Source: Candidatus Saccharimonadota bacterium (lineage in GTDB: Bacteria > Patescibacteriota > Saccharimonadia > Saccharimonadales > 2-12-FULL-41-12). From it: DNA of 45,940 bases. Positions 1 through 45,940 of this stretch are shown here, one piece after another (within the stretch, counting starts at the first letter, position 1; each line of letters begins with the position of its first letter). Below the pieces are notes generated by a model. The model saw only the letters and a list, made by a program, of their open reading frames with translations. It made no database searches and had not been told where the DNA came from. The position numbers were made by a program, and so were the translations under genes. The stretch lies in contig JALHOM010000002.1 of assembly GCA_022842995.1 (NCBI GenBank), positions 45,552 to 91,491 of the forward strand, read 5' to 3'.

Positions 1-458
1 ACATACCAAGCCGCCGTCTCGCCAAGAGGCGCCCGATACGTAACGTCTTTGAATTCTATCCCCAGGGCAGATTTTGGATCACCGTCCCAAATATTGCCAA
101 TAAGAGCCAGCTTTACGTCAGGCAGCAAACTTTCTGCCGACCCACTTACTACGTCCCGCGAAGATGTTTGAGTATCTTTCGACACATTAGTTGGCCGACT
201 CATAATTGCTTTGCCGAGACCATCGTTCCACTGCGCCCCCATGACTCCGTCTACATCGTAAGCCGAGCCCTTCACGGTGAACTGATCGCCATTTCTAGCG
301 ACGACAACTTGATCGTAGTCAATTTTTTGCAACCCCAAATTGATCAACTGGCTAGATAAATACCAGCCAACGGCAACGTACCCAGCGATAAAAAACACCA
401 AGAAACAAACTAAAGCGACTACAAGACGCCGGCGGTTTTTATAAAACCAAGCTTTCAT
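1..458 (-). CDS. Probable membrane-anchored alpha/beta hydrolase, N-terminal fragment
   Basis: Reading the minus strand from an ATG at 458-456 gives 152 open codons that run off the left edge, so only the N-terminus is present. It starts with a basic stretch (MKAWFYKNRRRL), then one hydrophobic helix (about residues 12-32), giving a type II membrane anchor or uncleaved signal. The visible part ends in a segment of the form VTYRAPLGETAAWYV. This resembles the start of alpha/beta hydrolases that begin with a strand of the pattern V-T-x-x-(S/A)-P-L-G-x-x-x-A-W. The catalytic residues would lie outside the window, so the family call is tentative. It follows frr on the same strand after 57 bases. 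Confidence 0.55.
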   Translation of the reverse strand, partial: MKAWFYKNRRRLVVALVCFLVFFIAGYVAVGWYLSSQLINLGLQKIDYDQVVVARNGDQFTVKGSAYDVDGVMGAQWNDGLGKAIMSRPTNVSKDTQTSSRDVVSGSAESLLPDVKLALIGNIWDGDPKSALGIEFKDVTYRAPLGETAAWY

Positions 459-515
459 ATTCTTTAGCTTAAGGGATATCAATTTGTAATTCTAGTGTCT
501 TTTACAATGGTGACG

Positions 516-1079
516 CTAGACGGTCATAATTTCGTTTTCGCGGGCTTTGGCGTGTTCGTCGACTAAAGTCTTATATTTAGTCATGAGGTCGTCGACTTGC
601 TTTGACAAACGCTTGTGGTCATCTTCGGAAATATCTTTATCTTTTTTGGCGTTATCGAGCTCTGTCATTACGTCGCGCCTGATTGCACGTTGAGCAATCA
701 TACATTCTTCGATTTTTTCGTTGAGTTGCTTAACGATCTGCTGCCGACGCTCCTCCGTCAGTGGCGGAATCGGAACGCGAACTACGCGTCCATCGTCACT
801 CGGGTTAAGCCCCAAAGTCTGATTGTCACGAATGGCGTTACTGATGGCCTGGATATTGCTCGGGTCAAAAGGCGAAACCTGAATAAGCTGTGGTTCTGGT
901 GCAGAAATAGTCGCCAATTGGTTCAACGGCATCGGCGTACCATAAGCCTCGGCAATTATGCCATCGAGCATACTCGGATGCGCCCTGCCCGTCCGCAGTT
1001 TTTTAATTTCTTCGTTAAAGTGCTCGACGGCGGACTTTAACTTTGTTTCTGTCTGGTTAATAAGGTCTTGTGGATTCAT
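516..1079 (-). CDS. frr: Ribosome recycling factor (RRF)
   Basis: RRF of 187 aa, the usual length (about 185). With EF-G it splits post-termination ribosomes in the cytoplasm. The family pattern is clear: an N-terminal helix with LRTGRAHPSMLDGI, the small domain II containing YGTPMPLNQLATISAPEPQ, and the C-terminal helices with VRVPIPPLTEERRQQIVK and the acidic-basic end KYKTLVDEHAKARENEI. The open frame extends 33 codons further upstream, but that part lies in an intergenic repeat and does not resemble RRF, so I start at the ATG at 1079. No clear Shine-Dalgarno sequence precedes it. In many bacteria frr follows rpsB-tsf-pyrH; here pyrH is absent and two unrelated genes separate tsf from frr. 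Confidence 0.97.
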   Translation of the reverse strand: MNPQDLINQTETKLKSAVEHFNEEIKKLRTGRAHPSMLDGIIAEAYGTPMPLNQLATISAPEPQLIQVSPFDPSNIQAISNAIRDNQTLGLNPSDDGRVVRVPIPPLTEERRQQIVKQLNEKIEECMIAQRAIRRDVMTELDNAKKDKDISEDDHKRLSKQVDDLMTKYKTLVDEHAKARENEIMTV

Positions 1080-1306
1080 GAGAGTAAGTATAAAGATAAA
1101 AGACGCAAGTTGAAAGATCAAAGGGCTCGAGTTATGAGTCGACAGTCTTGAGTCGACAGCTAACAGTCTACAGTTCACAGTTTACTGTGATGAGTCTTGA
1201 GCTATGAGCTCCGAGCCGCTAGCTCCTAACCCATGACTGTAAACCGTTAACTGTTAACTCATAACTCAAGACTTTTCGTATTTGAACTTTTATCTTTACT
1301 CTCACG
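1080..1306. repeat. Dispersed intergenic repeat, copy R1
   Basis: This fills the whole gap between the frr start codon and the stop codon of the upstream kinase gene. It is made of degenerate words such as GAGTTATGAGTC, GTCTTGAGTC, AACTGTTAAC and GAGCTCCGAG. The ends are inverted: the left end reads GAGAGTAAGTATAAAGATAA and the right end, reverse-complemented, reads GAGAGTAAAGATAAAAG. The right end supplies the final GCG-TGA of the kinase gene. The same vocabulary recurs at 2392-2455, 4316-4352, 12137-12386 and 17001-17303. There is no ORF inside, so it is not an autonomous insertion sequence. Confidence 0.75.
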
Positions 1307-2240
1307 CGCTTGTAGCAAGGTTCTTGTGTAGCGAGTTGCAGATGGTTTCGTAGTCCAGCTTGTACTGATTCATTCTGTCTTGATCGGTAGGCCATTCGCA
1401 GGTATTAATTCGCCAGTAAAGAAATACTGAGGCGCAGATTTTATCGATCATAATCCATAACTGTAATCGAGATTCATCCCAGTCACCGCCCTCTTCTATA
1501 TAGGCTTGCTTCAGTGCTTGTTTTTCTTCTGGAGTAATTTTGATCCGCCACTTGCCCTTGTTATAAATTATATCTTCGTAAAACATCGTTGAAAAATCCT
1601 GCATCGGGTCAGAAAACCGCGAAAATTCCCAATCAATCAACGCCACTTGATCGTCATGTGTCAAAAAATTGCTCATCGTCGCATCGCCATGGATCAAAGA
1701 CTGTCCGACGCTTGCAACAAGTGAACTATTTATTTTTACGTTATCGAAGAAAGCCAAAATCGCACTACGGAGTCTCTGGTCAGGATGCTGCTTTAAATAA
1801 TCGATGGATCCAAATGACTTCGTGAATTCAGAAAATAAAAACTCAAGATCAATGCCTGTTTTATGATTTTTATGACTGTGTATGCCAGCAAGCATTTTAC
1901 CAGCACTACGCAACTGGTCGAGAGACAGTCGGTTCTCAACCGGTTCACCGCTCACATACGTCTCAAGAATCCATTTTCGCCCGTCTATTACACTGTTATC
2001 GTAATAGACCAAGTTTGGCACTCCTGGGACATTCAGAACCTTAAGAGCCGATGCTTCATCACTCAATAAATCATCTCCACCCATGCCTTTATTGATCCTC
2101 AGGACCAGTCTCTGTCCGTTATCTAAAGCCAGAAAATAACTATCATTATTCTCACCCTCCCCCAAGGGCCTGACTTCATGAACAGAACTTTCGATTCCAG
2201 CACGTTGAATCGCTGATTTGATAATATTTTGTAGCAACAT
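1302..2240 (-). CDS. APH/choline-kinase-like phosphotransferase
   Basis: A 312-aa protein of the aminoglycoside phosphotransferase / choline kinase fold. The N-lobe has a conserved basic strand (RLVLRINKG, about 45-53). The catalytic loop is IHGDATMSN (183-191; Brenner HGDxxxxN) and the metal-binding motif is IDWEF (202-206), so the kinase centre is intact. The substrate cannot be told from sequence; family members phosphorylate choline, ethanolamine, homoserine, sugars or aminoglycosides, and the overall look is closer to the choline/thiamine-kinase type than to a resistance enzyme. It lies between tsf and frr, an unusual place. A TATAAT box at 2252-2257 sits 11 bases before the ATG, so the transcript would have almost no leader. 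The gene stops with TGA inside repeat R1. Confidence 0.85.
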   Translation of the reverse strand: MLLQNIIKSAIQRAGIESSVHEVRPLGEGENNDSYFLALDNGQRLVLRINKGMGGDDLLSDEASALKVLNVPGVPNLVYYDNSVIDGRKWILETYVSGEPVENRLSLDQLRSAGKMLAGIHSHKNHKTGIDLEFLFSEFTKSFGSIDYLKQHPDQRLRSAILAFFDNVKINSSLVASVGQSLIHGDATMSNFLTHDDQVALIDWEFSRFSDPMQDFSTMFYEDIIYNKGKWRIKITPEEKQALKQAYIEEGGDWDESRLQLWIMIDKICASVFLYWRINTCEWPTDQDRMNQYKLDYETICNSLHKNLATSA

Positions 2241-2251
2241 CTTTAGAGGTA

Positions 2252-2257
2252 ATTATA
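2252..2257 (-). promoter_or_regulatory. -10 box of the APH-like kinase gene
   Basis: On the minus strand a perfect TATAAT lies 11 bases upstream of the ATG at 2240. No convincing -35 box is present at 16-18 bases. A start site about 7 bases downstream of the box would leave a leader of only about 4 nucleotides. Confidence 0.4.
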
Positions 2258-2391
2258 AATCCATTTCATCTCAACTCCTAAGACATCTAGCTGCCCCAGG
2301 AAGAGATGCCTCAACAAAGCACCGAAGCGGAAGCTCTAGTTAAACTAAATTTTGGCGGGTAGCGTGAGTGCGAGCTATAAAAGAAGAAAGG

Positions 2392-2455
2392 TCTTGAGTT
2401 ATGAGTTAAGAGTCATGAGACAAGAGATAGTTACTGGTGAATAGTTGCTCGTAGC
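2392..2455. repeat. Dispersed intergenic repeat, short copy R2
   Basis: Part of the 318-base gap at 2241-2558. It reads GTCTTGAGTTATGAGTTAAG, then GTCATGAGACAAGAGATAG, then AATAGTTGCTCGTAGC, the same words as in copies R4 and R5. The rest of the gap holds the kinase -10 box, a GC-rich stretch with no recognisable feature (2280-2390), and the hairpin at 2482-2545. Confidence 0.6.
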
Positions 2456-2481
2456 GAGGAATACTATAAGCTTGATGCTAG

Positions 2482-2545
2482 CCTCTGATAAATGGCTTAA
2501 CTCTGTTTATATGATACCCGAAAGGGACCAGATGCCAATCAGAGG
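2482..2545. other. Inverted repeat / hairpin
   Basis: CCTCTGAT (2482-2489) pairs with ATCAGAGG (2538-2545), and TGGC (2493-2496) pairs with GCCA (2534-2537), leaving a bulge of three A. This gives a 12-bp stem closing a loop of about 37 bases. It lies just beyond the stop codon of the 250-aa unknown gene on the minus strand and may be its transcript end, but no T-tract follows on either strand. Confidence 0.4.
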
Positions 2546-2558
2546 TTACACTACAAGA

Positions 2559-3308
2559 CTAAGCACTCTCAGGGTTTGGCAAAAGTGATGTAACGTCTTG
2601 CAATAATTGCTCAAGTTGTTCAGAAGAACAAGTCTCATAGTGAACAGATCCACCTGGCATATTTAACGATGGCAGTGCCGGTTTTCTTGGCTCATTGGGC
2701 AAACGAAAATGAATCCCTTCCGAAGGTCCTGAATGAGCCTCGCCGCCGACGGTAACTCGAGCAATGTCAGGAGTACGACCTAGCCTTTTCGGTTCAAAGC
2801 CCAGTGGCGAAAACACTACATTCACAACTGGCAACAGAGGCGTTTTATCAAACTCTCGCAAAACCCTAGGCATGCCATAACGTTCAGGGTACGTGATTCT
2901 AGCAGTTAACCGCACTCCTTGATCATATTCCACCCCAACACTATCTAAAAAGGCAGACTCGTTGATTGTAGCCGTGTAACTACTTTCACCAGGTAACTTT
3001 TGGGCAAACTGCTCCACAATATCATTCGCGACTAGCTTGCCTCTTTCAGCTAATGTACTGAGCCTTTTCGTCTCTCTTTCGCCGCCGAGCGTTTGGTTGA
3101 TAAATCTGCCTAGGCGACTAGGCTGTTGGGATTTTCTTAGCACAAGGATTTGGGCTATCGCATCTATAGCTTCTTGCTCCCTTTTTGCTGCTTGTAAAAT
3201 ACTAAGAAGATTTTCCTGCGTTTCTGGCGGAAGCTTGGTGAGCCCGTGCAGGTTTTTCAGAAAAACTTCTGCACCGGCCGCGTCTTCATGGTCTTCACGT
3301 CGTGTCAT
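2559..3308 (-). CDS. Uncharacterised 249-aa protein
   Basis: Not recognised. I start at the ATG at 3308 (MTRREDHEDAAGAEVF); a longer frame begins 13 codons upstream but those residues are encoded by very AT-rich, promoter-like DNA. The N-terminal third is helical and charged (LPPETQENLLSILQAAKREQEAIDAIAQIL, interrupted here only for description as two amphipathic stretches at about 24-55). The middle and C-terminal parts look beta-rich, with YPERYGMPRVL and a Gly/Pro-rich region before a final helix (CSSEQLEQLLQDVTSLL). There is no signal peptide or membrane helix, so it is probably cytoplasmic. It stands alone between tsf and the APH-like kinase. Confidence 0.6.
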   Translation of the reverse strand: MTRREDHEDAAGAEVFLKNLHGLTKLPPETQENLLSILQAAKREQEAIDAIAQILVLRKSQQPSRLGRFINQTLGGERETKRLSTLAERGKLVANDIVEQFAQKLPGESSYTATINESAFLDSVGVEYDQGVRLTARITYPERYGMPRVLREFDKTPLLPVVNVVFSPLGFEPKRLGRTPDIARVTVGGEAHSGPSEGIHFRLPNEPRKPALPSLNMPGGSVHYETCSSEQLEQLLQDVTSLLPNPESA

Positions 3309-3411
3309 ATTATCATTATTATATACTATAATAGCAAATGTTACCACTTTTTATTTATATCTGTATAAACCCTCTGGACGAGTACATAAATTTAGCATCA
3401 TGCATCGTTAA

Positions 3412-3680
3412 GATTTGTTGTCGAAGTGATACAACCAAAAAACGCAACTTAACCACAGACGCGGAAGCTTCAGTTTGAGTGCAGGTTCAGATGCAGGGCG
3501 AGCAGTGAGCTTGAGCCGTACATAAAGTACGGTGAGAGATTGCTGTCGAAGTCATGCGCATACCAACCACTGACGCGGAAGTGTCAGTTTGAGTGCAGTT
3601 TGGGATGTATCCCGAGCACAAAAGTTGAGCCGTACCTAGCGTACGGTGAGATTTATTGTCGCAGTTTTTAGCCGAAAATG
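3412..3680. repeat. Tandem repeat of about 115-124 bp with a conserved hairpin (2.3 copies)
   Basis: The 393-base gap 3309-3701 between tsf and the next gene holds unit A (3412-3535), unit B (3536-3649) and a partial unit C (3650-3680). Shared blocks are TTG-x-TGTCGAAGT at the start, GACGCGGAAG-x-x-TCAGTTTGAGTGCAG in the middle and TTGAGCCGTAC-(5)-GTACGGTGAGA at the end. The last block forms a CCGTAC/GTACGG hairpin; the stem is identical in A and B while the loop differs (ATAAA, CTAGC). Unit B also has GGGAT-GT-ATCCC and CTGAC/GTCAG hairpins. Spacing and copy number do not fit a CRISPR. It lies downstream of rpsB-tsf and would be transcribed by read-through. Function unknown. Confidence 0.7.
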
Positions 3681-3701
3681 TGCCAAACTGGAGTTTTCGT
3701 A

Positions 3702-4289
3702 CTACACCTCGCCGATGGCAATGCGTGCAAACCGCCGCACCACAATATTCTCCCCAAGCCGTGCAATCCCGTCTTTGACAAAGTCCGCAACTGTTTGATC
3801 TGGGTTCTTCACGAAAGGCTGATCCATGAGACACTGTTCGGCAAAATATTTCTTGAGCATTCCTTCAACGATTTGGTCGAGCATGTTTTCTGGCTTGCCT
3901 TCACCTTTGGCTTTTTCGGTAAATTCGGCAGCCTTGGCTTCACGAACGTCAGCCGGCACTTCCTCTACAGACACATATACCGGTGACGATGCAGCGATAT
4001 GCATCGCAACGTCTTTCGCAAGTTCAACGAACTCGTCGGTTCGAGCAACAAAATCGGTTTCGCAGTTAAGTTCTACCAACACACCGATACGATTATCGTG
4101 ATTATACGTCGTGATAATTCCGGCGCGAGCCTCACGTTCACCGCGCTTCTCGGCCTTGGTCAGACCTTTTTTGCGCATCGCTTCGAGGGCTTTATCAAAG
4201 TCACCATCAGCTTCTACAAGCGCGTTTTTAGCATCGGTAATACCCACACCTGTAAGCTCACGAAGTCGCTTAATTTGCTCAATATCCAT
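3702..4289 (-). CDS. tsf: Elongation factor Ts, short form
   Basis: A 195-aa EF-Ts, the nucleotide exchange factor that regenerates EF-Tu-GTP. The N-terminal UBA-like domain is complete (IKRLRELTGVGITDAKNAL, 6-24), and the TDFVAR signature that contacts EF-Tu is at 78-83. The C-terminal half ends in VVRRFARIAIGEV. It is much shorter than the E. coli protein (about 283 aa) and matches the short form with a single core subdomain, as in Thermus and many CPR bacteria. A good Shine-Dalgarno (AAAGGAG) precedes the ATG by 9 bases. It follows rpsB by 106 bases on the same strand; the two are presumably one transcript. Confidence 0.97.
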   Translation of the reverse strand: MDIEQIKRLRELTGVGITDAKNALVEADGDFDKALEAMRKKGLTKAEKRGEREARAGIITTYNHDNRIGVLVELNCETDFVARTDEFVELAKDVAMHIAASSPVYVSVEEVPADVREAKAAEFTEKAKGEGKPENMLDQIVEGMLKKYFAEQCLMDQPFVKNPDQTVADFVKDGIARLGENIVVRRFARIAIGEV

Positions 4290-4315
4290 CCTATTTTCTC
4301 CTTTGTCGAAAATTG

Positions 4316-4352
4316 TTATGAGCTATGAGTCATGAGCTATGAGTCATGCCTC
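4316..4352. repeat. Dispersed intergenic repeat, short copy R3
   Basis: Between rpsB and tsf the sequence repeats ATGAGCTATGAGTC twice with only short joins, then ends in CCTCACGGCA. These words match the larger copies elsewhere in the window. It lies inside a presumed operon, so it does not fully block transcription. Confidence 0.55.
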
Positions 4353-4395
4353 ACGGCAATTAATCTTTAATGCAACTGTATATAAATTAAGGGGG

Positions 4396-5139
4396 TTATT
4401 TTTCAGATGAGGCTGATGCATCTTCGGTTTTATCAACCGCAGGTGCCTTTACTTTGCCTTTTCCAGCCATGACAGCCTCCTGGACATAGTCGGTGATCAA
4501 CTGCAAAGCCTTTATAGCATCGTCGTTAGCAGGAACCGGGAAATCAACGAGGCTAGGATCAGCATTTGTATCAACAACAGCAATTATCGGTACACCAAGT
4601 TTACGTGCTTCGCGAACAGCGTTCATGTCTTCATTGAGATCAACGACATATAGCGCACCAATTTTTTGGTGCATGTCTTTGATGCCGCCGTAAAGGTGAT
4701 TCATGGCGTCGATTTCTTCCTGAAAACGCTGAACTTCAAGCTTAGAGAAGCGAGCTTCCAAAGCGCCAGAAGCCATCTTGGTCTCGAGGTCTTTAAGGTG
4801 CTTGATACGACCATTCATGGTTGCGGTGTTGGTCAACATTCCACCAACCCATCGCTCAACAACAAATGGCATGCCAGTAGCTTCAGCGGCACTACGAACA
4901 ATATCTTTAGCTTGTCGCTTGGTACCGACAAACAAAACCTGCTTGCCCGAACCGGCAGTTTTTTCGAGAAATGCCAACGCGCTTTCTAGGCCAGCAACGG
5001 TCTTGGTAAGGTCAATAACGTGGCTTCCCGCTCGCTTAGAGTGAATATATGGAGCCATCTTTGGGTGCCATCGGCTGGTCTTGTGGCCAAAATGAGCCCC
5101 CGATTCTAGTAATTTTTTAATATCGACATCAACTGCCAT
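4396..5139 (-). CDS. rpsB: 30S ribosomal protein S2
   Basis: S2 of 247 aa. Family motifs are intact: LLESGAHFGHKTSRWHPKM at the N-terminus, VLFVGTKRQAKDIV, the ERWVGGMLTN motif, and VPIIAVVDTNADPSLVDFPVPANDDA. The C-terminal tail (GKGKVKAPAVDKTEDASASSEK, described from its ends) is low-complexity and variable, as usual. The frame is open for 20 more codons upstream, but the ATG at 5139 (MAVDVDIKKLL) matches the family start, with AAGG about 12 bases before it. S2 sits late on the 30S subunit and its transcript is often autoregulated; the leader here is about 110 bases. Confidence 0.96.
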   Translation of the reverse strand: MAVDVDIKKLLESGAHFGHKTSRWHPKMAPYIHSKRAGSHVIDLTKTVAGLESALAFLEKTAGSGKQVLFVGTKRQAKDIVRSAAEATGMPFVVERWVGGMLTNTATMNGRIKHLKDLETKMASGALEARFSKLEVQRFQEEIDAMNHLYGGIKDMHQKIGALYVVDLNEDMNAVREARKLGVPIIAVVDTNADPSLVDFPVPANDDAIKALQLITDYVQEAVMAGKGKVKAPAVDKTEDASASSEK

Positions 5140-5256
5140 AAATGTATGTAGCCTTTCTTTTCCTTGCTCTTCGTCACTGGGGACCGCTAGCTCAGCCATA
5201 AGGGGCCAAAACCCGGAGGAAAATATCCCAGAACTGCTTAAATTGTTATGTACAAT

Positions 5257-5285
5257 ATTTTAACAGATTAGCAACAGATACACAA
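5257..5285 (-). promoter_or_regulatory. Putative sigma70-type promoter of rpsB-tsf
   Basis: Minus strand TTGTGT (5285-5280), 17-base spacer, TAAAAT (5262-5257). It predicts a leader of about 110 nucleotides before the rpsB ATG. Upstream, 5290-5400 is GC-rich, with small potential hairpins (GGTGC...GCACC and CTAGA...TCTAG), and holds no ORF. Confidence 0.5.
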
Positions 5286-5438
5286 CCTCCTTTATGCGGG
5301 ATCTCCCCCCAAGGTGCCCTAACACACCAATCCAGCACCCCACCGAACTCAAGCAAAAGTACGACGCTAGAAGCCCCAAATCTAGGCCAAAATCAATAAG
5401 CTCATGGCTATTTTATCAGCCTCCCTACCCCCGTAAAA

Positions 5439-5480
5439 CCATGTAAATCTTGTACGCGATCGCGTACAAGATTTACATGG
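5439..5480. promoter_or_regulatory. Perfect 42-bp palindrome, putative protein-binding site
   Basis: Every base from 5439 to 5480 pairs with its partner around a centre at 5459/5460. The core is TTGTACGCGATCGCGTACAA, with CCATGTAAATC on the outside left and its complement on the right. A related 42-bp element lies at 19159-19200 upstream of parA and shares TGTAAAT-x-TTGTACGCGATCG and the following GG-x-ATTTTTG. A dimeric DNA-binding protein, possibly a segregation or replication protein, is one explanation. It could also be a cruciform or a bidirectional hairpin, but no T-tract follows directly. Confidence 0.75.
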
Positions 5481-5531
5481 AATTTTTGAGAGTTGACAGG
5501 GTGACTGCCGCACGGACCGACATAGCTGTTT

Positions 5532-5632
5532 GGACAAGCAGCTATTTGAGATGAACTGCTTGTCTGGAACATGGCTGTAATTACGTGTATTTAGGTGATT
5601 TGAACTGATTGCGGCCATGTTCGGTTTTTTTT
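5532..5632 (+). terminator. Two hairpins ending in a rho-independent terminator; possible end of a small RNA
   Basis: Hairpin 1 is GACAAGCAG (5533-5541) with CTGCTTGTC (5556-5564). Hairpin 2 is GAACATGGCTG (5567-5577) with CGGCCATGTTC (5612-5622), 11 bp with one G-U pair and a 34-base loop. GG and then eight T (5625-5632) follow directly, which is a terminator for plus-strand transcription. No protein gene on the plus strand lies upstream within the window, so the terminated RNA may be non-coding. I found no good promoter for it: TTGACA at 5493-5498 has no -10 box at the right distance. Confidence 0.55.
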
Positions 5633-5671
5633 AATAAACTTATTTGAGGACGCGGCGGATAATTACAAAGT

Positions 5672-5700
5672 TTGCAAAAATGCGACTTTTAGTCTACAAT
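5672..5700 (+). promoter_or_regulatory. Putative sigma70-type promoter of rpmE
   Basis: TTGCAA (5672-5677), 17-base spacer, TACAAT (5695-5700). It predicts a leader of about 100 nucleotides before the rpmE ATG at 5811, with a Shine-Dalgarno AGGAG at 5796-5800. Confidence 0.5.
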
Positions 5701-5810
5701 TACTCCTTAGATACGTCTAATTCTGGAGTATTCGCCTGCAAGACATTAATGTGGCTCGATCTTGCTAACCGACCAGAGGACCAAATATTCGAGCCAGGAG
5801 AATATTCAAG

Positions 5811-6149
5811 ATGAAAAAAGATATCCACCCAAGCGACTACCGCCCCGTAGTTTTTCAGGACCTCAGTAACGGTCAGACTTTTTTGACCAAATCAACTGCC
5901 AAAACAACCGAGACTATTAAACTTGATGGCGTTGAATACCCCCTCGTAAAGGTACACATCAGCAGCAGCACTCACCCATTCTTTACCGGGCAAGAAAAAC
6001 TACTCGACATGGAAGGTCGCGTCGATAAGTTTAAGGCCCGTGCCGAAGCCGCAGCCAAAGCTCGTGAAGCCAAGAAAGCTGCAGCCTCTGCTGGACAGCA
6101 GAAAGCCAAAAAAGAACGTAAAGACGAAACCCAAAAACTTGGCCGCTAA
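5811..6149 (+). CDS. rpmE2: 50S ribosomal protein L31, type B
   Basis: A 112-aa L31. The start [17 protein letters not shown] and the block [18 protein letters not shown] are typical of the type B (zinc-free) form: there is no CxxC motif. The core ends at about residue 80 ([12 protein letters not shown]) and a 30-residue Lys/Ala-rich tail follows, longer than in most type B proteins and probably RNA-binding. A strong AGGAG lies 10 bases before the ATG. The gene is alone, with its own promoter at 5672-5700 and a hairpin terminator at 6182-6221. L31 tethers the 50S central protuberance to the 30S head. Confidence 0.95.
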
Positions 6150-6181
6150 AGCTAATCGTCTTACTAGTGTCTGACTTTATA

Positions 6182-6221
6182 AACATAGAATCCTCGGTAT
6201 TTATAACGAGGATTCTATGTT
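6182..6221. terminator. 15-bp stem-loop at the convergent end of rpmE and the 240-aa gene
   Basis: AACATAGAATCCTCG (6182-6196) pairs perfectly with CGAGGATTCTATGTT (6207-6221) around a 10-base AT loop. It lies between the rpmE stop and the stop of the minus-strand gene at 6251, so it can serve both. The T-tracts on either side are weak. Confidence 0.65.
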
Positions 6222-6250
6222 ATTAAATACTTAAATATCTAATGAACACT

Positions 6251-6973
6251 TCATGAGTTCAGCGATCTAATTATCCACCTTAGGCGCCAGTTTGGGTCAG
6301 ACGACCTTGATGACTCAACGTCCGGGATAGCACCCACGACATTATCGCCTTCAATTTGATACTCTTGAAATAACGTTCTAGGGTGATCGGCGGAACCGAT
6401 TTGCTGCTTCTCGGAAATACTGACAACCCGCGTTGCAGGGTCGCTCATTATATTCTCGTACTCCGATGGGCTCAACCGGTCATCTCTCAGTGCCCGACTT
6501 GTTGGGTTTTCAAGATCGACATTAATACGTCCTCTAAATTCACGACCACCAGGCTTAAGGTCTAAATCCTCACTGACAATACTTACCTCTAGGTGCACGC
6601 CACTACCATCAGGCTTAGTCGGCTGACCGAAAGCCCGAACCGCCATTCGTCTCTTCCCTTTTGTATCAGCCGTAACCATGCTTGTCCCCAATCCGAAACG
6701 ACCGATATGCCGAGAGTCTTCGATTGCTCTCATGGAGCCTGCAACCCGTTCTCTGCCAACTACCGCAGCAGCTAGACTGCGCATGATTTGGCCTTGCAGA
6801 CCAGGCATACCTCCTTCAGGCGAACCACCAGTAACTGTCGCACGATCAGAACCGGGCAATAACGATTTTATAATAGATATATCTGACCCCGGACCTGCGG
6901 CCAGTGTAGCTGCAATAACCACCGCTAATCCGCCACCATAATTTCTTCTCTTTTTAGTAGGTTTTTCGCTCAT
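6251..6973 (-). CDS. Uncharacterised 240-aa protein with an N-terminal hydrophobic segment
   Basis: Not recognised. A basic start (MSEKPTKKRRNYGGG) leads into a short hydrophobic segment (about 13-28), then a Gly-rich region (TGGSPEGGMPGLQGQIM). The rest looks soluble and beta-rich (GVHLEVSIVSEDLDL, EFRGRINVDLENP), with an Arg/Trp-containing end (NWRLRWIIRSLNS). It may be membrane-tethered with its bulk outside, or the segment may be only a hydrophobic helix. It has a near-consensus promoter (7021-7049), which favours a real, expressed gene. No neighbour suggests a pathway. Confidence 0.65.
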   Translation of the reverse strand: MSEKPTKKRRNYGGGLAVVIAATLAAGPGSDISIIKSLLPGSDRATVTGGSPEGGMPGLQGQIMRSLAAAVVGRERVAGSMRAIEDSRHIGRFGLGTSMVTADTKGKRRMAVRAFGQPTKPDGSGVHLEVSIVSEDLDLKPGGREFRGRINVDLENPTSRALRDDRLSPSEYENIMSDPATRVVSISEKQQIGSADHPRTLFQEYQIEGDNVVGAIPDVESSRSSDPNWRLRWIIRSLNS

Positions 6974-7020
6974 TTTTTATACAAACATTATTGAAGATTG
7001 AGTTTTATAACACTGTAATT

Positions 7021-7049
7021 ATTTTATCATTCTTGTGCTTATTTGTCAA
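7021..7049 (-). promoter_or_regulatory. Putative sigma70-type promoter of the 240-aa gene
   Basis: Minus strand TTGACA (7049-7044), 17-base spacer, TAAAAT (7026-7021), about 47 bases before the ATG at 6973. The -35 box is a perfect consensus. Confidence 0.6.
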
Positions 7050-7198
7050 TCTTGTAGTTTCAATCTTTTATGATTTTATTCATTTTTCAGATAATTAACT
7101 ATAATCACTCTGTATTGCATGGTTCAAAAATTTGCGGGCTTGAATGTTATCGATTATGCTTTTTGTAAATACTTAACTTAAAAAGAGATATAACAACT

Positions 7199-7681
7199 AT
7201 GAAGTTTCTTAACAATTTTGGGGCGAGTTCATTTGAGCTTAAAAATGGTGTCTGTACCGTCGATGGCGTTATTCAGAGCAGTACTCAACCCTGCGAAGAG
7301 GCAATAACGGGTATTTTTGGACTGATCACAGCGATTTTGGTTCCGATACTTATTATCGGGCTGGTTTTTTTCGTTTTTTGGGTCATACAGTTTGTCCACG
7401 TCATCAAGCACCAAGACATTAAAGATCGAGGTCTATGGATAGGCGTGCTGGCGGGCAGCCTACTACTTGGATTAATATGGGCCGCGGTTATCGTTTATTA
7501 TTTTGCCGTTATGCGCCCCTACAAAAAAGGACTTGCTAGAAACACAAGCGCCCCGATTGCTCAGACAGGATACCCTCCTGCCCCTCAGCAAAACTATATG
7601 ACAGCGCAACCTGTCGCAGGCCAAAACCCACCTGCCCAGCAACCACCAACCAATAATCTGCCCCCGACTCAACCAGCCTAA
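7199..7681 (+). CDS. Small membrane protein with two helices and a Pro/Gln-rich tail
   Basis: A 160-aa protein of unknown function. Residues 1-35 are probably outside and contain two Cys (GVCTVD and TQPCEE) that could form a disulfide. Two long hydrophobic segments follow (about 38-64 and 77-103) joined by a short loop with HVIKHQDIKDRG. After RPYKKG the C-terminal 50 residues are rich in Pro, Gln and Ala (PPAPQQNYM, NPPAQQPPTNNLPPTQPA) and disordered-looking. Such tails often act as flexible protein-binding arms. A weak purine-rich ribosome site precedes the ATG. It stops 75 bases before prfA on the same strand. Confidence 0.75.
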   Translation: MKFLNNFGASSFELKNGVCTVDGVIQSSTQPCEEAITGIFGLITAILVPILIIGLVFFVFWVIQFVHVIKHQDIKDRGLWIGVLAGSLLLGLIWAAVIVYYFAVMRPYKKGLARNTSAPIAQTGYPPAPQQNYMTAQPVAGQNPPAQQPPTNNLPPTQPA

Positions 7682-7715
7682 AAGCCAGCACATCTCTCCC
7701 TCGTCGTAAATGGCG

Positions 7716-7745
7716 TTTAACTTAACCTAACAGAGGTGGTATACT
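7716..7745 (+). promoter_or_regulatory. Putative promoter of prfA with a very short leader
   Basis: TTTAAC (7716-7721), 18-base spacer, TATACT (7740-7745). The ATG I choose for prfA is at 7757, so the transcript would have a leader of only about 4-5 nucleotides. TATACT also precedes prmC, htrA and the LCP gene. Confidence 0.4.
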
Positions 7746-7756
7746 GCTGGGAGTAT

Positions 7757-8809
7757 ATGGATCAAAAAATTGGCGCCCTCAGAGACGAGTACCGGGATTT
7801 GCAAAAAAAGCTGGAAGACCCTGGTGTTTTTTCGGACCCCTCCTACCCTAAGCTTGCCAGACGTCAAAAATATCTCGAAGACACGATCGGCCTATACGAC
7901 CAACTGAGCACCATCGACGACAACCTTACTTCGGCCAAGGAACTGGCAGCCGGCGGTGGCGAGCTAGGAGAATTGGCGGAAGCCGAAATTGAAGAATTAT
8001 CTGCTAAACGAGACGTCGTAGCGGCCGATCTCGAAGAAGCTCTGACCCCGAAAGACCCCAACAACGACCGCGATGTGATCATCGAAATTCGGGCAGCTGC
8101 CGGAGGCGATGAGGCAAGTTTATTTGCAAGCGAACTATACCGCATGTACGTGCGCTGGGCCGAAAACCATAACATGAAAACCGAGCATATTTCTGAAAGC
8201 GTTAACGATAGTGGCGGATTTAAGGAAGTTGCCTTTGGCGTTCGCGGCGAAGAGGCCTACAAAATGCTTAAATTTGAAGCTGGCGTTCACCGCGTGCAAC
8301 GTGTGCCCGTCACTGAATCTCAAGGTCGTATCCATACCTCAACCATTACGGTGGCCGTCATGCCCGAAGCCGAAGAAACTGACCTCGAAATCAGCCCGCA
8401 AGACCTGCGTATCGACGTCTTTCGATCTGGCGGACACGGCGGTCAAAGTGTCAACACCACTGACTCGGCAGTTCGCATCACCCACATACCGACCGGAACC
8501 GTCGTTACGTGTCAGGATGAAAAATCTCAGATCAAAAACAAAGAAAAGGCCATGGGCGTCCTGCGCGCACGCTTACTCCAAGCCAAATTAGACGCCGAAC
8601 ACAAAGAATTGTCTGATGCTCGGCAAAAATTAATCGGCTCGGGCGATAGGTCAGAAAAAATCAGGACCTACAACTTCCCACAAGACCGCATAACTGATCA
8701 TCGCATCGGCTACAGCAGATCAAACATCCCCGCTGCCCTGGCCGGAGATATCGACGACATCATTGAACAGCTGCACACTTACGAGCGCGAGCTGATCAAT
8801 AAGGAATAG
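7757..8809 (+). CDS. prfA: Peptide chain release factor 1 (RF1)
   Basis: RF1 of 350 aa from the ATG at 7757 ([12 protein letters not shown]). It reads UAA and UAG and triggers peptide release. The codon-recognition tripeptide is PVT (184-186, the RF1 P-x-T form, followed by [10 protein letters not shown]), and the catalytic GGQ is at 228-230 inside [11 protein letters not shown]. The N-terminal coiled coil and the AAGGDEA motif are intact. A GTG start 7 codons upstream is possible but would overlap the -10 box. The RF1 methyltransferase prmC lies 2.5 kb downstream, separated by three minus-strand genes instead of being adjacent as in many bacteria. Confidence 0.97.
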
Positions 8810-8870
8810 TCGCCAGGGATTCAACCCGAGGTGATGGAATAATTCACGATTTTACACAGGATAGCTTAAA

Positions 8871-9197
8871 CTATTTAGCTACACGAAGCCCGTAATCGAC
8901 TTGTAGCCAGAAGTTAGCAATTTCTGACCGTGGAAGACAAAATCCGCGTATGGCAACCAGTCCGCAATTCGCAGGTACAATTCCGGGCTTCCCATCCTTA
9001 TGAAGGTAAGGCGCACCACCCTCAGCTAATCTCTCTACAGTAATTGCGGTTGACACAGCTGCTGCGTCCTCCATTGATTGAATTGCTTGTTTAGGCCACG
9101 CTTCCACAACTCCGTAATCAAAGAGACCTTCCCTACCCTCTTGAATCACTACTAGACTCATTCTACGTTCTGCCCGATGTAATGTATTGACGCTCAT
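8871..9197 (-). CDS. Uncharacterised 108-aa protein
   Basis: Not recognised. A small protein without signal peptide or membrane helix. It starts MSVNTLHRAERRMSLVVI, contains a helical middle (QAIQSMEDAAAVSTAITVERL) broken by short loops, and ends with ANFWLQVDYGLRVAK. Two Cys occur (about 78 and 87) in a PANCGLVAIRGFCL context. It faces prfA tail to tail and lies in a run of three unknown minus-strand genes between prfA and prmC. An AT-rich region (9198-9290) with TAATTT-like boxes lies upstream. Confidence 0.5.
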   Translation of the reverse strand: MSVNTLHRAERRMSLVVIQEGREGLFDYGVVEAWPKQAIQSMEDAAAVSTAITVERLAEGGAPYLHKDGKPGIVPANCGLVAIRGFCLPRSEIANFWLQVDYGLRVAK

Positions 9198-9492
9198 CGT
9201 ATTAAATTATCTACTTTCAATTAGGTTTATTTGGTAATTTTATTCTTGGACGGTGATATTGTCAATATATAATTATGGTTTTGTCAAATCGAATATCTTC
9301 TCCTAATTAGCCAGTTGTCATATTTTTTGGCAAATTGCAGTCCAATACACAACATCACATAATTAACTATGGCAAAAAGATTTCGGGGTCCGGGTTTTCT
9401 GCACATAACGCTTCAGGCGAGCCATTCGTCATGTCGGTGGACTGCCCGCCAGAGACGGAGGGATTTTTTAAAGTTGCTAAAGAAAACTTAAG
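9198..9492. other. Gene-free AT-rich stretch
   Basis: 295 bases between the 108-aa gene and the 392-aa gene. The part next to the 108-aa gene is AT-rich and presumably its promoter region. The remainder holds only a 21-codon frame on the minus strand and part of a plus-strand frame that overlaps the 392-aa gene; I see no supported gene, hairpin or repeat. Confidence 0.5.
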
Positions 9493-10671
9493 TTATGTTC
9501 TACGTCTATTAGTAGACTCGGTTACCGAAGTAACTTCAGGCTGTTTGCGTGACTGTGCGATATTTAACAATCCAGCACCGAGGCCCGCAACGAGCATTCG
9601 ACGCCTCGTAGCATCTGCAATGGAGTTAACTAACGACAATGCTTCGGTATATAACTTTGGATGCACTTCCCTGTCGATTAATTCAACCCTAACGCCACCT
9701 GTCGTCCTAAAAACTTCATGGCTTGTTGAATCGTGCGATACTACAAATAAATCTACTGGATGATCGGCGTTATCATGAGTGACGATACCCAGCATTGCTC
9801 TTGTTGGATCAATTTTTTTTAATTTAGCGTCATTTAAATCGGTGTCATTTGAGTCGATACCTACGACGGGGTGATTATAGAAATCAACCCCCTTGGGATA
9901 TGGCTCAACCGATTGACCGCAATATACGAGTAAATACACCCTGTGGGGATAATCGGCGAACTTCTTCATCGCTTCTGGGTCTTCACGATGATCATTGAAA
10001 AACGCTGCCAATCGCCAACCGTCATGGGCTTTTCCACCTTCTGCCGGAACTAGAAAATTTGAAAGCAACACTCGTCCATTAATGAATCGTGCGACTAAGG
10101 ATTTGTCTGTCATTTCTAAATCACGGTGTCTCGGTGTAAGCATTGAATTTAATTTCGCCAACATCGACCCAGTGCTTTGGCCTCGACGTGGAACAACTCG
10201 CCTTATACCGACAAGATTTTCAGAAAGTGACCACGATTTAACCTCTACTGGATCTGTGTTTTTATTTCTGAAGCGATATCCTACTAGTTTTTGTGGTAGA
10301 AATAGATAGTTTAAAGACCTATGAATAGCCTGAGTAGCTACACTGGAAACATCCTCAACAAGTTTTTGCCCAACATCTACCTTGAGGCCGTAGACATCCT
10401 GGAGTGTAGTATCTGGCTTGAGGGAAAATGGCTTTTGCCTTGACTCGGTGTCGTAACCCCGACGACGCTCAGCAGTGCTCGAAGTTGGCGTAGGCCTAGG
10501 CATATGACCCAAACGTTCTGCTCTCGCCCGTAAGCATTCTTGAGCTACAGCCCATGCAAGATCGACCTCTGACTGTCGCCTGATCGCTTCTTCACGAGAT
10601 CTTTCGACCTGCACTGAGTAGTCCCTTTCTTGATCTCGGGTTAATGGACCAGCAGGAAATGACCTTCTCAT
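9493..10671 (-). CDS. Uncharacterised 392-aa protein
   Basis: Not recognised. The N-terminal 100 residues are Arg/Glu-rich and helical (REEAIRRQSEVDLAWAVAQ), with a Pro/Thr/Ser-rich joint (MPRPTPTSSTAERRRG). The centre looks globular and beta-rich (VYLLVYCGQSVEPYPKG, HPVVGIDSNDTD, RAMLGIVTHDNADHPVDLF). A modestly hydrophobic helix (RRMLVAGLGAGLLNIA, about 357-372) precedes a basic tail ending NRRRT. There is no N-terminal signal. A perfect-consensus promoter (10708-10736) makes expression likely. It may be a large lineage-specific protein; no neighbour hints at its role. Confidence 0.65.
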   Translation of the reverse strand: MRRSFPAGPLTRDQERDYSVQVERSREEAIRRQSEVDLAWAVAQECLRARAERLGHMPRPTPTSSTAERRRGYDTESRQKPFSLKPDTTLQDVYGLKVDVGQKLVEDVSSVATQAIHRSLNYLFLPQKLVGYRFRNKNTDPVEVKSWSLSENLVGIRRVVPRRGQSTGSMLAKLNSMLTPRHRDLEMTDKSLVARFINGRVLLSNFLVPAEGGKAHDGWRLAAFFNDHREDPEAMKKFADYPHRVYLLVYCGQSVEPYPKGVDFYNHPVVGIDSNDTDLNDAKLKKIDPTRAMLGIVTHDNADHPVDLFVVSHDSTSHEVFRTTGGVRVELIDREVHPKLYTEALSLVNSIADATRRRMLVAGLGAGLLNIAQSRKQPEVTSVTESTNRRRT

Positions 10672-10707
10672 AATTTTTTATCTACAAATCTCAAAAATAA
10701 TCTGGAT

Positions 10708-10736
10708 ATTATATAAGTTTTATATTTTTGTGTCAA
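10708..10736 (-). promoter_or_regulatory. Perfect-consensus sigma70 promoter of the 392-aa gene
   Basis: Minus strand TTGACA (10736-10731), 17-base spacer, TATAAT (10713-10708). Both hexamers and the spacing match the textbook consensus. The predicted leader is about 30 nucleotides. The next 170 bases toward the 109-aa gene hold no recognisable feature. Confidence 0.7.
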
Positions 10737-10914
10737 AACTCTCGTATTATGACTCCTCGACTTTGCGATATCCAACGAGCGTCGGCATAAAATAAAACAA
10801 TCTAAGATCTAAAAAAAACTATCTAACTAATAGTGTCAGAAATACTCTGTCTGATCCGGAGGCTTCACCCAAAGGGACCATCGCTTCTCGAAAACTACGT
10901 AGTCAGATACGTTC

Positions 10915-11244
10915 TTATCTCAAGGCTTGGGCAATGATTCGCTGGAAAATTCCTGGATCGCCTTCTGTACTCAAACGATATGCATCTGTTGGATTACCTG
11001 AGTTTAAAGCATTTAGCCCATCGGCAACAACATTGTCAATATAAGGAGCGATCTCTTCATCTGTAGTCGGTAGCCCATGATCTGAAACGAGTAATTCCTT
11101 ACCAATCAATCTACCAACCCTGTGTACTGCCTCTACAGTATCAAGAGGAATTACCTCACATTGGACACCAGGATATTGTTCAGCCTTCAACTTAACCCAC
11201 CTTGCAGATTTATCTAGTGTTATAGCGGTATATGTTTCGGCCAT
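10915..11244 (-). CDS. Uncharacterised 109-aa protein
   Basis: Not recognised. A small, probably cytoplasmic protein: strand-like start (TYTAITLDKSARWVKL), an acidic-helical middle (VEAVHRVGRLIGKELLVSD) and a C-terminal helix (GIFQRIIAQALR). No Cys pairs, signal or membrane segment beyond one Cys in QCEVIPLD. It is divergent to prmC with only 82 bases between the two ATGs, so they share a promoter region. A TACAAT box lies 12 bases before its ATG. Confidence 0.55.
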   Translation of the reverse strand: MAETYTAITLDKSARWVKLKAEQYPGVQCEVIPLDTVEAVHRVGRLIGKELLVSDHGLPTTDEEIAPYIDNVVADGLNALNSGNPTDAYRLSTEGDPGIFQRIIAQALR

Positions 11245-11286
11245 ACTTCACAGAATATTGTACCTCGATTGAGCAATTTGACATAA

Positions 11287-11317
11287 TTTACACTACACAG
11301 TATCGATAGGTTATACT
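11287..11317 (+). promoter_or_regulatory. Putative promoter of prmC with almost no leader
   Basis: TTTACA (11287-11292), 19-base spacer, TATACT (11312-11317). The prmC ATG is only 9 bases after the -10 box, so initiation at the usual distance gives a leaderless or nearly leaderless mRNA. There is no Shine-Dalgarno. Confidence 0.45.
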
Positions 11318-11326
11318 CGATGCAGT

Positions 11327-12136
11327 ATGATAATTTCAGAGTGGATCAAAAGTTCTACGGAAGTTTTAAATAATATCGGCATTAAATCTGCTCGGCTCGA
11401 CAGCCTACTACTGGCCGAGTATGCCATTGACAAAAATAGAACCTATCTTATGGCGCATGGCAACAGCGCTTTAGATAAAAAGACGATCGATTACCTTAAT
11501 GTATTACTCGCTCGTCGTTATAAACGAGAACCTCTGGCTTACATCACGAATAAGGCGTGGTTTTATGGGAGAGAATTTTTCGTTAATGAACATGTTTTGA
11601 TTCCGCGGCCGGAAAGCGAAGATATGATTACGCTCGCCCTTGAGCTGTGTCGAGGCGCAGGCCTGGTAGTAGACGTTGGCACTGGCTCTGGTTGCCTGGC
11701 GATCACTGCTGCTATTGAGCTCAATAACGCAACCGTCGTGGCCATCGACGTCAGTAAAGACGCCCTCGAAGTTGCCCGGAAAAACGCATATAGTCACCAA
11801 ACAAAGATCAAGTTAAGCGAGTCATTTTTACTCGAAGATATTCCCGAGGCCCCCGATCTTATCCTAGCCAACCTTCCATACGTACCCGAAGGACTTATCA
11901 CCAGTCCCGAGATCGAGCAAGAGCCAGAGGTTGCCCTGTTTTCAGGCAAGGAAGGGCTCGATTTATACCAAAGTTTTTGGGCACAAATCGGAAGCAAATA
12001 TCACAACTCTTCTGGGCCATTGGTCATTACCGAATCACTATTGTCACAGCACAACGACATGATAGCCTTGGCGGCCTCGGCCAATTATCACCTCGTAAAA
12101 ACTCTCGGACTGGCTCAGGCTTGGAAACGGGGATAG
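11327..12136 (+). CDS. prmC: Release factor glutamine N5-methyltransferase (PrmC/HemK)
   Basis: A 269-aa protein that methylates the Gln of the release factor GGQ motif using S-adenosylmethionine. The N-terminal helical domain binds the release factor. IPRPESE (92-98) is the family IPRPETE box. DVGTGSG (116-122) is the AdoMet-binding motif I. The catalytic NPPY motif appears as NLPY (182-185), a substitution of the first Pro by Leu that should keep the key Asn and Tyr. The last part (SSGPLVITESLLSQHNDM) is also typical. It is monocistronic and converges with htrA. Its substrate RF1 is encoded 2.5 kb upstream. Confidence 0.92.
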   Translation: MIISEWIKSSTEVLNNIGIKSARLDSLLLAEYAIDKNRTYLMAHGNSALDKKTIDYLNVLLARRYKREPLAYITNKAWFYGREFFVNEHVLIPRPESEDMITLALELCRGAGLVVDVGTGSGCLAITAAIELNNATVVAIDVSKDALEVARKNAYSHQTKIKLSESFLLEDIPEAPDLILANLPYVPEGLITSPEIEQEPEVALFSGKEGLDLYQSFWAQIGSKYHNSSGPLVITESLLSQHNDMIALAASANYHLVKTLGLAQAWKRG

Positions 12137-12386
12137 CTTGTGAGAGTAAGGATAAAAGTTTAAAGGTTAAAGATTAAAGACCGAAGGTCTTGGGTTATGG
12201 GTTAACTGTTTACAGTTATGAGTCTGTAGTCTTGAGTCATGAGATAAGAGTTATGAGATAAGGTTTGCCTTCGGCAAATAAAACGAACATGTGAGCAGCT
12301 GGATTTTCGCATTTCGAGCTCCGAGCAACTATTTCTTGACTCTTGACTCATGACTCATAGCTCATAGCTCATAGCTCACGCTAATT
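12137..12386. repeat. Dispersed intergenic repeat, long copy R4
   Basis: Fills the space between the convergent prmC and htrA stops. It opens with GTGAGAGTAAGGATAAAAG, continues with TTTAAAG/ATTAAAGA and GAGTCATGAGATAAGAG words, a small TTTGCC-TTC-GGCAAA hairpin (12262-12283), a 29-bp block at 12297-12325, and closes with repeated ACTCATAGCTCATAG. The 29-bp block and the hairpin occur again, in reverse orientation, at 17142-17170 and 17183-17204. No ORF is present. Confidence 0.75.
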
Positions 12387-12387
12387 C

Positions 12388-13644
12388 CTAATTCTGTGGG
12401 GCTGCCTCGAGAGTAGCATCAATTTTCTGCTCATTCCCGTCACGCACAATAGTCAAAGTAACCTTTTCACCAACAGCGTGTTTACCGAGCACCGACACCA
12501 AGCTATTCTTCTCGTCGATTGCTTGGTCATTCACTTTAGTAATGATGTCTTTTTCTTTGAGGCCGGCTTTGTCGGCAGGACTGTCTTTCAAGATCGGGCT
12601 GCCACCTTGGACCGACGGCGCAATATAGGCACCTCGTTTAACCGAAAGATTGTACTGGTAGGCGTAATCGTCATTGAGTGTGATGTAGCGGACACCCAAA
12701 TATGGCCGTTCGAGCTTACCGGACTTCAGGACGCTCGTAATAAGTCCCTGGATGTCGTTGATCGGAATAGCAAAGCCAATGTTCTCGGCGGTTCCACCGG
12801 CAACAGCCGTGTTTATACCAATCACTTCCCCGTTAACATTAACCAGTGGGCCACCGGAATTACCTTGATTAATCGCCGTATCGGTCTGGAACAAGTTCTG
12901 CAAGGACTCTGACCCTTCCTCACTACCAGCCTCAATACTTCGTCCGTAACCCGAAATTATGCCACTCGTTACGGTGTTTTGGAATTGCCCGAGAGCGTTA
13001 CCAATAGCCAATACTTTATCGCCCACTTCGACCTTGGCCGAGTCGCCTAGTTTAGCCGGCTTGATTGTCTTGTCCTTTTTGTCCTTGATCTTTAAAAATG
13101 CGACATCAAGACTATCGCTGTCGGTTGTCCTACCTATTACCTCAACGTCGTCGAGCGTTGTACCGTCCGATAACGTGACACTGACGTCTGGCGAACCAGC
13201 CGGGATCACGTGACGGTTGGTGATGATCACGCCGTCGGTATTAATAATAACTCCGGTGCCAGCGCTCTGTTGTTGGTACGATTGCGGTCCAAAAAAGAAT
13301 GATTGCCGTGTGGCCGACGAAGTAACATTGATTGAAACCACGCTTTCTCCAACGTCTTTAGCAATACTATTAAACAGATCGCTTTCGGAATTAATGATCT
13401 GCTGCTTAGCGGCATCACCAGTTGTATTTAATTTGCGGTTATTTGAAGCGACGTAGCCCCCGATATAGCCGGCTCCACCGGAGAGTAATATGACGAGTAA
13501 AAACAACGGCATTAACCGCGCTAACGGACCTGGCGCAGTCCCGCTACGAGCTTTCTTAGTAGTGCTGGTAGTAGCGATTTTATTCTTTAATGTAGAGAGA
13601 GGATTGTATCCTTCTTCGGCAGTAGTATTTTTTTTATCATCCAT
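12388..13644 (-). CDS. htrA: HtrA/DegP-type serine protease with one PDZ domain, membrane-anchored
   Basis: A 418-aa envelope protease for degrading or refolding damaged exported proteins. The cytoplasmic N-terminus (about 1-44) is followed by one membrane helix (about 46-66), so the protease domain lies outside. The chymotrypsin-fold triad is intact (numbering from the GTG two codons upstream of the chosen ATG): His147 in TNRHVIP, Asp182 in SDSLDVAFL, Ser265 in INQGNSGGPL. A single PDZ domain (about 315-415) carries YLGVRYITL and SPADKAGLKEKDIITKVNDQ. I start at the ATG at 13644 because the upstream codon is GTG and a TATACT box lies 7 bases before the ATG. It could service the surface proteins encoded in this window. 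Confidence 0.95.
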   Translation of the reverse strand: MDDKKNTTAEEGYNPLSTLKNKIATTSTTKKARSGTAPGPLARLMPLFLLVILLSGGAGYIGGYVASNNRKLNTTGDAAKQQIINSESDLFNSIAKDVGESVVSINVTSSATRQSFFFGPQSYQQQSAGTGVIINTDGVIITNRHVIPAGSPDVSVTLSDGTTLDDVEVIGRTTDSDSLDVAFLKIKDKKDKTIKPAKLGDSAKVEVGDKVLAIGNALGQFQNTVTSGIISGYGRSIEAGSEEGSESLQNLFQTDTAINQGNSGGPLVNVNGEVIGINTAVAGGTAENIGFAIPINDIQGLITSVLKSGKLERPYLGVRYITLNDDYAYQYNLSVKRGAYIAPSVQGGSPILKDSPADKAGLKEKDIITKVNDQAIDEKNSLVSVLGKHAVGEKVTLTIVRDGNEQKIDATLEAAPQN

Positions 13645-13651
13645 ACCCACT

Positions 13652-13657
13652 AGTATA
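13652..13657 (-). promoter_or_regulatory. -10 box directly before htrA
   Basis: Minus strand TATACT ends 7 bases before the htrA ATG, which predicts a leaderless transcript. No good -35 box is seen at 16-18 bases. Confidence 0.4.
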
Positions 13658-13687
13658 GCGCTTTCGCAGCTAAGAAATCGCTGAAAA

Positions 13688-14446
13688 CTACTTAATTACG
13701 CCATCACCCCAGTTAGAAAAGGTTAATATTACCAAGACAGTGACCGTCACCGCAAACATGATCTGACGCCGTACCATCTGGGTAAGCTTATCGTGCTCGT
13801 GCAAGAAATAAAGCCCTGCTAGACCATAACCGATAACACTCAACAGCACCACTGGCTGCGGTAAAGGACCGTAAAAAAGTAACCAATGAGACAAAATCCA
13901 GATCAATGATGCCGCAAAGAAGCTCCAAAGCCAAGAATACTGAATTGCGTGCCCTTCTTCAAAAGCGCCAAAGAAATGTCGGGCTACAAAATAACTTATC
14001 GCTCCTGCTCCCAGGACAAAAACAGAAGCTGGTGCCGATTCATAAGCAAGTAAAAGAGCTGTCAGACCGACAAATTGCGCGATAAATGCTTGAACAGAGA
14101 TCAAAAACGCCGAAGTACCGGGCTTGAGATAGAGAACCCAAATCTCATACGCCACCAGCCACCAGAGCTGCCAATACAATGAATCGTTGGCCCCAATCAT
14201 AAACACCACAAAGCCAAGTGACGTAATGATATCTACCGAATTCGTACGAATATGAGCCAGCCAGTGGCGAGGCCGAACAGCAAACATGCGCCATTTACTC
14301 AGCAGCACCACGGCAATGGCGATAGTATAAAAGTCTAATTGAACAAATATATAAGCGAGCGGTGGCACAACCGCAATCAAGCCCAAATGCAGCAAGTGCG
14401 CAAAGCCGTGCTTAGGCTTAACCCTTTTTAAAACAGCTTTTACCAT
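13688..14446 (-). CDS. Polytopic membrane protein, function unknown
   Basis: A 252-aa protein with about seven hydrophobic segments (roughly 17-34, 40-52, 73-88, 90-105, 113-135, 141-155, 170-195 and 198-214, then 229-246). Basic residues near the first helix and around RPRHW and MVRRQ suggest a cytoplasmic N-terminus. It ends with a charged tail (NWGDGVIK). I recognise no catalytic motif; two His-containing stretches (HGFAHLLHLG and RHFFGAFEEGHAI) are notable. It lies between htrA and the LCP gene on the same strand with 40-base gaps on both sides, which suggests one envelope-related transcription unit. Confidence 0.75.
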   Translation of the reverse strand: MVKAVLKRVKPKHGFAHLLHLGLIAVVPPLAYIFVQLDFYTIAIAVVLLSKWRMFAVRPRHWLAHIRTNSVDIITSLGFVVFMIGANDSLYWQLWWLVAYEIWVLYLKPGTSAFLISVQAFIAQFVGLTALLLAYESAPASVFVLGAGAISYFVARHFFGAFEEGHAIQYSWLWSFFAASLIWILSHWLLFYGPLPQPVVLLSVIGYGLAGLYFLHEHDKLTQMVRRQIMFAVTVTVLVILTFSNWGDGVIK

Positions 14447-14487
14447 GATTTTCTTTTACTCCTAGTGGCCACTGGCCAGCCTATCTA

Positions 14488-16182
14488 CTAGTTGGCCGAT
14501 ACTTGGTCATTTCCAAGTATTATAACAAAGTCGGCTTCACCGGGCGATATTGCCGGGTCGGGTATCTGGCTAACTACGGTAACTCCGAAACGTTTTTCAA
14601 GATAACTGAGGGTGTATTTCTTTTGACCTGCACGCATATCGACTATGACGGTCTTTGGATAATTCTTGGTTGGCGCATTGGCTACTTGGGTGATGTTATA
14701 GCCGAACGACTTTAGCTCATCGCCTTTCGTAGAGGCAAGTCCGGCCTTGGTCGTACCGTTCAAGACCATAATATTGGCATTTTCGTTCTTGAGATAACTG
14801 TCTTTAAGTACATTCCGCAGATACGACTGCAACGGCGCAAAATCCGACTGCCCAGCGGCTGGGATTACTATAGAAGTGCCGCCAATACTACTAGTTGTCA
14901 GGAAGTTATTTGGTGGGTCAGCTAGCCCAATTGAGCTGATCTTATCTGACGGGATTTCTTGACTCAGTTGATAGAGCCGCTGCAAGTCCTGAACAGCGAA
15001 GTTAGTCTGTACATGGTCACCAAACGTTCCAAGCAAATTCGAGATCTTTTGAGGGTTAGAGAAGGTGCTCGGCGAGAGAATCTTGTCTTTGAGTGCTGTG
15101 ATGAGCGCTCGCTGCCTTTCGGCACGGTCAAAGTCACCCCGAGGTGAAGTGTGTCGGGACCTAGCATAAGCCAGTGCCTCAAAGCCATCCATCTGCTGCT
15201 GACCCTCTTTGACGTCCAATTTATAATTCTGGCCGTTAATCCGCATGGTCTCTGTAACAGATTGTGGTGCATAGAAATTGACGCCACCAACATTATTAAC
15301 CGCTTGCTCAAAACCGGCAAAATCGACCATAAAACGATAATGAATTGGCAAGCCTAGGGTTTCCTGTATGGTGTCTTCCAGTAATTTGAAGCCGGCTTCA
15401 TTGAGTCTAGGATCGTCTTTAACGCTAATTCTTCCGGTGTTTGATGATGTTTTGCCGGTTGCATATACCGAATTAATCTTCATAGAGCCCATATTCCCAA
15501 CCGGCACATAGAGGTCACGCGGGATGCTGACCAAAGCAGCTTCTTTAGCTAATGGATCGATACTGACTAGAATAATCGTATCAGTCAGGTCTGGCCCGTC
15601 ATGTCCCTCGCCACCACGACCAAGGAGCAGAATATTTACACGCCCATCACCTTCACCATTCAATTTAGAAGGGTCAACGTTTTGCTGCAATGCTGCTGCA
15701 CCGCCGCCGCCTGGCAAGACTTTACGAAGCGTAATATAGCCCTTAAAGACCAAGAAACCTCCGATTAATGTCGCAATAATAAACAGGACGAGGAACGTCA
15801 GCAGAACTTTCTTTTTCTTGGATCGCTTCTTCTTGGTTTTTATCTGCCCGCTATATTTCTTTTTACCAAATAAACCGCGCTTATGCTGAGGCGCTTGTTT
15901 TCGGTCAATGACAAACGTCTCTTGAGCCTGAGGACGTGGTGAGTGCGCCTGAGGAGTCGGTAAAATTTGCTGTTGTTTGTTCGGATGAAAACCATCAGAG
16001 CGCCGAAAGTCGTTAAGGACATTAGACTGTTGTCGAGCATGCGAGCCCTGTGGTCGGGGTCCAGAAGAAGCCCCAAGGGAATTACTTCCACCCTGGTTGA
16101 AGCGTACGGAACCGCGAGAGCTTATGCCATCGATAGGCCCACGTCGCTTAAATTGATTATCTCGTTTTAAATTCTGACTCAT
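14488..16182 (-). CDS. LytR-CpsA-Psr (LCP) family protein with LytR_C domain
   Basis: A 564-aa protein of the family that attaches polymers such as wall teichoic acid or capsule to peptidoglycan from lipid-linked precursors. I start at the ATG at 16182 (MSQNLKRDNQF). A long, basic, Gln/Pro-rich cytoplasmic tail (1-125) precedes one membrane helix (126-147). The LCP domain (about 181-390) has INILLLGRGG-like start, DLTDTIILVSID, the arginine motif VSIPRDLYVPV, and the region RHTSPRGDFDRAERQR; these are the conserved Asp/Arg positions that bind the pyrophosphate and metal. The LytR_C domain (about 470-560) begins IMVLNGTTKAGLA. It is divergent from lepB. Confidence 0.93.
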   Translation of the reverse strand: MSQNLKRDNQFKRRGPIDGISSRGSVRFNQGGSNSLGASSGPRPQGSHARQQSNVLNDFRRSDGFHPNKQQQILPTPQAHSPRPQAQETFVIDRKQAPQHKRGLFGKKKYSGQIKTKKKRSKKKKVLLTFLVLFIIATLIGGFLVFKGYITLRKVLPGGGGAAALQQNVDPSKLNGEGDGRVNILLLGRGGEGHDGPDLTDTIILVSIDPLAKEAALVSIPRDLYVPVGNMGSMKINSVYATGKTSSNTGRISVKDDPRLNEAGFKLLEDTIQETLGLPIHYRFMVDFAGFEQAVNNVGGVNFYAPQSVTETMRINGQNYKLDVKEGQQQMDGFEALAYARSRHTSPRGDFDRAERQRALITALKDKILSPSTFSNPQKISNLLGTFGDHVQTNFAVQDLQRLYQLSQEIPSDKISSIGLADPPNNFLTTSSIGGTSIVIPAAGQSDFAPLQSYLRNVLKDSYLKNENANIMVLNGTTKAGLASTKGDELKSFGYNITQVANAPTKNYPKTVIVDMRAGQKKYTLSYLEKRFGVTVVSQIPDPAISPGEADFVIILGNDQVSAN

Positions 16183-16206
16183 ATAAATACAGGGGATCGA
16201 TATTTC

Positions 16207-16236
16207 AGTATAGCCGTTTATGCCTAGAAACGTAAA
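16207..16236 (-). promoter_or_regulatory. Putative promoter of the LCP gene
   Basis: Minus strand TTTACG (16236-16231), 18-base spacer, TATACT (16212-16207), 24 bases before the ATG. The 137-base divergent region to lepB also ends in AT-rich -10-like sequence just before the lepB ATG. Confidence 0.45.
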
Positions 16237-16319
16237 CCCCAAACGCCCATACTAACTCAAAAAAACAGATATGAAGTTCGTACTTTAAAAAAACAATATA
16301 TGGTACTCTATGTAGGTAT

Positions 16320-17000
16320 ATGCAACCAAACGTACCATCCACAATCCAACTTCCGCCAGACCCAGAAGATCAATCTTACAATTATCAAAGCGGCCGACGA
16401 CCAGATTTAAACGAACCTAAGTTTAGCCGTTTACGCGAACATCTCTCGACGGTAATGATCCTTATTACGGCGCCGTTATTGGCAATATTGATTACGGCTT
16501 TTATCTTCAGGACTTATCAGGTAGACGGCCCAAGCATGGAGACCACTCTTCAGGACAATGATCGACTTATTATAAATAAAATTCCTAAAACAATTTCACG
16601 AGTAACAAACAAGGATTATATTCCGGATCGCTACGATATAATCGTCTTAACACACACCGGCCAATTTAACGGCAGTAGCCAGTCAAGTGAAAAGCAACTC
16701 ATCAAACGCGTTATTGGCCTTCCTGGTGACAGGGTTGTCGTGAAAAATGGTCTCGTAACGGTTTTTAATCAAGAAAATCCAAACGGGTTTTTGGTTGATA
16801 AATTCGGCCCAGAAGCTGCGGTTGTCGATTCTACGATCGGCGACGTCGACGAGACGGTCAAAGATGGCGAAGTCTTCGTAATGGGCGATAACCGAGGTAA
16901 TTCACTCGATTCACGCAACCTTGGTAGCGTACGCTCCGAAGATATTATCGGTGTTTTAACTTTCCGAATTTACCCTTTTGATAAATGGGGAACTTTTTAG
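16320..17000 (+). CDS. lepB: Signal peptidase I
   Basis: A 226-aa type I signal peptidase, which cleaves signal peptides of exported proteins at the outer face of the membrane. A 40-residue Pro-rich cytoplasmic start is followed by one membrane helix (about 44-64). The catalytic Ser is Ser72 in DGPSMETTL (box B) and the general base Lys129 is in QLIKRVIGLPGD (box D). Box E reads MGDNRGNSLDSRNLG. This is the Gram-positive-like, single-helix arrangement. It ends at the edge of repeat R5 and converges with parB. Substrates would include the 270-aa protein at 32988-33800, which has a cleavable-looking signal. Confidence 0.95.
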   Translation: MQPNVPSTIQLPPDPEDQSYNYQSGRRPDLNEPKFSRLREHLSTVMILITAPLLAILITAFIFRTYQVDGPSMETTLQDNDRLIINKIPKTISRVTNKDYIPDRYDIIVLTHTGQFNGSSQSSEKQLIKRVIGLPGDRVVVKNGLVTVFNQENPNGFLVDKFGPEAAVVDSTIGDVDETVKDGEVFVMGDNRGNSLDSRNLGSVRSEDIIGVLTFRIYPFDKWGTF

Positions 17001-17303
17001 TAATTTGAAAATAGAAATTGGGAATTGGAAAATAGCGTGAACGATGAGTTATGAGTCAAGAAACAGTTTCTCGTGACTAGTTACTCGTAGCTCGTTATCT
17101 TTAATCTTTAAACTTTTATCTTTACGCTCACGCGTTAGTTTCTCGGAGCTCGAAATGCGAAAATCCAGCTCTGGATTGCTCTTTTTATTTGCCGAAGGCA
17201 AACCTTATCTCACGACTCTTATCTCATGACTCAAGACTACAGACTCATAGCTGTAAACCGTTATCCGTTAACTGTAGACTGTTAACCCAAGATCTTCATC
17301 AAA
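17001..17303. repeat. Dispersed intergenic repeat, long copy R5, inverted relative to R4
   Basis: Fills the 303 bases between the convergent lepB and parB stops. It contains TTTAATCTTTAAACTTTTATC and CGCTCACGCG near 17100-17134, a 29-bp block at 17142-17170 that is the exact reverse complement of 12297-12325, a 22-base hairpin block (17183-17204) matching 12262-12283 in reverse, and runs of ACTCATGACTCAAG-type words. No ORF or T-tract terminator is present. Confidence 0.75.
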
Positions 17304-18173
17304 CTACGCGAGGTGCTTAAGGAAATCGGCGAGCTCTTGATCTGTTTTGAATTTCACATTTACACTATGACTACGCGAGGTTGATAGAATCGTAACTTTA
17401 GAAGCCGCAAATTTTTCAACAATATGGCGCTCCGACGTACTATAAGCTGATTTTTTCACTGCTTTTTTCGGAGTGTCGACAACTTCTTTGCCCTTAAGAG
17501 TTTTGACGAAATTCTCTGCCTGCCTAACCGACCAACCGTCTTTGACGATATGATTAACGAGCTGTTTTTGGACGGACGATTGATCTTTCAAAGATAAAAC
17601 CGCTCGCGCATGCCCTTCGCTAATCTGGCCCCTGTCCAGAGCCTCGCGAGCGAAGTCCGGCAACTGCAAAAGTCTCACAATATTACTAACAGTCGTATAT
17701 GCCTTGCCTAAACGGGTAGCAATGGTGTGCAAATCCATGCTGAATTGTTCATGTAACCGGGCAATAGAAATTGCCTGCTCCATCGGCGACAAATCAACGC
17801 GTTGCATATTTTCAACCAAACCAACTTCCAGTCTCTCGAGCTCTTTCATACTTCTGACCAGTGCCGGTACGTGCGTTAAGCCTGCTTTCTTAGCGGCCCG
17901 ATAACGACGCTCTCCTGCAATAATCTGATAATTGCCAGAAGCTTCAAGGTTCGTAACTACTAAAGGCTGTAGGACGCCGTAGCGTTTTATGGAATCAGCT
18001 AGCTCACTGATGGCTGCCGAATCGAAATGCCGTCGTGGCTGTTTAGGGTCGGCAACAATACCACTGATAGCAATTTTTTGAATACGCTCACCACGATCAA
18101 TTAAAACCGAGCTATCAAAATCATCAGGCAGTAAACTGCCGAATCCTTTCCCTAGGCCTCTTTTTGTACTCAT
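17304..18173 (-). CDS. parB: Chromosome partitioning protein ParB
   Basis: A 289-aa ParB/Spo0J protein that loads on parS sites, forms a CTP-dependent clamp and works with ParA in chromosome segregation. The start KRGLGKGFGSLLPDD is the typical ParA-interacting N-terminus. The ParB/CTPase domain has GERRYRAAKKAG (87-98) and ENMQRVDLSPMEQA (121-134). A helix-turn-helix follows (IATRLGKAYTTVSNIVRLL, 151-169). The C-terminal dimerisation domain is short. Its ATG directly abuts the parA stop codon, so the two are translationally coupled. I see no canonical TGTTTCACGTGAAACA parS in the window; the palindromes at 5439 and 19159 are candidates for a different binding site. Confidence 0.95.
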   Translation of the reverse strand: MSTKRGLGKGFGSLLPDDFDSSVLIDRGERIQKIAISGIVADPKQPRRHFDSAAISELADSIKRYGVLQPLVVTNLEASGNYQIIAGERRYRAAKKAGLTHVPALVRSMKELERLEVGLVENMQRVDLSPMEQAISIARLHEQFSMDLHTIATRLGKAYTTVSNIVRLLQLPDFAREALDRGQISEGHARAVLSLKDQSSVQKQLVNHIVKDGWSVRQAENFVKTLKGKEVVDTPKKAVKKSAYSTSERHIVEKFAASKVTILSTSRSHSVNVKFKTDQELADFLKHLA

Positions 18174-18950
18174 TTATTTATTGCCTTCCAGGCGCTTGGC
18201 CAGCTCACGTGCTACATTTTTATACGCTTTGGCCCCACGGCTCCATTTATCATACTCATCAATGGGCACACCGTAACTCGGAGCTTCGGCTAGACGAATG
18301 TTTCGCGGGATAACAGTTTCTAGCAATTTACCTTTGAAATGTTTCTCGACTTCATCGTAGACCTGACGAGACAAAGACGTCCTTTTGTCATACATTGTCA
18401 TTAATACGCCCAATAATTCCAAGTCTGGGTTATAGCGGGACTGAACCTGTTGCATGACTTGAAGCAACTGGCTCAAGCCCTCGAGCGCATAGTATTCTGC
18501 CTGCACCGGAATCAAGATATAGTCAGCCGCCACTAGTGCGTTTATGGTCAGTAGGCTCAGTGCCGGCGGACAATCGATAATTATGTAGTCATACTCAAGA
18601 TCGTCGATCGCAGTTTTTAAAATAAATTCTCGCCGATCTCTGGTGGCAATGTCAATTTCGGCACTGGCAAGTCTAGGGTCTGCTGGTAAAATTGAAATGT
18701 TCTTGATTTTTGTTTTTTGGATAGTAGAAGATACCGCCGTACCCGAAACCAGTACGTCGCACAATGTTGAGTTCAATCCTGACAACGAAACCCCGAGACC
18801 ACTCGTGGCATTTGCCTGCGGATCAGAGTCAATCAACAACACTGTCTGCTTTTGCTTGCCCAAAGCAGAAGCGATATTAATAGCGGTCGTTGTTTTACCT
18901 ACCCCACCCTTTTGATTCAAAACTGCAATCACAGTTGCTTTTTGTTTCAT
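18174..18950 (-). CDS. parA: Chromosome partitioning ATPase ParA/Soj
   Basis: A 258-aa ParA. The deviant Walker A is NQKGGVGKTTTAIN (12-25, with Lys14 and Lys19), Walker A' is LLIDSDPQANATSGLG, and Walker B is YIIIDCPPALSLLT. The block KGKLLETVIPRNIRLAEAPSYG near the C-terminus is standard for chromosomal Soj-type ATPases. There is no N-terminal DNA-binding extension, so it is not a plasmid type Ia ParA. GAGGTAGG about 6-13 bases before the ATG is the ribosome site. A 521-base gap with a degenerate copy of the 42-bp palindrome lies upstream. Confidence 0.96.
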   Translation of the reverse strand: MKQKATVIAVLNQKGGVGKTTTAINIASALGKQKQTVLLIDSDPQANATSGLGVSLSGLNSTLCDVLVSGTAVSSTIQKTKIKNISILPADPRLASAEIDIATRDRREFILKTAIDDLEYDYIIIDCPPALSLLTINALVAADYILIPVQAEYYALEGLSQLLQVMQQVQSRYNPDLELLGVLMTMYDKRTSLSRQVYDEVEKHFKGKLLETVIPRNIRLAEAPSYGVPIDEYDKWSRGAKAYKNVARELAKRLEGNK

Positions 18951-19158
18951 ATATATCCTACCTCAATATACGTTACCATTTTACAGATCGTTCGTAAATC
19001 CCTGCGTACCCATTCACCACCTTTGCAACATAAAGGCAGGCTCATCAGACTATAGTTGGTATCAATAGGCTGTAGCTACTACTAAGCAAATAGCAGTCAT
19101 TAATACGCCAAATCTAAATGCTTAAGTTTCAGCATTATTCAATCATCACCCCTGAAAC

Positions 19159-19200
19159 CCGTGTAAATGTTGTACGCGATCGTGTATTTTATTTACCTGG
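19159..19200. promoter_or_regulatory. Degenerate copy of the 42-bp palindrome, upstream of parA
   Basis: Same length and centre geometry as 5439-5480. It keeps TGTAAAT, TTGTACGCGATCG and the outer CC/GG, and 13 of 21 base pairs of the dyad remain. The flanks are also alike (a C-rich run before it and GG-T-ATTTTTG after it). It lies about 210 bases from the parA ATG. The remaining gap (18951-19158) is AT-rich and presumably carries the parA promoter. Confidence 0.65.
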
Positions 19201-19253
19201 TATTTTTGGCCAGTCATTGGGGTTAAGGGTGGTCGTTCGAAAAAGGTCTATCG

Positions 19254-19421
19254 ATGAGTGTGTTTTATGAACCGCTGGGTATGGAGGGCGACCTTAAGAT
19301 ATATCTGGAATTAATAATGTACGATAGGGTGTTTAAATTCGGTTACCGTAAAGTTCGTAATTTATACGTAGCTTATCCGGAGGACACGGTGAATGGTAGC
19401 AAAATGTTGCAAAGGTTTTGA
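19254..19421 (+). CDS. Possible small protein, 55 aa (doubtful)
   Basis: A 55-codon frame on the plus strand, MSVFYEPLGMEGDLKIYLEL at the start and SKMLQRF at the end, stopping with TGA. AAAAAGG lies about 10 bases before the ATG. The composition is protein-like (charged, with aromatic residues), but there is no recognisable domain and the frame is short. It lies between the palindrome at 19159-19200 and the end of the beta-helix gene on the other strand. It could equally be chance. Confidence 0.25.
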   Translation: MSVFYEPLGMEGDLKIYLELIMYDRVFKFGYRKVRNLYVAYPEDTVNGSKMLQRF

Positions 19422-19471
19422 GTTGTCTACGCCCCTGACTACCGTAAAGAGAGGATCTCGCAAGCCGAGGG

Positions 19472-20950
19472 CTAAGCTGACAGATGAGCCTTGCGCAAAT
19501 ATAGATACGCGCCCAAGGATAACCACGCCAGAATTTGAGTGGTGATAAAGAAATTAACGATCACTTTGGGCAAGCCAACTTCTACACCAAATAGCGAAGC
19601 AAATTCCGTAGAACTTTCATCAACAAACACATCCGAACCTTGCTCGGACAGATCTAGTATCGACTGTTCTGGAGGCTGGTCCGCAAAGTTCATCGCTGCC
19701 TCATCATTGATAAAATTCTCCTCGCCAACAATATCCTGAGCTGCCACATTTTCATTAGCCGCGCTTGACTCAGTAACAGCCGAGGAACCTGCTTGAGTGG
19801 TAGTTGTTTTTGTTGATCCTGGTGTTTTTGGAGACGACGATGCACTGCCACTAGGCGGTGCTACACCAGCAGGAGGAGGAACAGGAGCGGCTGGTGGTGG
19901 TGTAGCTGGTGGTGGTGTAGCCAGCGGCTGAACGCCCTTACCGGCACATGGACTGCCCGGTTTTAAGGTAAAATCTTTTGCGGCACGATTGTTATACAGC
20001 GGGTCGGCATTTATATTTCCACTCTGTGAAATATGCGAAGTGCCACCCTGGATGTTTCCTTTTGCGCCATTAAAGACACAGTTATTATTCGCCTGATTTC
20101 CTGTCCCTGGTCCACCACCCCACCAGTAGGCAATATTGTAGTCTTTCCATGAATTAGTGATAATGTTATTTCTCAAAATATTATTGCTCGATTTAATCGG
20201 GTAGCCCGATTCCGATGAAAAAGTTACGCCACGGGCCGTGTTATCAATAGTGTTATATTCGACTATCGAATCCTGAGCCGACGGATAAAATTGAATCGCA
20301 AAGTCAGGACTGTCATAGATGTAATTATTAGTAACTCGGGCACCGATGGAATGAGCCAGATAAATTCCCTGATCTAACACCCCCCGACCACAATCATGAA
20401 TTCTGTTCCTGTCAATAACCGTATTACGCGGCTTTATTGACCCATCCGAAGGACCAACCAAAATACAAATACCGCGAGATGTGCCGATATTCACAATTTC
20501 ATTGCCCCTGAGCGTCACGTTGTCACCGGTGATAAACGGGCTTCGGACATCACCATTGGCATTCAAGTATACGTTTGTGATCGTAATATTCGAACCGGAA
20601 ATACCTAAGAAGCCAATAATTTTTGCTTGAGATGACTGGCCAGGAATTGTTGTGACCGTGACTCCTGCCCTACTTATTGTTCCCCCGCTAAAGTTACCTG
20701 TTCCCTGCAAACAAAGCGTCTGCCCAGATGACATTGTGGAGGCAGCCGAAGACACAGAGCCAGAGGTGATGGTTTTGCTGCAACCAGGCGTCTGTGCGCC
20801 AGAATAATTGTTACGATTACCTATGAAAAACACCGAAAAAATCAGCACACCAATGACCACCGGGAAAACAACCATTAGAGTTGCAATATTTCGAACATGT
20901 CTAATATTGGCGGTGTTGTACGATTGGGGGTCAAGGCTAGACTTCTGCAT
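19472..20950 (-). CDS. Surface parallel beta-helix protein with two membrane anchors
   Basis: A 492-aa protein. An N-terminal membrane helix (about 22-44) is preceded by IRHVRN. Residues about 55-345 form a right-handed parallel beta-helix with short imperfect coils rich in Asn and Ile/Val (ITITNVYLNANGDVRSPFI, TVIDRNRIHDCGRG, ARVTNNYIYDSPDFAIQFY, SIVEYNTIDNTARGV). Such folds bind or cut polysaccharides or act as adhesins; no lyase active site is evident. A Pro-rich linker (PPPATPPPAAPVPPP) and a Ser/Thr-rich, then acidic, stretch lead to a C-terminal membrane helix (about 465-485) with a basic tail. The N-terminal anchor resembles that of the dehydrogenase-like protein at 33943-36270. It follows the giant gene after 9 bases, last in the operon. 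Confidence 0.85.
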   Translation of the reverse strand: MQKSSLDPQSYNTANIRHVRNIATLMVVFPVVIGVLIFSVFFIGNRNNYSGAQTPGCSKTITSGSVSSAASTMSSGQTLCLQGTGNFSGGTISRAGVTVTTIPGQSSQAKIIGFLGISGSNITITNVYLNANGDVRSPFITGDNVTLRGNEIVNIGTSRGICILVGPSDGSIKPRNTVIDRNRIHDCGRGVLDQGIYLAHSIGARVTNNYIYDSPDFAIQFYPSAQDSIVEYNTIDNTARGVTFSSESGYPIKSSNNILRNNIITNSWKDYNIAYWWGGGPGTGNQANNNCVFNGAKGNIQGGTSHISQSGNINADPLYNNRAAKDFTLKPGSPCAGKGVQPLATPPPATPPPAAPVPPPAGVAPPSGSASSSPKTPGSTKTTTTQAGSSAVTESSAANENVAAQDIVGEENFINDEAAMNFADQPPEQSILDLSEQGSDVFVDESSTEFASLFGVEVGLPKVIVNFFITTQILAWLSLGAYLYLRKAHLSA

Positions 20951-20959
20951 TCCCTACCC

Positions 20960-23900
20960 TTACTCGACAATGAAGTAGTTAAATTTGTAGGTCTTGTTTG
21001 GCTCTGGCTGAGTAGTCGCGCCGAGCACGAATTCTTCAGTAGTTTGCGATACGTAACCACCAAGCATTGCCGATTCGCGGCCAACTGGGGTGATAACTAC
21101 GCGTGGGTCACGGTCGTATTTTTCAAAGAAGAGTACTTTGACGAGGTCACCAGGCTGCAAGCTTTGCGAGCCAGTTGTTAAGGTCAGCGCTCCAGCAGAA
21201 TCATTCCCGTCGATGGTAATAGTCGCGTTGTTGCCAGCCGATGGCAAGACCGAGACTGTTGGGACTTCCCCGCCGGTGCTAATGTGACCGTTCACGACCA
21301 ATCGACCAGTAGTTAATGTTCCTGCAACCGTTAAGTTACCGCCAATTGTTGCGTCGCCAGCGACGGCCAAGTTACCGCCGAGCGAGATATCGCCCGTCGT
21401 GTTGATATTGCCGGTTACCATAACGCCACCCTGGACATTGAGCGTTCCGATCTCGGCGCTGTTTACCTGTAGCATTCCGCTAACCGACGGTTCGTAGTAG
21501 CTGATATTGATGAAGGTCAAAACCTTGCCAGTCCCTTGGCCATTAAATGCTTCTAATGACTTACCGACAGTTGGGCCTGGCTGAATTGCCTTCATCGCAT
21601 ACCCAGGAGTTGAACTAGAAGTAAGGTAATCACCAGGCAAGATAGGGCCGTTTTCATCTGTCACGTTTACCGGAACTCGACCAGCAAGAGCGATCGGAAT
21701 TGGGCGAGCACCATTGATGTGCGTTTCGGCCTGGCTTAGCCTTAGACCTGGTTTTTCAGAGAAGACGCCAAGGATAGTGGAGTCGTTTGAGGTCTGCGTA
21801 CGGCGCACAAAACCAGTTTCGTTTGGATCGATAGACACGAGGCTGCCCGGGAGAATATCTTCGTCACGAGTTGGGTAATCTTCAGCGATATCGTAGGCAC
21901 CAAAGGCGGTTGTAATACCGTGAGAGAAGAGGAAGGAGCCGTTGCTACCCATACCAGGGCTAGCCCCAGACTGTTGTTCGGCTGCGAAGCTAATACTACC
22001 TTCGTTATAGAAGCTCTGAAGTTCTGCGCCATCGTTATCTGATGCAGCACCGAAACGAAGGGCAAAAGACTGTCCTTCAACCGCAGCATATGAGTAAACT
22101 TCGGCTAGGTTTGTTTCAAAAATCGATGTAAATAACTGACCATTCCAGACAGCTAGCGAAGTAACACTGTCGATAGCTGTCGAGACGAACGTACCGGAAG
22201 CAGAGTTGATTCTCGTCAATACATCGCTTCCATCGTAGCGACAAAGCTCCGCTTGTCCGGTAGCTGTAACCGTCGTTTCCGTACCAATGTACAGATGGCC
22301 GTTATATACGGTCATTGCTCTGATAGTGTCTACTCCAGTTGCGCCACAAATTGCTCCATCAACTGCATGAATCTGTGCAAAGTTGCCGGTCGTTCCACCG
22401 TCGTAGCGATAAATTTCGGCATTATTGGCTTCATTGGTTGCCGCGTACATCGAGCCATTATAGACAGCGAGCGACCAGATTCCATCTATTCCAGCACGCT
22501 GAGTAGGAACCACTGTTCCGGCTGTTGCCGAACTGACGCGAGTCCAGGTTGTGCCACCATCGTAGCGACAAATTTCGGCCGCACCAACTTCTTGCGTGCC
22601 AACATATAGCTGAGAATCATACGAAACCATGGACGTAATGCCATCGACGTTGGCTTGGCCACAAATAGTCCCGTCCGCCGCATGAACTACAGTAAAGTCA
22701 CCGGCCGAACCATTATATCGATAAATTTGAGCAACATCATTTTCGTAAGTTCCGAAATATAACTGACCATTTACTACTGTAGACTTGAATACCTGGTCGA
22801 TAGCTGTACGACCCAATGTTGCTATCGTGCCTGGCGTTGCAGTACTTACTCGCGTCCAAGTAGTACCACCGTCATAGCGACAAATTTCGGCCTGACCGGT
22901 GGCAGTTACGGTTGTTGATGTGCCGACATACATATAACCGCCGTGCACTACCATGGTCGTGATGGCATCGACTCCGGTTTGACCACAAATATTTCCATCG
23001 GTTGTGTGGATTTGAGTCCAGATATTGTTTCCATCGTAACGGTACACCTCAGCAGCATCGTTCTCCTGTGTGCCGACATACAATGATCCGTTGTAGACGA
23101 CCGATGACATAACGCCATCTACCGCAATCTGACTACCCGCCGCTGTAATCCTACCCGCTGTAGAGTTGGTTGCTCTGGCGATAGCCGTGGTCGAATCGGC
23201 ACGCTTACCGACCTTTATGTCACCCATGAAGTAACTGTTCCCACCGACACCAAGGTCACTAGCGATCATCGCATCACCGCCAACATTTAGCGCTCCACCT
23301 ACCCTGGTATTGTTATCGACAAACAAATCTTGCGCAGCAAGCGTTGAGACCTCAACATTACCAGCTTGAAGCTGCTGCAAATAGGCTCCACCCAGATCAT
23401 AGACCTCAAAGGTATCGCCAATATAGGTTGGTATGTAGGCGTAGCGACCTTGGATCTCTAAGTCGTATGCTTCTGTTCCGCTCAATACGACTGAGCCGAC
23501 TACCGATGGTGCAGTCGGGGTTGATACATCGAAGATATGGAGCCGGTTCGAGGTGAATGTCGTAACACCGTAAACGTATTGACCGCTAATCCTGAGAGAT
23601 CGAAGCCCATTGCCGGCGGCAGTTGCAACGGTGCCAATCTGGCTCATAGAGGCCGGGTTTTCAACATCGAAGATTTTTAATGTCGACGTAGGCTGCTCGT
23701 CTCCGAGGTACGCATATCTGCCACTGACAACAACCGAAACAACCGCATGAGTAGTTGCCACCGAACCGGCAGAAGTTATCGCATATGGGTTACTGATATC
23801 AAAGACTTCAAGAACGGCTGGCGCCACATTATTCACCACGTAAAGATAGCGACCTTGTAGATATGCATCTTGCGGGTCAGGATTTACCAGCGAACTAGAT

Positions 23901-26900
23901 ACAGTACTTACGAACTGCGGTGCCGTCGGGCTACTAATATCCCAAACTTCAATTTCGGCGGTGCCATTATTCAAGATGTATATGTAATTGCCGCCAATCA
24001 CTAATCGAGCAGGGTCTGCACCACTCCCGAGTGAAACGCTAGCGACGTTGGTGATGTTATTTGGATTCGAAATATCACTAACTTTTAACGTATCGTCGCC
24101 GATGTTTGCCGTATATGCATACCGCCCACTGACAATAACATCATCGGCATTCGACAAAATCGCACCGGAGTTAGCAATATTGGTTGGAGCGCTTGGATTT
24201 GATATATCAAAAACCCTAAATACATTATTGTCGTAACTGACTGAGTAAGCATACTTGCCTTGGATCGAGACGTCGCCAATTGCATTTTGAGCAGTTGCAA
24301 TACCGGTTGTTGTCGTTGGTACGCGACCACCAGAATAGATTTGGCCGGTGTCAGTGCCGTTGTCGCCGAACGAAACGCGGCCGGCTGAGGTGTCAACAGA
24401 CAGGACGTTAACCGAGGCGGCGTTTTGGATGTTAAACATGCCGGCAGCATCAAAGGTTGCACCCGAACGGAAGGTTATTGTCTTGGCGGCAGAGCTCGTC
24501 GTTACGACTGTTGGTGAAGCCGAGTTGTCATAAGCTTGCTGAAGAGTAGTCGAGTTACCACCACAAAGCGCGTCTGTGTGATTACATACTACCTTAACCG
24601 CACCGCCTTCGATGATATTGATTCGACCAGTCGTAGAGTTGTAGAACATACCCCCGTTTAGCGCTGCAAGGTTTGAAGTCGGCACGGTAGTAGATCCATC
24701 GAGTTGAAGAATCGTTGTTGCAGTGTCGGTTCCCGTACTATTTCCAATTTTTATTAAATTACCACCAGAGCCGGACCTGGCAGTTGTATCGGCCGTCAAT
24801 AATGTATCGGCACCGGTGGCATTCTGAATCTGGAAGGCAGTTGCGACGTTAGTGTTTGAACGGACTCGTACCGTGCCCACGCCATCATCATTGATATTCA
24901 TGGAATTGAAGTTACCGCCGCTTCCTAAGAAATAGGTGCCGCCGCCAGAGTACAGAACGCCAGAGGCATTGATGTCGCCACTGACTTGCAAGGCTGCGCC
25001 GCCGGCTGTAGGAGTTTGGTTAATGCCAATCCTAGAGTTAGTGGTGTCTGCAACAAATAGATTAGAGGTGCCGGCTGCGTTTTGAATCTGGAAGGCTGCT
25101 GTTGAGTTAGTCTGGTTTCTGAATGTCGTTGCACCGCCATCGGCAATTGTTAATACATCACGAGAAGTTGCCGTCGTATCAGTAACTACGAATAATGGAC
25201 CGCTGGCGTTGCTAACGTGCAGTAAGGCACTTGGAGAAGTGGTGCCTATACCAACACGGCCGTTATAGTCGACTTGTAAGCTTGGGATCGAGAGCTGCGA
25301 ATTTGATGAATAAAGGGCGGATAATTGCGACTGACCCATAAAACCGTCTTCGGTTAACCATGTTGTAATGATGGCTGTAGGAGAATCGGCATCTTGGTTT
25401 TGAAGTAGTTCATACGATTGTCGGCCAGCTTCACTGTTGTTTGTGCCAGTACCAGCCCCACGGAATATTGCTGCGTATGGTGCACGGAGTGAGCTTGTTG
25501 TCGAGATAGTGCCAAGTTTATCAAGGCCGAGACGGAAAGCGGCGGTACGAAGATTTGTTGTAATACTATTTTCAAATGCATCAACGCTGGTCAAAATACC
25601 AATTTGGTTCCGTGTAAGATTATTAAGAGCCGTAGCAAGGTTATCTGAGTCAGCTGGAGTCCCATAAGTGTCATAGTTGGTTGAGCTAACGTGAACGTGT
25701 GTTGTGGCGGTAATAATCGTAAGGGTCAGACCTCGAGAAGCATTATTCACGTGCGTATCAGAACCAATGCGAACCAAACGGTTGCCCGGGTTGTTATTGC
25801 CAGTGCCACGAATATAGATTGGTTTATTAAGCGTAATTGCCGAGGTAGCAAAGTCGCCACCAGCCACAGTAATGTCGCCGGAGTCTAGAGTCAGACTGTC
25901 GGCAGTAAGCGGATCCTGGATATCGACGCCGCCGTTAGCATTAATTATAAGTGGGTTGGCGCTCGAAGTTATTTGGCCACCATTAACTGCCAAAGTACCT
26001 GATAGTGTAGTGTTACCGGCGACAGCCAAGCCGGTGCCATTAGTCAGGTTAAGGTTCGAAGCATCGAGCAGCATTCGCTCAGTACCGGTCGTTGATGACG
26101 TTGCGCCAGTCCTCCATCTGAACTGCGTGTCCGTCCAGTTAGTAAGCGTGTTGGCTTCGACACCGATTCCTTGGGTGTTACTGTTGAGGTAAATCTTGTC
26201 TGCAGACTCATCGGCAAAGTCGATTTGGTCAGCTGCACCAAGGTTCACGTTTTCGTTAAAGGTTGTAACGGCGCTGAAGCTCTTTGTACCGCTAAACGTC
26301 TGCGTGTTTTCAAGCGTGGCAACTTGGCTCCAAGTTTGCGTACCACTGCCGTTAGTCGACCTGAGGTAGAAGTTCTGGTTGAAGAAGTCACCAGCTAGTT
26401 GTAATGAATAATAGTTGCCGGTGTTGCTGTGAGTAGAAGCAATTAAATGACAGTTGGAGCCACAGCCTGACGGCCAGCCTTCAGCAGGAGTTGCCGTGTC
26501 GGTCTCGTAAAAACCGCTGTCAATCCTCGTAGAAATATTATCGAAAGTCGCTACCCGAATACCATTTGATGACTGGAATAGTATTCCGGTCATAGTGAGG
26601 TTGTCGGTTATGGAAACAGTGCCACCGCCGTCGATTGTTAGCGTGCCGGCGGTTGATGTAAGGTTCCCACCGGTTATATTGATGTCGCCCGATACAGCAA
26701 GTGTTTGGCCAATCGTTACGGCGCTATCATCAAGGTCAGTTACGACGCCGTCAGTCGAAACGCGAAGTCCTGTTGACGCCGAGCCAATATCTACCGTGTC
26801 GTTAAGCACCAAGTTTCCGGTTGAATTTGCGATAGTATCTTGCACATCTAACGTTCCGGCAGCGTTGATAATAATATTCCCTGAAGTTGTTGTCTGCAAT

Positions 26901-29900
26901 GTTAAGTCGCCACCGTTACGGTTAAGTGCCGTGTTGATGTTTACCCCACTCAAGTTCGATAATGAGGTGTTAGCACATGTCGAACAAGTACCATTGCCGC
27001 CTGCTACACCACCTTGTACGCGCCACCTTGTATTGGCAAGGTCATAAATAAGTTCGATTGTTGCCCCGATAGCAAGAGTAATGTCGTTGCCAGTACCGGT
27101 AATGACTCGAGCTCCAGTGGCGCCGGCATTGTCATTTGCAAAAGTTACCGCATTTGATGCATCGACATTGGTAAGTGTTACTCTTTGGCCATCGCGCCCA
27201 GCGGTAATTCCCTGAATAACTTGAGCAGCACCCGAGGTATCCAATAGATAGTACGATGCACCATTAAGCGCGGCACTTGTGGATGTACCAGGGGTTGTAA
27301 ATGTTGAGCCAGCCCTAGTAGCAAACGATACGTTGTTATTTATGTCAGTGTTGCCATTTAGGGCAATTGTACCTGAGACCGTCAGGCCACCGGATCCTTG
27401 CAATAGACCGCTGCCGAAGTTAACGCCAACTGCCGTAACGGCACCATTGCTGGCCACCTGGAAGGCATCCGCCGTACCAGCAAAAAGTGTACCCGAGACA
27501 TCGAAGTTGCCGGTGAGGTTGGTATTGTCTTGAAGTTCAATCGTCCCGACAGAGTTCAAAATAATCTGATCGGCCGAGGTTAGCGTAATGTCATTTGTTG
27601 CGCTGGTTGAAGAAATTTGAATGGCACCAGTGGCTGTGAGGTTACCGATGTTCGTGAGGTTTCCGGAGTTATCGATTCTTGTTAATGAGTTGGTTTGCAA
27701 AACGCCGCCAGTCGTATTGATGTTACCCGAGGCAGCGATAGTGCTCGCTCCGGCAATTGAGCCGGTGTTGGTTATGCCACCGTTGTTATTGTTGAGACCG
27801 CTTGATATTGATGCACCGCCTGAAGCCGTCAAGGTACCGGCAGAGGTAATCGTGCCAGAGCCGGTTGTAGATAGGTTACCGGAAGTTGTAATGTTGTCTC
27901 CAGATGTAGCTGGTGAAAGTGTTGTGCCGGAACGTGTGAAGTAGCCTGAGGTGCCTGTAGCGCCACCGGTGATGTTGCCGGAGCAGGTTAAGTTACCGTT
28001 AGAGCCATCGATAGTACAACCAGTTGAGGCTGAGCCACCGGCGAGATTTATGCCTGTCGCATTGACGGCACCGCCGATGTTAAGCCCGACGGCGTTTGTA
28101 TTAAAGAGTGCTACAGTGCCCGTACTGGTCGTTGTAATCGCACTACCATTTACGGCCAAATCACTCGAAAGCGTTAGCCCACTAAACTGTGGCGAGGCAC
28201 CGGTGTGAATGTTTTGTGGGGTCGATAGTGTAATTGTCCCAGCGCTGTTATTGACGCTAATTTGGTTAGACGTCCCTTGAACGGTAACGGCACCGCTGAA
28301 GGTGTTTACCGTACTAACACCACCAGAACCAGGACATGACGCCCACGTTGGAGCTCCAGCAGTCGAAGTAAGACAAAGCCCCGCGCTCCCAGCGACTAAC
28401 GAGCTGATCGCCGATGTTCCATTGCCGAGCAAGACACCGTTGCTGCCCAGGGTCGTTGCGCCGGTACCACCGTTAGCGACAGATAGCTGTACTGTTAGTC
28501 CAACAGCGCCGGTGACGTTGAGGGCGCCGCCAATGGCAACAGTTGAACCGTTATCGGTAATGGTTGAGTTGCCCAGTGTTTGTGTGCCAGTAAATTTAGC
28601 GATGGTATTGTTTGTACCACCAGCAGTGGTAACACCGCCGCCAGAACCAGCACAGTTGCCGGTTGAAAGACAGATACTTGCCGTGGCGCCACCTGGATCC
28701 GGTAGAGTATAAGCCGTAGCCTGACCGAGGTTAGCAACTTGTAAAGTTCCATTACTTCCAGCGCCAGTCATGATTAATTGGGCGGTTGTTACACTGGTTG
28801 TGAACGTTGGGTTGTTGACGGTCGAGAGACTACCGCACGTTCCACCGCTACCGAGGGTAATTGAGTTACCGCCACCACTTAAATTGCCGGTACCAGAAGC
28901 ACAGACAAGTGAAGTATTACCTTGAACTGCCGTGTTAGCAGCCGAACCGTAGGCAACAGCCAAAGAAGTCGAGGCTCCGAGCGCTACCGAGCCACCACCA
29001 CTTAAGCCATTACCAGCAGTAACCGTTAGAGATGAATTAACGAGGTTTGAATTGGCGACTGTTGTTGCGCCAATATCGGTGCCCGTGATTGTTCCGTTGG
29101 AAATTTCCGTTGAAGTTATGCCTCCCGTCGCAATTGTTACTGCGCCAGAAGCTACTGAGAAGTTAGATGCATTGAAGCTCGCGATACCTCTGGCTGTCGT
29201 AGTCGCGTCATCGATAGTGATGTTGCTACCAGAGCCAGTTGCATTCGAGATAGTCAAAGTGCCTGACAAGCCGTCCAAACTGATGACACCGCTACCACCG
29301 CCACCAGAGCCTGACAAACAAGTTCCAAAGCTTAAGTTTCCAGCGCTATCGGTCTTCAAACAATCACCGTTGCCGCCGTCGGAGCTTGGCAAACGAAGAA
29401 CTAAGTTCGAGCCTGGATTTGCGTTTGGAGCCTGGATCGACACCGTATTGGCACCGGCAGTGTTATAAAACGCAATAGAACCAGCATTCGTGCTGGCTGT
29501 TCCGACCGCTAAGCTGTTTGCTCCTTGCAAGACCAAGTTACCCGTTGCTGTTAGCGTTGAGCCACTTTGGCTAACCGTCGAGTTACCGATTGAGCTGGTG
29601 CCGCTGAATAATGCGAGGTAATTTGTTGTACCGCCGGCAGTGGTAACGCCACCACCAGATCCAGCACAGTTGCCGGTGGATAGACAAATAGTTGCCGAAG
29701 CAAGGCCAGGATCTGGCAAGGTATAGACCGTATTTTGACCAAGGGCAGCCGTCTGGAGCGTACCGGTATTACTTGATCCATCATAGATGACAACACCACC
29801 GGCAACCGTAGTAGTACCGAATGTTCCCGTACCACCCTGAACTGCTAAGTTACCAGTAAGTGTGAGACTACTAAACTGCGGTGACGAGGTGGTATTGAGG

Positions 29901-32900
29901 TTTTGTGGCAATGATAAGGTGATTGTGCCCGCGCTGTTGTTAACATTTACCTGGTTAGCCGTACCTTGAACAGTCACTGCACCGCTAAAGGTATTTACCG
30001 TGCTAACGCCGCCAGAACCTGGACATGAAGCCCATGATGGTGCACCGGCCGTTGAAGTTAGACACAGGCCGGTACCACCAGCAACTACCGAGCTAATGGC
30101 GCCGGTACCGTTACCGATTAATACGCCGTTGCTACCCAAGGTTGTCGCGCCGGTACCACCCTGCCCTACACTTAATGCCGTTGTAAGACCGGTTAATGAA
30201 GTAATGTCACCGTTAGCACCTGAGGCAGCAGCACCAAGGTTAGACCTGGCTCCAATTGCATTAGCTGCTCCCGTACCACCATTTGTAACCGATAGGTTGT
30301 TCGTAAATAATGTTCCGCTATTTCGGTCAGCAGCACCCGATGATATCACTCCACCAGATGACTGGACTAATCCGTTAGAAAGCCCGCTTAACGTTAATCC
30401 AGTAAACTGTGGCGAGGATCCCGTGTGAATGTTTTGCGGTAAAGATAATGTTAATGTCCCAGAACCGCTAGCAACCGAAACCTGGTTAGCGGTGCCTTGG
30501 ATGGTAATGGAGCCAGTAAAGCCATTAACATCGTCAACGCCACCTGCCCCACCTGGGCACGCGCCCCAAGACGGGGCACCGGCTGTCGACATAAGACAAA
30601 GGCCTGTTCCGCCGGCTACAATCGAGCTCAATGCGCCAGTTCCATTGCCGACGATCACGCCATTACTGCCAAGGGTTGTTGCGCCGGTACCACCCTGCCC
30701 TACGCTGAGAGCCGTTGTGAGACCGGAGAGACTCGTAATGTCACTGTTAGCACCAGAAGCCGCGGCCCCAAGGTTAGTTCGAGCGTTGATCGCGCTAGTT
30801 GCGCCGGTACCGCCGTTGCCGACAGACAGCGCCGTAGTCAAGGTAACTGCTCCGGTGACATTAAGAGCAGAGCCGATGCTAACGGTTGTCCCGTTATCTG
30901 TTATATTCGAGTTCGCGATTGATGAAGTGCCACTAAATTTTGCAAGAGTATTCGTTGTGCCTCCAGCCGTCGTAACACCACCGCCGACACCGGCACAGTT
31001 ACCACTCGTCAAACAAATAGTCGTCGAAGCGAGACCAGGATCTGGCAAGGTATAGACCGTATTTTGACCAAGACTAGCCGTTTGGAAGGTCGCCGTATTA
31101 GTGCTGCCGTCATAAATAATGACACCGCCAGCTTGCGTGGCAGTACCGAATGTTCCGGTTCCGCCAGATACCGTTAAGCCGCCACTGAGTGTCAAACTAC
31201 TGAACTGTGGCGAGGATGTCGTGTTTAAGTTTTGCGGCAAAGATAACGTAATCGTGCCCGCACCACTACTCACATTAACTTGATCGGCCGTACCTTGAAT
31301 TGCTACCGCACCAGTAAAGGTATTGACCGAGCTAACACCGCCAGACCCTGGACAAGCCGCCCATGACGGCGCACCAGCAGTTGAAGTAAGACAGAGTCCG
31401 GTACCACCAGCCACAACTGAACTAATTGCGCCACCACCATTTCCAATCAGAACACCATTTGTCGACAGGTTATTCGTACCTGTTCCACCTTGCGGTACAG
31501 ACAGTGCAGTTGTTAGTCCAGACAGAGACGTGATGTCGCCGTTAGCACCAGAGGCGGCGGCCCCAAGGTTGGACCTGGCTCCGATTGCGTTGGTCGCTCC
31601 TGTACCGCCATTTGTCACCGATAGGTTGTTCGTAAATAATGTCGCACTATTGCGGTCTACAGCCCCAGAAGAGATCACACCACTGGCAGACTGAACTAAT
31701 CCATTACCCAATGAAGTAAGGGTTAGCCCGCTAAAGGTTGGCGTGGAGTTTGTGTTGATATCTTGCGGCAAAGAAAGCGTCACTACGCCCGTTGCACCGG
31801 ACACCGCAACTTGATTGGCCGTACCAGCCAGCGAGCGAACGCCGGTGTTTGAAATTGTACTTCCGCTCAGTCCAAGGCCACTGCCGATTGTTAACCCGCC
31901 ACTTGACGTCGTAACGCCGTCGGTCACCGAGTTCACAATTGAAGGCACTCCGGTTAACTGCCTAAAGCCGATTGTCCCGACCGATATTGCACCGGCTTGA
32001 GTGACAATAAATCGGTCAGTTCCATTGTCACTTAAGTGCAGTAAGTTCCCGGTTCCCGTCTTGTCGATCCGGATACTTGGGAAATTCGAAGAGTCAGTCT
32101 GCGTGATGGCCGGACCAAGCGCAACCGTACCGCCGGTACCAATTCCGGACTGTGAAATGGTGTAATTTCCATTACCGTCTTCAGTAACGATCAGGCTAAT
32201 ACTTCCGGAGGTTAATGAGACCGTTGAGCTCAAAGAATTTCCGGCCTGCGCCAAACCTCTGCCGATTGCCAGATTGCCGCTTGCGCCACCGACAGATCGA
32301 ACGCCGGTATTGCTGATTGTTGTTCCGGATAGGCCAATTCCGTCTCCAGCCAAAAACAGTACCGATCCGGTCTGACCTTGAACACTGGTAACTGCTGCGG
32401 CATTTACGGCATTATTAATTGCCGTCGCAGACAGTGTGTTGCCTTGTAGGGCCAAACCATTACCGAGGCCAATAGCCCCACTGGCTCCACCGACTGTTGA
32501 AACAGTCGATGATTGATTAGCGACAATCTGAAATGCCGTACCGTCATAATATGACATTTGATTAGTGTCTTTATTGAAATAAAGCTGGCCCGTTAGCGGA
32601 GTTGACGGAGCTGTAGTCGGTGTTATTACCAATCCACCATTAACGCGCAGTAAACCATTAATATCAACTTGCCCTAGCTGACCTAGATTGAGCTGATCCG
32701 CACTGACAGCGCTAAAAGCCGATTGCGAAAGCGGCACTTTTTTAAATCCACTATTTTCGGTGCTATCTTTCTGGCTTTTGACGAAAACGAAACCAATCAA
32801 GAATATAAAGATCAAGACCAAAACAGCGGCCACCGAGGTCCAAAGACCCAATCGAACAGATTCTTTGACCGACTGTCGCTGAACCTGCTCAGCTACCCCT

Positions 32901-32980
32901 GGGATATGCACTGTCAACTCATCATTAGTAAGCGTCTGCGCTGGCGGTAGTTCATATTGGTTATTCGAGTCGTTCATCAT
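20960..32980 (-). CDS. Giant membrane-anchored fibre protein, 4006 aa (tail-fibre-like stalk, two beta-propellers, G2-like domain)
   Basis: A single open frame of 12 kb. Cytoplasmic tail (1-44), one membrane helix (45-67), then a very long stalk of Gly/Thr/Ser/Asn-rich beta repeats outside the cell. The stalk holds a tail-fibre-type motif (GQLYFNKDTNQMSYYDG), four copies of a unit with LSVxxGGTGATTLGSNGV and GLCLTSTAGAPSWxxC, and three copies of YTLPDPGxxxxxICL. Globular inserts: a pyocin-knob-like region (about 2150-2225) and an ILEI/PANDER-like region (about 2397-2547). Then an LVIVD-type seven-bladed propeller (about 2897-3197), a second seven-bladed propeller (about 3280-3632; blades like VVYNGSLYVGTQEN and EIYRYDGG), a Peptidase_G2-like domain (about 3690-3830) starting DIAEDYP, and a C-terminal beta domain ending YKFNYFIVE. 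Likely a surface adhesin; the target is unknown. Confidence 0.85.
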   Translation of the reverse strand: MMNDSNNQYELPPAQTLTNDELTVHIPGVAEQVQRQSVKESVRLGLWTSVAAVLVLIFIFLIGFVFVKSQKDSTENSGFKKVPLSQSAFSAVSADQLNLGQLGQVDINGLLRVNGGLVITPTTAPSTPLTGQLYFNKDTNQMSYYDGTAFQIVANQSSTVSTVGGASGAIGLGNGLALQGNTLSATAINNAVNAAAVTSVQGQTGSVLFLAGDGIGLSGTTISNTGVRSVGGASGNLAIGRGLAQAGNSLSSTVSLTSGSISLIVTEDGNGNYTISQSGIGTGGTVALGPAITQTDSSNFPSIRIDKTGTGNLLHLSDNGTDRFIVTQAGAISVGTIGFRQLTGVPSIVNSVTDGVTTSSGGLTIGSGLGLSGSTISNTGVRSLAGTANQVAVSGATGVVTLSLPQDINTNSTPTFSGLTLTSLGNGLVQSASGVISSGAVDRNSATLFTNNLSVTNGGTGATNAIGARSNLGAAASGANGDITSLSGLTTALSVPQGGTGTNNLSTNGVLIGNGGGAISSVVAGGTGLCLTSTAGAPSWAACPGSGGVSSVNTFTGAVAIQGTADQVNVSSGAGTITLSLPQNLNTTSSPQFSSLTLSGGLTVSGGTGTFGTATQAGGVIIYDGSTNTATFQTASLGQNTVYTLPDPGLASTTICLTSGNCAGVGGGVTTAGGTTNTLAKFSGTSSIANSNITDNGTTVSIGSALNVTGAVTLTTALSVGNGGTGATSAINARTNLGAAASGANSDITSLSGLTTALSVGQGGTGATTLGSNGVIVGNGTGALSSIVAGGTGLCLMSTAGAPSWGACPGGAGGVDDVNGFTGSITIQGTANQVSVASGSGTLTLSLPQNIHTGSSPQFTGLTLSGLSNGLVQSSGGVISSGAADRNSGTLFTNNLSVTNGGTGAANAIGARSNLGAAASGANGDITSLTGLTTALSVGQGGTGATTLGSNGVLIGNGTGAISSVVAGGTGLCLTSTAGAPSWASCPGSGGVSTVNTFSGAVTVQGTANQVNVNNSAGTITLSLPQNLNTTSSPQFSSLTLTGNLAVQGGTGTFGTTTVAGGVVIYDGSSNTGTLQTAALGQNTVYTLPDPGLASATICLSTGNCAGSGGGVTTAGGTTNYLALFSGTSSIGNSTVSQSGSTLTATGNLVLQGANSLAVGTASTNAGSIAFYNTAGANTVSIQAPNANPGSNLVLRLPSSDGGNGDCLKTDSAGNLSFGTCLSGSGGGGSGVISLDGLSGTLTISNATGSGSNITIDDATTTARGIASFNASNFSVASGAVTIATGGITSTEISNGTITGTDIGATTVANSNLVNSSLTVTAGNGLSGGGSVALGASTSLAVAYGSAANTAVQGNTSLVCASGTGNLSGGGNSITLGSGGTCGSLSTVNNPTFTTSVTTAQLIMTGAGSNGTLQVANLGQATAYTLPDPGGATASICLSTGNCAGSGGGVTTAGGTNNTIAKFTGTQTLGNSTITDNGSTVAIGGALNVTGAVGLTVQLSVANGGTGATTLGSNGVLLGNGTSAISSLVAGSAGLCLTSTAGAPTWASCPGSGGVSTVNTFSGAVTVQGTSNQISVNNSAGTITLSTPQNIHTGASPQFSGLTLSSDLAVNGSAITTTSTGTVALFNTNAVGLNIGGAVNATGINLAGGSASTGCTIDGSNGNLTCSGNITGGATGTSGYFTRSGTTLSPATSGDNITTSGNLSTTGSGTITSAGTLTASGGASISSGLNNNNGGITNTGSIAGASTIAASGNINTTGGVLQTNSLTRIDNSGNLTNIGNLTATGAIQISSTSATNDITLTSADQIILNSVGTIELQDNTNLTGNFDVSGTLFAGTADAFQVASNGAVTAVGVNFGSGLLQGSGGLTVSGTIALNGNTDINNNVSFATRAGSTFTTPGTSTSAALNGASYYLLDTSGAAQVIQGITAGRDGQRVTLTNVDASNAVTFANDNAGATGARVITGTGNDITLAIGATIELIYDLANTRWRVQGGVAGGNGTCSTCANTSLSNLSGVNINTALNRNGGDLTLQTTTSGNIIINAAGTLDVQDTIANSTGNLVLNDTVDIGSASTGLRVSTDGVVTDLDDSAVTIGQTLAVSGDINITGGNLTSTAGTLTIDGGGTVSITDNLTMTGILFQSSNGIRVATFDNISTRIDSGFYETDTATPAEGWPSGCGSNCHLIASTHSNTGNYYSLQLAGDFFNQNFYLRSTNGSGTQTWSQVATLENTQTFSGTKSFSAVTTFNENVNLGAADQIDFADESADKIYLNSNTQGIGVEANTLTNWTDTQFRWRTGATSSTTGTERMLLDASNLNLTNGTGLAVAGNTTLSGTLAVNGGQITSSANPLIINANGGVDIQDPLTADSLTLDSGDITVAGGDFATSAITLNKPIYIRGTGNNNPGNRLVRIGSDTHVNNASRGLTLTIITATTHVHVSSTNYDTYGTPADSDNLATALNNLTRNQIGILTSVDAFENSITTNLRTAAFRLGLDKLGTISTTSSLRAPYAAIFRGAGTGTNNSEAGRQSYELLQNQDADSPTAIITTWLTEDGFMGQSQLSALYSSNSQLSIPSLQVDYNGRVGIGTTSPSALLHVSNASGPLFVVTDTTATSRDVLTIADGGATTFRNQTNSTAAFQIQNAAGTSNLFVADTTNSRIGINQTPTAGGAALQVSGDINASGVLYSGGGTYFLGSGGNFNSMNINDDGVGTVRVRSNTNVATAFQIQNATGADTLLTADTTARSGSGGNLIKIGNSTGTDTATTILQLDGSTTVPTSNLAALNGGMFYNSTTGRINIIEGGAVKVVCNHTDALCGGNSTTLQQAYDNSASPTVVTTSSAAKTITFRSGATFDAAGMFNIQNAASVNVLSVDTSAGRVSFGDNGTDTGQIYSGGRVPTTTTGIATAQNAIGDVSIQGKYAYSVSYDNNVFRVFDISNPSAPTNIANSGAILSNADDVIVSGRYAYTANIGDDTLKVSDISNPNNITNVASVSLGSGADPARLVIGGNYIYILNNGTAEIEVWDISSPTAPQFVSTVSSSLVNPDPQDAYLQGRYLYVVNNVAPAVLEVFDISNPYAITSAGSVATTHAVVSVVVSGRYAYLGDEQPTSTLKIFDVENPASMSQIGTVATAAGNGLRSLRISGQYVYGVTTFTSNRLHIFDVSTPTAPSVVGSVVLSGTEAYDLEIQGRYAYIPTYIGDTFEVYDLGGAYLQQLQAGNVEVSTLAAQDLFVDNNTRVGGALNVGGDAMIASDLGVGGNSYFMGDIKVGKRADSTTAIARATNSTAGRITAAGSQIAVDGVMSSVVYNGSLYVGTQENDAAEVYRYDGNNIWTQIHTTDGNICGQTGVDAITTMVVHGGYMYVGTSTTVTATGQAEICRYDGGTTWTRVSTATPGTIATLGRTAIDQVFKSTVVNGQLYFGTYENDVAQIYRYNGSAGDFTVVHAADGTICGQANVDGITSMVSYDSQLYVGTQEVGAAEICRYDGGTTWTRVSSATAGTVVPTQRAGIDGIWSLAVYNGSMYAATNEANNAEIYRYDGGTTGNFAQIHAVDGAICGATGVDTIRAMTVYNGHLYIGTETTVTATGQAELCRYDGSDVLTRINSASGTFVSTAIDSVTSLAVWNGQLFTSIFETNLAEVYSYAAVEGQSFALRFGAASDNDGAELQSFYNEGSISFAAEQQSGASPGMGSNGSFLFSHGITTAFGAYDIAEDYPTRDEDILPGSLVSIDPNETGFVRRTQTSNDSTILGVFSEKPGLRLSQAETHINGARPIPIALAGRVPVNVTDENGPILPGDYLTSSSTPGYAMKAIQPGPTVGKSLEAFNGQGTGKVLTFINISYYEPSVSGMLQVNSAEIGTLNVQGGVMVTGNINTTGDISLGGNLAVAGDATIGGNLTVAGTLTTGRLVVNGHISTGGEVPTVSVLPSAGNNATITIDGNDSAGALTLTTGSQSLQPGDLVKVLFFEKYDRDPRVVITPVGRESAMLGGYVSQTTEEFVLGATTQPEPNKTYKFNYFIVE
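21490..21915 (-). other. Peptidase_G2-like domain in the 4006-aa protein
   Basis: Begins AYDIAEDYP, then LPGSLVSIDPNETG, ILGVFSEKPGL, IPIALAGRVPVNV, ILPGDYLTSSSTPG and TVGKSLEAF. The order of motifs matches the intramolecular-chaperone/autoproteolytic domain of phage appendage proteins (Peptidase_G2). The same order is found at 36760-37135 and, shortened, in the 270-aa protein. Whether cleavage occurs cannot be told. Confidence 0.55.
22085..24290 (-). other. Two tandem seven-bladed beta-propellers in the 4006-aa protein
   Basis: 23390-24290: seven blades of the LVIVD type, each with (S/Q)GRYAYxxxx followed by LxVFDISNPxxP. 22085-23140: seven blades with (V/A)VYNGxLYVGTxE, AEIYRYDG or AEICRYDG, and WTRV. 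They are separated by about 80 residues of stalk-like beta sequence. Some blades of the second propeller carry paired Cys (IHxxDGxICGQ and EICRYDGG). Confidence 0.75.
28170..31780 (-). repeat. Long internal repeats in the stalk of the 4006-aa protein
   Basis: Four diverged copies of one unit (near 28370, 30050, 30590 and 31370) with GLCL-x-STAGAP-x-W-x-x-C-PG, each followed by a block with NTFSGAV-type and LSLPQN sequence. Three copies of YTLPDPG...ICL...GNCAG lie near 28690, 29730 and 31050. The DNA of the last two is identical for about 30 bases (GGCAAGGTATAGACCGTATT and following). This indicates growth by unequal duplication. Confidence 0.7.
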
Positions 32981-32987
32981 ACTACCC

Positions 32988-33800
32988 CTATAACCTCAAC
33001 ATGAAATACATTAAACTAAAGCAACTGATAGCAACCAGGCTGACCATGATCATCGTTTGAGATAAAGCACGCAAAATAGCCGGCTTTGCCAGTGGATTTC
33101 TACCGGTCGCTACCACACCACTTCGAACCGCACTATATGACAAAAAGCTTATTGCCAGTACACCGACAGCAGCAATAAAGAAGACGAAGAAAAGCTGCAA
33201 GGCAGAGACGTCACGTCCGGCAATACTGCGAACCCACGTTGTCGAAGTTGCACCATCTGCCACAGATGACGACGGAGCAACACCGACAGAGACAATCATC
33301 GGTAGTAAAGCGGTTTCTTCAGAGGCATTATCGCCTTCGGATCCAAATGAGCTTTCAGCAACGCCGACGACTGGTTCGCCTTCATTTGCCTTCGCACCAA
33401 CTCCCGATACTTTGCTCAGGCCGATTAAATCTCCACGACTTATCGTACCGTTACTCTTGTCAACTTTGACCTGGGCGCGACCAGCGATAGCTACCTGGAC
33501 TTTGCCTTCTTGATTATTGCCATCAAGTGAAATAGTAGACTTATCCGCGGGCACGACAACTCCCAGCAGTTTGGTCGACTGGTCAACCGAAGCCACCGCT
33601 ACAGCATCGGCATTGCCAGAATCTATAGCGACAATCGTTCCCTCTTCCAAACTTATTGACGAGGTAAACCATTTCGCTACGTCAGAAGTAGCTGCAATCC
33701 CCGCACCACCGAAATTACTCAGCAAAAACAAAGACAAAAATAGATATAGGACACATCGTGCCACGAAAAGCTTATTGTTGTTTTTGTTTTTGTTGATCAT
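32988..33800 (-). CDS. Small secreted/membrane protein with a lone G2-like domain and a two-helix hairpin
   Basis: A 270-aa protein. The Asn/Lys start (MINKNKNNNK) and hydrophobic segment (12-34) with GAGIAAT look like a cleavable signal peptide. Residues about 52-150 align with the G2-like domain of both giants: EEGTIVAIDSG, KLLGVVVPAD, VQVAIAGRAQVKV, ISRGDLIGLSK and PVVGVAESSF. The DIAEDY-type start of that domain is missing, so it is probably structural. After a flexible Ser/Ala-rich link (170-190), two membrane helices (199-221 and 245-267) are joined by a basic loop with GRNPLAKP. The hairpin recalls ATP synthase subunit c but lacks its acidic residue. It precedes the 4006-aa gene by 7 bases, so the two are very likely coexpressed and may interact. 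Confidence 0.8.
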   Translation of the reverse strand: MINKNKNNNKLFVARCVLYLFLSLFLLSNFGGAGIAATSDVAKWFTSSISLEEGTIVAIDSGNADAVAVASVDQSTKLLGVVVPADKSTISLDGNNQEGKVQVAIAGRAQVKVDKSNGTISRGDLIGLSKVSGVGAKANEGEPVVGVAESSFGSEGDNASEETALLPMIVSVGVAPSSSVADGATSTTWVRSIAGRDVSALQLFFVFFIAAVGVLAISFLSYSAVRSGVVATGRNPLAKPAILRALSQTMIMVSLVAISCFSLMYFMLRL

Positions 33801-33821
33801 TTGTTTTTGTTTTTGATGATC
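33778..33821 (-). repeat. Direct duplication across the start codon of the 270-aa gene
   Basis: On the minus strand GATCA-TC-AAAAACAAAAACAA is followed at once by GATCA-ACAAAAACAAAAACAA. The second copy begins inside the ATG-ATC start of the gene. The resulting A/C-rich ribosome entry region has no Shine-Dalgarno sequence. Confidence 0.55.
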
Positions 33822-33828
33822 TGATTAA

Positions 33829-33857
33829 AGTATAGGCTCGCCTCTGTTACTAAGCAA
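33829..33857 (-). promoter_or_regulatory. Putative sigma70-type promoter for the 270-aa, 4006-aa and beta-helix genes
   Basis: Minus strand TTGCTT (33857-33852), 17-base spacer, TATACT (33834-33829), about 30 bases before the ATG. It lies in the only sizeable gap (142 bases) of the five-gene surface cluster and could drive the three downstream genes independently of the two upstream ones. Confidence 0.55.
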
Positions 33858-33942
33858 TAGAATTATTGCGTATATGAGTACAAAAAATACTAAATATACA
33901 CATTATCTGTGGATAAGCGTTGTAATTTTCTATAACACGGCT

Positions 33943-36270
33943 TTAGTGAAAGAATCGACCACGAAAGGCTGCGAATAACGCAAATTTAGAGGCAACCAGA
34001 TAGGCTATCGCCCCAAACCCAACAGCACCATTCGCGGCTACAAAACCATATAGAACTGGTTTAGCGATAGTAGTCTCAGGCAGTGGGCCAGCCTTAATCG
34101 TCACAACTGAAGAATCTTGCAGGTCGGTGATATCTTCTTCCAAAGCGACTGAACTAACCGCATCGGCAGCGGGAACAACCTCGACTATCTCTGTCGATGG
34201 ATCAACCATGCCGTCATTGTTTACATCGATAGCTACATCGTTTTGACCATCTCCGTTAAAGTCTGCAACCAGTCTGCCGGACTGACCTGAAGCAGCCTGA
34301 GCGACTGAAGTTGGAATCCTAACAGGGGTTGATCCACTTGCTCCCGGTACGGATATGGGTGTTCTTGGTAAATTCTGTGAGCTACCACTACTTCCGCCCG
34401 ATGGCGGGTTAGTAACGGGCGTTGGCGATGAAATCTTTGTAAAGCTTACTTTATTTAAGTTAACAGCTTTTCCAACAAAACTAACTCTTAAAACGCCACC
34501 ATTCGTTGCCGGAATCGATACATTATTGAGATTAACCGTTTGCCATTTTTGCCAACCACCGGTGCTCGGAACGCCAAATTCACCAATAGTCGTGCCGTTT
34601 AGTTGTAACCTAACACTGCCGCCACCATCCGTTGCGGCCCTCAGAGCCACCGAATAGGTTCCGGCTTGAGCATTTACCGTATATTCAAGCCATTCAGCCA
34701 CATTAACCCAACCGATGCTATGTCCACCGCCAGTATCGGACGTCGTCTCGATATCTACGGCCGTAGAACGGTATTGCCCACCGTTATTGGCGCTTGTCGT
34801 GTCATTGAAAGCGACGTTTTGCCCACCGTTATCGAAATCCTCCGCCTCAATAATGCCTGGGATAGTGCGGGGTGATCCACCATATGGGGTCTGTGGGTTG
34901 GTCACCGGAGTTGGTGTTGGTGTTGGTGTTGGAGTCGGTGTTGGAGTTGGAGTCGGTGTTGGAGTTGGAGTCGGTGTTGGAGTTGGTGTTGGAGTTGGAG
35001 AAGTTGCGATAACCGGCTTAAGCCTGATTATCTTATCATCACCTGTGCGCGCATTCCCACGACCATCTTTGTTACTAGTCGCAAAATAAACAGCTCCATC
35101 TGTTCCTTGAATAATATCCCTAATTCGGCCATAGCCTGTCGTTGTATTTGGCGAATGATACATCCGTTCGATTGCATTTTTTTGAGGCGTTCGGCCATCT
35201 GCCGAAAAAGGCACTCTAAATATCGCCTGATTTGATTTGTCGATTCCGCCAAGCCCAGCGATAAACAAGCTGTTTCGCCACGGCCCCGTTAACGGACCAC
35301 CAGAGTAAAACATAGCTCCACCAGGAGCCCATTTAGCGCTTGGACCACTTGAAGCAAGCGGTTTGATATCTACTATATTGAAGTAGTTATATGTCGAATC
35401 ACGGCCAACTTCGCCATAAAATTTCGGCCAACCATAATTTCCGCCTGGCACTATTCGGTTTACCTCATCATTGCAACAATATGGCGCAGAGCTTGATGGA
35501 CCGTGCTCGGTAATCCACATTTCACCGGTCGTTGGGTGCCAAGCAATTCCCTGCGGGTTGCGATGACCCAAACTCCAAACCCGGTTATTAAACGGGTTAC
35601 CGGCCGCAGCCGAACCGTCATCATTTACGCGCAAAATCTTGCCTCCAAGACTATTGACGTCTTGCGAGATCGTATCTGGCGTAGCTGCTCCGGTAGCAAC
35701 ATACAATTTACCGTCTGGCCCAAACTTAATTCGACCGCCGTTATGGAAACGATATCCCGGGATATTGTCGATCAAAACTACGGGAGCTGAGGTAACCGCA
35801 GCAGTCGATGGATTAACCGTAAATCTCGCTAAACGATTTTTAAGACCGTTGTTGTTATAGGTATAGTAAATATAAACCCAGCCATTGGAGGCGAAATTCG
35901 GGTGAAGCGCCAAGCCCTGCAAGCCTTCCTCGGCGCTTTCGGCCGCCTGAGGAATATTGAGAATCTGACGTACTTGGCCGTTTTGAACTACCTTGACATT
36001 GCCAACACGCTCAGTGAAATACAAAATCCCGTTCGGTGCGAATTGCATCGACCACGGTGTATCCAGGTTTGAAGCTACTACTTCAGCGGTTACCTGGGTA
36101 GTCGTGGCAGTTTGGGCCATGCCTTCGGGCCCACGAGCATTACCAAGATAAAATATGGCAAAGAATATAAACATAACACTAATAGGGACGATGCTCATGA
36201 AAGCTATAGAGGCCTTCAAGTGCCTGATGTGTTGCGAAGAATCTGATTCGTTTTGTTTCATCTTGCTCAT
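33943..36270 (-). CDS. Surface-anchored glucose/sorbosone-dehydrogenase-like protein with CBM6 domain
   Basis: A 775-aa multidomain protein. N-terminal membrane helix (about 22-44). The six-bladed propeller of PQQ-dependent aldose/sorbosone dehydrogenases (about 60-420) has LDTPWSMQFAPNG, EGLQGLALHPNF, the catalytic-His segment YRFHNGGRIKFGPDG (His176), GHRNPQG and TEHGP. A Thr-Pro repeat linker (425-457) leads to a CBM6-like carbohydrate-binding domain (about 472-612; IEAEDFD, WLEYTVNAQAGTY). Then a Ca-binding-type DFNGDGQNDVAIDVNNDG (672-690) and a C-terminal membrane helix (about 741-765). It likely binds a polysaccharide or host wall and may oxidise sugars. Whether PQQ is available to such a bacterium is doubtful. 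It starts 2 bases after the giant gene stop. Confidence 0.88.
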   Translation of the reverse strand: MSKMKQNESDSSQHIRHLKASIAFMSIVPISVMFIFFAIFYLGNARGPEGMAQTATTTQVTAEVVASNLDTPWSMQFAPNGILYFTERVGNVKVVQNGQVRQILNIPQAAESAEEGLQGLALHPNFASNGWVYIYYTYNNNGLKNRLARFTVNPSTAAVTSAPVVLIDNIPGYRFHNGGRIKFGPDGKLYVATGAATPDTISQDVNSLGGKILRVNDDGSAAAGNPFNNRVWSLGHRNPQGIAWHPTTGEMWITEHGPSSSAPYCCNDEVNRIVPGGNYGWPKFYGEVGRDSTYNYFNIVDIKPLASSGPSAKWAPGGAMFYSGGPLTGPWRNSLFIAGLGGIDKSNQAIFRVPFSADGRTPQKNAIERMYHSPNTTTGYGRIRDIIQGTDGAVYFATSNKDGRGNARTGDDKIIRLKPVIATSPTPTPTPTPTPTPTPTPTPTPTPTPTPTPTPVTNPQTPYGGSPRTIPGIIEAEDFDNGGQNVAFNDTTSANNGGQYRSTAVDIETTSDTGGGHSIGWVNVAEWLEYTVNAQAGTYSVALRAATDGGGSVRLQLNGTTIGEFGVPSTGGWQKWQTVNLNNVSIPATNGGVLRVSFVGKAVNLNKVSFTKISSPTPVTNPPSGGSSGSSQNLPRTPISVPGASGSTPVRIPTSVAQAASGQSGRLVADFNGDGQNDVAIDVNNDGMVDPSTEIVEVVPAADAVSSVALEEDITDLQDSSVVTIKAGPLPETTIAKPVLYGFVAANGAVGFGAIAYLVASKFALFAAFRGRFFH
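34905..34998 (-). repeat. Tandem (Thr-Pro) coding repeat
   Basis: A 6-bp repeat (plus strand GGTGTT, GGAGTT, GGAGTC variants) with 12-18-bp higher-order order, coding about 16 Thr-Pro units between the dehydrogenase and CBM6 domains. Such DNA is prone to slippage, so linker length may vary among cells. Because the unit is 6 bp, changes stay in frame. Confidence 0.8.
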
Positions 36271-36272
36271 GG

Positions 36273-39200
36273 TTATTGTACTACAAAGTAATCATATTCA
36301 TAGACCTGTCCCGGTGCCATAGGTGATTTAATTTTTATTATGAAGAAATCGTTCTGGGCATCTCGATATACCGGCATATCGACGGCGGAACTATTAACTG
36401 GATCGATGAAAATCCGCGGCTTAGTTTGGTAGGTCTTCTTGAAGGTAATTTTGACGATTTCGCCAGCGCCAAGCGGAGCGGTTAAGGAGGTAGTATCAAT
36501 AGAAATTGTTCCGGAAATATCGTTGCCGGTTAACGTCACTACAGGGTCTTGAGTATTGGCACCGAGAACAATACCTTGAGCGATATCAAGATCAGGCACC
36601 TGACCAAATGTTATAACGTGGCCGCCAAAGCTGACATCGGCCGCGAAGGTTGCATTGCCGGTGACGTCCAGATTGCCATTTACTTTCAAAATGCCACTGA
36701 CCAGCATGTTACTGAACATCGCATATGAAGCACCTTGGATCTCAGTTATCGGTGTGTAGTAATCGGTCTGTACAAAGACTTCGATGGTTCCACCACCAGT
36801 GACTGATTGCAGTGCGCGACCAACGATCAGACCTTCGGTCGTTGCCTTTTCGCCCATGCCAGGGTTATTCGGCGACAGCATGATTGGGTCGCCGATGGCG
36901 ATGTTGCCAACGACTTTGAGCGGAACTCGACCAACGAGAGCTACCATGCGCGTATCGGTTCGGTTTGCCTTGTAGTCCTTCAGGGCAAGACCCGGTTTGG
37001 TTGAGATGATACCAAGCGTATTCTGCCTATCACCCACTCCAGCCCGGCGCAGTTTACCGGTAGAAGGGTTAAGGGCAACGATCTCTGCAGCAACCAAAGA
37101 CTGATCTTCAACTTCATATTCCTCGGCAACGTCAAAATTATTTACATAGAAGTTTTCGCCGTAAAAATTAGCCGCGTAGACATTGCTGAAATAATTGGTC
37201 AGAGAGCCGATATTAAATCCACCCGAGGTAATATCGCTCGTAGCCAAGCTACAGGCATCGTCTGCACATTTGACTATAAACAAGTCATTGCTCAGATTAT
37301 TGTTAAAGTCCCAGTAAGCAATAACCGGGAGATTATCATTACCTATAGCCACTGAGCTCCATTCCCCAATACGACCAGTCTCCAGATTGGAGTGAACATT
37401 CCCGCTCGAACAGTTATTAGTACCACATTTTGTAATGATAAGCTCATCGCTTGTCGTCAGCGCCTCGTTGCGCCAACTTGTAATAAGTGGCAGTCCGTCT
37501 GCACCGATAACTATCCGAGGGTGCTCTCCAAAAATCCACGTTGCTGGGTTTGCAATCTCTGTCCGAGTAGATGTCGAACACGAATGGTTAGTGCAATTTA
37601 TGACCGTCGGAACATCGCTTGATGCTTCATAAAAAACTATAATCGGATAGCCTGCGCTGTCCAAGGTAATATCAGGCGCCCAACCATCGGAATCACCAGT
37701 TGCAAATTTGGTCAAAGTGTATGTTGAACAAGTTGCATTATTACACTTTGCAACAGCTAAATCAGTATCGGTTTCGTTCTGCATAGCAATAATTGGCGTA
37801 CCGTCAGCCGCGATAGTTACCGCCGGAGCCAAACCGAGCGAGTCGGCATCGCTAACAGTATTGAGCGTCGTGAACGCTGTGCACGCTGTAGTTGTACACT
37901 GATAGATCCTTAGTTGGTCCGTAGCGGCGTTGTTGGTAGCTACAATAATCGGCAAACCATCACTGCCGATAGTTATGTCAATTCCTCCACTATTATTTGG
38001 CACTCCCAAACCAACGCTCAATCCAGCTTCAGTGATTGTTGTATTCGTACGTGAGGTACAGCTTGTATCGGCGCATTTGGTCACGACAACATCGGTATTC
38101 GTAGAATCATAATGCGCAATAACCGGATAACCATCCGTCCCCAACGCAGCGGCGGCAAATTGACCCCAGTTAGTTGCACCGCCGTCGATGTCGGTCTTTG
38201 TTCCAGCCTCGCTACCGGTACATTGAGCATTTGCGCATCTATAAATACGCAGATCACTACCAGTCTGCTCCCAGTATGCAATTACCGGAATTCCGTCGCT
38301 CGGGATGAGGACTTCATTATATTGGCCTGTTGCGTTGGTTGCATCGGCCAAAACCGAAGTCCTAGTAGTTCCAGAGTTGCTCGGCGGATAAGCAGCGAGG
38401 ATATTGCCGCTGAAGGTGCTGTTACCAGTAGTATCGACCGCGATTCTGGTAACGCCGTTAGTGCCTATGTTCAACGTATTCATGCCACTCGATTGGATGT
38501 TATTGAGATACGCAGACTGAAACGCTGTGGTGCTTGAACCAAGGTCAACTCCGCCACTTACCGCACTGCCTGTCGAGGTTGCGCAGTCTGTCGTTGCACA
38601 TCGGGTAATTCGGAGATCCCCGCCAGTGTTGTTATGGTGCGAGATAATCGGCAGCCCGCTCGGTAAAATGGCCATCGAGCTATACGATCCTACGTCGTTA
38701 GTGGTCTCAAGTTCGGTGTTGGTGTTTGTTCCCGTACAACCTGCAGACGTACAACGCAGTACCTGCAGGTCAAGGCCTGTTGCATCGTAGTATGAGATGA
38801 TCGGCATTCCATCGCGGCTTATTGCAAGGTCAGCCCATTCGCCAACAAAGTTTGTCGAAACAACTTGCGTTGTAGTTGGTGTTGCGCAGGTTAGGCTGTC
38901 GCATTTCGTAACGTATAGATCGCCACCGGTTAATTCGTGATGCGCAATAACCAAGAAGCCATCAGCCCCGATCGCAGCCTCGATATCATTACCTGAGTTA
39001 CCCGTTGCGTAAATCGTTGTAGATGTATTCCCCGATGAACATGCAGCGTTGCCACAACGTGTATAGCGGAGGTCAACTGTAGTTTGATCTGAATGAGCGA
39101 TCAGCGGACGTCCGTCAGCCGGAACAGATATAGAAGCGTAGGCACCGACGTTGTTAGTAGAGTCAACAACGGTCGTTGTATTACCACTACTACAGCTCAC

Positions 39201-42200
39201 ATTGCCACATTTAGTCACCTTGAGGTCGTCGGCCGTGTCATCGTAGTAAGCGATGACGGGAAGGCCATCAATACCCAAAGCTACCGAAGCGTGTCTGCCT
39301 GTATCGGCGGCGTTGTCAACGGTTTGTGGCGTCCCTGATGTACAGCTCATATTTGTACATTTTAGGAACCTGAGAGCAGAGTTCGTGACGTCGTAGTAAG
39401 CGATCATTGGCAGGCCGTCATTCCCAAATATAACACTCGGGAATTCGCCGACATCAGCAGCAGAGGTATCGACGGCATTAGACGTGGCACCGGTGCTGCA
39501 AGATTCTGTAGCGCATACGGTAAACCTAAGATCACCGTTTGTATTGTCATGGGACGCAACAACTGCAAAGCCGGTTGGGCTAACAGCAATTGAACTAAAT
39601 AGTCCCGTGTCGGTGCCGAGATCAACATCGGTGCCGACATTTGATGTTGTTGTTGAGCTAGCTACGGTTACGGGTATTATGCCAGCGTTGGTCTTTATGA
39701 GTGAATTGCTCGTATCAACACTGAGCAAGCTTGTACCAGCCGCGTTCCTTACCTGGAAAGCTGACTCAGAGTTAAAGCCACCACCGGACTGAATAACTAC
39801 ATCTTTGGTCGCCGATGAAGTCGTAATCGTCGCTGGACTCGAAGAATTGTCATAGGCCTGTTGCAAGGTGGTCGTTGAACCACCACCCGCACCACAGTTT
39901 TGATCGGTTGTATTACAGAGCGTCTTAACAACACCGTTTTCTATAATACTGATCTTATTAGTCGTTGAGTTATAGAACATACCACCGTTTAGCGCACTGA
40001 GATTAGAAGATGGCGCGGCTGTCGCAGCGTCCAGCTGAAGAACAGTCGTATCAACGTTAGTGCCTGTGCTGTTTCCAATCTTAACCAAGTTTCCGCCACC
40101 CACACCACGAACAGTCGTATCTACACGGAGTAATGTTTCTGAGGCTGCGTTATTTATTACCTGGAAAACATCCGTATCATCGGCAGCCTGAACGATAACT
40201 CCGCCTGTTCCCGCCTGCAACCTGGTTGTTCCGGTGCTAGCAGTTGATCCGACAGTAACAGTCTTAGCTCCAGTACCACCCGTGCCGAAGTTGAGAGCCT
40301 GAATCGATGTGCCAGTTCCGATAGATACTGTCGCCGTACTGTTGGTGCCAATACTGATCGTTCCAGCGGCTCCTGCCTGTATAGCAACCGCACTTGCCCC
40401 GGTACCACCTTGAATTGTTGTAGCACTAGTACTGAGCAGGTTTCCGATTGTAACATTGGTTGTCGAAGACGCCGTTGCATTATTACCTATGCCAATTGTC
40501 TGTGCCACTGCGCCAGTTGTCGTACCGATCTGAATTGTCTTTGCCTGCCCACCAGTACCAAGGTTAATCGTCGGCGTCGAACCGGAAGTTGCATCGAGCG
40601 TAAGATTGCCCGTAGAAGTAGTGAAGCTTGAAGCTGCGTTTCCGGTCAGTGAAACCGCACCGGTAGTTTGGGTCAACCCGCCAGTTATTGTGGTCGAGCC
40701 AGCTTCGAATTCACCAAAGTTAATTGTCGGGGTTACGTTCGTAAATCCGACAGAAGGTTCTGCAGGCGTCGATGTCAGATCGATCCATTCACCATCGACG
40801 AGTTCTCTTGCGACAATATTTAGAGCGTGGAAGTTAGTACCATTTCCGGTTGTAATACCCACGATATGCTTTGTGAGAGAATCCGTTGCAAGCGCATCCT
40901 CACCGTAGACCCTGAGACTGTGGAACGTTGGGTCTGCACCGCCGTTATATTCCTGCTTCTTGATAACGACGCCTCCGCGGAATTCAATATAGTAAACTGT
41001 TGTACCTCCCCCAGTATATGCACCCCCAGTCACCTCAACCATGACTCGATCTGGTGCACCCAAGTTACCTGTACCGATGAACCGTCTATTGAGCTCTATC
41101 CAGTCGGTAGTGTTTGTTGCAACAGAGAAGCCTGATGCTGACGGACTAAAGACGCTGCCGTTAAACGTAGCATTCCCGGTTACTGATAATGTACCGCCTA
41201 ATGAAGTCGCTCCAGAAGCAACCGTCAAACCAGTAACTCCCGTGATTGCACCAGCAGCAGAGATATCTATGTTGGTTGTTTGGAGTGAGAAGGTGCCAGA
41301 GCCACCACCGATGGTTACAAGGCCGTTGCTGGATCCTGTATTTATGTTGGTGGCATTATTTGAGCTGGCGTTTATATCAACTTGAGCACCGGTTATGTCC
41401 AGGCCGGCCGTTCCAACAAATTCTCCTGCAGAGGTGATATAGGCAAGATCTGTCCCTGATGAATTTTCTGCAACAAATAAGTTTCCAGATTGACCTGCGC
41501 TACCTTGTGCCACCAAAACTGGCCGCGTAGCTTGACCCCCAAGCACTAACACAGACGCGTCATTGACCCCACCCGCAGTATAGCCCGGAAGTGCTGCCTG
41601 CCGATTACCCTGTAGTACAAGCCCCCAATATCCATACAACCCTGTTTGCTGGCCATTCCCAGACTGCAAGCCATCACTTCCCTGAGATAGATCAAATCGA
41701 CTATATTCTCCTGCACTCCAATCAGTAAATCCAATCGTTCGAGGCGAGCCCGCACTAGAACCGTTAGTGCTTACCCTTAGATCCCCAGAATCAATTGTTA
41801 GTGAATCAACATTTACGGCGTCTTGTATATCAACATTTCCACCAGCGTTAAGCGCCAACGTAGCGGCCGTTGAAGTAATACTACCGCCATTAGCAGCTAG
41901 CGCACCCGCTGCAGTTATAGTGCCGGTACCTGAAGTCGAGATGTTACCAGAAGTTGTAATGTTATCGCCAGCTGTTGCAGTTGAAAGCGTTGTTCCTGAT
42001 CGCGAGAAGAAACCAACTGTACCGGTTGATGAGCCGGTGATGTTGCCAGAACATGCCAGGTTTCCGTTGGAGCCGTCGATAGTACATCCAGTAGAACCAG
42101 AACCGCCAGCCAATACTATGCCGCCTGCACCAACTGCTGCGCCGATATTCAATGTCGTTACATTGGACTGAAGTAAATTGAAGGTTGTTGCGGTCGAAGT

Positions 42201-45200
42201 AAGGTCGCCGCCATTTACAGCCAGATCACCGCTAAACGTACCGTTACCTGAGCCATCCACCCTCAGAAGACTTACATCACCTACTCCTTGAATATCCAAA
42301 CCATTGGCAGAACCAACACCAGAACCACCCACCCTAATTCGTGCCTGATCTAACGCGAAATTAAATGAAGCGCTTGCAAGCGAATTATTCGGATTATTTA
42401 CTGATATATTGCTTGCGTTCGTCAAGGCGCCACCGGTGCTGATATCTAGACCCGAGCTGTCTATTGAAAAATTACCCCCACCACTGAAAGCAAACGTACC
42501 AGTTGTTTGAGAGTAACCAGTGATGTTGGTGAGGCCGCCGGCGTTGGTGATGCGATCAGTTGAGTTGGTTTGGATAGCACCGCCGGTGGTGTTAAAGGTT
42601 CCGGAGCCGGTGATGGTGGTAGCGCCGGAGATAGCTCCAGCATTAGTGATGCCGGTATTGTTAGCGTTTATGCCTCCAGCGGTGACAGTTAAGCCACCGG
42701 CGGTGATGGTTATGCCGCCTGTTGTTACTGTTAGATTCTCCCCAATAGTCACTGACGTATCATTTATGTCCGTAATAACCCCCGCCGTCGTAATCTGCAA
42801 ACCAGTCGTAGCCGAACCAATAGCCACTTGGTCGTTAAGCACTAGATCCCCAGAAGCATCAAAGATACCACCGTCAGCGTTGAGAGTGCCTGTTACTCCA
42901 AGTGTTCCGCCAATGGTGGCGTTGTTGGTAACGTCAAGAGCAGTTCCGGCTGATGCGAGGGTGACTGCTCCATTGAAGGTTTTAGCTCCCGCGAAGGTTT
43001 GGGTGGTCGTGCTGACGAGACCAACGTTGGTGGCGTCTGCTGTTTGGAGGAAGATTGAGTTGGAAGAGATGACAGCACCGTTGGCACTCTTGGTCTGAGA
43101 GTCAATAGTCCCAACGGTTGTGACGCCAGAACCTGCACCGTTAGCAACATCACCAATGACACGCCAGCGAGATGCACCGGCGTCATAGATAAGACTTATG
43201 GAAGCATTGACGGCGAGGTTTATGGAAGCACCGGTTCCGGTGAGGATACGGTTGCCTGGTGTGGCACCAGTTTCGTTAGCGATGACGGCAGCATTACTTC
43301 CAGCGTTGACGATGGTCAGTTGTTCCCCATCTCGACCACCAGCAATGGAGTTGAGGGTTTGAGCGCTTGCTCCGGTCAGTCTGACGAGGGAGACATCGCC
43401 AAAGTTAGCGTCAGCAATCGTGCCGGTGGTTGCGAAGTCAGAACCTCGGAGGGTCGCAACAGAACCAGTGAAGTTAGAGATACCGGTGACACCAAGAGTT
43501 CCACCAAGTGTAGTAGCTCCGGAGTTAACGGTGAAGGTGTTAGTACCAGTGACCGTGGTTGCACCATTGAGAGATACCGCACCAGTTCCTGTTCCGAATG
43601 TCCCTGCCCCACTCTGGAGGAAGTTACCGGAAGACTGAGAGTAACCAGTGATGTTTTCGAGAGCTCCAGCATTGGTTAAGCGAGAAGTACCGGCAGTGGT
43701 AAGACCACCGGAAGTAATAGCGACGTTGCCAGTGTCGGCAGTAAAGCTATCTCCCGTGACATTGTCTTGGATATCTACGGTACCACCAGCGTTAATGTTG
43801 AGGGTAGCAGCACCGGAAGTGATGTCACCTCCACCAACGGATACATCACCGAAGACACTGAGGTCTTCGCCGATGGAGACGGCGGTGCCGTCAAGGTCGG
43901 TGATGGAGCCAGCGGTAGTTACCTGGAGACCAGTGGTAGCAGAACCAATGAGGACTTGGTCGTTAAGGACAATGTCACCATTGATGTCAGAGATAACACC
44001 AGCCGCATCAATGCGGATTCCATTGGCAGCAGAACCAAGGTCAACGGTGTCGTTGAGGATAAGGTTGCCGGTGGAACTAGATACAGCGTCTTGGAAGTCT
44101 ATGACACTAGAAGCAGAGTTGAGGATGATGTTACCGGAGGTTGTGGTTTGGAGGGTGAGGTCAGCAGAGGTGGCGTTGAGGGCGGTGTTTATGTTGACGC
44201 CGGAGAGGTTAGAGAGAGCGAGGTTGGCACAGGTGGTACAGGTGCCGCCAGCAACTGAACCAGCTACTCGCCAGAAGGAAGTAGCAGCGGAACCTGACCA
44301 GTCATAGACAAGTTCAACAGCACCACCAGCTGGAAGAGTTAGATCAGCACCAGTGCCAGTAACAATCCTGTTACCGTCGGATGAACTGCCGGAGTTGTTA
44401 CTGAGAGTCGCGGCCTGAGCAGCAGAGTTAATAAGAGTTAGGATACGACCATCAGAAGCTGAAGTACCAGCTGCAATACCGGTGATGGTTTGGGTAGAAG
44501 CACCAGTCAGGCGGATGAGAGCACCAGAGAGAGCGACGTTGTTGGTAGTACCAGTGGCAGTGTAGTCACTACCCTTGGTGGTAAGGAAGTTCGCACCCGC
44601 TGCGATGGTCGTAGCACCGTTCAAAGATACTGCACCAGTTCCTGTTCCGAATGTACCAGCACCGGTTTGAACGAAGTTGCCAGAAGCAAGGGTTAGGCCA
44701 GTGGCGCCCGTAATCGCACCAGCAGCCGAGATGTCTATGTTCGTTGTTTGGAGTGAGAAGGTGCCTGAGCCACCACCGATGGTTACAAGACCAGTTGATC
44801 CTCCAGTGTTAATGTTTGTGGCGTTATTTGAGCCAGCATTAAGGTCAATCTGACCACCAGCTGCCGAGAAGGTGCCAGTTGTTTGAGAGTAACCAGTGAT
44901 GTTGGTGAGGCCGCCGGCGTTGGTGATGCGATCAGTTGAGTTGGTTTGGATAGCACCGCCGGTGGTGTTAAAGGTTCCGGAGCCGGTGATGGTGGTAGCG
45001 CCGGAGACGGCACCGGCTTCCGTAATACCACCTGAGTTATTATCTATTCCACCAGTGATAGTTGCACCACCCGCTGAAATAGTGAGATTTTCGCCCACGG
45101 TAACAGACGCATCATTGAGATCTGTAATCACACCAGCCGTTGTTATATTAATGCCATTTGCACCACCAACTTGAACTTGATCATTAAGGACGAGATCCCC

Positions 45201-45940
45201 ATTAATATCGAGAATTGAACCGTCGGTGGCAACACGAATACCATTTACACTAGAGCCGATATCTACGGTATCGTCGAGGACAAGGTTGCCACTAGAGTTT
45301 AGTATCGTCCCCGTTAATGTGAAGTTGCCGGTTAAGGCGGCTGTTGTCGCGGTTAATCCGTAGGTATTTACCGCTTGCTGCACAGTTGCACTGTTCGCAC
45401 CTGGGTCAGCCACCGAAGCAAAAGCATTTGCCCAAGTTCCAAGGTGAGTTCGAGCGAATACGGTATGTCGCGAGAAAGTGCCAAAATTAGCGTACACATC
45501 ATAAGTATTCCGCGTACCATTTTCTACAAATTTAACGTCAGTCACGACCCTAGTCCCGCCAATTGAATACCAGCTACCTTGCGCATTTGCCACCAAAGCG
45601 CTCGCATTATTTCCGAGCGAACCTATAATAATCGTTTCGCCGTGATCTGTTTGGGCCTGACCATATCCAGTAGCACCCAAGATCGTAATCTCAATACGAG
45701 CACCACTTCCTGTTCCTGCAAAAGTTCCTATACTTCTCCAACCTGCAGACCCCCCGGAGTCGGCCTCGCCAGCATTATTCCGGGTATAGATTGTATTCAA
45801 GCCACCATTTGCACTCGTTACGCCCGTCACCGCGAGTGTCGTTGAAACAGTCGTAGCACCGTTCAAAGATACTGCACCAGTTCCTGTTCCGAATGTACCA
45901 GCACCGGTTTGAACGAAGTTGCCAGAAGCAAGGGTTAGGC
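36273..45940 (-). CDS. Giant fibre protein, at least 3222 codons, N-terminus outside window
   Basis: The frame is open to the right edge; the residues from 45866 upward (LTLASGNFVQTGAGTFG) continue the repeat pattern, so the start lies beyond the window. The stalk (about 39,700-45,940) has beta repeats such as GNLVLDDTVDIGS and tail-fibre-like globular inserts (near 45,360-45,790, 41,410-41,740 and 40,730-41,120). Two seven-bladed propellers follow (39,680-38,545 and 38,395-37,215), with blades of the form DGLPVIAYYD and a Cys pair per blade (KCGNVSCSSG). A G2-like domain starts FDVAEEYEVED (37,130) and a C-terminal beta domain ends YEYDYFVVQ. It matches the 4006-aa protein in plan but the propellers are of another family. 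It is the first gene of the five-gene cluster visible here. Confidence 0.85.
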   Translation of the reverse strand, partial: LTLASGNFVQTGAGTFGTGTGAVSLNGATTVSTTLAVTGVTSANGGLNTIYTRNNAGEADSGGSAGWRSIGTFAGTGSGARIEITILGATGYGQAQTDHGETIIIGSLGNNASALVANAQGSWYSIGGTRVVTDVKFVENGTRNTYDVYANFGTFSRHTVFARTHLGTWANAFASVADPGANSATVQQAVNTYGLTATTAALTGNFTLTGTILNSSGNLVLDDTVDIGSSVNGIRVATDGSILDINGDLVLNDQVQVGGANGINITTAGVITDLNDASVTVGENLTISAGGATITGGIDNNSGGITEAGAVSGATTITGSGTFNTTGGAIQTNSTDRITNAGGLTNITGYSQTTGTFSAAGGQIDLNAGSNNATNINTGGSTGLVTIGGGSGTFSLQTTNIDISAAGAITGATGLTLASGNFVQTGAGTFGTGTGAVSLNGATTIAAGANFLTTKGSDYTATGTTNNVALSGALIRLTGASTQTITGIAAGTSASDGRILTLINSAAQAATLSNNSGSSSDGNRIVTGTGADLTLPAGGAVELVYDWSGSAATSFWRVAGSVAGGTCTTCANLALSNLSGVNINTALNATSADLTLQTTTSGNIILNSASSVIDFQDAVSSSTGNLILNDTVDLGSAANGIRIDAAGVISDINGDIVLNDQVLIGSATTGLQVTTAGSITDLDGTAVSIGEDLSVFGDVSVGGGDITSGAATLNINAGGTVDIQDNVTGDSFTADTGNVAITSGGLTTAGTSRLTNAGALENITGYSQSSGNFLQSGAGTFGTGTGAVSLNGATTVTGTNTFTVNSGATTLGGTLGVTGISNFTGSVATLRGSDFATTGTIADANFGDVSLVRLTGASAQTLNSIAGGRDGEQLTIVNAGSNAAVIANETGATPGNRILTGTGASINLAVNASISLIYDAGASRWRVIGDVANGAGSGVTTVGTIDSQTKSANGAVISSNSIFLQTADATNVGLVSTTTQTFAGAKTFNGAVTLASAGTALDVTNNATIGGTLGVTGTLNADGGIFDASGDLVLNDQVAIGSATTGLQITTAGVITDINDTSVTIGENLTVTTGGITITAGGLTVTAGGINANNTGITNAGAISGATTITGSGTFNTTGGAIQTNSTDRITNAGGLTNITGYSQTTGTFAFSGGGNFSIDSSGLDISTGGALTNASNISVNNPNNSLASASFNFALDQARIRVGGSGVGSANGLDIQGVGDVSLLRVDGSGNGTFSGDLAVNGGDLTSTATTFNLLQSNVTTLNIGAAVGAGGIVLAGGSGSTGCTIDGSNGNLACSGNITGSSTGTVGFFSRSGTTLSTATAGDNITTSGNISTSGTGTITAAGALAANGGSITSTAATLALNAGGNVDIQDAVNVDSLTIDSGDLRVSTNGSSAGSPRTIGFTDWSAGEYSRFDLSQGSDGLQSGNGQQTGLYGYWGLVLQGNRQAALPGYTAGGVNDASVLVLGGQATRPVLVAQGSAGQSGNLFVAENSSGTDLAYITSAGEFVGTAGLDITGAQVDINASSNNATNINTGSSNGLVTIGGGSGTFSLQTTNIDISAAGAITGVTGLTVASGATSLGGTLSVTGNATFNGSVFSPSASGFSVATNTTDWIELNRRFIGTGNLGAPDRVMVEVTGGAYTGGGTTVYYIEFRGGVVIKKQEYNGGADPTFHSLRVYGEDALATDSLTKHIVGITTGNGTNFHALNIVARELVDGEWIDLTSTPAEPSVGFTNVTPTINFGEFEAGSTTITGGLTQTTGAVSLTGNAASSFTTSTGNLTLDATSGSTPTINLGTGGQAKTIQIGTTTGAVAQTIGIGNNATASSTTNVTIGNLLSTSATTIQGGTGASAVAIQAGAAGTISIGTNSTATVSIGTGTSIQALNFGTGGTGAKTVTVGSTASTGTTRLQAGTGGVIVQAADDTDVFQVINNAASETLLRVDTTVRGVGGGNLVKIGNSTGTNVDTTVLQLDAATAAPSSNLSALNGGMFYNSTTNKISIIENGVVKTLCNTTDQNCGAGGGSTTTLQQAYDNSSSPATITTSSATKDVVIQSGGGFNSESAFQVRNAAGTSLLSVDTSNSLIKTNAGIIPVTVASSTTTSNVGTDVDLGTDTGLFSSIAVSPTGFAVVASHDNTNGDLRFTVCATESCSTGATSNAVDTSAADVGEFPSVIFGNDGLPMIAYYDVTNSALRFLKCTNMSCTSGTPQTVDNAADTGRHASVALGIDGLPVIAYYDDTADDLKVTKCGNVSCSSGNTTTVVDSTNNVGAYASISVPADGRPLIAHSDQTTVDLRYTRCGNAACSSGNTSTTIYATGNSGNDIEAAIGADGFLVIAHHELTGGDLYVTKCDSLTCATPTTTQVVSTNFVGEWADLAISRDGMPIISYYDATGLDLQVLRCTSAGCTGTNTNTELETTNDVGSYSSMAILPSGLPIISHHNNTGGDLRITRCATTDCATSTGSAVSGGVDLGSSTTAFQSAYLNNIQSSGMNTLNIGTNGVTRIAVDTTGNSTFSGNILAAYPPSNSGTTRTSVLADATNATGQYNEVLIPSDGIPVIAYWEQTGSDLRIYRCANAQCTGSEAGTKTDIDGGATNWGQFAAAALGTDGYPVIAHYDSTNTDVVVTKCADTSCTSRTNTTITEAGLSVGLGVPNNSGGIDITIGSDGLPIIVATNNAATDQLRIYQCTTTACTAFTTLNTVSDADSLGLAPAVTIAADGTPIIAMQNETDTDLAVAKCNNATCSTYTLTKFATGDSDGWAPDITLDSAGYPIIVFYEASSDVPTVINCTNHSCSTSTRTEIANPATWIFGEHPRIVIGADGLPLITSWRNEALTTSDELIITKCGTNNCSSGNVHSNLETGRIGEWSSVAIGNDNLPVIAYWDFNNNLSNDLFIVKCADDACSLATSDITSGGFNIGSLTNYFSNVYAANFYGENFYVNNFDVAEEYEVEDQSLVAAEIVALNPSTGKLRRAGVGDRQNTLGIISTKPGLALKDYKANRTDTRMVALVGRVPLKVVGNIAIGDPIMLSPNNPGMGEKATTEGLIVGRALQSVTGGGTIEVFVQTDYYTPITEIQGASYAMFSNMLVSGILKVNGNLDVTGNATFAADVSFGGHVITFGQVPDLDIAQGIVLGANTQDPVVTLTGNDISGTISIDTTSLTAPLGAGEIVKITFKKTYQTKPRIFIDPVNSSAVDMPVYRDAQNDFFIIKIKSPMAPGQVYEYDYFVVQ
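36760..37135 (-). other. Peptidase_G2-like domain in the right-hand giant
   Basis: Starts FDVAEEYEVED, then VAAEIVALNPSTG, LGIISTKPGLAL, MVALVGRVPLKVVG, IAIGDPIMLSPNNPG and IVGRALQSV. Each block aligns with the domain in the 4006-aa protein at 21490-21915. Confidence 0.55.
37215..39680 (-). other. Two tandem seven-bladed, Cys-paired beta-propellers in the right-hand giant
   Basis: I count seven DG-x-P-type blade motifs in each (first: 38,545-39,680; second: 37,215-38,395). A typical blade has NVGxYASIAIGxDGLPVIAYYDxT, then DL-x-V-x-KC-x-x-x-x-CSSG (pattern written from several blades). Nearly every blade has the two Cys four or five residues apart, suggesting one disulfide per blade. Confidence 0.75.
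42499..42631 (-). repeat. 133-bp exact direct repeat, copy 1
   Basis: Identical base for base to 44875-45007 (2376 bases apart, same strand) within the giant gene. It codes stalk sequence including ITNAGGLTNITGYSQTTGTF. Identity at silent positions points to recent duplication or gene conversion. Confidence 0.85.
44608..44698 (-). repeat. 91-bp exact direct repeat, copy 1
   Basis: Identical to 45850-45940, 1242 bases away. It codes NFVQTGAGTFGTGTGAVSLN. The second copy is cut by the window edge, so the true repeat may be longer. Confidence 0.85.
44875..45007 (-). repeat. 133-bp exact direct repeat, copy 2
   Basis: Partner of 42499-42631; flanking sequence diverges sharply on both sides. Confidence 0.85.
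45850..45940 (-). repeat. 91-bp exact direct repeat, copy 2 (cut by window edge)
   Basis: Partner of 44608-44698. Confidence 0.85.

Follow-up and report, generated by a model that had tools for sequence, protein, structure and literature searches.

The window, the whole stretch of 45,940 nucleotides analysed here, spans positions 45552-91491 of contig C2 (length 91491) in a genome of 1.11 Mb and 30 contigs. Five tightly packed genes on its minus strand, running from 45938 down to 19472 and separated by 2 to roughly 140 bp, encode two giant proteins (P0001 and P0002, referred to by position as the left and right giants) together with P0003, P0004 and P0005. The contig stops, at the end of the window, exactly where the ORF of the right giant is still open. 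The genes of the row and the synteny anchors beside it are as follows.

36273-45938, minus: right giant, at least 3221 aa, its N-terminus lying past the contig end (ORF open at window end)
33943-36270, minus: P0003, glucose/sorbosone dehydrogenase-like propeller with CBM6/CBM35 and terminal transmembrane (TM) helices (Pfam, hydropathy)
32988-33800, minus: P0004, 270 aa, signal peptide, G2-like ectodomain and two-helix hairpin with a GRNP loop; 7 bp before the left giant
20960-32980, minus: left giant, 4006 aa, N-in anchor, stalk, LVIVD propeller, YNG propeller, G2-like domain, cap (ORF, blade HMMs)
19472-20950, minus: P0005, right-handed beta-helix protein with a TM helix at each end (Pfam, hydropathy)
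18174-18950, minus: ParA, synteny anchor of the giant's slot
17304-18173, minus: ParB, synteny anchor of the giant's slot
16320-17000, plus: signal peptidase S26 (LepB), synteny anchor

Both giants' ORFs are open and unaltered under genetic code 11, and code 25 was ruled out. P0003 and P0005 have a common N-terminal anchor pattern (IRHxK/RNIA...) and each a C-terminal TM helix, which makes them flanking surface proteins of a second type within this gene row.

Architecture of the two giants

Whole-protein scans of P0001 and P0002 against Pfam, NCBIfam and PHROG named almost nothing besides LVIVD, ILEI and one tail-fibre match. Blade HMMs were built from the window sequences, and the same profiles, with Pfam, were used on the giants of relatives. 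The modules, all on the minus strand, are listed from the N-terminal side of each giant.

Left giant:
32780-32836, minus: residues 49-67, sole predicted TM helix (hydropathy)
24767-32683, minus: residues 100-2738, tail-fibre-like beta stalk (sequence)
25490-25735, minus: residues 2416-2497, ILEI domain within the stalk (Pfam PF15711, 1.6e-6, above cut-off)
24314-24766, minus: pre-head stalk module, sharing 62% identity with its right-giant counterpart
23351-24271, minus: residues 2904-3210, head 1, seven-bladed LVIVD/YVTN-type propeller (blade HMM x7, Pfam, PDB profile)
22088-23119, minus: residues 3288-3631, head 2, seven-bladed YNGxLYVGT-type (YNG) propeller (blade HMM x7, model)
21506-21892, minus: residues 3697-3820, G2-like domain of tail-spike chaperone type (profiles)
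20966-21364, minus: residues 3873-4005, C-terminal cap, H-type-lectin-like (profiles)
Right giant:
39708-40097, minus: pre-head stalk module (alignment to that of the left giant)
38559-39608, minus: head 1, seven CYD blades (DGLPVIAYYD...C-x4-C) (blade HMM)
37248-38408, minus: head 2, seven CYD blades, model resembling PLL/PHL lectins (blade HMM, AF2, Foldseek)
36783-37133, minus: residues 2936-3052, G2-like domain (profiles)
36279-36701, minus: residues 3080-3220, C-terminal cap (profiles)

The initial annotation had read both giants as a stalk, two seven-bladed propellers, a G2-like domain and a C-terminal beta domain, with LVIVD and YNG heads in one and CYD heads in the other. The blade HMMs bear out this order and these head types, counting seven plus seven blades in each giant; the 14 CYD blades of the right giant (residues 2111-2897) fall into two sets of seven. 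The terminal motif that it had described, Y-x-(F/Y)-(N/D)-Y-F-(I/V)-V-(E/Q), is present as YKFNYFIVE and YEYDYFVVQ in the two giants. As it had also proposed, the flanking modules are homologous and the propellers are not: the pre-head stalk pieces are 62% identical over 130 residues and the G2-plus-cap regions align with an E value of 1.9e-36 (28.5% identity), whereas the heads of the left giant aligned to those of the right showed no relation (best E value 0.16). In the left giant, about 48 residues would be cytoplasmic, followed by the single TM helix, with the remainder predicted to be extracellular. The ILEI (FAM3-like) domain in its stalk is possibly a further carbohydrate-binding element.

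The first head of the left giant matches Pfam LVIVD (PF08309) at 2.2e-20, above cut-off, and a profile of five LVIVD heads retrieves seven-bladed proteins from the PDB, with the surface-layer propeller 1l0q at 7.9e-16. By sequence, the YNG and CYD heads match nothing in Pfam or the PDB, whether an enzyme family or any other, and were therefore modelled with AF2 from shallow alignments of five and two sequences, respectively. The model of CYD head 2, with four-stranded repeats, reached a pLDDT of 70.7 and a pTM of 0.79, and the YNG model a pLDDT of about 72 across its residues 28-383. In Foldseek searches of the PDB, the 14 best matches of the CYD head 2 model were all seven-bladed sugar lectins of the Photorhabdus PLL/PHL type (best E value 1.6e-10, TM scores 0.68/0.76), and the best fold matches of the YNG model were propellers of many kinds. 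Shallow as they are, both models clearly predict a propeller fold, in support of the assignment made from the repeats.

The folds of the G2-like domain and cap are assigned from sequence profiles, because models of both came out with low confidence. The G2-like profile has its best, though weak, PDB matches in the C-terminal domain of phi29 gp12 (3gqh, E value 0.009), aligning from gp12 residue 692 of the full-length chain, and PF11962 is matched below its cut-off in one relative at an E value of 0.001 (19 bits, with a cut-off of 25). In gp12, a Ser precedes the motif and Ser-Asp is the cut site. The residue preceding the D(I/V/L)AE motif is Tyr or Phe in the window giants and Ala, Asn, Thr, Tyr or Phe in relatives; a Ser before the Asp at the gp12-type site is absent from the G2-bearing giants examined. 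Because this residue is not Ser, gp12-style cleavage is not expected, and the chaperone probably remains attached, unlike that of gp12. Other giants carry Peptidase_S74 instead, with PF13884 matched in L059 at 2e-6 (above cut-off) and the canonical SD..LK present in L065, L076, L109 and L074.

The caps form one family (50 matches) with two subfamilies, cap1 and cap2. H_lectin (PF09458) is matched by 15 of 27 caps, the best at 0.0035, with the listed scores below the Pfam cut-off. In the PDB, the cap profile weakly matches mostly H-type lectins, among them the Helix agglutinins (0.035-0.09), plus a phage tail spike. The cap thus appears to weakly resemble H-type lectins; the matches, all of them weak, are a consistent lead and no proof.

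Head sets at the orthologous slot

Giants were extracted from 61 relatives and further genomes and annotated with the blade and module profiles and Pfam. The slot of the left giant is syntenic across the order, and in many genomes reads (IleRS) - small G2 protein - giant - ParA - ParB - (LepB, LytR). Comparison of orthologous loci had been envisaged with the initial annotation, and heads do change at this one locus: among the giants of 17 genomes in the slot 5' of ParA-ParB there are nine head sets. Mapped on the ParA tree, these 17 giants require nine changes of head set and seven of chaperone type. None of the four head types lies within the covered sequence in 8 of the 17, and since contig ends cut 11 of the 17 at the 5' side, the upstream absence of heads is uncertain for those 11.

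Supported sister pairs illustrate the variation. The complete giant L071 (Kelch6-CYD7-LVIVD7-CYD7-cap) is sister to the complete L075 (Kelch6-CYD7-cap), the left giant (LVIVD-YNG-G2-cap) to L068 (Kelch-S74-cap), and L054 (YNG-G2-cap) to L059 (S74-cap). L081 carries all four head types in series, as YNG7-Kelch6-LVIVD7-CYD14-G2-cap. The end of the fibre is itself modular, with G2, S74 or neither, and with either cap subfamily. G2 or cap is present in 43 of the 61 relatives; YNG and CYD heads are rare (13 and 8 of 295 genomes, respectively).

In the tree of G2 domains, the four that follow a YNG head cluster in a single clade (97/95), and the four that follow a CYD head in a second one (100/99). 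The type of the G2-adjacent head changes twice on this tree, the minimum possible, and the cap subfamily eight times. The low number of head changes indicates that the last head and G2 were inherited together, which places the zone of exchange in the upstream heads and the cap. The initial picture of heads swapped on a conserved stalk and cap therefore stands in part: fibres are modular, unrelated heads sit on related flanks and the locus varies, but it is too simple in that the G2-adjacent head stays with its G2 subtype, and chaperone and cap subfamily vary too. The G2 grouping is mildly rejected by the cap data (p 0.037), and the cap grouping strongly by the G2 data, a hint that the P0001 and P0002 lineages may have exchanged caps. 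No such exchange is claimed, since the groups were picked with the trees already in view and the cap branches are weak.

The source genome encodes at least three further giants, L089 (G000:C12; 1773+ aa, CYD), L064 (G000:C3; 1937 aa, G2-cap) and L109 (G000:C10; 3577+ aa, S74-cap), two of which end at contig breaks. Outside the order and class, L112-L115 combine LVIVD or Kelch heads with a cap (and G2 in two), making the fibre type phylum-wide, with the cap present in 32 of 240 genomes. In other families, L082 and L084-L088 are proteins of about 1170-2150 aa with 14 YNG blades and no G2 or cap, several of them ending in VLTIILNxLxKVFGx. In one genome (G051; L047:2707-3168 and 3144-12755, minus strand), the cap has an ORF of its own, of 153 aa, which overlaps by 25 bp a giant terminating in a second G2-like domain; this may reflect a split gene, a frameshift or an assembly error.

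A probable modular surface fibre

We consider it likely that both giants are membrane-anchored, chromosomally encoded modular surface fibres, with propeller heads in series, a chaperone and an H-lectin-like C-terminus, and with binding as their putative function. From the cell outwards, such a fibre would begin with a cytoplasmic tail and a single helix through the membrane, as in the left giant, and continue as a tail-fibre-like beta stalk of great length. Next would come between one and several complete propellers in a row, then an intramolecular chaperone or trimerization domain of tail-spike type (G2-like in these giants and S74 in relatives) and, at the C-terminal end, an H-type-lectin-like domain. 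The fibre may fold as a trimer nucleated by the G2 or S74 chaperone, with heads and cap distal, where they could bind glycans on the surface of a host or neighbouring cell. When entire propellers are gained, lost or exchanged, the bound ligand, and hence the choice of partner, would then change. The position at the tip, the trimer, host recognition and an episymbiotic lifestyle are all putative.

Patescibacteria, the group supported for the source genome by matches to named sequences, are ultra-small bacteria, and little is known of how they recognize partner cells. Head turnover at one chromosomal place is a plausible way to alter which partner cell is attached; with a fixed slot holding complete propellers as variable cassettes, strains differing in head set should differ in binding. 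The fibres may instead serve self-adhesion, biofilm formation or surface shielding. We think this somewhat unlikely: several giants per genome would suit it, but head turnover at a fixed locus better fits a ligand that changes.

Variety without exchange is an improbable account, in which heads, G2 and cap diverged jointly and a long multi-propeller ancestor resembling L081, with its four head types, suffered unequal loss. Loss surely contributes, the G2-adjacent head does co-vary with the G2 subtype, and contig truncation explains part of the missing heads. Loss alone is at odds with the differing head orders, YNG-Kelch-LVIVD-CYD (L081), Kelch-CYD-LVIVD-CYD (L071), LVIVD-YNG (window) and Kelch-YNG (L045), with nearest relatives that differ module by module, and with the FG-GAP, MAM, CBM4_9 and beta-helix parts found in other giants beside Kelch and glycine-rich ones.

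The heads could also be displayed enzymes (glycosidase, sialidase-like or lactonase-like) that degrade polymers, with binding secondary, since fold matches of the head models include sialidase and other glycoside hydrolase propellers; the neighbouring P0003 is moreover dehydrogenase-like with a CBM6. We regard this as quite improbable, given that non-enzymatic lectins hold the top 14 places for the CYD head and that neither YNG nor CYD matches an enzyme family of Pfam or the PDB by sequence. Least credible, and very improbable, is that the giants are prophage genes or remnants, phage tail fibres whose head variety is ordinary receptor-binding-protein exchange: stalk repeats, G2, S74 and cap do have phage relatives by profile, but the slot lies amid housekeeping genes (IleRS, ParA-ParB, signal peptidase) and is kept across the order, the giant has a predicted N-terminal membrane anchor, its G2-plus-cap region is unmatched in 50,697 phage records, and in 2.9 million viral contigs patterns from these sequences found neither a CYD2 relative nor one of the G2-plus-cap region of either giant. 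Searches of those contigs for related heads turned up remote LVIVD/YNG loci only, which were left out of the alignments.

As surface fibres, the giants belong to a known kind, the modular fibre with variable heads; their setting and combination of parts are new, with building blocks of phage tail spikes (G2, S74, stalk repeats) put to cellular surface display. No publication describing these fibres was found in the literature searched, subscription journals being outside its scope. Phi29 gp12, with Peptidase_G2, and the endosialidases, with propeller head, stalk and S74, are tail spikes with intramolecular chaperones. Phage tail spikes share with the giants a long beta fibre, a head and, near the C-terminus, a G2 or S74 chaperone (G2-like in the giants of the window, S74 in relatives); the giants differ in being membrane-anchored, chromosomal and syntenic, in carrying several propellers in series, and in having another domain after the chaperone and no gp12-type Ser before the cut site. 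The PLL/PHL lectins of Photorhabdus, which bind fucose, are the best fold match of the modelled CYD head, which differs from them in lacking a sequence match, in its paired Cys per blade and in being part of a giant fibre. LVIVD/YVTN surface propellers such as 1l0q are, like the first left head, seven-bladed, sequence-homologous and from a surface protein, but the LVIVD head shares a tail-spike-like fibre with further heads. H-type lectins (Helix pomatia agglutinin, discoidin) are the family of most of the weak, sub-cut-off cap matches and thus a candidate relative of the cap.

In the same bacterial group, the seven-bladed propeller of the minor pilin PilX2 of Nanosynbacter lyticus has been proposed as a host adhesin (PMC12206443); this is an RCC1 propeller on a type IV pilin, without stalk, chaperone or cap. 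Giant1-5 of Apilactobacillus kunkeei, an unrelated taxon, are giant extracellular proteins of neighbouring genes in a small genome (PMC12863079); the likeness drawn here is one of gene neighbourhood and size.

P0004 and an F1-like ATPase operon

Co-conservation marks P0004 as the giant locus's own membrane partner. The GRNP loop of its hairpin is invariant in 33 sequences of the family, and the family hairpin has the two helices and R-(N/Q)-P loop characteristic of ATP-synthase subunit c, which is also its best profile match in the PDB (E value 0.019). P0004 has no match to PF00137, and the acidic residue in helix 2, the ion-binding carboxylate, is absent from 33 of 34 family members; an identity as F-type ATP synthase subunit c was dropped on account of the missing carboxylate. 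The family tree largely separates giant-associated from F1-associated paralogues, with three context changes among 34, and P0004 itself sits on a long branch of unsure placement. The paralogue in L094 matches phage cement and minor-capsid families.

In 16 loci (L078, L094-L098, L121, L123, L126-L130 and L133-L135), the F1-associated paralogue adjoins b-like, OSCP-like, alpha, gamma and beta genes; no ATPase a or ordinary c genes were found within these loci. An ordinary ATP synthase, which has a and c genes of its own, is encoded separately in the source genome. The display locus is thereby tied to a protein family common to an uncharacterized F1-like ATPase operon. It is conceivable, though decidedly unlikely, that P0004 is a disabled membrane protein derived from subunit c, with an extracellular G2, in which case its paralogue in the F1-like operon would mean that a repurposed rotary ATPase without an ion channel forms the base of the fibre system or drives it. 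Such a surface fibre machine powered by F1 would be similar in principle to the gliding motor of Mycoplasma mobile, which is F1-like (PMC11864180). The F1-like operon, a second ATPase operon, is widespread in the order and often adjoined by a small convergent TM-cap protein.
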